Source: Lepus europaeus
Lineage: Eukaryota; Chordata; Mammalia; Lagomorpha; Leporidae
DNA length: 64,000 nucleotides
NCBI RefSeq assembly: GCF_033115175.1
Contig: NC_084837.1
Coordinates: forward strand, 10,368,266-10,432,265
Direction: 5' to 3'
Shown here: piece by piece, positions 1-64,000 of the stretch
Layout of the letters: every line of letters starts with the position of its first letter
Numbering within the stretch: position 1 is the stretch's first letter
Made by a program: the position numbers and the translations under genes
Notes under the pieces: model-generated
Told to the model about the DNA's origin: nothing
The model's database searches: none
Seen by the model: only the letters and a program-made list of their open reading frames with translations

Positions 1-62
1 TACCAATTTAATATGACATTTTAATAAATAATAGAATGAGTTAAAGAACATCCTTCCCATAC

Positions 63-109
63 CTTAGGTACGTCAGCGATCTGAGGGAGGCCAAGGGGTC
101 CAGGTCGCC
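63..109 (-). CDS. SNRPA1: SNRPA1 (left copy) exon 4
   Basis: 47 nt, starting in phase 0 and ending with two bases (AG) of a serine codon. It encodes GDLDPLASLRSLTYL. Donor reads CTAAG/GTATGG and acceptor CCCCACAG. Human U2A' has K where this reads R in the SLRSL stretch. Confidence 0.9.
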
Positions 110-3100
110 CTGTGGGGTGGAGAGCAAAGGTAAGGACAGCACGTGTGCTCCCGGTGTTCTGATGTGGGCAGGGCAGGCACAGCAAGCAGCCGCATCGTCT
201 TTCAGACTGCTACTGCACTAGTCCTGACCCAAACCAGAACATCACAGGCACTGCAGTAACTCCTACAGAACACGCCGAGCACATCTGAGCTTCTTCCTTT
301 AAACCCGGCATCAACAGCTCTGTCTCCACAGCAGAAGAGGCCATGAAAGGTGATCTCCTACAGCAAACTCCAATGACTCAGGAGAGAAAACACCACCAGA
401 GGTGATGCCACCTTGGAGCAAGAGATTCGCCCAGGGCAGAACAGCCATCCGTCCTCCAGCGCCTTCAGACGCCTGGGACCAATGCAGGCCTATCACGGAG
501 GAGGAGCGCCTTTCACCTCAGCAGTGTCCCCTGCCCCCCCACGCTCTTCAAAGAACTTTCCAAGGACACGGAGCTGTACAGCTGGGGAAAAACAGGACCA
601 AATTATGGGGAGAAGGCAGGGCAGCTTTTAGATCTTCCCAAATTGTCTCATAATGCAGTACAGTAAAGACAGCAAAACAAAAAACCCTATGGTCCATACC
701 ACAACCAACCCAGACGACAGACAGTTCTCCAAGAACCCTAACAGAGGAGTGAGGAGGAGCAGGACCACAGTGAGGCTACAAGACCTGCAAGCCAACCACA
801 TCTGTGCAGGAAGCAGCAGAGCAGGTGAGGAGGGAGAGCTGTGAACCTGAGAGCGCCAGCACAACCAGCAGGCACTCAGCTTAACAGCAGCAGCTGCAGA
901 CCCAGCTTCCAGTGAGCACAGGGTCTGGGACCAAGCAGACACTGGGTCCCTGCCAGGACAGCGCGCTCCTGAGGACAAACGGTCAGGAACAGATCTGAGC
1001 CGAGTAAACCGGGTAAGAGAATGAGGAAAAAGGTACAGATACAAGAGGGAAGGGGAACAGGGCAGGAGTTTTCAGAGCGCAGGCTGGCAGTAAGCACATC
1101 ACCAACACCATCAGACAGCTCTCCAGCTTGGACTCGCAACCCACTGAAACAGACCCAGGAAGGAATGACGTTAAGAATGGTAACTTTCGGCTGGCACTGC
1201 GGCTCACTAGGCTAATCCTCCGCCTTGTGGCGCCAGCACCCCGGGGTTCTAGTCCTGGTTGGGGCGCTGGATTCTGTCCCGGTGGCCCCTCTTCCAGGCC
1301 AGCTCTCTGCTGTGGCCAGGGAGTGCAGTGGAGGATGGCCCAAGTGCTTGGGCCCTGCACCCCATGGGAGACCAGGAGAAGCACCTGGCTCCTGCCATCG
1401 GATCAGCACGGTGCACCGGCCGCAGTGTGCCAGCTGCGGCCGCCATTGGAGGGTGAACCAACGGCAAAAAGGAAGACCTTTCTCTCTGTCTCTCACTGTC
1501 CACTCTGCCTGTCAAAAAAATAAAAAATAATAATAAAAAAAAAAGAGTGGTAACTTTCATGTGTGTCTCTCTCTCTAACACATACACACATACCATATAA
1601 AACAGAATGACTAGGGACTGATGGGCTGAAAACACACACAAGTGGGCCAGCGCTGTGGCACAGCGGGTAAAGCCACTGCCTGCAGTGCAGGCATCCCATA
1701 TGGGCGCTGCATTCTCACTGCGGGGTCACATACTCTAGGGAGAATGTCCAGGATGTGATAGGCCCGCCACACACCAGGAAAGGAACACACAGTTCACTCC
1801 ACTCAGGGAGACAGGCAAGGGAGGCAAAGGCACGATAACCCCAAAGCAAGTTAGACAACATGGAATCAGACATCCAGTGTTTAAGTGGAAAATTTAGGTT
1901 ACAACAAGAACATATATGGTATCAGTTCAATTACGTAAAAGTGAAGCACATGGAATACATTTTGAAAACCTAAAACAGGCGGAAATCACCATATCCGTAT
2001 TCTCTCTCTTGGTTTCCCCGTCTTTGAGACCCAGCGTGCAGGCCACGTTCCAGCACACCTCCACTCAGAGAAGCCGCCTGCTTAGTGCCACCACGCTGGG
2101 CACTGCAGTTCTAGAAGACACAGAAGTTCCTCTACAACGCAGGGAGGGTAAGAGAAGCCTCCCTGGACACCAAAAGCACTAGCAATACAGAACAAAGGTC
2201 ATACACTGGCCTACACTTACTTCAGGCACGTCTGTCAGGGCGCCCTGACAGAATCAAAGGGAAGCCAGGGCGGGAAAGACCCCCGCAACACTGACACCCA
2301 GAAAGGCCCAGGTGCTGAGTTAATTAAGAAAGGAAAGGAGGATGAGGTGAAATGTTCTAGACTTCGCAAATGTTCTCTACGAGGCATGCGGCACTTGAAA
2401 CCCCGCCCCGAAATACAACTTACCAGCTCCACAAGGCTGTTGTTGGTGAGAATGAGTTCTGTGAGACAGGGCAGAGCCTGGTCAAGCCCCTCACCTATAC
2501 GGCTAAACAAACAGAACCACTCTCAGTGAAGCGAACAGCTCTATGCACACCCCCGATCACAGGACCTGACTGCAGACGCTCCGAGACCCCGCTTCCCCCG
2601 AACCAGCTACCACTGCGGGAGAGGGGACTGAAGAGGGGACAATTCCGGCAGCTCCCTGGACTCTGCCTGGAACTCACTCTGCTGCCACACCGGCTAGCGG
2701 AGCCTGAGGAAAGGTGAGACCCCTGGGTAGGGCCTCAGCTCACTTCGTTACTTCCGTGGGCAGGTGGCACAGAAACCCAAGTGCTCCTGCACTCACAGTT
2801 CAGGTACAAGACATACAACCACACCACCAGGAAATGGTTAACCAATAGCAGGAAGCTGGATTGGAAGTGGAGCAGGACTTGAATTCAGGCATCCTGATAC
2901 GGGGTGTGTGTGTCCAAGCAGTGCCTTAACCACGGTGCCAAACACCCCACCACTAGTACTTCTTACTGATATTCTCTGCAAGTAGCCAATACATTTTTTC
3001 CAATAAAATTTACACAGAGCTTAAGGGCTAAAACGATCCCAATTTCAGCAAGTCTCCTTCCAGAAACCGGTTTCACTGAAGAAAAGTAAAGCAGAAGGCA

Positions 3101-5919
3101 CGAGGTAGAGATGTGATAAAAACACAATTACTGAGCTTTACAAAGCTTTTTATACACTCCCTTTGATAACTATTTTAGAAGCCAAAACATGAACAAAACA
3201 GTCCACTTTTAATTAGAAACCCTGCATATGTAACTATTTCTGAACATATACAAATATGACGAGGCCAATGTCAAAATAACCACCGGATCTCTGGAAAGCT
3301 GCACCCCATTTCTCATTCAAAGAAGACTGTGGCAGGCGTGAGCCAGGCAGCTGGACACTCCAGCGCCGGGTTAAACGCCCAGCTGTGGTGCTGCCGCCAG
3401 CTCTCTGCTGCTGCAGGCCCTAGGGGCTGGTGACGGTGCACGCACCCACAGCAGCGATCCGGGCAGCTCCCAGCTCCGGCTGGCCAGGCCCCGGTGCGGG
3501 AGGTGCCCGCAGCACTCTGGAATCAAGTAGGTCTAACTGGCCAGACGCTACAGCTTCTCGGGAAGGAGCAGTGGGGAAAAGGTTACACCGTTCCGGCACA
3601 CTCACCATATTCTGTTGTTGTTCACTAACAACGTTTTCAATCTTCTCAGTAGAGGAAAGCCATCCAGCTTCCGGATCTCATTGTCGGAAAAATCAATAGC
3701 ATCAAACTGGTCCAAGGTGGCGCCCAGGTTTTCAATGACAGGAATTTTGTACCCTGCGAACAGACGGGCGGGGGCGGGAGAGGTATGAATAGGATCCAAG
3801 GGCCCTCGGGCCGCCAGCGGTGCACAGCACCCACCCCTGTCAGTGAGGAACACTGCGCGCACCGGAGCGGGCAGCCTCCAGTCCCCAGCGCCGCAAGGCT
3901 CTGGTCCAGCAGCTTACGAGGCCGCCGAACGGTTCACCTTCCGCTGCAGTCAGGCCCAGGCCCGCCATGGTCCCCAAGCTCTCCCACAGCCAGATCCACA
4001 GCTCCCCGGACACGCTCGTGACGTCACCACAGCGCACAGACTCCTGGGGACGCGCTCATGACGTCACCACAGCTCACAGGCTTCCCAGACACACACACAA
4101 CGTCACCACATTCCACAGTCTCCTGGGGACGCGCTCATGACGTCACCACAGTCCACAGGCTCCCGGGACGCTCATGACGTCACCACACTCCACAGGCTCC
4201 CGGGGCGCTCATGACGTCACCACAGCCCTTTATTTCACCTCCCCCAGCCTGAAGGTCACGCCCTGTGAACAATTCACCCAAAAGCCCCCTGCCCTAACCG
4301 GGGCATGACCGCTGCGCTCGGTGCTGAGCGGAGGAAGGGAAGGGCCGCAGCGAGGCTGTTTCCAATGCCGAGCTGCGCAGCACGGCGCCCACCAGGCCCA
4401 AGGGGTGGCTGCTCTCGGACCGAACCTTTCTCTACGAAATAACAGCACCGGACTTGCCCCGAAGGTCAGCGGGGAGTCCAGGCCGCAAGCACAGCCGACG
4501 GGCGCCCGTGGGCAACCTCTGGCCAGCGCCGCGGTCTCGGCCCCCCCCCCCCCCCCCAGGAAGCCGAGCCAGGGACCGACGCCCCCAGAGCCCAGAGCCC
4601 GCCCCGGGAAGCCGAAGCCCCCAGAGCACAGAGCCCAGAGCCCAGCCCCGGCCCCCGCCCCCGCCCCCAGAGCGCCCCACGTGCCCAGGCTCGGCGAGGC
4701 GGCTCCGCCCCAAGGCCCCTTCCCGGAAGGGAACGACCAGGAGAAGCCCCCGGGGCCCGGCCTCTCCTCCTGGCCCCCGCCCCCAGAGCCCGGCCCCATC
4801 CCCGGGAAGCCGACGCCCCCAGAGCCCGGCCCATCCCTGGGAAGCCGAGCCCGGGTCGACGCCCCCAGAGCCCAGAGCCCGCCCCCGCCCCAGAAGCCGA
4901 AGCCCCCAGAACCCGGCCCCATCCCGGGAAGCCGACGCCCCCAGAGCCCGGCCCATCCCTGGGAAGCCGAGCCCGGGTCGACGCCCCCAGAGCCCAGAGC
5001 CCGCCCCCGCCCCAGAAGCCGAAGCCCCCAGAACCCGGCCCCATCCCGGGAAGCCGAAGCCCCCAGAGCCCAGAGCCCGCCCCCCGCCCCGGGAAGCCGA
5101 AGCCCCCAGAACCCGGCCCCATCCCGGGAAGCCGGAGACCCCAGAGCCCGCCCCCCGCCCCGGGAAGCCGAAGCCCCCAGAACCCGGCCCCATCCCGGGA
5201 AGCCGGAGACCCCAGAGCCCAGAGCCCGCCCCCCGCCCCGGGAAGCCGAAGCCCCTAGAGTCCGGCCCCCGCCCCAGAAGCCGAAGCCCCCAGAGCCCAG
5301 AGCCCGCCCCCGCCCCAGAAGCCGAAGCCCCCAGAGCCCGGCCCCATCCCGGGAGGCCGAAGCCCCCAGAGCCCAGAGCCCGCCCCCCGCCCCGGGAAGC
5401 CGAAGCCCCCAGAGCCCGCCCCCACCCCAGAAGCCGAAGCCCCCAGAGCCCGGCCCATCCCCGGGAAGCCAAGCCCGGGCCGACGCCCCCAGAGTCCAGA
5501 GCCCGCCCCCCGCCCCGGGAAGCCGAGTCCGGGGTCGACGCCCCCAGAGCCCGGCCCCCGCCCCCAGAGCCCGGGCCCACCCCGGGAAGCCGACGACCCC
5601 AGAGCCCGGCCCCCGCCCCCAGAGCGCCCCACGCGCCCCGGCTCAGCGAGGCGGCTCCGCCCCAAGGCCCCTTCCCGGAAGGGGACGACCAGGAGAAGGC
5701 CCCGGGGCCCAGCAGCTCCTGGCCGCGCCGGGCCACCTTCCCGCCCGCGAGGCCCGCGGGACGCCCCGAGCCGGGCGACTCGAGGCTCCGCCGGCGGGAC
5801 GGGCCGCGAGGCCGCGGCGCGCGCCGGCCGCACTCACCGCGGAGGTCCAGCTCGCGGTCCCGCACGGCGTTGGTGTACTGCGCCGCCTGCTCGATCAGCT
5901 CCGCCGTCAGCTTCACCAT
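63..5919 (-). CDS. SNRPA1: SNRPA1 left copy, exons 4 to 1 only (partial at window edge)
   Basis: U2 small nuclear ribonucleoprotein A' (U2A'), a leucine-rich-repeat protein that pairs with U2B'' and binds stem-loop IV of U2 snRNA in the spliceosome. Four coding exons lie in the window on the minus strand: 5838-5919 (exon 1, ATG at 5919), 3606-3753, 2424-2502 and 63-109. They have intact GT donors and AG acceptors, and phases join to encode the first 118 residues plus two bases. The nucleotide sequence is the same as the right copy. Exons 5 to 9 are not to the left within the window. If the duplication is tandem they lie within about 10.8 kb left of position 1 and this copy would be complete; otherwise it is a 3'-truncated gene fragment. 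The sequence in view shows no disabling change. Confidence 0.9.
1189..1547 (+). mobile_element. C-SINE, full length, SNRPA1 intron 3 (left copy)
   Basis: Head GGCTGGCACTGCGGCTCAC, body with the GCCCAAGTGCTTGGGCC motif and an A-rich AATAATAAT tail. The 11-bp target site duplication TGGTAACTTTC is at 1178-1188 and 1548-1558. Confidence 0.92.
1643..1715 (+). mobile_element. C-SINE head fragment
   Basis: Only the tRNA-derived 5' part is present (GGGCCAGCGCTGTGGCACAG through CATCCCATATGGGCGC). The body and tail are missing. Confidence 0.85.
2424..2502 (-). CDS. SNRPA1: SNRPA1 (left copy) exon 3
   Basis: 79 nt encoding the LRR stretch beginning RIGEGLDQ and ending NNSLVEL. Donor GAGCTG/GTAAG, acceptor GTTTAG. 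Confidence 0.92.
2838..2945 (-). mobile_element. Degenerate C-SINE fragment
   Basis: Diverged head portion in antisense orientation (AGCAGGAAGCTGGATTGGAA, then GCCTTAACCACGGTGCCAAA). No tail or target site duplication is visible. Confidence 0.7.
3606..3753 (-). CDS. SNRPA1: SNRPA1 (left copy) exon 2
   Basis: 148 nt encoding 48 full codons from YKIPVIENLG to LLVNNNRI, two leucine-rich repeats of U2A'. Acceptor TTCGCAG, donor ATATG/GTGAG. Confidence 0.94.
4010..4225. repeat. Tandem array of CRE palindromes (TGACGTCA), SNRPA1 intron 1, left copy
   Basis: Six units of 37-40 bp. Five carry the perfect 8-bp palindrome TGACGTCA, at 4019, 4059, 4138, 4175 and 4212; the unit at 4098 has CAACGTCA instead. 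Each site is followed by CCACA. TGACGTCA is the consensus cAMP response element for CREB/ATF bZIP dimers. The array is about 1.7-1.9 kb inside the transcript from the exon 1 ATG. Regulatory activity is inferred from the motif only. Confidence 0.85.
4540..5625. repeat. GC-rich VNTR in SNRPA1 intron 1, left copy
   Basis: About 22 imperfect units of roughly 33-50 bp built from GGGAAGCCGAAGCCCCCAGA and GCCCCGCCCC-type blocks, preceded by a 17-C run at 4541-4557. The plus strand is C-rich, so the SNRPA1 transcript is G-rich here. Long stop-free frames occur on both strands as a by-product of composition. Confidence 0.93.
4659..4758. repeat. Direct repeat A flanking the VNTR (partner 5611-5710)
   Basis: About 100 bp, nearly the same as 5611-5710 at an offset of 952. 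Both contain the block GAGGCGGCTCCGCCCCAAGG and the palindromic TTCCCGGAA (4720-4728 and 5672-5680). Confidence 0.88.
5611..5710. repeat. Direct repeat B flanking the VNTR (partner 4659-4758)
   Basis: Second member of the pair. It sits between the VNTR and exon 1 and differs from its partner by a few substitutions. It is likely the original copy of a segment caught up in repeat expansion. Confidence 0.88.
5838..5919 (-). CDS. SNRPA1: SNRPA1 (left copy) exon 1 with start codon
   Basis: 82 nt from ATG (5919) encoding MVKLTAELIEQ to DRELDLR, then one base. Context GCAGCATGG is a good Kozak match (G at +4). Donor CCGCG/GTGAGTG. Confidence 0.95.
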
Positions 5920-6130
5920 GCTGCCGCCGCCTGCCGCCCCGCGCCGCCGCCGCCTGCCGCCGCGCGCCGAGCTCTCGTCCCGGCATGCCCCGCGCCGCCA
6001 CCGCCTGCCGCCGCGCGCCGCGCACTCGTCCCGGCATGCCCCGCGCCGCCGCCAGGCGCACCAATCGCAGATCGACCGCCAGCCCGAAGCAATCGAAGAG
6101 CCACGCCTCCCCGGGAGATGGTTTTGGCCG
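5920..6130 (-). promoter_or_regulatory. SNRPA1 CpG-rich promoter and 5' UTR, left copy
   Basis: Very CpG-dense DNA directly upstream of the exon 1 ATG, without a TATA box. A block containing CCCGGCATGCCCCGCGCCGC occurs twice, at about 5978 and 6029 (period 51), each with the palindromic core GGCATGCC. A CCAAT pentamer on the plus strand at about 6060 reads as ATTGG in the direction of transcription, a possible NF-Y site. The exact start site cannot be placed. Confidence 0.75.
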
Positions 6131-6352
6131 GCGCTCGGTGCTGGCGACGGGGACGGGTCGGGCGCGGGGTTCTTTGCCCGGGGCTTTCTGGAGTCGGGTG
6201 TGTGGGGGAGAGGGGCCCGGGTTCTAGACGTCTGGGTCCGAAAGTTAGGAAAAAACGGGGAAGAGCCCCGCGGACCTCTCACACACTAGGGCATCGCGCA
6301 GTGGGAGCGAGGGTGTGAGTGGCCGCTTGGCGCCGGCGGGGCCGGGGCCCCG

Positions 6353-6560
6353 GGAGTCAAGCCCGGGCCCGGTGGGGTCGCGGTAGGCCCGCGGGGGGCT
6401 CCCGACCCGGGCCCGGTGGGGTCGCGGGGGGCTCCCGACCCGGGTCCGGTGGGGTCGCGGTGGGGTCGCGGGGGGCTCCCGACCCGGGCCCGGTGGGGTC
6501 GCGGTAGGCCCGTGAGGGGGCTCCCGACCCGGGCCCGGTGGGGTCGCGGGGGCTCCCGAG
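6353..6560. repeat. GC minisatellite upstream of the SNRPA1 promoter, left copy
   Basis: Four to five tandem units of about 34-50 bp with the core GGGCCCGGTGGGGTCGCGG and GGGGCTCCCGACCCGG, 440-640 bp upstream of the ATG. Confidence 0.9.
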
Positions 6561-6717
6561 CTTGAGAGACTGGAAGCGTGCACCCCGCAGCCTGCCCCGT
6601 GACGCGGCGTGGCCGCCCTCTCCCCGCAGGCTCGGCCCGCGCCTGCAGCTCTAGATATTTGTAGTTTTTTGGATGATACTAAAAAGGCCATTTACAGAAA
6701 TTCCATGTTTAACCAAC

Positions 6718-6988
6718 TTTTTTTTTTTTATGAAAAAGATTTATTATTTGAGTCACAGAGAGACAGCCGGAGACCTCCCATCCACTGGTTCACTCCCCAG
6801 TGTCAGCAACGGCTGGGGCTGGTCCCATCGGAGCCAGGAGCTCCATCCAGGTCTCCCACGTGGGTGCAGGGGCCCCAGCACTGGACCACCTACTGCTTTC
6901 CCAGGCGCATTAGCAAGGAGCTGGGTCAGAAATGGAGCAGCCGGGACTTCAGACCGCGGCTCTACCTGCTACGCCACAGTGCCAGACC
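6718..6988 (-). mobile_element. C-SINE, antisense
   Basis: Starts with a T-run and AAGATTTATTATTTGAGTCA on the plus strand and ends with CTGCTACGCCACAGTGCCAG, the reverse complement of the SINE head. Confidence 0.88.
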
Positions 6989-7007
6989 CTATCTTTTTGT
7001 TCATTTT

Positions 7008-7308
7008 GTTAAGATTTATTTATTTGAAAGGGAGAGACAGAGAAGGAGAGAATCTTCCATCCACTGATTCACTCCCCAGATGGCCAGAACGGCTGGGGGT
7101 GGCCCAGGCTGAAGCCAGGAGCCAGGAGCTTCTTCCGGGTCTCCCACATGGGTGCAGGGGCCCAAGCTCTTGGCCCGTCCTCTGCTGCTCTCCCAGGTGC
7201 GTTAGCAGGGAGCTGGATCGGAAGTGGAGCAGCTGGGACTCCAACCAGAGCCCATATGGGATGTGGGCACTGCAGGCAGCAGTGAAACCCACGGAACCAC
7301 AGCCAACC
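7008..7308 (-). mobile_element. C-SINE, antisense
   Basis: Begins AAGATTTATTTATTTGAAAG and contains GGGTCTCCCACATGGGTGCA, ending near GAACCACAGCCAACCCC. It lies close to the preceding SINE in the same orientation. Confidence 0.9.
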
Positions 7309-8501
7309 CCTTTTATTTTACTTGTTCTTTCTTTAGCTTTTTTCTTTTTGCTCCCCTGTTCACACTGGCTGGGACCTGCAGCACAGCATAGAGCAATGGT
7401 GATAGTGGACGGACCCTCTTTAGCAGGCAAGGGGAAAAGCCCTAATCAGGTGATCAAGGGTCATATTACCACAGAACAAAACACAATGAGGTAGCCCCTG
7501 CTAGGATGCCGTGAGGAGGACACAGAGCCACTTCCTGTGAGATTCCCGAGTCGAAACACGAGGGAACCTGACAAATCCGAATGGAGGGACTGCCCCCAAC
7601 ACCTGGCCCCTAGCCTTGGACGGCTCAAGGTTGTGGGAGTCCAGGATCAGCGAGGGAAGGACCTTAAAGGTTCAGGGTGACTCAGTGCAAGGTGATTCTA
7701 CCCTGCAGCGTTTGCGGAGAATCACTGGGCCGAGGGTGGATGGCGGTAACACCATCTGATGGTGTCGGGGAGTACCCTTACTTATAGGAAGCGCCCACTG
7801 AGTATTCAGGCTCATGGGGTGTCATGTCAATGATATCGTCTCAAACTGTTCAGGAAAGAGAATGTGTGCTATACTTGCAACCTTTTTATAATCTTGATGT
7901 GATTGTTAAAAAGTTCCAAGTATCCAAACTTCACTTCTAGGAAGAACCACCAGATGGAGCTCCAGGCCCAAAGTTATTTTATTAGCTTTTTCCTTGGTGG
8001 GTTATTTCACGTGTCTCCCTTGGCTGAAATGAAGCCATGGGTGGTTTTGTCCGTTTTGGGTATCTCTTAGGAAGTTGCAAACGGAATTTTTCGTTCTGAT
8101 CCATTTCCCAACCTCAGCAGGACTGGCGTTCCGGGCCGTCCTGTGGGTCACAGGAAGTCTGGCGGCAACCCTGGCCTGTCCGCCCTGGATACAATCCCAT
8201 CCCTCCAGCCGTGCCATGCACACACGGCTCCAGACATTGCCAAGTCTGCCCTGGAAGACAAATCATCCCTGATCGAGAGCTACTGTTCTGGGCAGTAAGA
8301 CACGCCCTGGTCTGGGCACTGTGGTCCTGCTGACCCCACAGGGAGGCGAAGATGAACCGTTCACCCTTAGTGGGAGGGGACTGGACCCCAGGGTGAGTGC
8401 TCCGTTATACACCCTGCGAGTGCTGTTCTCTGTCGGTGACCAGGGCCTGGGGCCTCAGCAGAGGTCTCAGACAACCAAGAACGAAGCCCGGAGATGTGGG
8501 A
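7309..8501. other. Intergenic DNA upstream of SNRPA1, left copy; no gene seen
   Basis: No open frame with recognisable protein, no RNA gene and no clear repeat was found. The same sequence is at 26631-27823. Confidence 0.6.
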
Positions 8502-8590
8502 GGCGGCATCCCATATGGGCGCTGGGTTCTAGTCCCAGTTGCTCCTCTTCCAGTCCAGCTCTCTGTTGTGGCAGTAGCTAACCAATAAAT
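8502..8590 (+). mobile_element. Truncated C-SINE at the duplication junction
   Basis: From 8506 the sequence reads GCATCCCATATGGGCGCTGG and continues as the second part of a C-SINE (GTTGCTCCTCTTCCAGTCC) to about 8568. The normal head (first 50 or so bases) is missing because 8508 is the last base shared with the right copy. The SINE marks the left edge of the repeated unit; the short shared string GGCGGCA lies at the join. Confidence 0.85.
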
Positions 8591-10162
8591 TGCCAAACTC
8601 ACCTTTCCACAGAAGTAAACAAACGAGGTGTGGGTAGCTCGGGAAGACCGCAGAGGGCCATCGAACAATGGCGTTTCTCAAACCTAACAAAGGACCCACC
8701 TCGTCCAACGACACGCTCGTAGGCTCCCCATGTGGCCTCTAAATTATGCCCATTAGGTGTGCGTGTGACACCTGGTGGCTATTTCCAACATTCATAGTTC
8801 ACGGGCCCACAACACTCCCAATATTCTAATCAACGGAACGCAGTTCCACAGAAACCAAGTTCGCCTGGACGTGGCGCGACTGTGTCCTTGTACAAGTTTC
8901 TCCTGCGACTGACATTGCCATCCTGAGCCTCAGGTTCGCAGCGTTCTGGGGCAAGTTGGGTTGTAGTAAAGCCAATTTTTCTGGTTCTGAGTTACACATA
9001 GGGGCTGAGCTCTGGGCACAGCAGTCCTCATTTTTCCCTGGTCCGTCTCGCAAAACCTCCGTCGGGACGATGGCACACACAATGCCACAAGGGGGCCTGC
9101 GGCTTTTTCCTCCCAGGTCAAACTGCTCAGTCCAGATCTATTCAGGAAACAGCACCCGCGCCTCGGCCATTGCTAAGTGACGGGGGGCAGTGAGGCCAGG
9201 GACCCACGGTGCACTACTCCCTAGAGGTTAAGGAGTGTGAGCAGGAAGTCTCAGGACATCCACGCCTAATAGCAGGCAAGTTGTCATCACTGGGCCTGAC
9301 AGCAGCGAGTCCCGCTCGGTAAGACGGCTCACAGGTGACGGATCTGAGACTCGGGCACCCGGCAGAGGGGCCTCCCTGCCATCTGTGAAGGGTGGGGTCA
9401 TTTTCGTTGTCCTGTCAGAAGCGACAGGGAACAAGGAATGCATTCACCAGAGTTACCACGTGCTTTCCAAAGCATTCTGGGATGCTTAGCAGGCTGTCTT
9501 CCTGGCCAGAACCTAGGCTCCCGGAGGCCCAGCGCCTCAGGTCTCGGGCGCCCCAACTGCTCCTTGTAAGAGCGATCAGCTGACTGGCAATCACCAAAAC
9601 CCGTTCAGGGCGCTGTTTACGGCAGTGCTGCCCACTCTTACCGTCACCCAGAGCTTTAAAAAGTCCAAAGAAGTCAGAATCCCTGGCGGAGAGCCCAGGC
9701 ACCGGCATTCCTTCCCAGAGGCCTCAGGTTCAGTCTGGGTTAAAGAACCACTCACTGGTGGACAGTGACAGTGGGGGCAGCGGCTGGCGTGGACACCTGC
9801 GGCTGCAGGAAGCATGCCAGAGAAGCCTCGATCCTCCCCGCCGTGTCCCAGCGCTGGAAAATGCTGCTCCTCCACTCACGCTGCGTCAGCGACAAGCACC
9901 GCTCACCTCACCAGTAGTGTGCAAACCAACAGTCACTCGTGTATGCACCTGTAGGAAGTACAGCAGCGCCCCCAGATCTGGGGGGTGCCTGACACGCTGG
10001 AAAATGCCGCTCCGTCCCAGGGACTTCAGAGTCTGTGGAGGAGGTGGGCACTTGTTGCAGCAGGCAACGTGACACTTGAGACCCGGATGTCTGTCCCTCA
10101 TGGGAGTGCAGTCCCACTTCCCATTCCAGCTTCCCGCTAATGTGTACCCTAGAAGGCAACAG
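8591..10162. other. 3'-flanking DNA of the right SNRPA1 copy; no gene seen
   Basis: Several short open frames, none with a recognisable domain. SELENOS, the expected next gene in the human order, was looked for and not found here. It may lie left of the window. Confidence 0.6.
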
Positions 10163-10312
10163 TGATGGCTCAAGTGCTTGTGACCCTGCCACCCGCTTGG
10201 GAGTCCAGGTTCCAGGAGTTGGACTGTCCCAGGCGTTTGGAAAGGGTGAACCAACAGATGGAAGATCCCTCCGAGTCTGCCTCTCTCTCTGCCTTTAAAA
10301 TAAATTTAAAAT
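10163..10312 (+). mobile_element. C-SINE 3' fragment
   Basis: Contains TGGCTCAAGTGCTTGTGACC and the tail GAACCAACAGATGGAAGATC, then CTGCCTTTAAAATAAATTT. The head is missing. Confidence 0.8.
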
Positions 10313-10708
10313 TTCCTTTTCTCTTAGATAGCACTTTGTGGCTTCTCTCTAGCATCACTCTTGTGTTTTGGGATCTTGAGTGAAATCAAGGCTACTGGAG
10401 CACAAACACTAAGCTATTGCAACAGCTGATCTGATAACCCAGACAGGCACTAAGTAACTAGTAGGCAGGCAGTGCATACAACGTGGGTAAGCTGGACCAA
10501 GGCTGACTCATGGCCCAGGTGCAGGACTGTTGAGATTTAACTTACAGTTTATTTGAGATTTGAATCTTCCGGTTTATTTCTGGATTTGTCCATTTACTAT
10601 TCTTGGACTGCAGTTGGCCACTGAAACTGGCTGCAGTTTGACTGTAGCTGAACCATGCAAAGCAAAACCACAGGTAACAGAGGATTCCCGAGTACAGATA
10701 AAATTCTT

Positions 10709-11027
10709 TTTCTAAATTTTTATTTGAAAGGCAGAGTTGCAGAGAGAGAGGGAGAGACACAGTGAGATCTTCCATCTATTGCTTCACTCCCTAAATGGCC
10801 ACAATGGCCAGGGCTGGGCCAGGCCAAAGTCAGGAGCCAGGAACTCCATCCAGGCCTCCCCTGTGGGTGACAGAGGACCAAGTCCCTGGGCCATCTTCCA
10901 TTTCTTTCCCAGGCACTTAGCAGGAAGCTGGATTGGAAATGGAACAGCCGGGACTTGAACCAGTGCCCACAGGGGACGAGGCCATCCCAGACAGCAGCTG
11001 AACCTGCTGCACCACAACGCCGGCCCC
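10709..11027 (-). mobile_element. C-SINE, antisense, 3' of SNRPA1
   Basis: Starts TTTTTATTTGAAAGGCAGAG and ends with CTGCACCACAACGCCGGCCC, the reverse complement of an intact SINE head. Confidence 0.92.
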
Positions 11028-11177
11028 AAGGATACTGATTCGTGAGTCCCACAGTGAGGCTGCACTTTATGAAGAATGTGGAGAAGTAAACATTTCACAG
11101 ATGACAAGGAAGCCGCCCAGAAATCCCGCCCCGTGACAGAGCCCTTACACTTCACTGCAAACACAGCACAACAGGCT

Positions 11178-11387
11178 ACTCGGCACAGTCAGTGGCCTTT
11201 ATTTTATGATCCGTAGAAAACCGACATTCAGATTTCCAAATTTAATTACAAAATCAGCAGCAGCAGTTTCAAGCATCTCAACCACGCTGACGGGTTCCAC
11301 TCTGCCGACAAACAAGGTTCTTATTCCATGTGCACAAAGCAGGACCTGGCCGAAGACAGCCTGGTCATCACCCCCACGCCGCACTGC
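11178..11387 (-). other. SNRPA1: SNRPA1 3' UTR with poly(A) signal
   Basis: Runs from the stop codon (11388-11390) to a canonical AATAAA on the minus strand at 11198-11203, so cleavage is expected at about 11175-11185. The UTR is short (about 200 nt) and has no repeat in it. Confidence 0.8.
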
Positions 11388-11446
11388 TCAGGATCCGTTT
11401 GTGACCGTGTCTTCTTCCATCTCTTCTTCAGCATCATCAGCGGGCC
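11388..11446 (-). CDS. SNRPA1: SNRPA1 exon 9 (terminal coding exon)
   Basis: 59 nt, completing a glycine codon and encoding PADDAEEEMEEDTVTNGS and a TGA stop at 11388-11390. Acceptor is TTCTTCAG. The human tail reads TDDG where this reads ADDA. Confidence 0.95.
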
Positions 11447-12482
11447 CTGAAGAAAACCATAACCAGAAGTCATGCTAAGGCACAGATTCTGCACCTGACA
11501 TGTGAGAGCCAGGTACGGACATGGCACAGACGAAGCAGCCCTGCCTCTCTCCTGGACAGGCACTGGGAGGCACGGTCGAGTTCTAAGGAGAGGGCAAAGG
11601 GTGTTGTACAGAAGTCCAAACCTTCGTCTCTCAGCGCAGCTGACCACACGTTTGTACATGGGCAGAGAAAGGTCACCCCTGAGTTTTATTCTTGCCACTG
11701 CCACGGGCAAACAAACTAGAAACACTCAGAAACGTCTGGGCACTGGCAGCCCCTGGGGACCACCAGCGCGTTTACTCTGCGTCGGGGATGGGGCAGCAGG
11801 AACTGAAGCCCGCTTCACTGTTCAACAGCTACAGCCACGTGCGGTCAGTCCCTCCTGTCGACCGCCGGGGGAGATCACTCGGCAGTGTGCGCTGTGTCCA
11901 CGGCTAGACCTACACCTCATTTCTAGTTGGAAACTACCAGGAAGCAAGCCTGCAAGGAGTGCTGCTCAGCCCAGGCCCGAGACCCAGCAGTGGAGCAGCA
12001 GGAGGGCTTCCCAGTCTCTTCTCCCTCATGTACTCGGGTTCCTAGTTCAGCCCCAACTCCAGCGTTCTGAGGGAAATCATTAGGTCAGGAACCAGTCACA
12101 CCACCGTCACAAAGAGCAGCTCTCAAACTGCCCCTTCCCAACCTCTGTCACCACTGAGCCCTGCGAGCCTCACCAGACTCGGCCCATCACACGGCTGTGG
12201 TGCCCTGCGTAGGCACCCTCTGCCGTCCATCTCATCTGGCCGCGTTCTCCCCAAGCCTGAGGGTCATTCACTATGGCCCCTTTCAAGTTCAACTGTGCCT
12301 CATTTTTGGTTGTGCAGCTCCCTGTTCAGAAGTGTCTCTCTCAAACTTTTTAGGGTTAGGCCCTAGGGGCTTTTGTTTATGTATACCAGATTTATGGACA
12401 GTGTTAGAAATTAAAACTGTGATCTTAAAAAAAAAAAAAAAAAAAAAAAACTGGAACAATCTAATATATATATATACATATA

Positions 12483-12532
<50 letters not shown>

Positions 12533-15500
12533 GAAAGGCAGAGAGGACAGTGAGAGAAAGAGAAAGGTCTTCCTTTTACCGTTGGTTCACCCTCCAATGG
12601 CCGCTGCAGCCGGCGCACTGTGCTGATCTGAAGCCAGGAGCCAGGTGCTTCTCCTGGTCTCCCATGCGGGTGCAGGGCCCAAGCACTTGGGCCATCCTCC
12701 TCTGCACTCCTGGGCCACAGCAGAGAGCTGGCCTGGAAGAGGGGCCACCGGGACAGAATCTGGCGCCCCGACCAGGACTAGAACCTGGTGTGCCAGTGCC
12801 ACAAGGTGGAGGATTAGCCTAGTGAGCCGCGGCGCCGGCACAATCTAATATATATTAATATTTTTATTAAAAATGTTATTTTCCAGAACACTGTGTGAGA
12901 AGACAAGGCTATCTCAGGCCTTGCACAGCTCTGTAACAGCTGACCTAACAGCACTCCAATGGGCTCTCATGGTCCACCTGCTGTGATATGCTGTTTTGAT
13001 AGAAGCCACCCAGACATACAGCCAGAAAAGGGGGGAACATTTTGATAACCTTTACACGTAACTACAGATACTCTTTTTAGACATTACACCAAAACTTCTT
13101 CTAAGGTTTATTTACTTGTTTGAAAGTCAGAATTAGAGAGGGAGAGACACAGAGATAGATCTTCCATTTGCTGGTTTATTTCCCAGATGGCCATAACGGA
13201 CAGCACTGGGCCAGGCCGAGGCCAGGCGCTTCATCTGTGTCTCCCACGTGGGTGGCTGGGGCACAAACACTTGGGCCACCTTCGGCTGCTTTCTCATGCC
13301 ATTAGCAGAGAGCTAGATCAGAAGTAGAGCAGCTGGGACTCGAACCGGAGCCCATATGGGATGCCAGCATCAAAAGCAGCTTAACCCACTGCACCACATG
13401 CTGGCCCAATAGTAGTTCTTAAAGGTCAGTTTGCAACATGAAGTCCAAGTGAGCTTTGCAAACTGTCTTGCTTGAAAATGCATGCGTGTACCTGTACTCT
13501 GAGTAGAACTTTTACTCACGTATGGTTTCATAACATCACTTGGGAAACAGTGCTTCACTGTTTTTGCAAATGCTTCCAAATACTTGGCCATTTCATCACA
13601 CAATATCAAAAAAGTCATACTGATTAATATTAGCGCTGGATTCCCCACGAAATTCTTTAAGTACCAAAAGTTGTCAAGGTTACAGCAGTGGACACAAGCT
13701 TTCCAAGTTCTGATTTTAGCTGGAAAACTTCAAAGTTATCATTGGCAGTAAATAGCGTAAGCTGTTTTCCTTCCTGTCTTTTTGAAAAGACCCTTGCTTC
13801 CCTACTCCCACAAACGCACCAGTAGATGGAGATGCTCATCCATCCCGGGGCTGGAGAAATGTTTCATGGGTACCCATCATGCCTGTCACCCAGTATCCAA
13901 AGAGGGATACTAATCAAATAACTTGCATTGTTCCATGCAGGGGAAGTGCAAAGGCACTCCACACGCGCCCAGCAGGGAAGAACAGAGCAGCTACACTCGC
14001 GTGGGCTAATCGTGCTAATGCTAACACACACAAGTGACCCGCAGTGTTCTTACGGAGATGGCGGTGACCTCGCAGACCCCTTGGGCCCACGGATCACAGT
14101 GAGAAGCACTGGGCTTAACAAGTGTCACTCAACATCTCTCAGTACAAACGTTGCTTTCCCAGGACTTGGTCCTCAGTTTAACATTCACATCGATACTTTA
14201 TGTACATGGCCAACACTGTGGCGCAGCGGGTAAAGCTGCCGCCTGCTGTGCTGGCATCCCATATGGGCGCTGGCTCAAGACCCGGCTGCTCCACTTCCAT
14301 ACAGCTCTCTGCTAAGGCCTACGAAAGCAGAAGATGGCCCAAGTCGTTGGGCCCCTGTTCCCATGTGGGAGACCCAGAAGAAGCTCCTGGATCCTGGCCT
14401 TGGATCGGCCCAACTCTGGCTGTTGCAGCCATTTGGGGAGTGTACCAGCAATTTCTGGAAGACCTCTTTCTTTTTTTTTTTTTTTTTTGGTTTTTGTTTT
14501 TGACAGGCAGAGTTAGACAGTGAGAGAGACAGAGAGAAAAGTCTTCCTTCCGTTGGTTCACTCCCCGAATGGCCACCACAGCCGACGTGCTGCTCTGATC
14601 CAAAGCCAGGAGCCAGGTGCTTCTGGTCTCCCATGCGGGTGCAAGGCCCAAGCACTTGGGCCATCCTCCACTGCCCTCCCGGGCCACAACAGAGAGCTGG
14701 ACTGGAAGAGGAGCAACCGGGACAGAATCCGGTGCCCCGACCAGGACTAGAACCCGGGGTGCCGGCGCTGCAGGCGGAGGATTAGCCACGGCACCGGCCT
14801 GGAAGACCTCTTTCTCTCTCTCTCTGTCTCTGCCTTTCAAATAAAATAAGTAAATCTAAAAAAAAAAAAAAAAGTACACATACTAAGTGTCAATCAAAAA
14901 GCTTTTTAAGACCTTGTCATACACATGTATTTCTTACCTTTATGTTCTGCTGTCTGACACACAGTAGGCGTTCAAGTATCTGAACAGTTAACCCTCCTCA
15001 GAAACTTCTGCTAAAGCCAGGCCTGTGCCAAGTGCCAGCCCTTAGTTCTTCATGCCCCTTCTGAGGTCGGCAGTACTGTGTCTGAGTTCAAGATGAGGAA
15101 ACGGGCTTGAAGAGACTTGACTAGGACACAGCTGCTGAGGCTAAGATCTGAGCGCGGGCTGTGTGGCTCTGGAGCTGTGTCCCTGACTACTGAGCGATCA
15201 CCTCCAGGGGGCTTCAAAAAGTTGATGGACGATGCAGTTACCTTTTAATCGGTATTTTCCCTGAACTTTGAAGTCCACGTTCCCACGGGTAAAGGGCCAC
15301 ATGGTTACCTGTACAGTTTGATTCACTCCATGGCTATGAAATAATGCTTGCTTAAACTTTGATGCAAAAAAGAATCCCCATTGTTGAGGCTGGCGTTGTG
15401 TCACAGCAAGTAAAGTGGGCAATGGTTCAAGTTCTAGCTGCTCCACTTCCGATCCACCTCCCTGCTAATGCTCCTGGGAAAGCAGTGGAAGATGGCCCGA

Positions 15501-18500
15501 GTGCTTGGGTTCCGCACCCATGTGGGAGACTGGATGAAGCTCCTGGCTCCTGGTTTTGGCCTGGCCCAGACCAGACAACTGCAGTCATTTGGGGAGTAAA
15601 CCAGGAAATGGAAGATCTCTCTGTCTCTCCTTCTCTCTCTGTAACTCTCTCCTTCTCTCTCTGTAACTTTCAAATAAATCAATCTTAAATAATTAAAAAA
15701 AAAAAAAAAATCCCCACTGTCCTATCACTTAGCTTCCTTCTTCAGTGAGATTTACAGGGATTCCGTACATGAGAGGTGATACAGAAGCGTTCTTGGAGGG
15801 AGTGACCGCCCTGGCTGGTGCTCACTGTCTGGACACACAAGGACAGAGCAGTTTTCTCACCTGATCTGCGTTCTCTGCCAGGGATCTGCCCGGACTGCAG
15901 CAGCCCTTTGAGCCTCTCCACTTCGGCCAGGGTGGACGCGTTTGCTATAGCATTCTGGAGGACAGAGGACAACGGAGAAGGATGACGGATTACAACTAGC
16001 TGTCAATCACCCAGAAGACAGCTACAGAAATTCACAGCAACTTCGGAAGTTGGAACATTAAACAAATTCTAAGCACGCTGCAACAACCTAGGAGCCGGGT
16101 CATAAATGTCTAAAACTGGTGAATTCCTAGCTAAGTGGAGTGTCTACCTGGAATTCTATTACTGAGTACCTTAGGAGGCAACATAAAATTACGAATTCCC
16201 ACTCATCACCCAACAGGATTTGGTAGATGCGGCACAGCTTTGAAAGTTAAGAAGCAAACACTGAGAAGAATCAAAGTGAAGAGCACCCTGGGAAATGAGG
16301 CAGATGAGCTGCCTCCACTTCGACTGGCTCATGCAGTAGTTCAAGGTGAAGTGTGGCCAAATGCATGTAAGCTACTTTTCCTTAACTAGAAATCGAGTGG
16401 AATCTCTCAATCATGGGAACGTGGTTTCTGACAGGGTTCTGGGTCCTAGTCCGCCTCAGCTCTCCCCATCCAGGTATCCCAACACTTTCTCACCTTGATT
16501 GCCTCGACATCCCCTGGAGACGGCCCACCTTTCTTTTTGTCAGTTGGCAAACCAGCCCCTGGATTAAAACTTGGGAAAGGAAAGAATGTAATTGTTAAAT
16601 CCAGACCCAAAGAAGTTGCTTCTCTTACTTTCAAAAGCTTTTGAAAGTAATTCAACCAGTGTAGTATCTTATCTTTGTTAACAAACTGATACAAGGACCC
16701 TCTCCTTCAGAAACACCACCCAGGGCATCTTCCTGGAGAGAAACCAGGATGCACGTAATCCAGGTCAGACTGCATACGGAAACATCTGCCCCACCAGCCT
16801 GGTGGAAACCTTTGGGATGCACCACCAACGGCCGTGCACTATCCGCACTCAAATGAACACCCTCTCAGCCACAGCTCTCCGTTTTGGTTTGGAGGAGGCG
16901 AGCTGCCAGACACAGAGTGTTTCTGAAGGGGAGGGAGAGTGAAGTCGGACATCCGTATCTTACGTTTTGCTTCTCCTGGCAATATCCTTTGCAAGCTGTG
17001 CACCCCGTTTGCCCTTGAACATTTTCTCTGCTTCCTGACGCTCCTACAGCGACACCACACACAGAGTTAATGGAATTAGGAATACCACATGCATTTAGAT
17101 GCATTCCTCAGAAAACACAGAAGGGAACTTTCCCGCAACCGTCTGGGCTGGTAAAAACACCAAAAAGCCAATTTCCTAAAAGGACACATAGTGGTCTTTT
17201 CTTCTCTGGTGATGGTCCCTCTCCTAGTTTCAAAGAGGGCTCACAAGGAACTAAGAAGGTTTAAAACAAACAAACACATCTCCCAATAAAGAGAAAAAAA
17301 TCACCCAATCCCAGCTGCTCCAAAGTGGATCCCATCAACGTTCCCCACTGGGACGGTGCAGCCTGTGCACTGTGTGCCTGACATTCAGCCCACATTTCAT
17401 AATCATAAAAGAGCATTAATTCAGAGTCCTTCCATAAACACTGCTAGGAGGAAAAAAGAAAACTAAACATGTTCTTCCTCAGGCTTTTTTCTTCATTTTA
17501 ATTTACAGTAATAGTAAAATGTACTGGCTTAGGCAACTTAAAAAATCAGAAACAAAGTATACACAGACAACTCATGATCACTTACTTTTAGCTTTACTTT
17601 CTGGAAATCCAGTACTCTGACTTGTGGAACTTTGTAAATGACATACAGTCTGTAATGCTTCTTGTTTGTTACAGGATTTCGCAGAATACTGGAGAACAGG
17701 AGTAACGACACTCAGATACTCATCGCACATTGTCTGGGAGGTCCCCACCCCAGGGATCCTTACAGCATGGGAAAGCTCCCCATTCTTCACATCTCAAAGC
17801 CACAACATCGGAGTAACACTGCTGAAGGAAACACCTTCTACATTTGTTTTTAAAAGGTCCTTGTTACTAACTGATGCTTAAGACCAATACAGACGCTATC
17901 TGAAAAGACTCCCTTAGTTTTAACAGATCATTTCACACCTAGAAAACATGGTACTGAGCCATACAAAAGGATTACGTTCTCTCTTCCGCAGCAACATAGG
18001 TGGAAGTGAAGGTCTTTGTGTTAAGAGAAATAAGCCAAGCACAAAAGACGATTAGGAGACCTCACACATCATCTAAAGATCAAGTCAATCTCACAGAAGC
18101 CGAGCGCAGAATGAGGGCTGCCAGGGACTGGTGGTGACAGTGAAGGAGGGCTGGGGAGAAGCTGATGGATAACACCACACTGGGCCAGCCTGTAAATCAC
18201 AGCCTGTGGCACTGGCATCCCGTATGGGCACCGGTTCCTGGATGCGTCATTGCTATTTTTTAAAGATTTATTTATTTATTTGAAAGAGTTACACAGAGCG
18301 AGAAGGAGAGGCGGAGAGGCGGAGAGGCGGAGAGGCGGAGAGGCGGAGAGGCAGAGAGGCAGAGAAAGAGAAAGAGGGAGGGAGGGAGGAAGATCTCTTC
18401 CATACTCTGATTCACTCCCCAAATGGCTACAACAGCTGGACCTGAGCCAATCCAAAGCCAGGAGACAGGGGCTTCTTCCAGGTCTCATATGGGTGCAGGG

Positions 18501-21500
18501 GCCCAAGGTCTTGCGTCATCTTTCACTGCTTTCCCAGGCCACAGCAGAGAGCTGGATCCAAAGTGGAGCAGGCAGGATACGAACTGGCACCCGTATGGGA
18601 TGCCGGCACTGCAGGTGGCGGCTTTACCTGCTATGCCACAGCACTGGGGCCCAGGGTGCTCCATTTCTGATCCAGCTTGCTGCTGATGCATCTGGGAAAG
18701 CAGAAGATAGCCCAAGTGCTTGGGCCCTTGTACATATGTGGCAGACCAGGATGAAGCTCCTGGCTTTCATCTGGCCCAGCCCTGGCTGTTATGGCCATTT
18801 GAGGAGTAAACCAGCAGATGGAAGACCTCTCTCTCTCCCCCTCTCTCCCTCCCTTTCAAATAAACAAATATTTAAAAAGGAAAACAAAAACAAACAAACA
18901 AAAAAAAAAACAACAAAAAATCAAGTACTATGTTATAGTTACATGGTACAAAAAGTCCTGGTATTCTATTACTGCATTAGGGTGGCTGTAGATAACACTA
19001 CTAATGCACTGTCTTTTTCTTAGGTTGAGAGGAGGAATTTTTTGGATGTTTTCACCATAAAGAAATAATAGACATTTGAGGATATCGAAATGTTTGCTGA
19101 TTTGAGCATTATACAATGTATATGTATACAAAAACATCACACAGCACCCCAGAAATATGTACAATTTTTTTGTATCAGTTAAAAATTTTAAAATATTTAA
19201 AATATATCAAATGTAACATTTATCTCTTGATTAGTGTAACTGTCATTCCATTCTAAATTATTCTTTGAATTAATCAAGTGCTATGAAATAAGATTCTTTT
19301 TTTAAAAATACCCCTATGACACTACCAATTTAATATGACATTTTAATAAATAATAGAATGAGTTAAAGAACATCCTTCCCATACCTTAGGTACGTCAGCG
19401 ATCTGAGGGAGGCCAAGGGGTCCAGGTCGCCCTGTGGGGTGGAGAGCAAAGGTAAGGACAGCACGTGTGCTCCCGGTGTTCTGATGTGGGCAGGGCAGGC
19501 ACAGCAAGCAGCCGCATCGTCTTTCAGACTGCTACTGCACTAGTCCTGACCCAAACCAGAACATCACAGGCACTGCAGTAACTCCTACAGAACACGCCGA
19601 GCACATCTGAGCTTCTTCCTTTAAACCCGGCATCAACAGCTCTGTCTCCACAGCAGAAGAGGCCATGAAAGGTGATCTCCTACAGCAAACTCCAATGACT
19701 CAGGAGAGAAAACACCACCAGAGGTGATGCCACCTTGGAGCAAGAGATTCGCCCAGGGCAGAACAGCCATCCGTCCTCCAGCGCCTTCAGACGCCTGGGA
19801 CCAATGCAGGCCTATCACGGAGGAGGAGCGCCTTTCACCTCAGCAGTGTCCCCTGCCCCCCCACGCTCTTCAAAGAACTTTCCAAGGACACGGAGCTGTA
19901 CAGCTGGGGAAAAACAGGACCAAATTATGGGGAGAAGGCAGGGCAGCTTTTAGATCTTCCCAAATTGTCTCATAATGCAGTACAGTAAAGACAGCAAAAC
20001 AAAAAACCCTATGGTCCATACCACAACCAACCCAGACGACAGACAGTTCTCCAAGAACCCTAACAGAGGAGTGAGGAGGAGCAGGACCACAGTGAGGCTA
20101 CAAGACCTGCAAGCCAACCACATCTGTGCAGGAAGCAGCAGAGCAGGTGAGGAGGGAGAGCTGTGAACCTGAGAGCGCCAGCACAACCAGCAGGCACTCA
20201 GCTTAACAGCAGCAGCTGCAGACCCAGCTTCCAGTGAGCACAGGGTCTGGGACCAAGCAGACACTGGGTCCCTGCCAGGACAGCGCGCTCCTGAGGACAA
20301 ACGGTCAGGAACAGATCTGAGCCGAGTAAACCGGGTAAGAGAATGAGGAAAAAGGTACAGATACAAGAGGGAAGGGGAACAGGGCAGGAGTTTTCAGAGC
20401 GCAGGCTGGCAGTAAGCACATCACCAACACCATCAGACAGCTCTCCAGCTTGGACTCGCAACCCACTGAAACAGACCCAGGAAGGAATGACGTTAAGAAT
20501 GGTAACTTTCGGCTGGCACTGCGGCTCACTAGGCTAATCCTCCGCCTTGTGGCGCCAGCACCCCGGGGTTCTAGTCCTGGTTGGGGCGCTGGATTCTGTC
20601 CCGGTGGCCCCTCTTCCAGGCCAGCTCTCTGCTGTGGCCAGGGAGTGCAGTGGAGGATGGCCCAAGTGCTTGGGCCCTGCACCCCATGGGAGACCAGGAG
20701 AAGCACCTGGCTCCTGCCATCGGATCAGCACGGTGCACCGGCCGCAGTGTGCCAGCTGCGGCCGCCATTGGAGGGTGAACCAACGGCAAAAAGGAAGACC
20801 TTTCTCTCTGTCTCTCACTGTCCACTCTGCCTGTCAAAAAAATAAAAAATAATAATAAAAAAAAAAGAGTGGTAACTTTCATGTGTGTCTCTCTCTCTAA
20901 CACATACACACATACCATATAAAACAGAATGACTAGGGACTGATGGGCTGAAAACACACACAAGTGGGCCAGCGCTGTGGCACAGCGGGTAAAGCCACTG
21001 CCTGCAGTGCAGGCATCCCATATGGGCGCTGCATTCTCACTGCGGGGTCACATACTCTAGGGAGAATGTCCAGGATGTGATAGGCCCGCCACACACCAGG
21101 AAAGGAACACACAGTTCACTCCACTCAGGGAGACAGGCAAGGGAGGCAAAGGCACGATAACCCCAAAGCAAGTTAGACAACATGGAATCAGACATCCAGT
21201 GTTTAAGTGGAAAATTTAGGTTACAACAAGAACATATATGGTATCAGTTCAATTACGTAAAAGTGAAGCACATGGAATACATTTTGAAAACCTAAAACAG
21301 GCGGAAATCACCATATCCGTATTCTCTCTCTTGGTTTCCCCGTCTTTGAGACCCAGCGTGCAGGCCACGTTCCAGCACACCTCCACTCAGAGAAGCCGCC
21401 TGCTTAGTGCCACCACGCTGGGCACTGCAGTTCTAGAAGACACAGAAGTTCCTCTACAACGCAGGGAGGGTAAGAGAAGCCTCCCTGGACACCAAAAGCA

Positions 21501-24500
21501 CTAGCAATACAGAACAAAGGTCATACACTGGCCTACACTTACTTCAGGCACGTCTGTCAGGGCGCCCTGACAGAATCAAAGGGAAGCCAGGGCGGGAAAG
21601 ACCCCCGCAACACTGACACCCAGAAAGGCCCAGGTGCTGAGTTAATTAAGAAAGGAAAGGAGGATGAGGTGAAATGTTCTAGACTTCGCAAATGTTCTCT
21701 ACGAGGCATGCGGCACTTGAAACCCCGCCCCGAAATACAACTTACCAGCTCCACAAGGCTGTTGTTGGTGAGAATGAGTTCTGTGAGACAGGGCAGAGCC
21801 TGGTCAAGCCCCTCACCTATACGGCTAAACAAACAGAACCACTCTCAGTGAAGCGAACAGCTCTATGCACACCCCCGATCACAGGACCTGACTGCAGACG
21901 CTCCGAGACCCCGCTTCCCCCGAACCAGCTACCACTGCGGGAGAGGGGACTGAAGAGGGGACAATTCCGGCAGCTCCCTGGACTCTGCCTGGAACTCACT
22001 CTGCTGCCACACCGGCTAGCGGAGCCTGAGGAAAGGTGAGACCCCTGGGTAGGGCCTCAGCTCACTTCGTTACTTCCGTGGGCAGGTGGCACAGAAACCC
22101 AAGTGCTCCTGCACTCACAGTTCAGGTACAAGACATACAACCACACCACCAGGAAATGGTTAACCAATAGCAGGAAGCTGGATTGGAAGTGGAGCAGGAC
22201 TTGAATTCAGGCATCCTGATACGGGGTGTGTGTGTCCAAGCAGTGCCTTAACCACGGTGCCAAACACCCCACCACTAGTACTTCTTACTGATATTCTCTG
22301 CAAGTAGCCAATACATTTTTTCCAATAAAATTTACACAGAGCTTAAGGGCTAAAACGATCCCAATTTCAGCAAGTCTCCTTCCAGAAACCGGTTTCACTG
22401 AAGAAAAGTAAAGCAGAAGGCACGAGGTAGAGATGTGATAAAAACACAATTACTGAGCTTTACAAAGCTTTTTATACACTCCCTTTGATAACTATTTTAG
22501 AAGCCAAAACATGAACAAAACAGTCCACTTTTAATTAGAAACCCTGCATATGTAACTATTTCTGAACATATACAAATATGACGAGGCCAATGTCAAAATA
22601 ACCACCGGATCTCTGGAAAGCTGCACCCCATTTCTCATTCAAAGAAGACTGTGGCAGGCGTGAGCCAGGCAGCTGGACACTCCAGCGCCGGGTTAAACGC
22701 CCAGCTGTGGTGCTGCCGCCAGCTCTCTGCTGCTGCAGGCCCTAGGGGCTGGTGACGGTGCACGCACCCACAGCAGCGATCCGGGCAGCTCCCAGCTCCG
22801 GCTGGCCAGGCCCCGGTGCGGGAGGTGCCCGCAGCACTCTGGAATCAAGTAGGTCTAACTGGCCAGACGCTACAGCTTCTCGGGAAGGAGCAGTGGGGAA
22901 AAGGTTACACCGTTCCGGCACACTCACCATATTCTGTTGTTGTTCACTAACAACGTTTTCAATCTTCTCAGTAGAGGAAAGCCATCCAGCTTCCGGATCT
23001 CATTGTCGGAAAAATCAATAGCATCAAACTGGTCCAAGGTGGCGCCCAGGTTTTCAATGACAGGAATTTTGTACCCTGCGAACAGACGGGCGGGGGCGGG
23101 AGAGGTATGAATAGGATCCAAGGGCCCTCGGGCCGCCAGCGGTGCACAGCACCCACCCCTGTCAGTGAGGAACACTGCGCGCACCGGAGCGGGCAGCCTC
23201 CAGTCCCCAGCGCCGCAAGGCTCTGGTCCAGCAGCTTACGAGGCCGCCGAACGGTTCACCTTCCGCTGCAGTCAGGCCCAGGCCCGCCATGGTCCCCAAG
23301 CTCTCCCACAGCCAGATCCACAGCTCCCCGGACACGCTCGTGACGTCACCACAGCGCACAGACTCCTGGGGACGCGCTCATGACGTCACCACAGCTCACA
23401 GGCTTCCCAGACACACACACAACGTCACCACATTCCACAGTCTCCTGGGGACGCGCTCATGACGTCACCACAGTCCACAGGCTCCCGGGACGCTCATGAC
23501 GTCACCACACTCCACAGGCTCCCGGGGCGCTCATGACGTCACCACAGCCCTTTATTTCACCTCCCCCAGCCTGAAGGTCACGCCCTGTGAACAATTCACC
23601 CAAAAGCCCCCTGCCCTAACCGGGGCATGACCGCTGCGCTCGGTGCTGAGCGGAGGAAGGGAAGGGCCGCAGCGAGGCTGTTTCCAATGCCGAGCTGCGC
23701 AGCACGGCGCCCACCAGGCCCAAGGGGTGGCTGCTCTCGGACCGAACCTTTCTCTACGAAATAACAGCACCGGACTTGCCCCGAAGGTCAGCGGGGAGTC
23801 CAGGCCGCAAGCACAGCCGACGGGCGCCCGTGGGCAACCTCTGGCCAGCGCCGCGGTCTCGGCCCCCCCCCCCCCCCCCAGGAAGCCGAGCCAGGGACCG
23901 ACGCCCCCAGAGCCCAGAGCCCGCCCCGGGAAGCCGAAGCCCCCAGAGCACAGAGCCCAGAGCCCAGCCCCGGCCCCCGCCCCCGCCCCCAGAGCGCCCC
24001 ACGTGCCCAGGCTCGGCGAGGCGGCTCCGCCCCAAGGCCCCTTCCCGGAAGGGAACGACCAGGAGAAGCCCCCGGGGCCCGGCCTCTCCTCCTGGCCCCC
24101 GCCCCCAGAGCCCGGCCCCATCCCCGGGAAGCCGACGCCCCCAGAGCCCGGCCCATCCCTGGGAAGCCGAGCCCGGGTCGACGCCCCCAGAGCCCAGAGC
24201 CCGCCCCCGCCCCAGAAGCCGAAGCCCCCAGAACCCGGCCCCATCCCGGGAAGCCGACGCCCCCAGAGCCCGGCCCATCCCTGGGAAGCCGAGCCCGGGT
24301 CGACGCCCCCAGAGCCCAGAGCCCGCCCCCGCCCCAGAAGCCGAAGCCCCCAGAACCCGGCCCCATCCCGGGAAGCCGAAGCCCCCAGAGCCCAGAGCCC
24401 GCCCCCCGCCCCGGGAAGCCGAAGCCCCCAGAACCCGGCCCCATCCCGGGAAGCCGGAGACCCCAGAGCCCGCCCCCCGCCCCGGGAAGCCGAAGCCCCC

Positions 24501-25241
24501 AGAACCCGGCCCCATCCCGGGAAGCCGGAGACCCCAGAGCCCAGAGCCCGCCCCCCGCCCCGGGAAGCCGAAGCCCCTAGAGTCCGGCCCCCGCCCCAGA
24601 AGCCGAAGCCCCCAGAGCCCAGAGCCCGCCCCCGCCCCAGAAGCCGAAGCCCCCAGAGCCCGGCCCCATCCCGGGAGGCCGAAGCCCCCAGAGCCCAGAG
24701 CCCGCCCCCCGCCCCGGGAAGCCGAAGCCCCCAGAGCCCGCCCCCACCCCAGAAGCCGAAGCCCCCAGAGCCCGGCCCATCCCCGGGAAGCCAAGCCCGG
24801 GCCGACGCCCCCAGAGTCCAGAGCCCGCCCCCCGCCCCGGGAAGCCGAGTCCGGGGTCGACGCCCCCAGAGCCCGGCCCCCGCCCCCAGAGCCCGGGCCC
24901 ACCCCGGGAAGCCGACGACCCCAGAGCCCGGCCCCCGCCCCCAGAGCGCCCCACGCGCCCCGGCTCAGCGAGGCGGCTCCGCCCCAAGGCCCCTTCCCGG
25001 AAGGGGACGACCAGGAGAAGGCCCCGGGGCCCAGCAGCTCCTGGCCGCGCCGGGCCACCTTCCCGCCCGCGAGGCCCGCGGGACGCCCCGAGCCGGGCGA
25101 CTCGAGGCTCCGCCGGCGGGACGGGCCGCGAGGCCGCGGCGCGCGCCGGCCGCACTCACCGCGGAGGTCCAGCTCGCGGTCCCGCACGGCGTTGGTGTAC
25201 TGCGCCGCCTGCTCGATCAGCTCCGCCGTCAGCTTCACCAT
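11388..25241 (-). CDS. SNRPA1: SNRPA1, U2 snRNP protein A' (complete, nine exons)
   Basis: U2A' is a nuclear leucine-rich-repeat protein that forms a heterodimer with U2B'' on U2 snRNA stem-loop IV and acts in branch-site recognition by the spliceosome. Exons in transcript order are 25160-25241, 22928-23075, 21746-21824, 19385-19431, 17586-17688, 16964-17043, 16494-16569, 15861-15954 and 11388-11446. They total 768 nt, giving 255 residues plus stop, the same length as human U2A'. Exons 1 to 5 encode the N-terminal LRR domain; exons 6 to 8 encode the basic and lysine-rich stretch; exon 9 ends in the acidic tail EEEMEEDTVTNGS. All junctions have GT/AG and matching phase. Exons 1 to 4 lie inside the right duplicate and are matched at 63-5919. 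The left copy, if complete, would make a second U2A' of the same sequence in that part. Intron 8 (4.4 kb) is filled mainly with C-SINEs. Confidence 0.96.
12462..12515. repeat. (TA)n/(TG)n microsatellite
   Basis: Alternating TA, a short TG run, then TA again, directly next to the T-run of the following antisense C-SINE. Confidence 0.9.
12472..12839 (-). mobile_element. C-SINE, antisense, with target site duplication
   Basis: Flanked by the 16-bp direct repeat ACAATCTAATATATAT at 12456-12471 and 12840-12855. The microsatellite lies between the left repeat and the poly-T tail, so it probably grew from the SINE tail. Confidence 0.92.
13104..13407 (-). mobile_element. C-SINE, antisense, older copy
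   Basis: Starts AAGGTTTATTTACTTGTTTG and ends CCCACTGCACCACATGCTGG. Diverged relative to neighbouring SINEs. Confidence 0.88.
14208..14873 (+). mobile_element. C-SINE split by a second C-SINE
   Basis: The outer element reads GGCCAACACTGTGGCGCAGC at 14208 and ends with CTTTCAAATAAAATAAGTAA and an A-run at 14873. Its body is interrupted at 14472-14800. Confidence 0.93.
14472..14800 (-). mobile_element. C-SINE nested in the one above
   Basis: Antisense, starting with a T-run and ending GCCACGGCACCGGCC. The 15-bp target site duplication GGAAGACCTCTTTCT is at 14457-14471 and 14801-14815. It is made from the tail of the host SINE, which shows the order of insertion. Confidence 0.95.
15386..15710 (+). 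mobile_element. C-SINE, sense on plus strand
   Basis: Head GAGGCTGGCGTTGTGTCACA, tail TTTCAAATAAATCAATC and A-run. Near-perfect target site duplication AATCCCCATTGT / AATCCCCACTGT. Confidence 0.92.
15861..15954 (-). CDS. SNRPA1: SNRPA1 exon 8
   Basis: 94 nt encoding NAIANASTLAEVERLKG to GRERRS and one base of glycine. Acceptor CTCCAG, donor ATCAG/GTGAG. Confidence 0.96.
16494..16569 (-). CDS. SNRPA1: SNRPA1 exon 7
   Basis: 76 nt encoding FNPGAGLPTDKKKGG to GDVEAIK. Acceptor TTTCCCAAG, donor ATCAAG/GTGAG. Confidence 0.96.
16964..17043 (-). CDS. SNRPA1: SNRPA1 exon 6
   Basis: 80 nt encoding the basic, helical stretch ERQEAEKMFKGKRGAQLAK and DIARRSK. Acceptor GCTGTAG, donor AAAAC/GTAAG. Confidence 0.96.
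17586..17688 (-). CDS. SNRPA1: SNRPA1 exon 5
   Basis: 103 nt encoding ILRNPVTNKKHYRLYVIYK through VKLK, the last LRR and capping region. Acceptor TTCTCCAG, donor CTAAAA/GTAAGTG. It completes the serine begun by exon 4. Confidence 0.96.
18181..18897 (+). mobile_element. C-SINE split by an antisense C-SINE
   Basis: Head-derived sequence at 18181-18253 (GGCATCCCGTATGGGCACCG) resumes at 18652 (CTCCATTTCTGATCCAGC) and ends in an A-rich tail. The inner element lies between. Confidence 0.82.
18254..18651 (-). mobile_element. Nested antisense C-SINE with expanded 9-bp repeat
   Basis: Starts TTAAAGATTTATTTATTTAT. Its purine tract has grown into about seven copies of GGCGGAGAG-like units at 18308-18365 before the usual SINE body resumes. 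Confidence 0.88.
19385..19431 (-). CDS. SNRPA1: SNRPA1 exon 4
   Basis: 47 nt encoding GDLDPLASLRSLTYL and two bases of serine. Same sequence as 63-109. Confidence 0.93.
20511..20869 (+). mobile_element. C-SINE, SNRPA1 intron 3 (right copy)
   Basis: Counterpart of 1189-1547 with the same target site duplication, so the insertion predates the duplication. Confidence 0.92.
20965..21037 (+). mobile_element. C-SINE head fragment (right copy)
   Basis: Counterpart of 1643-1715. Confidence 0.85.
21746..21824 (-). CDS. SNRPA1: SNRPA1 exon 3
   Basis: 79 nt, RIGEGLDQ to NNSLVEL, after completing a cysteine begun in exon 2. Same sequence as 2424-2502. Confidence 0.95.
22160..22267 (-). mobile_element. 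Degenerate C-SINE fragment (right copy)
   Basis: Counterpart of 2838-2945. Confidence 0.7.
22928..23075 (-). CDS. SNRPA1: SNRPA1 exon 2
   Basis: 148 nt, YKIPVIENLG to LLVNNNRI. Same sequence as 3606-3753. Confidence 0.96.
23332..23547. repeat. CRE palindrome array, intron 1, right copy
   Basis: TGACGTCA at 23341, 23381, 23460, 23497 and 23534, with the degenerate unit at 23420. Same as 4010-4225. Confidence 0.85.
23862..24947. repeat. GC-rich VNTR, intron 1, right copy
   Basis: Counterpart of 4540-5625, including the flanking 100-bp direct repeats at 23981-24080 and 24933-25032. The equal unit number in both copies is notable for such a repeat. Confidence 0.93.
25160..25241 (-). CDS. SNRPA1: SNRPA1 exon 1 with start codon
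   Basis: 82 nt from ATG at 25241, MVKLTAELIEQ to DRELDLR. Donor CCGCG/GTGAGTG. Same sequence as 5838-5919. Confidence 0.97.
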
Positions 25242-25452
25242 GCTGCCGCCGCCTGCCGCCCCGCGCCGCCGCCGCCTGCCGCCGCGCGCCGAGCTCTCGT
25301 CCCGGCATGCCCCGCGCCGCCACCGCCTGCCGCCGCGCGCCGCGCACTCGTCCCGGCATGCCCCGCGCCGCCGCCAGGCGCACCAATCGCAGATCGACCG
25401 CCAGCCCGAAGCAATCGAAGAGCCACGCCTCCCCGGGAGATGGTTTTGGCCG
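25242..25452 (-). promoter_or_regulatory. SNRPA1 CpG-rich promoter and 5' UTR, right copy
   Basis: Counterpart of 5920-6130, with the twofold CCCGGCATGCC block and an inverted CCAAT element. It would drive the SNRPA1 copy that is complete in the window. Confidence 0.75.
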
Positions 25453-25674
25453 GCGCTCGGTGCTGGCGACGGGGACGGGTCGGGCGCGGGGTTCTTTGCC
25501 CGGGGCTTTCTGGAGTCGGGTGTGTGGGGGAGAGGGGCCCGGGTTCTAGACGTCTGGGTCCGAAAGTTAGGAAAAAACGGGGAAGAGCCCCGCGGACCTC
25601 TCACACACTAGGGCATCGCGCAGTGGGAGCGAGGGTGTGAGTGGCCGCTTGGCGCCGGCGGGGCCGGGGCCCCG

Positions 25675-25882
25675 GGAGTCAAGCCCGGGCCCGGTGGGGT
25701 CGCGGTAGGCCCGCGGGGGGCTCCCGACCCGGGCCCGGTGGGGTCGCGGGGGGCTCCCGACCCGGGTCCGGTGGGGTCGCGGTGGGGTCGCGGGGGGCTC
25801 CCGACCCGGGCCCGGTGGGGTCGCGGTAGGCCCGTGAGGGGGCTCCCGACCCGGGCCCGGTGGGGTCGCGGGGGCTCCCGAG
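25675..25882. repeat. GC minisatellite upstream of SNRPA1, right copy
   Basis: Counterpart of 6353-6560. Confidence 0.9.
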
Positions 25883-26039
25883 CTTGAGAGACTGGAAGCG
25901 TGCACCCCGCAGCCTGCCCCGTGACGCGGCGTGGCCGCCCTCTCCCCGCAGGCTCGGCCCGCGCCTGCAGCTCTAGATATTTGTAGTTTTTTGGATGATA
26001 CTAAAAAGGCCATTTACAGAAATTCCATGTTTAACCAAC

Positions 26040-26310
26040 TTTTTTTTTTTTATGAAAAAGATTTATTATTTGAGTCACAGAGAGACAGCCGGAGACCTCC
26101 CATCCACTGGTTCACTCCCCAGTGTCAGCAACGGCTGGGGCTGGTCCCATCGGAGCCAGGAGCTCCATCCAGGTCTCCCACGTGGGTGCAGGGGCCCCAG
26201 CACTGGACCACCTACTGCTTTCCCAGGCGCATTAGCAAGGAGCTGGGTCAGAAATGGAGCAGCCGGGACTTCAGACCGCGGCTCTACCTGCTACGCCACA
26301 GTGCCAGACC
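26040..26310 (-). mobile_element. C-SINE, antisense (right copy)
   Basis: Counterpart of 6718-6988. Confidence 0.88.
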
Positions 26311-26329
26311 CTATCTTTTTGTTCATTTT

Positions 26330-26630
26330 GTTAAGATTTATTTATTTGAAAGGGAGAGACAGAGAAGGAGAGAATCTTCCATCCACTGATTCACTCCCCA
26401 GATGGCCAGAACGGCTGGGGGTGGCCCAGGCTGAAGCCAGGAGCCAGGAGCTTCTTCCGGGTCTCCCACATGGGTGCAGGGGCCCAAGCTCTTGGCCCGT
26501 CCTCTGCTGCTCTCCCAGGTGCGTTAGCAGGGAGCTGGATCGGAAGTGGAGCAGCTGGGACTCCAACCAGAGCCCATATGGGATGTGGGCACTGCAGGCA
26601 GCAGTGAAACCCACGGAACCACAGCCAACC
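26330..26630 (-). mobile_element. C-SINE, antisense (right copy)
   Basis: Counterpart of 7008-7308. Confidence 0.9.
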
Positions 26631-27963
26631 CCTTTTATTTTACTTGTTCTTTCTTTAGCTTTTTTCTTTTTGCTCCCCTGTTCACACTGGCTGGGACCTG
26701 CAGCACAGCATAGAGCAATGGTGATAGTGGACGGACCCTCTTTAGCAGGCAAGGGGAAAAGCCCTAATCAGGTGATCAAGGGTCATATTACCACAGAACA
26801 AAACACAATGAGGTAGCCCCTGCTAGGATGCCGTGAGGAGGACACAGAGCCACTTCCTGTGAGATTCCCGAGTCGAAACACGAGGGAACCTGACAAATCC
26901 GAATGGAGGGACTGCCCCCAACACCTGGCCCCTAGCCTTGGACGGCTCAAGGTTGTGGGAGTCCAGGATCAGCGAGGGAAGGACCTTAAAGGTTCAGGGT
27001 GACTCAGTGCAAGGTGATTCTACCCTGCAGCGTTTGCGGAGAATCACTGGGCCGAGGGTGGATGGCGGTAACACCATCTGATGGTGTCGGGGAGTACCCT
27101 TACTTATAGGAAGCGCCCACTGAGTATTCAGGCTCATGGGGTGTCATGTCAATGATATCGTCTCAAACTGTTCAGGAAAGAGAATGTGTGCTATACTTGC
27201 AACCTTTTTATAATCTTGATGTGATTGTTAAAAAGTTCCAAGTATCCAAACTTCACTTCTAGGAAGAACCACCAGATGGAGCTCCAGGCCCAAAGTTATT
27301 TTATTAGCTTTTTCCTTGGTGGGTTATTTCACGTGTCTCCCTTGGCTGAAATGAAGCCATGGGTGGTTTTGTCCGTTTTGGGTATCTCTTAGGAAGTTGC
27401 AAACGGAATTTTTCGTTCTGATCCATTTCCCAACCTCAGCAGGACTGGCGTTCCGGGCCGTCCTGTGGGTCACAGGAAGTCTGGCGGCAACCCTGGCCTG
27501 TCCGCCCTGGATACAATCCCATCCCTCCAGCCGTGCCATGCACACACGGCTCCAGACATTGCCAAGTCTGCCCTGGAAGACAAATCATCCCTGATCGAGA
27601 GCTACTGTTCTGGGCAGTAAGACACGCCCTGGTCTGGGCACTGTGGTCCTGCTGACCCCACAGGGAGGCGAAGATGAACCGTTCACCCTTAGTGGGAGGG
27701 GACTGGACCCCAGGGTGAGTGCTCCGTTATACACCCTGCGAGTGCTGTTCTCTGTCGGTGACCAGGGCCTGGGGCCTCAGCAGAGGTCTCAGACAACCAA
27801 GAACGAAGCCCGGAGATGTGGGAGGCGGCAGCAGTGAAGCCTGGGCACGATGCAGGCGGCTGCTCTCCCGCAGCGACCAGTGCTAGCCGCCTCCCGCTGG
27901 CTGGGCAGAACCGTTTGGTTTTCCTCCACAGCCCTGCTTGTACTTGTGAACTCGTCCTTCCTA

Positions 27964-28266
27964 GGGCCGGCATCGTGGCCCAGTGGCCAAGCTACCTCCT
28001 GTAATACCAGCATCCCAGACGAGTGCTGGTTCGAGTCCCTGCTGCTCCACTTCTGATCCAGCTCCCTGCTAATGCACCTGGGGAGGCAGTGGAGGACGGT
28101 CCAAGTCCTAGGGCCGCTGCACCCACGTGGGGAGACCTGGATGGACTTCCAGGCTCCTGGCTTCTGCCTGGCCCAACTCCAGCTATTGTTAGCCATTTAG
28201 GGAGAAACCAGTGATGGAAGATCCTTTTCGCTCCAACTCTACCTTTCAGTAAATATCTTAAAAATA
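27964..28266 (+). mobile_element. C-SINE in the SNRPA1-PCSK6 interval
   Basis: Head GGGCCGGCATCGTGGCCCAG, body with CCACGTGGGGAGACCTGGAT, tail with TTCAGTAAATATC. It is only about 130 bp right of the duplication end but is not in the left copy. Confidence 0.9.
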
Positions 28267-30839
28267 GAATCCTTTTGTACCTCACTTCTCCACTCGCTTC
28301 CCGTCCTCAGGCACCCTAGCAAACCTCAGGTGTTTGGTGAGCGGCCCCCTCCAGCCATGGCATCCAGGGTGCAAACACAGCAGAAGGCTATCTCAAGTTC
28401 AAGGGCACCCCGCTCCGGGCCACAGTTAGACCACTTGGCTCCCTTGTTCTCAAGCTCCGTCCCCTCTGCTTCCTATGACGGATATAGACTTCTCCCCAGC
28501 CCTCTGAAGAGTGACAAGATACAGTCAGCAGCGGTCTGGGAGGGCAAGGATGCACATATGGGGGCCACGGGGAGGTGCCAAAGCCTCTGGGGACAAGGTC
28601 ATAAAAGCGTCACCCTCTGGAACTAAAGCCAGTTTAACAGGAACACATGGTGGCTGCCACTGGCCCCGTGCAGAACTGGCTCCTGCAGCAAGCCCAGGAG
28701 GGGAGCAACCTGGCCCGTGTGTGGCCCAAGGTGAGCCACGGGGCCTCTGTGAGCCAGGGGCCTGTCTGTGGAGGAACAGATCTAGGTGGTGCCTGGTCCT
28801 GACCCTTAAAATCCATAGGCACATGCTACCTTAGCCGGGCCCATCACTGCCTCGACACTGGTCAGTCCGTCTAAACAAGGGGGTGTCCACTGTTTGGGCA
28901 GCCGCTCAGCCCAGGGCAGATTGGTCCAGCCACAGCAAAAGGGTGCTCCCGAGGTGGCCATCTGGGACAAAAGGGGAGGTCTCATCTGACTCCGCGCCAC
29001 ACATGCTGGGCTGCGAGCACTCAGGGGGCAAAGTGCTCCCCTTCATCCTCATCCGGGTCTTAGAGGGTGAACTGGTGCCCTGTGCTGGGGTCCTTAAGCT
29101 GCTGGGCTTTATTTCATCAGTCTCCTGGGGGGAGGCTGACCCCTTCTGGCTGTTGCTCTGTCTGGGCTCTGGCACCCGGACGTGCTCACTCTCCCTTCCC
29201 TGCTCCACGGTGCTGCTGGTGGACGGCTAGCGGGGCGTCCGCTGACCTCTCTGCTGGTGCAGGCCTCCCTGCAGCCACATTCGGCTGCACAAGCCCGGCT
29301 ATGGCGCCAGGTGAGCACCGACACGGGCAGGCTAACCGAAGTTAGCCCTGGGGGAAGAAACAGGGCGCAGCCAGACCCACGAGGTCAGTGCAGGGGGTAA
29401 GGCTGGTGACAGTTCCACGCGGGAGAGTGGTGGTCTTGTCACGCGTGTCATCACCCGCAGGTGCAGGCTATGCAAAGTGAGAGGGGCCTGCTGCAGGGCC
29501 AAGGGGGTCCAGATGAGATTTACTGCTGGCCTCGGGAGCCCCTCCCCGGAAACTGCTTCACCCCAGATCCCCAGAACAATGCCCCCCACCCACCTCAGCA
29601 GTTCTAACTGGCACACTTCCTTTAGGTGCAGCCAAAAGATTCTGAGCTTCTGACCTTGCAGAGAGGCAGGCCATGGCCCAAACAGCAGCACCTAACCCAT
29701 GGGGGCAGGGGCTTCAAGCACTGTGCACCATGGGGCAGGCCACGACCTGACCAATGACACTTGGTGGCTACGGTGACAGGCTCATGGTTTGGGCCATGGG
29801 CAGTGGCCCCGTGTCGGGATGGTCTAGCCCCTTCTTCCAGTCAGGCTAAGAGGGTCTCTGCCAAACTCGTGCTGGAGCTCTGGGTTTTCCCGTTGCTTTA
29901 TTACATCAACATTTGCTACAACTCAAAGAAGACCTTCAGCGTAATGACATCAAATAAAGCCATGTCCACTTTACCTTTCTGTGTAGGGAAGAAACAGGCT
30001 CCTTTGCCACGGATGTTAACTCTTTTATTAATTTAAGGTTAACACTGTATTTGCTTTGTTGATTTCTGTTCCGGGGTTGTGGATTCAATGAACCACAGCT
30101 GGAATTCCCCCTCCCCAGCTCACAGGTGACGAGGCAAATGCACTGTGGTCCAAGGGGGAGCAGGACGAGACGGAGAAAGACGAGGCCGGGAAAATTTAAG
30201 GCAAATGTTGCTCCCCTACTCAAGGGAACTGATCGAGCAGATCTGTGCATTTCAATGAAAATATATGAAATATTTGTCAAAATAATTAACATCGGTAAAA
30301 ATTAGGACATGTAGCTTATAAAATGCCTACACAGGTTTGGCAGCAATAAAGCCAACCGGGTCACGTAGGCAGGTAATAGACAAAGACACAGGTGCGCCCA
30401 CCTTGACAACGAGTCTCCTGGGAGCAGCCAAAGGGGTTTAAAAACGAGCCCGTAATCAGGAAGTGACGGATGACTGACAACTGAGGGGCTGCCTTGGCGT
30501 TTCGCCAAGAGGAATGGTGCGGCCGGGGCACCTGCTAGTGGCCCCGGCTGCCTCCTTTGGCTCCTCTCGGAAGGCTCTGCACCAGGGACAGGTGGTTGTC
30601 CAGGGCCACGAGACTCCCAGAGGCACCGGGAGAACGCGGTAAGCAGGAGCGCTCGGCTCCCCGCGGGGAGAACACTGCAGACTGGAACAATCTGATGGGA
30701 CGCTACGCCGCGGGCGGGGAGAACACTGCAGACTGGAACAATCCGATCCACGTGTGGAACGGGGCGCCACGCCACGGCCGCGGTTTCTGAAGGAGCTGAC
30801 TGTGCAGAAAGACACACGCCATCTCCAGTGGTCACAGAT
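28267..30839. other. Intergenic DNA between SNRPA1 and PCSK6; no gene seen
   Basis: No recognisable protein or RNA gene. Minus-strand AATAAA hexamers at 30024-30029, 29897-29902 and 29108-29113 could serve as distal PCSK6 poly(A) signals, so part of this interval may be long PCSK6 3' UTR. Confidence 0.55.
30664..30742. repeat. 51-bp partial tandem duplication
   Basis: The 28-bp string starting CGGGGAGAACACTGCAGACT occurs at 30664 and 30715 (period 51), just beyond the nearest candidate PCSK6 poly(A) site. Confidence 0.85.
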
Positions 30840-31342
30840 TTCATGCCCCCAAACCGATTTTATTTACAGTCTGACCAAGCTGCCCCCAGGCTCAGCAGCA
30901 GGTGTGGAGCGGCCCACGGGCAGCCAGGGCTCTGCGGTTGCTGGCCGGGCAGCTCACCACCAAGCCACACGAGGCCCATGTGGGAGATGATGACGTGTGA
31001 GGCCGGGCGTCTTTTCGTTCTGCTTTGGTCTTGAAGGTTCGGTAAACTTAGGGTCCCAGAAGTGGCTGCAGAGTAGCCGGAGCTGTTATTCCTGGAATTC
31101 CTTCTGTTCCCGTTTCGAGTTGGCCAGAAGGGGAGCTGGGAGGACACAGCCCTCCTTCAGCGCCACCGCCCACCTGATCTGGGTGCCCAGTGATGCTGCA
31201 AAGACCTGGCTCCTGGGGAGATAAAGCTGTGAGGGCAGGGCGCCGCCTTGCAACAGGCTCTGGCCGACAGTCTGGAGGAGGGTGGACGGACAGACGGCTG
31301 GCCGGCCAGGGGGCCCCGCCCTCTGCGGGCAGCCAGCACCCC
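30840..31342 (-). other. PCSK6: PCSK6 3' UTR, shortest form
   Basis: From the TAG stop (31343-31345) to the first canonical AATAAA on the minus strand at 30859-30864, giving about 500 nt. Longer forms using the signals further left are possible. Confidence 0.6.
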
Positions 31343-31440
31343 CTAGCCGGCCAGGAGGCACGTGCGGCAGCAGAACTGAATGAAGAGCTTCCGCTCACAC
31401 AGCCGGTTGGACTTCACCATCTCACAGAAGGTCTCGTCGG
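31343..31440 (-). CDS. PCSK6: PCSK6 terminal coding exon (PLAC-type end)
   Basis: 98 nt encoding [17 protein letters not shown] and [13 protein letters not shown], then TAG at 31343-31345. Acceptor GGGTCCCAG. With the TCSN of the previous exon it forms the short cysteine-rich PLAC module. Confidence 0.95.
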
Positions 31441-34400
31441 CTGGGACCCGGGAAAGGAAAGGAGGGAGAGGTCAGACGCTGGGGCCTGTAATGGTTTCCA
31501 CCGCTGCATGTCTGCTGGGCACCCAGGACGCACCAGGCAGGGGGACGCAGAGGGAGGCAGGCGGCAGCTTCCAGGCTCCCCTCCCATGATGCACTTGGCT
31601 GTGGGAGCCCAGTGTGGCGGCGGTGGCGCCTGGGGTAGAGGGGCTCTTGCCAAGTCTGGGGACTCACACGGACACATCTGGGGGATGGCCCTCGATGCCC
31701 GGGTACATGCACCAGTCATTCAGGACAACTGTGCTGGGGGAGGTTAGGGGGAAGACTGTAGGGATGGGCATGGAGGCTGCAGCCACAGTCCAGGGGACAC
31801 CCCAAATGGCAAAGAAGGGGATGGGAGGAAGACAGCCATCAAGGCAGACGGACAAGGCTCAGTGACTAAAAACACCATGGGCGAGGCGGAGGCTGGTCCC
31901 TGGGCCGCTGGCTTTTGAGGATGCCGTGCCATTTACGGAGCTCAGAGCCCTCGGGGGCTCCCCCTTTCCTGGGCTGCATGCATAACCTCAGCAGGTGACT
32001 TCCTCCACAGGACGCTGCCTGGCCCTGCAGGGACACGGTTCTGCAAGCCAGAATAAAAAGCCAACAACAAGGCGCGGAGGCCACCGCTGGGTCTGAGGAG
32101 CAGCCCCAAGGATCTCTGTGGGCTTCGTGCTTTGCCAGAGAAGGGCAGTGGCAGCTCATGCCCTCGGATACTGTGGCGCTGGCAGCTCCCCTCTCCCGCA
32201 CAGCAGGGGTGGTGCCCAGCACTGGCCCCAGGCAGCCCCTCCCTGCTGCTGGCTGAGCCAGGATCCTCCACCTGGCCTGCAGGCCATGGTCCCTGCTCAG
32301 ACTCTCCAGCTGGGCACCGTCTGTGGTCCCCTTCTGAGTTTGTTTATAACTAGCCTTGTCCCCCAGACTCCTGGAGAAGCAGGCCTCCCTGGGGACAGCT
32401 GAGAGTCCAGCTGCTGAGCTGAGCAGGGCCTGGACTCCGGGCTCTGTCCCCCCAGTCCCGGGGAGTTGACAGCCCGGGTCTCTTGCTATGACTTCCAAGG
32501 CTGGGCCTCCTCTGGGGAAGCTGCCACACCCGGCCACACCTATGGCGTATGGCATACAAGGGGGACAGGGAAAGAACAGACTACTTTGTAAGGTCACTCA
32601 ATAAACTAAGCCGCTCTGGCTGGGCTGGTGGTCAGATGCCTCAGGTCCACGTAAGAGAGGCCTGCAGGGGAGTTAGGAAAGAGGGCAGCTGTCTTCCGCA
32701 GTAGCCAGAGGCGCCCCGACGGGTGACAGGATCAGGCGCGTGCATGCCTGGGGCTTCCCTCCTCTTTTGACCCTGGGCCCGGCCTGCGCTCGGCCCTGGG
32801 GCCTCACCGTTGCTGCACGTGTGGTTGCTGATGCACGAGCTCCCCAGCTGCGTGAAGCCGGCCTTGCACCTGCTGCAGTTCCTGCTGGAGCCCGCGCAGC
32901 TCAAGCAGTTCTCGTCACACCTGCGGGAAGAGGCAGCTCCTGCTGGTGTTTGGGGAAGAGGCCCCCCCCCCCCCCAGGCTCCCCACAAAGCCTGCCTGCC
33001 CTCACTGGACCCTCACTGGACCCTCTGTAACATGGGCCCAGTGTCTGCAGGTCCCTCCCCGTGTGACCTCACCATGGGCCAGGCAGGGCCAGTGGCAAGA
33101 GCAAGGCTGAGAGTGGAGGCCAGGCCTGGGTCAGAGACTCCCTGTGGGTCAGCTGGAGGCCCCGAGAGCACTGGCGCTCGCCCCCCGCGTGACTCCCATG
33201 TCCTCTCCAGCAGCCGCCTGCGGCGACACCTGTGGGCTGTGGCCGGACTCCTCCCGGGAACGTGACCGATGACGCCACTGCTGCCCCACTGGCTTCCTTT
33301 GGAGCCACACAGGCCTACCATGCAGGGAAGGGCAGGGGCGGTGCCCTTCTAGTTCTCGCCCCGCCTCCCTGCCCAGAGCCAGGCCCGAGGATTTTCTGGG
33401 ACCCAGGGCACTCTCGCTCTCAGCCTTGTCACGTGGGGTGGCTCAGGCGCTGTGGGGCAAGTGGAGCCGCTGTGACAGAGACAAGGTGGCGCCTGACGGA
33501 AACACTGGGCCCTCGGCCGGGACTTGCAGGTTTCCTCCTACAGCCCTGTGCACACCGCACTGGACCTGCTGCCTTGGCTGAGTTCAGCGCTGGGGACTCG
33601 GGCTCCATGGTGCTCCCACATGCTGCCCGCCTTCCCCGCTGCGGCCAGCAGGGGGCACAACCAGCACCACGGGTGGAGCTCGGAGATGGGAGGCAGGGCC
33701 TGCACCACCCCTGTGTGAGGCACCAGCGATGAGCCTCTGGGGCAAAGCTGGCTCTGATCGCAAGGCTGAGCTGGCCTCTCCAGCCCCCCTCCCCCCCCCC
33801 CCCCCCAAATCCCCAGCCAGGATGCAGCGGGTTTTCATTCCCAAGTCTTGCAAATGTGGAAATCCCAGGGGACAACCCGTGTCTGGGAGCCTTTGCAACT
33901 TCCTCCTCCTGCAGCGAGAGCCTGGCAGGCTGCCCGGAGGGGAGGCCAGGGTCCGGGGACTCACCAGGGTTGGCTGGGGGGACCCTGTCCTCATGCTCTT
34001 TTCGGGAGCACTGGGGCCCCCAAGACGCTGCCCCTGCACCTTGTGGTGGCCCAGCCACAGGGGCAGACCTTCCCCCAGGGGCCCTCCCAGGGTCTCTCAC
34101 AGATGGTGCCCAGCAGTGAGATGGGAGCTGGGCTGGCTGAGCCACGCGCGAGCCCTCAGTCACCTGAGCTGCTGTAACCACGGACAACACTGTGGAGGGG
34201 CTGTGGTGGTCTCAGTAGGATGTGGCTTACTTTCCAACAGTTCATGGAACATGTAAGGACATGATGCATTTTGGTGCAAAGAAATGTAATCCATGCACAG
34301 AACGGAAGGGCGGTGGAGGATGGTCCAGGTGCTTGGGCCCTGCACCCGCATGGGAGACCAGGAGGAAGCACCTGGCTCCTGGCTTCGGATTGGCGCAGCG

Positions 34401-37400
34401 CTGGCTGTAGCGGCCATTTGGGGGGCGAACCAATGGAAGGAAGACCTTCTCTCTCGCTCACTGTCTAACTCTGCCTGTCAAAAAAAAAAGGGGGGGGCGG
34501 TCTTCAAAAAGTTCCTGGACAATGCATAGCATGAAGAAACTATGCATGGATTTCAAAAAAAATTTTAAAGATATATTTATTTAAAAGCTTGAGTTACAGA
34601 GAGAGAGAAAGACAGAGAGAGAGCGAGAGAGCGAGCGAGCACCAGTCCATCTACTGGTTCACTCCTCAAATGGCTACAACAGCCAGGGCTGGGCTAGGCC
34701 AAAGCCAGGAGCCCGGAACTCCACTGGGGTCTCATGTGAGTGGCAGGCGCCCAAGCATTGGGGCCTTCATCCGCTGCTCTCCCAGGTACACTAGCAGGGA
34801 GCTGGACAGAAAGGGCAGCAGCCAGGACTCGAACTGGTGCTCATATGGGATGCCGGCATGGCATGGATTTCAAATTCTTTTTGCACCAAAGTAGAGTTAT
34901 CTCTTAACTCCATTTTCTGTAGACTCTTGAAGTCATGCAGTGCGAGCTCCCAGAGCCTAGTGGGGCGGCAGGTGTCCTGGTTTTCCACTGCTGTCAAACA
35001 AATGGGCACAAACACAGCAGCTTCCAACACCTGTCCCGGGCTCCCGCTTGTGCAGCAGAGGTCCAGGTGGGCGTGGCGAGCTGTCAGCTCGGGTCTCACA
35101 AGGCCCAGGAGGCGGCTGGCCTGAGTGCTCATCTGGAGGCGGGGGAGAGACCCCAGGGTCCTGGCTCCCCGGGAGAGGGATGATAGCCCCCAGGAGATCC
35201 CCCGCTGCCCGGGGCTCCTGCTGCCTTCTGTCCGGGCCGTAGGCTGGCAGGTGCGTCTGAGATGCCTCTGGTTCTGCCACTTCCCTTGCACCTTCCTCAC
35301 CCCCAGGACATCGTGGCCGCTTTGCCCTGCCCAATTTGCAAAGGGTAGCTGTGTGCACTGCAGTGGGGCCACTTGCCCTTGGGCTGATCCGGGTGAGAGC
35401 CAGACACAGGGAGCCCCGGATCACAGGGAAGCCCTGTGTGGGCTTCAGGAACCCTCACCTTGCTCCAGTCGGGGTACAGAATGAGGCAGCAGGTGTGCTC
35501 CCCAGGGACTCTGGCCCCACTGAGCATGGAGATCGGGGCGGAGTGAGGGGAGGCTGGGGCCTGAGCAGTGAGGCCAGCACTGCACGGCTGCTCATTTCTC
35601 CCATGTCACCCTGGCTCGCTCTTGCAGTCACCTTCCTAAGTCTTGGGGGTTCCTGCACCTCCACTGAGATACTTCACAGGGCCTCTTCTTTGCCTAAGGC
35701 CTCAGATCCACCTGCCTTCTGCACTCCAGGCTGCCGACACGGCAGGCCTACATGCCGGCCAGGTGCTTCCTCGGAGCTGCCAGCCTGTCTCGGGGGACAG
35801 ACACAGCGTCAGCCAGCATCCTAGGGCCTCTCTATCTGAGTTGGGAGAGACGCTGTGGAACCAAGCAGACCAGGCCCTTGTCACCGGGACAAGTGCACGC
35901 TGACGGGCTCTGTAGGGCCAGGGGACTCTGATGACGGAAGCTTCCTGAAACACAGATGTGTCCTCCCTGCGGCGGTGGGCTGGGCCTTCCCCAGTGCTGT
36001 TTCTCCAACACCTGCTGTGCTGGCCGCAGCACCGGAGCCCCCTCCAGGCTGAAAGCTTCCCCTACGTGGAAGCGAGCACCCAGGAAATGCCTGGCCTCTG
36101 ATGCCCAGGGAAGCGCTTATGGAGGCCAGCTGCCTCCTGCTTCCCTCCTGGGGACGCCACAGCCGTTGGGTGCCTGCGGGATTCCAGCTGCCACAGCTGT
36201 GGCACCCCCGAGAATACAGGCATTTGCCATGTGAGAATGACGATCTCGGTCTCCGAGTTCTCCCTGGGCCACCATCCTCCGCTTAATTCCGCATGGACCA
36301 GCTGGCTGGTTAGGATGAAAGGTTTCCTGCAGACGACTGAGCACGGGGCCCTGAGCAGGACTCTGCGAGCTGGCGCAGGGAGCAGGACGCCCCTGACCTG
36401 GCACAGGCACGTGTCCCCGGACCCTCTCTGTGGGTGGCCTGAGAACAAGGACTCGGTGGCTCCTTGCTGGCTGCTGCAGGGCTGTGTTTCAGTTTTCTGT
36501 TCTGATTGTTTTAAGGAGACAGGTGCCAATCACTCGTTCTCAGAGCCAGCCTGGGCGGAGTCGGTCTGCCAGCGCTTAAAAGGTCGCCTCCCAGGGTGTC
36601 CGGGCTTTGAGCCTGTTTCACATAGAAGCCCCCTCCCTGGCCGCCCACCTTTGTGTCATCTGTCTTGGTCACCCTGCTGCTCTCACCCTAACAAAGTCCT
36701 GGCACAATTTCCATGCAAGACAAGAGCGACCCAAAGGAGAGGCTTCTCTCCTAACAGCAAGAGGGAACATGACACGGCCAGTCCAGGACGCTGGACGGTG
36801 TGGGCGCACAGGAAGCAGTGGCCCAGGGCGGCCGAGGGTGCAGCCGCCTGTGTGTGGGCTGCGGGGGCTGGGGGTGGGGAGTGGGCCGGGATCTTGGCAC
36901 GTCCTCTGAAGACTTACATTTTTTACAAAGACTCTCAACATGCCTTCCTTGATTACCAACTGTGCAAGGCAGTTCTGAGCTGGGCACAGCTGGGGTCACC
37001 CGGTGGGGTCTGTTACTGTGTGAGTGCCACAGGGGGCACCTTGTCATCCTGCTTCCTGTCCCCTCCCAGCTGCCACCCAGGGCCAGGCACACAGCAGGCC
37101 CTCAGCAAGTAAATATGCACTCCATGACCAAGCCCGGAGGCCATCGATGAGCTCTGTGTACAGCTTTCCCCGCCCAGGGCACCCACGGCACTGGGGTGAT
37201 TGGCACGCCCTTCCCCCAGCCCCCAGTGCTCCCCTGGCCACTGCTTGGCCGGACATAGCTGAGCGCTATGCCCTGGCAGTCTGGGCCTCCGCCCGGAGCC
37301 TGTACCTGCGACACACTTTGTGGGGCAAGCCCGGCATCTCCTCTGGGTAGAAGCCCTCGCCACAGGCTGGCACACATTTCCAGTCTTGGAAGTGGAAGTG

Positions 37401-40400
37401 CTGCGCACAGTGAATGCACTCCTCTCTGCTGGGCCCTGGGAGGTACAGGAAAAGGAGGCGTCAGGGGCAGGACCTGGGGTGCCGTTCAGCCGGCCCTGCA
37501 GCTGATACCTTCCCAGGTGTCCTGCAGGGCTGGGCGGCCCCCGCCCACTCCCGGGAGCTGAGTGGCACCACCCTCCTTGCTCAGAGTGGGCATGGGAGAC
37601 ATGAGCCCCGATCCCAAACGCTTCCTTCCTAATGGGACAGGACCCTCCTCGGCTAACGCCAGCGTGGCCACCACTTCCCAGCCTCGGTGACCCCTGAGAC
37701 GTGCTGCGGCACAGAAAGCACACTGGGCGTGAGGGAGGAAGGCAGAAGAGCTGTTCCCTTTTATACGACAAGTGTTGGGAGATCTCTTAGACATGCTGGG
37801 TTAAACAGGATGGGTCAGCAGAATCATTTTCCCTTCTTTTTACTTCCCAAGCTGTGGCTGCTCTGCACGTGTCTCTCACGTGTCAGAACACCGTGGAAGA
37901 CGACCCGGAAGGTGAACCACAGGTCCTTGGGAATGGTGCTGGCAGGCGTTTGGTGTGGACGCCCAGGCCTTTTCCGCCGTGGAGGACAAGTGGCTAAGGG
38001 CAGCCGGAAGAGAGGGTCCTCCTCTGAACACAGGACCAAGGGGCATGGGGAGGAGACCTCGGCCCCAGAGGCAGGCAAGGACCTGCAGACAGGCAGTGGG
38101 GGCTGCTGGCTGGCAGCGCGGGAGTCGTCTCAGGTGCTCCCTGGTCATCACAGTCCCCAGATGAGCCTCTCCCACCCTCCACTTTGCTCCGATTGTGGTT
38201 GTAGACAGAGGTTTGGTGGCTAAGGTGGCAACAGCCCCTCTTCCTGGAGGGAAACTGGCTGGGTGGGGGCCTCTCTGTTGCATGCAGATCCTTTGCAGAG
38301 CATCCCCAGTACTGGGGGGCTACAGGCACAGGACTCAGGGCCCCGGGGCTGGCTCCGTACCTCAGGGGGCTACAGACACAGGACTCAGGGCCCCGGGGCT
38401 GGCTCCGTACCTCAGGGGGCTACAGGCACAGGACTCGGCCCCGGGGCTGGCTCCGTACCTCAGGGGCTACAGACACAGGACTCAGGGCCCGGGGCTGGCT
38501 CCGTACCCCAGGGGGCTACAGACACAGGACTCAGCCCCGGGGCTGGCTCTGTACCTCAGGGGGCTACAGACACAGGACTCAGCCCCGGGGCTGGCTCCAT
38601 ACCTCAGGGGGCTACAGACACAGGACTCAGGGCCCCGGGGCTGGCTCCGTACCTCAGGGGGCTACAGACACAGGACTCAGGGCCCCGGGGCTGGCTCCGT
38701 ACCTCAGGGGGCTACAGACACAGGACTCAGGGCCCCGGGGCTGGCTCCGTACCTCAGGGGGCTACAGGCACAGGACTCAGGGCCCCGGGGCTGGCTCCGT
38801 ACCTCAGGGGGCTACAGGCACAGGACTCAGGGCCCCGGGGCTGGCTCCGTACCTCAGGGGGCTACAGACACAGGACTCAGGGCCCCGGGGCTGGCTCCGT
38901 ACCTCAGGGGCTACAGACACAGGACTCAGGGCCCCGGGGCTGGCTCTGTACCTCAGGGGGCTACAGACACAGGACTCAGGGCCCCGGGGCTGGCTCCGTA
39001 CCTCAGGGGGCTACAGACACAGGACTCAGGCCCGGGGCTGGCTCCGTACCTCAGGGGGCTACAGACACAGGACTCAGGGCCCCGGGGCTGGCTCCGTACC
39101 TCAGGGGCACAACTCAGCTGTGCAGGGGATTCTGGGCTCTGCCTTTGTTGGGAAGCCCAGAAGGCCTGGGGTCTTTGAGCAGAGGGCAGAAGTGAGACCC
39201 TCTGGGGTGGCGGGCCTCTGTCACAGACCCGTCTCCCAAAGGAGAGGTGCCCTGCCTCTCTTCCTGCAGCGTGGATGACAAGCCGCCCCACACGCGGGCT
39301 TCTGTCTGGCTCATGCTGTCCTAGGGGGTCAGCTGCTCTCATGCCTTGTCCAGTCTGCCCCTTCCCCCCACTGCTAATCTCCAAGGAGCGTCCACAAGCA
39401 CAGTGGGGCTGTCATTCCAGGTCTGGCCTCCGGTACCCACCACGGTCCGTCTCCTGTGCCTCACCTACTGACCACGCCACGCGCTCTGTCTCTCCTCCGA
39501 CACTATGGGCCTTAATGGCCGAGGGGCCTGTGGGGAGGGCCGGAACACAGGCTGGTGTCTGCGCTTAGTCTAACGCTCTGTTGATTACATTTCAGTGGTC
39601 ACATGTTGAGCTGGGGGGGACAAAGGACCCTGGAGAAGGCTGGTAGCGATGGCTGCACAGCAGTGGCAGAATCCTGACAGTGCCTACCCCTAAAATGGTC
39701 AGGACAGTGCACTTTATGTTATGTGCATTTTACCACAATAATTAAAAAAAGCTGATTAAACATACCTTTCCCAAGCAAACTATTTTCTCAACTTCAAAAA
39801 GTTATGTTTCTAACAAAGTCTCTTCAGGATTCTATTACATTACAAGTCTTTCTAGGCTCCAAATGCTTTAAACACATCCACGGTCAGAAGAATAACAGCA
39901 AACCAGGCAGTGCTTGTGCAGGGACAGACACATCATTTGTGGGCCAATCAACAACGTGGGGCCTGGGCCAGCATCATAGTGAATGGGGAAAAGTTGGAAG
40001 CATTCCCTCTGAGATCCGGTACCAGACAGGAATGCCCACTCTCACCATTGCAATTCAATAAGGTCCTGGAAGATTTAGCTAGAGCCATTAGGCAAGAAAA
40101 AGAAATCAAAAGGATACAAATTGGGAAGGAGGAAGTCAAACTATCCCTATGTGCAGATGACATGATTCCTTATATAGAAGATCCAAAAGATTCCACTAAG
40201 AGACTACTGGAACTCATAGAAGAGTTTGTAAAGTAGCAGGATATAAATACACAAAAATCAACAATCTTTGTATACACAGACAATGCCATGGCTGAGAAGA
40301 ACTTCTAAGATCAACAATTCACAATAGCTACAAAAAAATCAAATATGTCAGAATAAATTTAACCAAGGTTGTCGAAGATCTCTATGATAATTACAAAACA

Positions 40401-43400
40401 TTAAAGAAAGAAATAGAAGATAGAAAAAATGGAAAAATCTTCCATGTTCATGGATTGGAAGAATCAGTATCATCAAAATGTTCATTCTTCCAAAAGCAAT
40501 TTACAGATTCATGCAATACCATTCAAAACACCAAAGACATTCTTCTCAGATCTAGAAAACATGATGCTGAAATTCATACAGAGGCACAGGAGACCTCAGA
40601 TAGCTAAAGCAATCTTGTACAAAAAAAACAAAGCCAGAGGCATCACAATACCAGATTTCAAGACATACTACAAGGCAGTTATAATCAAAACAGCCTGCTA
40701 CTGGTACAAAAACAGATGGATAGACCAATGGAAAACAGAAACACCAGAAATCAATCCAAACTTCTACAACCAACTTATATTTGACCAAGGAGCTAAAACC
40801 AATCCCTGGAGCAAGAACAGCCTCTTCAACAAATGGTGATGGGAAAACTGGATTTCCACATGCAGAAATTTATAAAGCAAGACCCCTACCTTACACCTTA
40901 CACTCAACATGGATTAAAAATCTAAATCTATGACCCAACTCCATCAAATTGTTAGAGAACATTGGAGAAACCCTGCAAGACATTGGCACAGGCAAAGAGT
41001 TCTTGGAAAAGACCCAGAGGTACAAGCAGTCAAAGCCAAAATTAACAAATGGGATTACATCAACAGTCAGGGAGGCAAAAAGGCAGCTGACAGAATGGGA
41101 GAATTTACAAACTATGCAACTGATAAAGGATTAATAGCCAGAATCTACAAAGAGACAAGAAACTCCACAACAACAGAACAAACAACCCAGTTAAGAGATG
41201 GGCCAAGGACTTAAACATTTCTCAAAAGAGGAAATCCACATGGCCCACAGACACATGAAAAATGCTCAGGATCAGCAGCCATCAGGGAAATGCAAATCAA
41301 AACCACAATGAGGTTTCACCTCACCCTGGTTAAAATGGCTTTCACACAGAAATCAACAAACAACAAATGCTGGCGAGGATGTGGGTAAAAAGGTACCCTA
41401 ATCCACTGTTGGTGGGTATGCAAACTGGCAAAACCACTATGGAAGGCAGTTTGGAGATACCTCAGAAATCTAAATACAGACCTCAGAAATCTGAAAACTG
41501 ACCTACCTACGACCCAGCCATCCCACTCCTTGGAATTTACCCAAGGGAAATGACATCGGCAAATAAAAAAGTTATATGCACCTCCACGTTTATTGCAGCT
41601 CAATTCACAATAGTGAAGACATGGAATCAATCTAAATGCCTGTCAACAGAAGACTAGATAAAGAAATTATGGGATATATACTCTATGGAATACTACACAG
41701 TGGTAAAAAAAAAAAATCTGGTCATTTGCAACAAAATGGATGAATTTGGAAAACATCATACTTATGAAATGAGCCAGTCCCAAAGGGACAAATACCATTT
41801 GTTCTCTGATCTGTGACAACTAACGGAGCACCTAAAAGGAACCTGTAGAAGTGAAATTGACACTACGAGAAGCAATGACTTGAACAGCCTTTTTCTTGAC
41901 TGTCAAGGAACCATTTATTATTTTATTATTTTTTACCTTTTTTTAAATTTTTTACAGGCAGAGTGGACAGTGAGAGAGAGAGACAGAGAGAAAGGTCTTC
42001 CTTTGCCGTTGGTTCACCCTCCAATGGCCGCCGCGGTAGGCGCGCTGCGGCCGGCGCACCACGCTGATCCGATGGCAGGAGCCAGGTGCTTCTCCTGGTC
42101 TCCCATGGGGTGCAGGGCCCAAGCACTTGGGCCATCCTCCATTGCACTCCCTGGCCACAGCAGAGAGCTGGCCTGGAAGAGGGGCAACCGGGACAGGATC
42201 GGTGCCCCGACTGGGACTAGAACCCGGTGTGCCGGTGCCGCAAGGCGGAGGATTAGCCTAGTGAGCCACAGCGCCGGCCTTATTTTTTACTTTTTTTTCT
42301 TTTATTCCTAATACCATTGGTTGAACTCTTTACTTAACATAGAATTAAGTGTATAAAGTCAGTTGGAAATAGATCCCTGTGAAAAATATAGAGTGGGAAT
42401 AAGAGAGGGAGGAGACATACAGTTTAGCACACACTCCTATGGACTTACCCCTAAGGGTAAAGCTAAAAACTTGCTATGGGACTCCAAACCCCATTAAGCT
42501 AGGTGGTACTAATGCCATCTTATGTGTTAAAGTGATCACATTAAATGTGCAATTGATCATATAGATAGCATTAAGTGTCAAAGGGATCACATAAATAAGA
42601 CGAAGTGTCTGGTAATAACAATAGATAGACTTAAAAAGGAAACAATGATCCAACAAGGGCAGCAGGCCACACAGCAGACTCATAGAATGACAAACACCCT
42701 AAACAGCACTCACTCTGGCCTCAAAATCAGCCCTTACGGCATTCAGATCTGGCTGGAAAGCCCAGGAGCACATTTCAGGCATGAAAAGCCAAGACACTGT
42801 GGCAAAATATATTCTACATGAAAGATCTCAGTGGAAAGAAGGGGCCGTCAAAGAAGGAGGTACCTTTCTCTGAAGGGAGGAGAGAACTTCCACTTTGATT
42901 ATGGCCCTGTCTAAATAATGTCGGAGTTTGTGGACTCAAAAGGCTTCCATAGCCTTAGCAGCTCATGACAAGAGCCTTGGGTAATCACTGACATCATAAA
43001 TAAGGGTGTCAATTGTTAAATCAACAACAGGAGTCACTGTGCACTTGCTCCCCATGTAGGACCTCTGTCCTTAATGAGTTGTATTATGATAATTAACTGT
43101 AAAACTTGTTCTCAAACAGTACTTTATATGTTATGTGTGTGGGTGCAAACTATTGAAATCTGTACTTGGTATCCAGTTGGTCTTCTGCATATAAAGATAA
43201 TTAAAAATGAATCTTAATGAAGAATGGGATGGGAGAGGGAGTAGGAGGTGGGACGGGAATGGGGGTGGGAAGGCAGGTATGGGGGAAGAACCACTATATT
43301 CCTAAATCTGTACCTATGAAATCTGTATTTATTGAATAAAAGCTTTCTTTAAAAAAAAAGGAATGCGGGGCCCTGGATCAGAAAACAGAAGAGGGCTGGG

Positions 43401-46400
43401 TGTTTGACACAGCAGCGAAGTCGCCGCCTGGGACGCCCGTGCCCCGCGTTAGAGGGGCTGTGTTCAGTGCCCGCTCCTCCCCTGTCGTGCTAACGTGTGC
43501 CCGGGAAAGCAGCAGGAAAAGCTTCCTGCCACGCGGACGGGAGACCAAGACTGAGCTCCAGCTCCCGGCTGCTGCTGGCCTTTGGGGAGTAAGCCAGCGA
43601 GGCGAGCCCCTGTCTCCCCCTTTCTGTCTCTACCTCTCAAATGAAGACATATATATATTTTTAAAAAGCAGGAGAAACATGTTGCTTTAGGAGTCCTAAG
43701 ACCAACAGCATTTTCTTGAGCAATCTGCCTCCACCTGCCACGTGTTCTTACTCCCAGTTCACGTGGCGCTCTCTCAGGCACAGGAAGTTCACGGGCAAGG
43801 GATGACCCTCACAGGTGCCTGGGATGCTGCCCCTTGATGTGCTGTGTGTGGGCCCCCCACCCCTGGAGGCCAGCTCCTGAGCAAAGCAGGTAGCTGAGAA
43901 CAGGAACGTCTGAGACCCAGACCAGACAGGGAGCAAGAAGCCTGTGGGTGACTCACAGCGGGAAGTGGCGGCTCTCTCCAGGGGCTGCCTGGGAGTAGAC
44001 GTCAGGCCCCCAGGAGGAAACGGGGAGGTGGGAGAGCTCCCCTTGCCCTGAGAGCTGCAGACCGCCAGTTTATATTCCTGAAGTGGTGGAGAAGTCGCTG
44101 GACTGAGATGAGAAAACCTACGAACGACTTTATAAAGCCATCAGACTGTCTGGGGACTAGAGAATGGATTTACTGAAACCAGGAGTTCACAGCTGCACGC
44201 CTGAATCACAGGGACTCGAGGGACCACGTGGGGCAGGTGCAGCGGTACAGGGGGCGAAGCTGGCACTCAGGAGGCCTGCATCCCGTATCCAAGGGCCTCC
44301 TCCACTTCCCTGCTAACAGGCACCCTTCCAGGCAGCAGACGGCTCAAGTACTTGGATCCCCATCACCCACACGGGATGGATCCAAATGGAGCTCTGGCTC
44401 CTGGCTTCAGCCTGGCCCAGGCCTGGCTGTTGTGGGCATTTGGGGACTGAACCAGAAGATGGAAGATATCTCCCTCTTTCTCTCACTCTGCATTTTAAAT
44501 GAATGAATTAATGAATAAATTACCATAGGTAATTTTTAAAAACTAACCTGGTCTACACAGTGAGTCAAGAAATAAAAAATAAAAGCAATAGATGAAAAGA
44601 GGGCAGGTTAACTGGTAGGTAAGACTGCTGAGCTGCCCGTGGTGGGACCCCAGACCCAGCTCCCTCTTGGCTTGTCCGAGGAGGGCCTGAGGAGGGCACA
44701 CCTCCCACAGTGGCCGAGGGCCAGCCCGGGCCATCGTTGTGTGTGCCGCTTGGCCGCAGCCTTGGTGACTCTGGCATGTCCACTCCTAGACTGCACAGCT
44801 GATGGCTACGTGGGCTTCAGAGCCACTTGGGGAAGGTCATGCATATCCTGTGGCATTTCCAACCAGCAGCACTGTGGCAACTGCAACTTAGCAGACTTAC
44901 TCTTTAGATTGTTATTGAGGCCAAAGCTCATCCTAACGCAGGTTTGTTAGAATGGACCAATGTGCTGGGGGCAGGAAGGAGGGCTGAGAGGAAGAAACCT
45001 AACTCAGACCACACACAGCCTACATGTATATGCTGTGCTTTAACTTCCTTGTGAACATAACTGTAAGACAAAACCCAAAAAACGAGTAACTTCTCCACTA
45101 TTCTGCATAGGAACTGCTCTGGGAGGCTGGTATTGTGGCACAGCGGGTTAAACTGTTGCATGCTGGCATTTCATATCAGAGTGCCAGTTTGAGTCCTAGC
45201 TGCTCCAATTTCCTGCTATGTGCCTGGGTGGGTAGCAGAAGATGGCACAAGTACCTGGGCCCTGCAATGCATGTGGGAGACCCAGACAGAGTTCCTGGCT
45301 CCTGGCCCAGTTCTGGCTATTGCAGTCATTCAGGGAGTGAACTAGCGGATGGAACATCTTTCTCTGTCGCTCCCTCTCTTTGGTGCTCTGCCTTTCAAAT
45401 AAATAATGTATTTGAATAAGTAAGTATGTATTTGAAAGGCAGAGTTAGAGAGAGACAGAGGCAGATAGAGAGAGGTCCTCCATCTGCTGGTTCACTCCCC
45501 AGATGGCTGCAATGGCTGGAGCTGTGCCAATCCGAAGCCAGGAGCCAGGAGCCTCCCCCAGGTCTCCCACATGGGTACAGGTGCCCAAGGACCTGTGCCA
45601 TCTTCTGCTGCTTTCCCAAGCCACAGCAGAGATCCAGAACCAAAGAGGAGCAGCTGGGCCCCGAACTGGCACCCACATGGGATGCCGCTATTGCAGGCTG
45701 TGGCCTCACCTGCTATGCCACAGCACCAGCCCCACTATATATATATTTTAAAATATATTTTAAAAATAAGTAACTTAGGGCTGGGCCAAGCCAAAGCCAG
45801 GTGCCTAGAACTCCATCTGGGTCTCCTGTATGGGTACAGAGGCCCCACGACTTGGGCCATCTTCTGCTGCTTTCCCAGGTGCATTAGCAGGGAGTTGGAT
45901 CGGAAGTGGAAAAGCCGGGACTTGAACCGGTGCCCATATGGGACGCTGGTATCACGTGCTGTGGCTTAACCTGCTGTGCCACAACACCGGCCCCAATAAA
46001 TAGCTTTAAAAAGTTGCGCTTGGGAAATATCTGCACTATGATCCGTGCTGGGATGTAAAATGCATGTAAAGTTGTCGACAGAAGTCTCTTCCTCTTGAAC
46101 AGAGTGTTCACAACAGTAAAGGCAGGCGGGCAGTGCTGCAAAGCCATGCCCACCTGACGCCCTCCCTCCCTCGCCCTGCTCAGCTCTCGGGATCATCAGG
46201 CTGTGTCTCGGGCAGCGCCACACCACACAACACGGAGCTCCAAGCAAGACGACTTATGGGTGACAGACACGGTTTATATCCTCCAGAGCTGGACAGCATC
46301 CACTGCGTGGCTGGGTTCCTAACTCTGGGGAACATAGGCTGCTTGCTCAGAATGGGTCTTTGCATTGTTTTGGGTTCGGGTTTTGTTTAGTTTTTGAAAG

Positions 46401-49400
46401 CTTGTGAACTGTGGGGACAATGGACATCACATAACATTTACCAGTTCAGGGACATTAACTCCATCCACAGTGTTGTACAACCATCGCCACCATCCATCCA
46501 CAGATCTCTTCACCTTGTAGAATTGAAACTCTGTGTCCATTAAACAGTAACTTCTCTTCCCCCTTTTCCACCAGCCCCTGGTAGGGCCTTTGTGTTTTCT
46601 TCTTGTTTTGTTTTATGTTGCCTTTGTGTTTTAACACTGCAAGCCCATGAAGGCCCAGGGGTTTGTTTCAAGATAGCTGGCCTGCCCACCCTGGCCACCG
46701 TAGTTCTAACTATCTGATTATCCGGCAAAATAAAGGCCTCTGTGGACAGTGAACTCACCCACGCAGGTTCGGCAGGTGTGGTGGCATTCCCCACACTGGA
46801 TCAGCTCAGAATCAAAGTAGGTGCCTGGTTCACAGTCGGGAATGCAGCTGCCCCGTGCAAGGCTGTTAACGAGAAATGGCAGGTTTCCACATCTGTTCCA
46901 AAGCCCTAATTAAATTATGATTTGCATCAAAGGCCTCTCCCCAGAAGAAATGAGTTACTGAAGGTTCCAAGCTAAGGAACGCTGGGGAAGCTGTCCTGAA
47001 GCCAGCTAGAGGCCTGCGCCTGGGCAGCAGAGCCTGCATGGAGAGGGCTAAGGCCTCCCAACCCCTCCTGCTCTGTGCTGGCTTCTCTTCTCCACTGCTG
47101 CTCCAACCTGAATCTGTACCTGGGGGGAGAGCTAGAGCACGTGGGACACTCCACTGCTGGCTCAGTCTCTGTCCAGGTCAATGTCAACAGTTACAACGTG
47201 GGAGGCCGTGTGGGCTGCAACGGTGACCCTGCGATGCCTCTCCCTTGCTTGAAAGCGTCTGTGATTTCACAATGAACTTGAAATAAAATCCCCACTTGGG
47301 ACCTGCCCGATGTGGCTCCCATCTTCCCTTTCCTCCAGCCAGACTGCCCAGCGCCCAAGCACAGACACAGACTGAGCTAGACCGCCCAGGCTGGATCTGG
47401 CCTGTGCCACATCCCAGCTGTGTGATCCCAGGCAAAGCAAGCCACCCCCTCGGCACCTCCATTCTTCTCCCCCAGTTGGGCTTGGAGGACTCCGCGGGCC
47501 ATTACACGTAAACTGCTGTGTCTGGCATGTGGCCGTAAGCCCACATCACCCACTGTGACTTCTTTAGCTCCTGAGAGTTCCTGTGCCCAATGCCCATGCT
47601 CTAAACGCAGCCACTGCACACACTGTGCAAGTGCCCTGCACTGCATGTCGGGTCCAGAGGATCCTGCTGGGGTTCTGTGATTTGTCATTAGAAATATGGC
47701 TTTGCTGCCTGTCCTGGCACTCAGCTCCTAATACCCTTGGAGTATGACACATGCCTTTCTCTATGCTAATGCGATGACTGCAAGCTGAGGGCTTCCCAGG
47801 GGCCTCAGGATGGGAGCTGGTTGCCAGGGGAACCCATCTGGTTAAACTCTCAGCCTTACCACCCAGACCTGTAGGGAGCAGAGAGGAGCTGAAGGCTAAA
47901 CCGACCATCCAAGGCTGATGATGTAATCAAGCATGCTTACATCATGAAGCTTCCATCAAGTCCAAGGACAGGGTTCTACAAGCCTCTGGGCTGGTGCACA
48001 GAGCACACCCATGTGCCAGGGGGTGGCGCCCCAGACTCCGCACAAGCAAATTCCTGACCCATCTGAACCGTGCCCTGCCTGTCTTCTCCCGGGCTGTTCA
48101 CCTGTGTCCTCTGCAGCATCCTTTGTAACAAGTGGGTAAATGAAGTGAAGAGCTGCCTGCCTTCCGTGAGCTGCTGCAGATTAACCGAACCTCTGCGGGA
48201 ATGCTAACAACTGTGGGACAGAGTGCAGGTGGCAGCCTGAGACTCGTGACTGGCCCCTTCAGGCGGTTGGGAGGTGTGGTCTTATGGGGCTGAGTCCTTA
48301 ACCTGCGGGACCTGATGCCCCCTAGGGAGTGTCAGGACTGAGTGACATGACGGGCTCCCCGGCTGGCGTGTCCCGGAGAACAGCTAGCCCAGTTCGGTGC
48401 ATGGGGTGAAGTGTGTGGTGCTGGGAGCAGGAGAACAAGCTGGAATTCTGGTATTTCCTATCTCCTACGCCTGCATCGCAGGGAGGCGTCTGCTTGGATG
48501 GCAGGTGCCCACCCAGGGCTCTTCCTCATCAGGGCTCTGAGGGCGCTGTGTGTGGCAGCTCAGTCGTGGCTTTGTGGCTGACATTCTCCTGCGCACCTGC
48601 CCTGCGTTTATCCCTCCACACACAGCCGTGGCTGGGACTCTTGTGGTTGTAACGCGGTGGTGACGACCTTGAAGTCAGAGCTTAAAAGGACGTCAGGCAA
48701 TAACAGGAAGCTCCCTGTGGATTGCAGCTGACCACACTCCCAGGGCTGCAGGCCCTCTGCATCCTGTCACTGCTGGACCCACTGCCCTTCCTACCAGGCT
48801 GGCCCTGAGCTGGGTATCTGACTTCCCTGCCCAGGGGACACACCCTGCACTCTTCTCTGCTGGGAGACAGGTCCCCGGGGAGCTGCCGCCACAACACCTT
48901 CCCTCCTCCCATGCCCAGGATCACAGCAGGAGGCGCTGACTGCTCCCAGCTGCCCCGCCAACAAGCCCAGGACAGCAGTGCGGGCCTCTTCCCGGCGCCC
49001 CAGCCACAGCCCCCAGCTGAGCGCCTCCTCTCCAACAACCAGCTCTAATCAGACACAGGATTTTAACAGACTTGGAATCTTCGCCCTGAAAAAAAAGGTC
49101 TGGGGCCTGTGACACTTCAGCTTCTAGGAGAAGCCGCAACCAACCCGGCCCCGGCCCTGGCACCCCCAGGCCTCAAGGGCCTCACCTGAATCCGTCCTTG
49201 CACACGGTGCACTTCTCGGGCTCGTCCACGCACTTCTTACAGCTCGGGTGGCACTTCAGGCAATTTTTCTGACCTGGAGAAAAACAGCACGAGGAGCAGA
49301 AGAGGAGGGGCTGTGTGGGAGGAATCCCGCCCAGCCGGCGAGCCTCCAGCGCCGGGCTGGCCGGACGCCACTTCCCGCCGTTACCAATAACAGCACAGCC

Positions 49401-52400
49401 AGAGCCTCTGCCCTCCTGCAAGGCCCTCAAGCAAACGCGAGGCTGGGGAGGCCATCCTGCGCCAGGGCAGATGCGCTCTGGTCCTGCTTGGAACTGGGCC
49501 CAGTTTCCGGCTGGCTTCGTCGGGGCAAAGCCTTAGAAAGGAGATGGGGGGGTGGACTGACACCACTGACGAGGGGTCCGTACTGAAGACTACAGCTACA
49601 CAGTCAGACGGGAGCCCGTGCCGAGCCGTCAACACACTGGGAAACAGGGTCACCCACTTCCCACCTGCACTTGTGGAAGTTATCGCCTGGGCTCTTCTGT
49701 TGGGGCATCCATCATCAAACGCCACCCTGCACCCTCACTAAGTGGTTGGGGTGTTCTGAGTCTGAAGCTGACAGCCCCCTGCCCCCCACAGATGGGTTAC
49801 ACACAGCAACAGGTGCTCAGCAAGGACGCACTGGGCAAACCAGGGCACCTGCTTCCGACAAAGGAGAACCCCGCCCTAGAGCAGGTCTGGTTAGCAGCCC
49901 AGGGTGTGGAATGCGTCCTCGTGACTTCTGGACCCCAGCTTTGCTTGTATTCAGGCATGTCCTGGCTCCTTCCCCACAGGTTAACAGTGAGGCCAGACAC
50001 AGCAGCGTCCCGAGAGACCTGCCACCCGCCACCCGTCAGAGCACAAACATCACCACGGCAGCTGCGTTTACGGGCTGGAGGACAAGCCCTCCTCAGCTTC
50101 ACCCAAGCCCTTTCTGTCTCTCCTGGGGTGAGGCGAATTGCGGAGACAGGGCCGTGGTCCTGGCCCAGCGCCGCGGCCTGTCCCACCCACTTTCCCAGGA
50201 CACGTGGGACCGCAGGACATCTGGCTTTGCTGTGCTGAGTTCAAGTCCCACCTCCGTCATTACCAGCTATGGGCCACTCCCTCTCTCAGCCGCAAGAGGC
50301 GGAGAACACTTCCCACCCTCAGGAAGCCCAACCTGTCCCTGTGAGCCCAGTGTCCGTCGGCCACAGCCCCCCTGCCATGTCTGGAGGACTTCACGCCTTC
50401 TGCCTGCTCCACAGTCCCCGTTTCAGCTCAGGTGCTGGGCAGGTGCTTTCCCCCCGTGTTGACTGCCAACGCTAACAACTCAGGCCGAGTCCCTGACTCC
50501 TGCCCAGAGCCCCCAGGTCATAGAGAAGCTGAGGGCATGGTGTCTCCTGGAGGCAAATCTACAGGGCATCCTCTTCCGGGGCCTGCAGAGTGAGCCCTCC
50601 TGCCAGTCACGTGTCGGCCCCTCCTCCACAGCGGGCACTGACTGCAGACGCCTGCAACCCCTGGACTTCTGGGACCCAGTGAACATCACTGCGAACTGCC
50701 CCCGGCCAGGGAGTGGGCGCGCGGGAGCTACAGGGGCTGAGTGCTTGGATTTCATCACCATCTCTCCCCTACCCCACTCCCCCACCATGGAAGGTTCTTA
50801 CCTAAAACAACACAGCATACAAGCAGCACAGGGCCCAGAAAACTCCCCTAGAAGAGGGGACATCAGCCCAGGCCGGGCTGCGGACTCGCTGACCCTGGCG
50901 CCCAAGGACGTGTCACTTACTTTCATCAGCGTAGAACCCGGCAGGACAGAGGGTCACACAGGTGTTCATCTCCTGGTGGTGATAGAAGCCGCGCCGGCAA
51001 GACAGGCACTGCGTGGGGCTCCTGCCCGAGCACGTCTCACATCCCTTGTGGCAGCGGCGACAGCGTCTCGCTGCGGTGTCCCCAAAGTAGCCCAAAGGGC
51101 ACGCGCTGACGCACTTCCTGTGGGAGCAAGGGCAGAGCAGGGCCTTTCCACCCTGGCCCAGGCCCACCGCTTGGGGGGGCTTCCCCAACTTCAGCCGCCC
51201 CTCCGAGTAGGTGAAACCCTGAGACACAGCAGTCCGCGGGTGAAGGCTACACCAAGGGCGCCCTCAGCCTTGCATGCCGCTGAGGGTTTCCCAAGTGCAC
51301 AGCGGAGCTCTGAGGACTCGAGCAGAATCAGGAGTCCCTTCCTTCCTGAGCGGCCCCAGTGGGACATCCTGAGGCTGCGCGGCTTCCCCCGGGCACTATA
51401 AAGTTCCTCCTTGACTTTTGGAGTTCTGGGCTTTGGCAAAACCCCGTGGCAGGAGTCTCCCGGGCAGTGGGAAGAGCCAGCAGGATGAGCATCTCTGCAC
51501 AGTGGCGGCCTGAGTGCAGCCATCAACGGTCCCCAGGACACCATCAGGGCCAGGCCTGCACCCCTGCCCCTCCCTGCCATGCCCCACCCCAGCACACCAC
51601 TGCACCCCTGCCCCTCCCCACCCCAGCACACCACTGCACCCCTGCCTGGGCCCTCATGGGTGTGCTGCAGTGGTTTAGGGGTGCACCTGTCACCTTGGCC
51701 TCCTGGGCCAGCATGTATTGCTCCCAGGAGACGCTCGGGAAGGTCTGAAAGGAACAAACCAGTGACAGAGTGGCTGTGAAGCTGGCAGGGATGAGAATCT
51801 GAGAAGGTGACTCCGCTACGGGAGCTCGGGAGGCAGAGGGCAGGGCCGGGCTGCAGGGACACACAGGAGAGCCAGCTGGGCCTGGGCAACGGCCACCTGC
51901 CTGAGGCCCAGGTCTCCTGATGCCCTTGCTCGGGACACTCGGTGTCACGGGCTGTCTGGGGCATGGCCAGGAGAAGGCCTGTGGAGGCCACACACACACA
52001 GTCACCAGCCTGCAGGAGAGTGAGGCCCCCACAGCCGGCCCGGCTAGGCCAACAGTACTGGGCCCTGGAGTCACCTCTGTCCCAAATTCCCAGGTGGGCA
52101 GCCCTGGCATGCTCAGTAACACAATGGGTAGAGGGAGGGTTATCAGCACAGAACCAAAGTGCCACAGCCAGAGCTCTCCAGAATGCACACGTATGGCTTA
52201 TGTGATGAGAACAAAGTCACTGACCCCGATGTCATCTCCCTCCCGGGATGTTACACTGATTCCTGACCGGGGCATAGGTGAGGAGAGGCTCAGAGCACCC
52301 CGGTGTGTCCTGGGGATCCCTGATGGCTGCTCTGAGCCTCTGGTCCTTTGGAGGGACCCCTCAGCGGGGCACCCTGGGGCCCAGGAGAGGCCAGCGGCCA

Positions 52401-55400
52401 TGCCAGTCGTTACCTGCTGGTCTTGAAGTTGCCCAGGCTGAAGTGCACACAGTTCAGGCACTGGTCCGCACCGGGGCCGTCACAGCCCTTGTTGCCGCAC
52501 TCCGGGTGGCACACACCTTGAAGAAAGAAACGTTTCCTTTCATCCAGAGACGCTCCCCAGCCGAGTCCAGGCCCCCGGGGCCCGCGTCCGGACGCTGGAG
52601 CTGGGTGGGGCAGGACATGCGCCCCTTAGGTATGGCGGGTGCTAGGGGCTGGAAGGCTAGGCCACAAGGTGTAGCAGCCACTCCCACAGGACCGGGTTCC
52701 AGCCCAGCTGAGCCCAGCCTGGCTTTGGGGTCAGAGTCTGGACAGTCTAGACAGGGGCTTCATGGGAACAGGTGAGCTGGCCAGCGAGGGTGGGCGACCA
52801 GGCTCACTGAAAGATCAGACTGTGACGTCCAGGAGAGGCCGAGCAGGGGAGGGGCGTGCAGGGCCCTGCGTCAGTCATGCTGGGACTGCCAGCGCTTCGA
52901 TGTCCACTGTGACAGAGCAATGCCATGTGGGGTACTTAGCGAAGCCACCACCAAGCCGAGCGGATCCAACACGCATCAGGCAGGGAGGGTGGATTTCATG
53001 TGTTCAGAACCACTGGGCAGGTGTGGGGAGGGACAGACAGCACCCAGCAGTGGGACGCTGGGGTGAGTGGGTGTGCACTTCCTTCCAGAGAATTCCTTTT
53101 GGCTCCCCTCGCTCTAGTCCTCAGGGCTGGGTGGCCAACATCTTCCTGCAAGTCCTTACAGACCTACAGATTCTAGTGGGGGGCCTGGATGTGGCTGGCG
53201 AAGAGACAGGGATGTGTAGCAAGCCTCCCTGTTCCAGGTGCCTCCCAGGCTACAGCACGGGGCTGAGCCCTCTGCATGGGGAAACGGGTCAGGAAAACCT
53301 TTCAAATCAATCTAAGGAGACCCAGGAAGGCTGAGCGGGGCACAATGAAGGCTCTTGAGCAGGCAACACCCAACACACACACACACACACACACACTTCT
53401 GGGGGCACTGGGCTGAGGGAGACACAAGTCCTCACTCCCTGCTGCCCCAGAGGGTCTCTGCTGAGCACACGCGGCCCTCTTCCTTGGCCCCTTCCGAGTC
53501 TCCAGGCCCTCCCAGCATGAGGCCTGCTTATTTTGCTTCCCTCCTGGAAGCGTCCCTCTGGCTGACAGCCCCAGGTCTGCACCGTGGACCCCTTCAGCGC
53601 CTGGCGTGACCCCTCCTGCCTGCCGCTCGTGCTCCGTGTTCCAGACACGCCCGCTGCTTCCAAGCCCTTCCAGAAGCCGGGGCGCCCTCCCCAGCCTCCC
53701 AGCTCCCCCGTTTCTCTCATCTGGAGTCACCTCTCGTCTGTTTGAATCCTTGTCGGTGTCACCCGGGGTCACTTACAGGGGCAACCTCAGCAACTCGTGC
53801 TCCCTGGGCCACGGTTTTCAAGCCCCACCGAGCCTGGCCACGGGGCTCGGCCTCCCCACCAAGCGTGGCGAGGGCCTACAGTGGCCTCAGTGACGCAGTG
53901 ACTTAAGGACGTCCATCCCTGTTCTCCTGCAGGACTTTCTCCCAAGGCTGAGGGAGGCAGCAGGCCGTCTGCTGGATACACTGGACACTTCCCTTCATGT
54001 AAGGGAGATCGGCCACAGGCTCCTCACTCAGCCCATGTGCGGGGGAGACAGGAGCTCCCTGCAGGCCACCATGTCCCAGCACCCAGAACTCACATGGCAT
54101 GGGCCAGGCACGCAGGAAAAGGGCAGGTGCAGGAATCCTCACCCTACAAGGCAGAGTGTTTTCTAGAAGATCTGCACAAGGGGACGGTTCTGTGGAGGCC
54201 TGGAATGGGGTTTCCAGCCCTTGGTCTCTGGGATGTGGACTTCAACCCGTCAGTCATCCTGGGGAGCTCCTTGCGAGGCTGGGTCTACCCAGCAGCCAGG
54301 GCCACGGGACCCTGACACGCAGCCAGGCTGTGGCTGCACAGGCCACATGCGGAGGGTGCCAACAAAGCCTCGCAGCTCTGCACCTGAATGTCTGGAGATC
54401 AAGTCCCATCTCCCACGAAGCCCTGGATCCAATCCAGCGGGCAGGCCTCTGGCCCAGTCACCGCCTCTCTCCCAGGCATGCTCTGGCCCAGCTGTCACTC
54501 ATTCTCGGGGCAGTGCATGTCAGTGGTGGTGTGGTTTGTACTTGCTATTACTTTCCCACTTCCCTCAACTCACGGGCAAGCTCCTTGAGGGCCGCTGACT
54601 CCCAGGACACAGGGCGGCCGACAGCAGGGCCTCCTGGGGAACTGCACCCGAAGTCCTTTGTGGAGTGAGTTGAGGGGGTTTTAGATACACAAACAGGCAA
54701 ACAAGAGAAAGCAGTGGGAATTCTGGCCGGGCCGCATCACGCCGTGCCTAGGCCAAACTGAGGAGAGGCCAGGAGGAGGTGGTAGGTGGGCACCATCTTC
54801 GTCCACAGTCACTCCATCCGGGAAAGCACACTGGAACTCAACCTGACGCTGTTAGACCCAGTGTGGATGCAAGAGCTGGGCTGGCTGACTGCAGACAAGA
54901 AGCGCTGGCCGGAACAAGAGACCCCTGTCCTCACAATGCTGGCGCTGCCTCTGCTCCCACTCCTGGGAGTGACCCTGGCCTAGAATGCCTGATGCTGGCA
55001 GCTCCCTCAGGGTGGCTCCCTTCGCCAGGCGGCAGTTCAGCCGGGCCCTGGTGGCCCTGCAGCTGGGAGCCCCTCCCTCGCAGTACATGACCTGGCCGGC
55101 CGCTGTCCATTCCACTGTCCAGGCACACTCCCCGGCCCTCCCTCACTTCCTCTCGTTCTCGTCCCTCCTCTCCGCCCTCTTCCTTATGCTGTTTGCCCCC
55201 TCCCCGTGCCCCTGACCCACTGCTCCATGAGACTGCCCTCTGTGCCGGGGTGCAGGTGGAGTCTCTGCTGGCCTGGGCCCACGGCCCTCAATGTACCTTT
55301 GGCTCCTGGCAGCACTCTACGTCCTGGATGCCCCCGACCTTGCCTTGGCCTCTACGTGGCTGCTCCCACTCCTCCTCCCATGCCTCCCTCGCCATGGTTC

Positions 55401-56873
55401 TGGCTCCCTCTGTCTCTCTGAGAGGTGGGGTGCTCCCTGCTGTCACTCTCCTGCCCACCCCACTTGCTGCAGACTTCAAGGAGCTTCCCAAGAGCCTAGA
55501 GGGTGTCTCAGTCCCTTGGGGACCCCGTTGCTGCAGCCAGGCTGTGCTAGGCAGAGACCAGTTACACAGAGCCGCGGGACAGTGTCCTGGTGAGTTTCCA
55601 GTGTGCAATGCTAAAATCAGTAGCAGATTTTACAAAGAAAAACCCAGTCCTTTATTAATAATTACTGAATCTTGCCAAGGCTTATAAATCACGGGGGGAA
55701 ACGCAGCAGATTAATCCATACATAATTCAATGCCCTGCGTTAAAGGAATGGTAGAAGAAATTTAAAATGGAATTGACCATAATTTATGCTTGATATGTAT
55801 TGGTAGATTTGTCTGTTATTATTTTTTTCGGAAGATACTAGACAACTCAAAGCATCAGTTTTCTTAGCAAGCACTCATCATTTATCAAGAAGCCGGAACA
55901 CTCCGCAAAGGAGAACACGTCCAACTAGAAACATCCAGTGTGGCACAAAGTGCTACAGGACGGCTCAGAGAGAAGGGAGCAGTTTCTGACCAAAAATGCT
56001 AATGAAAACCGTGCCTGGCTCTGTGGCCGGCAGTGTCCAGCGCTGCTGCTGGGCTCTGTGGCTACTGAGTGCGTTAGTGCAGGAAGCCGGTGGCCCAGCG
56101 CCAGGGGCCGCTCTGGCAAGGGGACGGTGGGAGGAGGATGTGCACGTGGCGTTTCTGCCAGCGTCAGCATCTACTGCCATCAGCTCCTTGGTGCCAGCCC
56201 TCAGGCAGGTCGGCTCTCTCCTGCCAGCTCCCTTCCTGGCTGTGCTCACAGAGCCTAACCCTCCAGGGCTCTCACTAGTGACCTTGTCCCTCTCGGGTTC
56301 TGGTCGTGGAGAAGGTTTGGACTTGGGAGAGTCAGGAGGCTGAGCCATGAGATGGGGCTCTTTGGGGGAAAAGAGGGTGCCCTGGAGGTGGCCAGTTAAC
56401 CAGGGGGCAAGTCCAGTCCTGGCTGGGCAGACACAGGCTTGGACTCCCCACTGGGAAGACAGGAGGATACTTACTGGTCTGCAGCATACTTACTGGTCTG
56501 TAAAATATTAGGAGAGCCTTGGGTGGAAGGAGCTGTGTGAGTGCAAATTTACCATCATTATTACAACTTCCAAGCAAGAGGAGGCACAACCATACCCCCG
56601 CCTTCTGCCAGGAACAGCCCCACATCTGAAGGGCCAGAGAGGGAAACCAGAACTCCAGGAGGCTAGCCGTCTCCTCCCACTCCGGGCTGTCACCTGTGTA
56701 GTCCTCTTCATCCTCGGGGCCCTCCGCCTGCGACGGTGACACGGCAGCCTTGGGGGGCTCCAGCTCCGGCGCTGAGAGCTCCAGCATCCGTGAGCGGGAC
56801 TGATGGGCGCTGAAGGTGTGGTACGGGTGCTCGGCTGTGCCGTACAAAATGAGGCTCCATTCTTTCAACTTCC
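31343..56873 (-). CDS. PCSK6: PCSK6 (PACE4), C-terminal nine coding exons; 5' part outside window
   Basis: PCSK6 is a secreted subtilisin-like proprotein convertase that cleaves growth-factor precursors (for example TGF-beta family members such as Nodal) at basic sites. Its cysteine-rich tail tethers it to heparan sulfate at the cell surface. Exons in transcript order are 56694-56873, 56494-56532 (optional), 52414-52516, 50921-51117, 49186-49273, 46759-46862, 37306-37435, 32808-32920 and 31343-31440. With the optional exon they total 1052 nt: two bases of a split codon, 349 residues and a stop. The first exon gives the end of the P domain ([16 protein letters not shown]) and an acidic linker; the next six give the furin-like Cys-rich repeats; the last gives a C-terminal PLAC-type module ending CCRTCLLAG. 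The catalytic domain, prodomain and signal peptide lie right of the window. All splice sites are canonical and no disabling change was seen. Confidence 0.95.
31441..32807 (-). other. PCSK6 last intron
   Basis: 1.4 kb, GC-rich, with no repeat or gene that I can identify. Confidence 0.7.
32808..32920 (-). CDS. PCSK6: PCSK6 Cys-rich exon (CDENCLSC)
   Basis: 113 nt encoding [19 protein letters not shown] to NHTCSN. Acceptor CCCGCAG, donor AACG/GTGAGG. Confidence 0.96.
34287..34490 (+). mobile_element. C-SINE 3' portion
   Basis: Body and tail only, from AGGATGGTCCAGGTGCTTGG to CTAACTCTGCCTGTCAAAAA. The head is missing. Confidence 0.85.
34558..34860 (-). mobile_element. C-SINE, antisense, with 14-bp target site duplication
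   Basis: GCATGGATTTCAAA flanks it exactly at 34544-34557 and 34861-34874. The head end (plus-strand right side) stops at GATGCCGGCAT, so the element is 5'-truncated at insertion. Confidence 0.93.
37306..37435 (-). CDS. PCSK6: PCSK6 Cys-rich exon (REECIHC)
   Basis: 130 nt encoding [19 protein letters not shown] through [12 protein letters not shown]. Acceptor CTCCCAG, donor CGCAG/GTACAG. Confidence 0.96.
38314..39106. repeat. 50-bp VNTR, 16 units, in PCSK6 intron
   Basis: Sixteen head-to-tail units of 46-50 bp. The core reads GGGGGCTACAGACACAGGAC followed by TCAGGGCCCCGGGGCTGGCT and CCGTACCTCA. Small deletions in some units shift the frame, so the long plus-strand frames across it are not a gene. 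On the transcribed strand each unit holds GAG/GTACGG and CTGTGTCTGTAG. Confidence 0.95.
39966..43361 (+). mobile_element. 5'-truncated L1 (rabbit type), ORF2 3' half and 3' UTR
   Basis: Starts inside the reverse transcriptase region ([19 protein letters not shown]) and includes the polymerase motif, here CADDM rather than the usual FADDM. The rest of ORF2 is broken by stops but clear ([17 protein letters not shown] at about 40640). The 3' UTR ends with a G-rich polypurine tract (about 43219-43285), AATAAA and an A-run. It is inactive. A possible imperfect target site duplication is GTGGGGCCTGG (about 39954) against GCGGGGCCCTGG (about 43365). Confidence 0.93.
41937..42279 (-). mobile_element. 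C-SINE inside the L1 3' UTR
   Basis: Exact 11-bp target site duplication TTATTTTTTAC at 41926-41936 and 42280-42290. It is younger than the L1. Confidence 0.94.
43392..43670 (+). mobile_element. Diverged C-SINE next to the L1 tail
   Basis: Reads GCTGGGTGTTTGACACAGCA at the head and TACCTCTCAAATGAAGACAT at the tail. Recognisable but degraded. Confidence 0.78.
44231..44523 (+). mobile_element. Diverged C-SINE
   Basis: Contains GGCTCAAGTACTTGGATCCC and GAACCAGAAGATGGAAGATA, with tail GAATGAATTAATGAATAAAT. Confidence 0.82.
45123..45421 (+). mobile_element. C-SINE
   Basis: Head GAGGCTGGTATTGTGGCACA, tail TGCCTTTCAAATAAATAATG. Confidence 0.9.
45428..45735 (-). mobile_element. C-SINE, antisense, abutting the previous one
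   Basis: Starts TATTTGAAAGGCAGAGTTAG and ends TATGCCACAGCACCAGCCCC. Tail-to-tail with 45123-45421. Confidence 0.92.
45775..45993 (-). mobile_element. C-SINE 5' portion, antisense
   Basis: Begins mid-body at GGGCTGGGCCAAGCCAAAGC and ends CTGTGCCACAACACCGGCCC. The A-rich end is missing. Confidence 0.88.
46759..46862 (-). CDS. PCSK6: PCSK6 Cys-rich exon ([10 protein letters not shown])
   Basis: 104 nt encoding [19 protein letters not shown] through CHHTCRTCV. Acceptor TTAACAG, donor GTGG/GTGAGT. Confidence 0.96.
46863..49185 (-). other. PCSK6 intron, no repeat or gene identified
   Basis: 2.3 kb without recognisable SINE, L1 or coding signal. Confidence 0.65.
49186..49273 (-). CDS. PCSK6: PCSK6 Cys-rich exon (NCLKCHPSC)
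   Basis: 88 nt encoding [19 protein letters not shown] and KCTVCKDGF. Acceptor TTCTCCAG, donor TTCAG/GTGAGG. Confidence 0.96.
49274..50920 (-). other. PCSK6 intron, no repeat or gene identified
   Basis: 1.6 kb. A 263-codon open frame on the plus strand shows no domain and is treated as chance. Confidence 0.65.
50921..51117 (-). CDS. PCSK6: PCSK6 Cys-rich exon (two furin-like repeats)
   Basis: 197 nt encoding [19 protein letters not shown], then [20 protein letters not shown], ending FYADE. The CxxC spacing is typical of furin-like repeats. Acceptor CCCACAG, donor GAAA/GTAAGTG. Confidence 0.96.
51118..52413 (-). other. PCSK6 intron with short direct repeats
   Basis: 1.3 kb. At about 51570-51660 a block containing CCCCAGCACACCACTGCACC recurs with a period of about 37 bp. 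Nothing else was identified. Confidence 0.65.
52414..52516 (-). CDS. PCSK6: PCSK6 Cys-rich exon ([10 protein letters not shown])
   Basis: 103 nt encoding [19 protein letters not shown] and [14 protein letters not shown]. Acceptor TTCTTCAAG, donor AGCAG/GTAACG. Its first two bases (GT) complete S after the 39-nt exon or G when that exon is skipped. Confidence 0.96.
52517..56493 (-). other. PCSK6 intron with an (AC)n microsatellite
   Basis: 4 kb. An (AC)n run of about 12 units lies at 53372-53395. No SINE or other gene was recognised; 55600-55900 is AT-rich. Confidence 0.65.
56494..56532 (-). CDS. PCSK6: PCSK6 39-nt optional exon
   Basis: Acceptor CACACAG at the right side; exon CTCCTTCC to CAGACCA; donor GTAAGTATG. 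In frame it adds [13 protein letters not shown] between DYT and SVCHPEC, matching the 13-residue segment that differs between two known human PACE4 isoforms. Skipping it leaves the frame open (G V C H P). A second copy of the donor lies 19 nt further on. Confidence 0.9.
56694..56873 (-). CDS. PCSK6: PCSK6 exon: end of P domain and acidic linker
   Basis: 180 nt encoding [20 protein letters not shown], then a Ser/Pro/Glu-rich linker ending EDEEDYT. Acceptor TCTTCCAG, donor TACACAG/GTGACAG. It is the first PCSK6 exon from the right edge. Confidence 0.96.
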
Positions 56874-58492
56874 CTGGAAGACACCAAACCCACACGTACC
56901 TGGAGGAGCTCCCCAACACGTGCAAAGACCTCTGCCACCCACAGAAAGAAGTGTCTTCCTCCCAGAGCAGGGTTCTGGTCCACTACCTTCACTTCCTGGT
57001 TACCTGTTCGCCAGGTGTGTGCCTACTGCCCAGGGCCATGGTGTTTTCCCCAGAAGTCTCCTTCCTGCAAGCTGGTGCTCCTGAAGTGCCCTACACTTCC
57101 TGTGTGCACCCCATCCCACAGTCACTCAATGCGATAACTAGGCCTCACCAAGGAGCCCTGCTGGGTGGCTCCTGCACCTTGGGCTCTACCTGTGCAGCCA
57201 GCCCAGGGCTGCTCAGACCCAGCTGTGCACAGAGGCTGGGTGCAGGGCCAACCTCCTTGCGAGCAGCAGGGTAAATGGCACACGTCAGGCTCTGAGGGGT
57301 GAGGACAGCACCTGGTGGAGAGCACCCAGTCTGTGCTGGAGGTGGCAGGGACCCCGCCCCACTGGCTGCCTCCATGTGGGAACAAAGCCCACGCAGCTAG
57401 GCCTCAGGATAAGCAGTGGGAATGCTGGCCCGTAGTTTCCAGATGAATTCTGGATGCCCCAGAACACTGAGGTGCATCTGAGCGCTGGCTCACTTGCAGG
57501 CCACTGCTCTGGGGTTCCCTTCCTTACGTAGCATCCTGGGCACTCAGCAAGGTGACTGTTTAGGAACCATTCCTGCGCAGACGGCACCACAGTCCTAGGA
57601 CACAGTAACAGGACCCACGGCCGCCCAGCCTCGCAGGGTTTGTCTGCATTGGCATCGGCCCAACGTGATACACACTCACGCCCCACGCAGACCCCTCAGT
57701 GAGCCTGCAGGAATGACGGCTGCACCAGCTGGGGACGGGGTCTGTGTCGCTTCCTCGTTCTGTCATCGGGTGTCTTGGCACCAGGATGCTTTAGGCAAGA
57801 AAAGCGCTGCTCTGACCCTTTGCTAATGGGTGTGCTTTCACGGTCACTTCTCGCTCCCATACTAACGACTCCACACTTTGTCCTGAACTGCAAGCCATTC
57901 GCTTGCCTGAACACTGTTTCTGCATCATGGGCAGCTCTGCCCGGACAACTTCACGTTCTGCTCCAATTCTGGGCTCATCTGAGACTCCACATCCCAGAAC
58001 AGAGGGCACCGGCTTGTCCATGTCCCACAAGCCTGTGGGCTCTCATCCCTAAGACCCAGAGTGGGCGGGATTCAGGCAGGACTGGCTCTGCATCTCCCAA
58101 GCCAGACTCTGCTGCTGCTGCAAAGGGTGCTGGACTTGACCCAGTTACACAACGCAGCACAGAGCACCACTGCTTTGCTTCACCTTCCCCCTCGCCGACG
58201 ACCGTACCAGGTCCCCAAAGCCCGCAACCGTCCGGAAGTGTCTCCCAACGTTAATGTCCTCGAAACTCAAGCCCCAAAATCAAACGCTGATGGCACCTGG
58301 AGGCAGAGCCTTTGGGAAGGGATTAGGATTCGATGAGGTTACGGGGTGGGGCCCCCGTGACGGCACGAGGGGCTGTGAGTGGAGAGGCGAGACCCGAGCT
58401 CGCAGGCCCGCCCCTCTCACCTCGCGACGGCCCCGCCCTGCTGGGGTGCAGACTGGGGCTGTGCTTAGTGTCACAGCCTCCACCCCCAGGAG

Positions 58493-58571
58493 CCAAACTG
58501 CTCCTTACAAGTCACCCCCGGGCACCCTAAGTAAACTGCTCCTTACAAGTCACCCCCGGGCATCCCAAGTC
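58493..58571. repeat. 39-bp tandem duplication
   Basis: The block containing AAACTGCTCCTTACAAGTCA and CCCCCGGGCA occurs twice in direct succession. Confidence 0.9.
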
Positions 58572-59177
58572 GGGCCCTGTTTGCCACAGCCTCTCCTGGT
58601 AGACAAAGTCCTCCCTCAACGTGGGAGACACCTTCCTGGGCGGATGGCCTCCTAGCTTTCTTCCATGACACACGCAGTGCTCATGTCCCGAACACGCTTC
58701 CACACACAGCTTCTCTGGACATCTGACAATGGCAGGATGAGGAGTGCTTTGCAGGCACACGTGTGGAAGACACAGTCACTGGGGGGTGGGGGTGGGGGGG
58801 AGCCTTCTTCCAGCCCCAGCTCCTCAGGATCCAATTTCAGCTACATTTCAAAGCCACCACAGAATCTGGGCACTGGAAATACTGAGTGATGAACTGTGAT
58901 TAAGGCGGGGGTATAATGACTGCAGGACAGGGACCAGAGGCTCCGCAAGCTGTCATTTGAGCTGAAATTTATTTCACCCCTGTGGAATGTCTCCGCGAAC
59001 ACCCACAAAGGCCTGGTCACTGGAATTATTTCTTATTTTTAGATACAGCATTGGGAGGACAAATAGCAGGCGCCACTCCAACCTCAGCGTCAGTGCTACG
59101 TCCTGCATGGAGGGACGTACAGAATTCCCACGAGGCGCACAGCAGGGTGGCCTTGGAAAGGACACGCTTGGCGGCTG

Positions 59178-59470
59178 CCTGGCAGAGAGAGACAAAAAGA
59201 CAGAGAGACAGAGAAACGTCCACCTGTTGGTTCATTCCCCATATGCCCACAACAGCCAGGGCTGGATGAGGCTGAATTCAGGGGCCTGGAACTCCTCCTT
59301 CCAGGTCTTCCAGAGGCTCAAGCACTTGGGCCATCATCTGCTGCCTCACATGCACATTAGCATCAAGCTGGACTGGAAGCAGAGCAGCCAGGACCGGAAC
59401 CAGCACTCCCATAGGGGATGTGGGCATCTCAAGTGATAGCATAACCTTTGGTGCCACAACATCCACCCTT
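59178..59470 (-). mobile_element. C-SINE, antisense, diverged
   Basis: Purine tract GAGAGACAAAAAGACAGAGA, body with CAAGCACTTGGGCCATC, end TTTGGTGCCACAACATCCA. Confidence 0.82.
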
Positions 59471-59484
59471 GTTTTTTGTTTTGT

Positions 59485-59502
59485 TTTGCTTATTTATTTA
59501 TT

Positions 59503-59550
<48 letters not shown>

Positions 59551-59827
59551 AGAGAGAGAGAGAGAGAAAGAGAGATCTTCCATCTGGTGGTTCACTTCCC
59601 AGCTTGCCACAATGGCCCGGGTTGGGCCAGACCAGGCTGAAGCCAGGAGCTGGGAGCTTCATCCAGGTCTCCCACATGGGTGTAGCAGGGGCCCAAGCCC
59701 TTGGGCCATCCTCAGCTGCTCTCTGAGGTGTATCAGCAGGGAGCAGCCAGGACACAAACTGGCACCCACATGGGATGCCAGTGTCACAAAGGCAATGGCT
59801 TTACTGGCTACACCACCGCACTGGCCC
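59485..59827 (-). mobile_element. C-SINE, antisense, with expanded purine repeat
   Basis: Starts TTATTTATTTATTTGAAAGT, followed by (GTGAAA)n and (GTGAGA)n to about 59570, then a normal body ending CACCACCGCACTGGCCCC. Confidence 0.9.
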
Positions 59828-59900
59828 CTACCCTGGTTGTTTTTTTATTCCACAAGCATGTATTACTTACTCACATATATAAACTTAAAGATATTTGATT

Positions 59901-60248
59901 GGCTGGCGCTGCAGCTCACTAGCCTAATCCTCCGCCTGCAGTGCCAGTACTCTGGGTTCTAGCCTTGGTTGGGGCGCTGGATTCTGTCCCGGTTGCTCCT
60001 CTTCCAGTCCAGCTCTCTGCTGTGGCCTGGGAAGGCAGTGGAGGATGGCCCAAGTCCTTGGGCCCTGCACCTGCATGGGAAACCAGGAGGAAGTAGCTGG
60101 CTGGCTTCAGATCAGCACGGTGTGCTGGTCATAGCAGCCATTTGGGGGGTGAACCAACAGAAGGAAGACCTTTCCCTCTGTCTGTCTCTCTCTTTCACTA
60201 ATTCTGCCTATCAAAAATAATAATAAATAAATAAATGAAAGAAAAAGA
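59901..60248 (+). mobile_element. C-SINE with target site duplication
   Basis: Head GGCTGGCGCTGCAGCTCACT, tail AATAATAATAAATAAATAAA. Target site duplication AGATATTTGATT at 59889-59900 and 60249-60260. Confidence 0.94.
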
Positions 60249-60304
60249 AGATATTTGATTTTGGATATCCATGAACAAAGTAGTTATGTAGTCAGAGAAA
60301 AAAA

Positions 60305-60308
<4 letters not shown>

Positions 60309-60351
<43 letters not shown>

Positions 60352-60646
60352 GGCAGAGTGGACAGGGAGAGAGACAGAAAGAAAGGTCTTCCTTTTCTGT
60401 TGGTTCATCCTCCAATGGCCGGCACACTGCGCTGATTCGAAGGCAGGAGCCAGGTGCTTCTCCTGGTCTCCCATGGGGTACAGGGCCCAAGTACTTGGGC
60501 CATCCTCCACTGCACTCCCGGGCCATAGCAGAGAGCTGGCTTGGAAGAGGGGCAACCGGGACAGAATCCGGCGCCCCAACCGGGACTAGAACCCGGTGTG
60601 CCGGCGCCACTAGGCGGAAGCCTATTGAGCCGCAGCGCCGGCTTAG
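60309..60646 (-). mobile_element. C-SINE, antisense, long poly-T
   Basis: A T-run of about 40 at 60309-60348, then ACAGGCAGAGTGGACAGGGA, ending GAGCCGCAGCGCCGGC. It looks young. Flanking AGAAAAAAACT-like strings suggest a target site duplication. Confidence 0.92.
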
Positions 60647-60850
60647 AAAAAAACTTTTAAAAGCAGTGGGATTCAGAGCTTTTGCTTGATGTTGCAGAAT
60701 AAGTGATGTCCACGGATGGCTCAAATCCTGAAGCGTAAGAGAGAATGCAACAGAGGCTCTCCCCACAGCCCGGGGGCCCAGGTAGCTGTTTCTTGTGTGT
60801 TTTCCCACAGCTGTTTTGCTCTTATCCAAGGGCCCCTGTATTTTCTTTTC

Positions 60851-61192
60851 TTTCTTTCTTTCTTTTTTTTTTTGACAGGCAGAGTGGACAGTAAGAGAGA
60901 GACAGAGAGAAAGGTCTTCCTTTTCCGTTGATTCACCCCCAATGGCCACTATGACCGGCGCACCGCGCTGATCCGAAGCCAGGAGCCAGGTGCTTCCTCC
61001 TGGTCTCTCATGTGGGTGCAGGGCCCAAGCACTTGGGCCATCCTCCACTGCACTCCCGGGCCACAGAGAGCTGGGCTGGAAGAGGAGCAACCAGGACAGA
61101 ATCCAGCACCCCGACCGAGACTAGAACCCGGTGTGCCAGTGCAGCAGGCGGAGGATTAGCCTATTGAGCTGCGGCGCCGGCCGCCCCTGGTG
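60851..61192 (-). mobile_element. C-SINE, antisense
   Basis: T-rich start, GACAGGCAGAGTGGACAGTA, end GAGCTGCGGCGCCGGCC. Short flanking repeat GCCCCTG. Confidence 0.9.
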
Positions 61193-64000
61193 GTGGCTTT
61201 CTCCTGCTGCGGGGGAGATGGGCAGCACCTGTCACTTAAACACCCTCTCCTGCCGGGCACTCGGGGTGCTGCACGATTATGTTCTGCGACCACAAAAACC
61301 GCCGCCGTGGAACCTGCGCTGCAAACTCGGCCACACAAGGAAGGACTTGGTGACAGCCACAGAGCGAGGGCCGGGGCAGCATGTCGTGAATCCTGGCTCC
61401 ACAGCCGACCTAGCTGTGACCCTTCAGTCTCTGCATCTATAAAGCAGGAGTAACAGTGCCAGCTAGCTCACCGAGCTGACGGGGAGACAGCACCAGCACA
61501 GCGCCGGGCACATGCGGGCTGCCCCCACCTGCATCCCATGGTCAGGTCCTTCCCACGCTCAAGCCTGCCCATCTACAGGCAGCCAGGACTGGGCTGGGAC
61601 TGGCAACTCAGGCTAGTTTTGTATTTCTCCAATCCTGTGAGAAGCTAAGCATCATTCCATGTGAATTAGAGCTGGATGCCTTTCTAATGAAATGAAACAT
61701 GACGCCATTTATAAACTTGGCGATTTACCAAAAGTAGTGGCTAGGAATAAGTAACGAGTTGCTAGAGATACTGAGAAGCACGCTTTCGCTGGTTCGTAGT
61801 AAGGGTGCTACGGCTGGGACGAGGAGGTGTTTTGTCCAAACCTGGCTTATATCTTTGCTCCTCACCACCTGCAAGATATTCAGGAGAACCTACAGGGGCA
61901 GGCCAGTGCTGAGGGGGAGGGTAGGCAGGTGCCGAGTTGGGGGAGGAGGTAGGCAGGTGCTAGACTGCCTGCCTTCGTGAAACACCTTCCAGTGAAGCCA
62001 TCAATTTGAAATGAGACTCTGTTTTAAGTCACTCTTTCTCTAGTGATAAAGAAAAGAAACATTATTAAATGCTGGAACGTGCAAAGAAGAAAACGGAAGT
62101 CCTTCAGAGTTCCGTGGGTGGTTTCCCAGGCACGTGTGTCACCGTGCCCCGCCCCGAGTGTGAGGTCACACCCAGCGCATCGGAAGCGGCCTCCCTTTTC
62201 CAGCTCGTGTTTTCCCTGCCAGCATCAGACCGGCGGCGTCTGGCGCCTGCGCAGAGCTGCGTCTTTCTCACCCCGTGCGTTAGCTTTGGGGGGAAGAAGC
62301 TTCTGCCATGCAATAAGTGCTCAGTAAGTATTTGCTTAGCAAAAGAATTAGACCTTAAAACATCATTTTTTGGACAGGAAAATATTTCACACGAATGAAA
62401 CTCTAGCTAACCAATGTCCTCTGACGGATTATGACAGAACACCTGTTTTGGTACCCTCTTCTTCTTTAATAATAATAAACTTGCCAGACACATCATTGGC
62501 TGCAGCCTGGACTGGTTTCCCCCACTAGATTTCCTGACTGAGGAACCACTGGTTAGTGAGGCACTGCCACGACTCTTCACACATCTGGCCAAGGGACCAC
62601 ACCCGGTCGCCCGATGCTAGGTTCCAAAATTGCAGGTCGCCTGGGAGAACGAGTGCCCCTCTAAGATCACACCTGTATTCAGCCCCAGCTAGCTGGTAAC
62701 TTCAGGAAGCAGACGGAAGCCGGGCACAGGATGAGCTGCAGCGACTCCTTCTGTTGCCAAGCCAACAGGAGCCACCGGGCCCAGCATCTGGCACGCACGT
62801 GCCAGGCAGGCTCCCCAGGGCTTTCCCATCGGTCACTGCAGACTGTGAGGACAAGGCACACGGGTGGTGGACCAACGGCGAGAAGGAGAGCTGCGCCAGG
62901 CCGAGCAGGATTCACACCTGATTCCTGCCCAGGCTCGGCAGACTGAGAACGTGGGCCCTGCAGGCGCCGCACGCGCCAGAGAGGAGAATGCACTGTGTGC
63001 TCAGCAAGCCGGCCTGCGTCTGCCGTGACCAAAACCCAGCCAGCGCCGCGAACTCCTTCAGTGCCCAAGACGGTGCTTCCAAGATGCTGAACGTCAAATC
63101 CTTTGCCTTTCTTGTCATTAGATCCCCAAACCAGAGAAGAAAGAACCGCAATTCCACCTGCTTCAACATCCTGGGCCGGCACTGCCGGCACGCTGCCTGC
63201 AGATGTCAACAGCCTAGCCCTGGGGACCGCCACAGAGGATAATCCGCCATAATGCCATGGAGGCGGCATCATTCACTCGCTTCAATCCATACCACCCCTT
63301 GGTGAGTTAAGGTCCTAATGAACAAACAGGATTATTTCTGGTCTTCAAAGACAGACCACAAAGGAAGGTAAGACCAAGCATGAATTTGCCAACAGGAATG
63401 CACCAGCAACAATAAGGCTTTTCTCTGCCCAGCATTTTGAGCTAAGCCCTAAAAAGAGGGGAACTGACAGCCAGACGCCAATCTGGTGGGGGGGGGGGGG
63501 GCAAGGTTTTGCGAGATTAAGGACTCTGAGCTAGTGCTCTGGAATTCCTTGGCTTCCTTGTCCTTAGGAGAAGTTATTAACAATGAAGAATTCATTAATC
63601 CTTCCCTTCACCTCCCACCCTTAAAATATGCAGGAAGACACGGTTTAGTTGAAACACAGAAGAGAAAGGCAGGCCTAGGAAGGCAGGGTTAGCGCACATT
63701 TCAGGCCCACACTCCAGTGGCAGCTTTTCCCTGCTGAGCCCCAGGGACTTGGTCCTCTGAGGGCTGCATTCAAGTCACAAAGCTGAACACAGAGGTTGGG
63801 TGGAGGGAATGGGAAGTGAGTGCCTCCATCTATTTATAAAATAGACAGTCACACTGCAAAAGGGTGAATCATATCTCAATAAAGCGTTTACTAAAAATAT
63901 TATTTATAAAATACACAAACTTTTATTCAATAAGTTTAACACATAATTAAAAACTCAGGGGAAGGCATCTGGTGCAAAGTGCGCCAACACTTGAGATGCC

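Follow-up and report, generated by a model that had tools for sequence, protein, structure and literature searches.

Probable recent tandem duplication of the spliceosome gene SNRPA1 in a Lepus europaeus assembly, with a SINE fragment at the seam

Background

Where human rearrangements combine microhomology with templated insertion, the available portion of PMC5120786 takes this as a sign of replicative template switching. Among clustered CNVs, 33 of 36 duplicated fragments were interspersed and 3 of 36 were tandem according to the text available from PMC6258378, and the replicative literature at hand therefore concerns mostly more complex events. One MMEJ junction in the same available text contained a 26-bp templated insertion with microhomologies of 3 and 4 bp (PMC6258378). 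False assembly duplications are described in the accessible sections of PMC9516828 as being marked by low depth, gaps between the copies (a primary characteristic) and discordant reads, with single-copy k-mers as a mark of the haplotype kind.

The locus described here contains two copies of SNRPA1, the gene for U2A', placed side by side in one contig. SNRPA1 is single-copy in human. The duplication is ordinary in kind, yet unusual for a core spliceosome gene. No SNRPA1 duplication was found in titles and abstract openings on SNRPA1 duplication, copy number or paralogs, and SNRPA1 occurs 0 times in the main text, as available, of a paper on rabbit segmental duplications (PMC5389087).

Methods

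The window is the whole stretch of 64,000 nt that was analysed. Coordinates are window coordinates, where coordinate c equals position 10368265+c of contig C13 (117.5 Mb) and base 0 is the base immediately left of the window. The region compared spanned 124 kb and consisted of the window, 50 kb to its left and 10 kb to its right. The assembly that was searched comprised 2.93 Gb in 649 contigs. A 200-base query across the seam was run against the whole assembly and 40 of 646 candidates were scored; this search was not exhaustive, as its list lacked a short left-border match that base-by-base comparison had shown. Overlaps at the switch points were compared with random sites using a 54-base query in the 124 kb, with the seam itself and the copies inside the left unit dropped. 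Genes were located with human sequences of SNRPA1, SELENOS and PCSK6 as probes, the PCSK6 probe being incomplete.

Results

Direct comparison in the window gave 0 mismatches in 8,508 bases and no indel between 1-8508 and 19323-27830, bearing out the fixed-offset match with constant spacing that an earlier note had claimed, and an exact match of this length cannot be chance. When the left flank was compared at the same offset of 19,322, the repeat extended left of the window start as far as -10759. The two units, -10759..8508 and 8563..27830, measure 19,268 bp apiece and are arranged head-to-tail in direct orientation, and the period of 19,322 is made up of the unit (19,268) and an insert (54). 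The unit had been given in the earlier note as 8509-27830, a start that is off by 54 bp; the real start is 8563, and 8509-8562 occurs in neither copy. The features of the duplication are as follows.

1..8508, minus strand: left unit, part inside the window, carrying exons 4 to 1 of SNRPA1 copy L and the 2.6 kb that precede its ATG; the whole unit runs from -10759
8509..8562, plus strand: seam insert, 54 bp, an internal fragment of a dispersed SINE between the left unit end (8508) and the right unit start (8563)
8563..27830, minus strand: right unit, 19,268 bp, 0 mismatches at 19,079 compared bases against -10759..8508
27831..27890, no strand: right outer border, unduplicated, adjoining the unit and lacking the 54-bp insert

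Identity between the units was complete at all 19,079 comparable bases. A further 189 bases of the left copy are N, in two short runs that are each as long as the right-copy counterpart, and these runs were taken not to be gaps, given that they leave the spacing intact. The 124 kb contain no other N runs, both of these lie inside the left copy, and the window itself is free of N. The GC-rich tandem arrays in SNRPA1 intron 1 (about 4.8-5.6 kb and 24.1-24.9 kb) also showed no difference between the copies. The assembly shows two units at this place, but identical units can collapse and the number of units may be greater than two.

Perfect identity is easily obtained if the same reads, or the two haplotypes of a near-homozygous animal, were used twice, as would happen in a false assembly duplication where overlapping contigs or haplotypes of one locus are juxtaposed and a 19-kb overlap is left in. 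Zero differences over 19 kb including the GC-rich arrays also fits a copied consensus, and the identity of the intron 1 VNTR arrays is in keeping with such an artefact. Cases on one scaffold made up 7 to 24% of the false duplications in three older vertebrate assemblies in the portion of PMC9516828 available. Haplotype (heterotype) duplication, the commonest kind, should nevertheless leave differences between the copies, against the 0 in 19,079 observed here.

No gap is present at the seam. The SINE from which the insert derives is one that we take to be tRNA-derived and of the lagomorph C-repeat/CSINE type. A 61-base pattern from 8505-8565 was located at 2,368 sites of the assembly with at most 2 mismatches (1,149 forward and 1,219 reverse), while the same pattern reversed, used as a control, was found at 0 sites. 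Fifty-three of the sites, the seam among them, were exact. Of the other 52, 29 were retrieved with their surroundings, and these have their flanks in common, with the upstream side shortened in one. As the shared flanks of the exact copies continue on both sides, the insert represents an internal piece of the SINE without the tail. The nearest exact copy on the same contig among the matches listed was at C13:13668150, approximately 3.3 Mb off, and nearer inexact copies are possible. With 52 equal exact candidates, the idea that one template could be named for the insert was rejected. Retrotransposition of a SINE into the seam was also rejected, as there is no A-rich run and no direct repeat at the sides, and the SINE copies extend beyond the insert both ways.

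Base-by-base comparison over roughly 80-120 bases did not find the 54-bp insert at the left or the right outer border. This comparison bears on NAHR, in which SINE copies at the two borders would have generated the duplication by crossing over unequally. SINE sequence is present at the seam and the region is SINE-rich, as such an exchange would lead one to expect, but NAHR requires the same repeat at both breakpoints and neither border has the 54 bp. On the side of the right border, the closest SINE seen begins some 135 bp away (judged by eye) and matches the insert at 77%. NAHR between repeats was rejected when the borders were compared directly and a same-orientation repeat at both breakpoints was not found, and we consider this route extremely improbable.

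The insert is foreign to both unit ends and has microhomology on each side, a structure that a contig overlap does not make. A mis-join through the SINE would need a read that passes from the unit end into a SINE, but the unit half of the cross-seam query had 100% matches at two places only, the seam and the end of the right unit (whole assembly, 40 of 646 candidates scored). The microhomology-flanked 54-bp SINE piece together with the absence of a gap argues for a real DNA junction, and a false assembly duplication is regarded as unlikely.

The overlaps at the two switch points are as follows.

8504..8508, plus strand: left microhomology between the unit end and the SINE, CGGCA (5 bp) in 18 of 29 exact copies and GGCA (4 bp) in 11 of 29
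8563..8572, plus strand: right microhomology between the SINE and the unit start, CTG, one mismatch, then TGTGGC (9 of 10 bases) in 26 of 29 exact copies

Both switch points showed short microhomology that was above the level of random sites in the test with the 54-base query. The left overlap averaged 4.4 of 7 bases in 15 scorable SINE copies compared with 1.88 at random sites, and the right overlap averaged 7.2 of 10 in 27 SINE copies compared with 2.48, the copies being mutually related so that the 15 and the 27 are not independent tests. Two observations weigh against template switching at these points. The left overlap in the exact copies is 4-5 bp as opposed to 7 bp in some inexact ones, and the right overlap is interrupted by a mismatch after an unbroken CTG (3 bp) in all 29 exact copies examined, with one further mismatch in 3 of the 29. 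A right overlap of 10 of 10 was present in one local SINE copy (at 14737) and in one distant copy, both inexact over the insert. Among six inexact copies the left overlap was 7 of 7 in some and the right overlap 10 of 10 in one, values that are biased since the query included the flanks.

Inverted repeats are located near both borders. One, with 14-bp arms in -10853 to -10813, lies about 50 bp outside the left border; the other, with 10-bp arms in 27820-27895, is beside the right border and has an arm ending at 27829. The background for the border inverted repeats was 0.02 and 0.016 in tests set up after they had been seen. Chosen border windows folded into hairpins with z scores of -3.33 and -4.21, these windows having been picked after sight, and windows centred on the borders are not unusual for the region, 23% and 33% of 300 random windows scoring equally low. 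The border inverted repeats are perhaps hairpins at which a fork stalled, but they are left out of the argument for template switching.

The order of genes on the minus strand is PCSK6, SNRPA1 copy R, SNRPA1 copy L and SELENOS. The gene features are as follows.

11388..25241, minus strand: SNRPA1 (U2A') copy R, complete, with nine coding exons, GT-AG introns and 255 aa
25241-25160, 23075-22928, 21824-21746, 19431-19385 and 17688-17586, minus strand: SNRPA1 copy R exons 1 to 5
17043-16964, 16569-16494, 15954-15861 and 11446-11388, minus strand: SNRPA1 copy R exons 6 to 9
63-109, 2424-2502, 3606-3753 and 5838-5919, minus strand: SNRPA1 copy L exons 4 to 1
31346..56874, minus strand: PCSK6 coding exons, unduplicated, found with the incomplete human probe

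The protein of copy R is identical to human U2A' (chain 5xjc_o) at 252 of 255 residues. Poly-A signals lie within the unit, with AATAAA at 11203 for copy R, and 2.6 kb upstream of the ATG is retained in each SNRPA1 copy. Eight of the nine exons of copy L could be compared and all 8 were identical to those of copy R. Exons 5 to 9, which the earlier note had proposed to look for left of the window, are there in so far as four of the five were legible and match the right copy at every base, the fifth being N; the head-to-tail duplication with a whole second SNRPA1 that the same note claimed is what the assembly shows, with this one left-copy exon as N. The last coding exon of PCSK6 ends 3,516 bp from the right unit border and the SELENOS start codon is 2,960 bp from the left unit border, so none of the exons found, as far as they were probed, is cut. 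Judged from its exons, each unit would carry an apparently complete SNRPA1 gene of nine exons between SELENOS and PCSK6.

Several tandem arrays and one null result were recorded at the locus. A GC-rich minisatellite in SNRPA1 intron 1 occupies 24100-24950, with a copy at 4778-5625, and has interleaved units of about 35, 78 and 122 bp. A 50-bp minisatellite with 16 copies that are 95% alike lies at 38315-39107 amid the PCSK6 exons. To the left of the window, at -37016 to -35897, lies a long minisatellite that repeats about every 45 bp, approximately 15 kb past the last SELENOS coding match. An Rfam search of the window gave no match.

With 0 of 19,079 bases differing, the divergence between the copies has a 95% upper bound of 1.6e-4. 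The neutral rate is near 2e-9 per site and year, and GC-rich tandem arrays of the intron 1 type change fast. An age no greater than some tens of thousands of years would follow, barring gene conversion that erased differences. The duplication is probably young and a copy-number variant. A variant that is segregating or private to this animal appears likelier than a fixed one because the units differ at 0 of 19,079 bases, the fast-changing arrays included. Fixation or high frequency in this lagomorph is unlikely; a core spliceosome gene would then be naturally at double dose, and its two identical promoters and coding sequences would be kept because additional U2A' is tolerated or favoured.

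Discussion

The locus is probably a recent tandem duplication that is real in the sequenced DNA and was made by template switching (MMBIR/FoSTeS) or by related end joining. One replication-repair event would be its most likely origin. In such an event the copied strand would have arrived at 27830 and quit its template at the CGGCA microhomology, approximately 54 bp would then have been copied out of the middle of a SINE copy, and a second, imperfect microhomology of 10 bp (8563-8572) would have returned the strand to the start of the segment, which was copied anew. The route may have been MMBIR/FoSTeS, or the joining of a re-replicated end by polymerase theta/MMEJ. Polymerase theta is linked to MMEJ with templated insertion, a route for which an insert of 54 bp from a dispersed repeat is long. 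MMEJ and MMBIR would be inseparable from the sequence alone. We infer that the junction is in the germline DNA of the animal and that both genes are transcribed, and the order of copying and the enzyme are inferred in the same way.

Formally, a chimeric molecule or a wrong path taken by the assembler could also have been the origin. The duplication might also be real in the sequenced DNA yet somatic, cell-line-borne or a template-switch chimera from library amplification rather than germline. Perfect identity suits an event that is few cell divisions old, and amplification and cultured cells also yield template-switch junctions. Assemblers follow the majority path, however, so that a minority molecule would not be expected to end up in a contig of chromosome scale such as C13, which makes a somatic or library origin very improbable.

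For a germline duplication, each chromosome would be expected to supply U2A' mRNA at double dose, in equal parts from the two genes. U2A' functions bound to U2B'' in U2 snRNP, and since it acts in this bound form the double dose is probably buffered. If the duplication is real, it gives a mammal two neighbouring copies of a gene for a U2 snRNP protein, with the originating scar still readable to the base, and it would provide a clean natural case of spliceosome dosage as well as a case of a SINE used as a stop-over template. If it is fixed or common, the SELENOS-PCSK6 interval would be a natural test of dosage buffering for a U2 snRNP subunit. If it is false, it would serve as a warning that this assembly inflates gene copy number at a core gene.

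The locus resembles the false assembly duplications described in the available sections of PMC9516828 in that the copies are on the same contig, are identical and include a whole gene. It is unlike them in that the copies are joined without a gap and show no haplotype differences, and in that the seam holds a piece of SINE foreign to both unit ends (PMC9516828, same sections). Human rearrangements attributed to MMBIR/FoSTeS share with it the gain of a copy, a short templated insert, microhomology and the lack of long homology at the borders, as far as the text available from PMC5120786 and PMC6258378 describes them. The events in the available text of those studies are mostly larger and more complex (PMC5120786, PMC6258378), whereas the locus here amounts to a single, uncomplicated 19-kb tandem gain in a different mammal. 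The complexity of the published events is a point against the template-switching reading. Its template is a dispersed SINE whose source locus cannot be named, unlike in the human MMBIR/FoSTeS cases. MMEJ with templated insertion is similar in placing short template copies between ends that share few bases. The MMEJ case in the accessible part of PMC6258378 is, however, a deletion with non-templated stretches, whereas the seam between the two SNRPA1 units is a duplication junction that has none.
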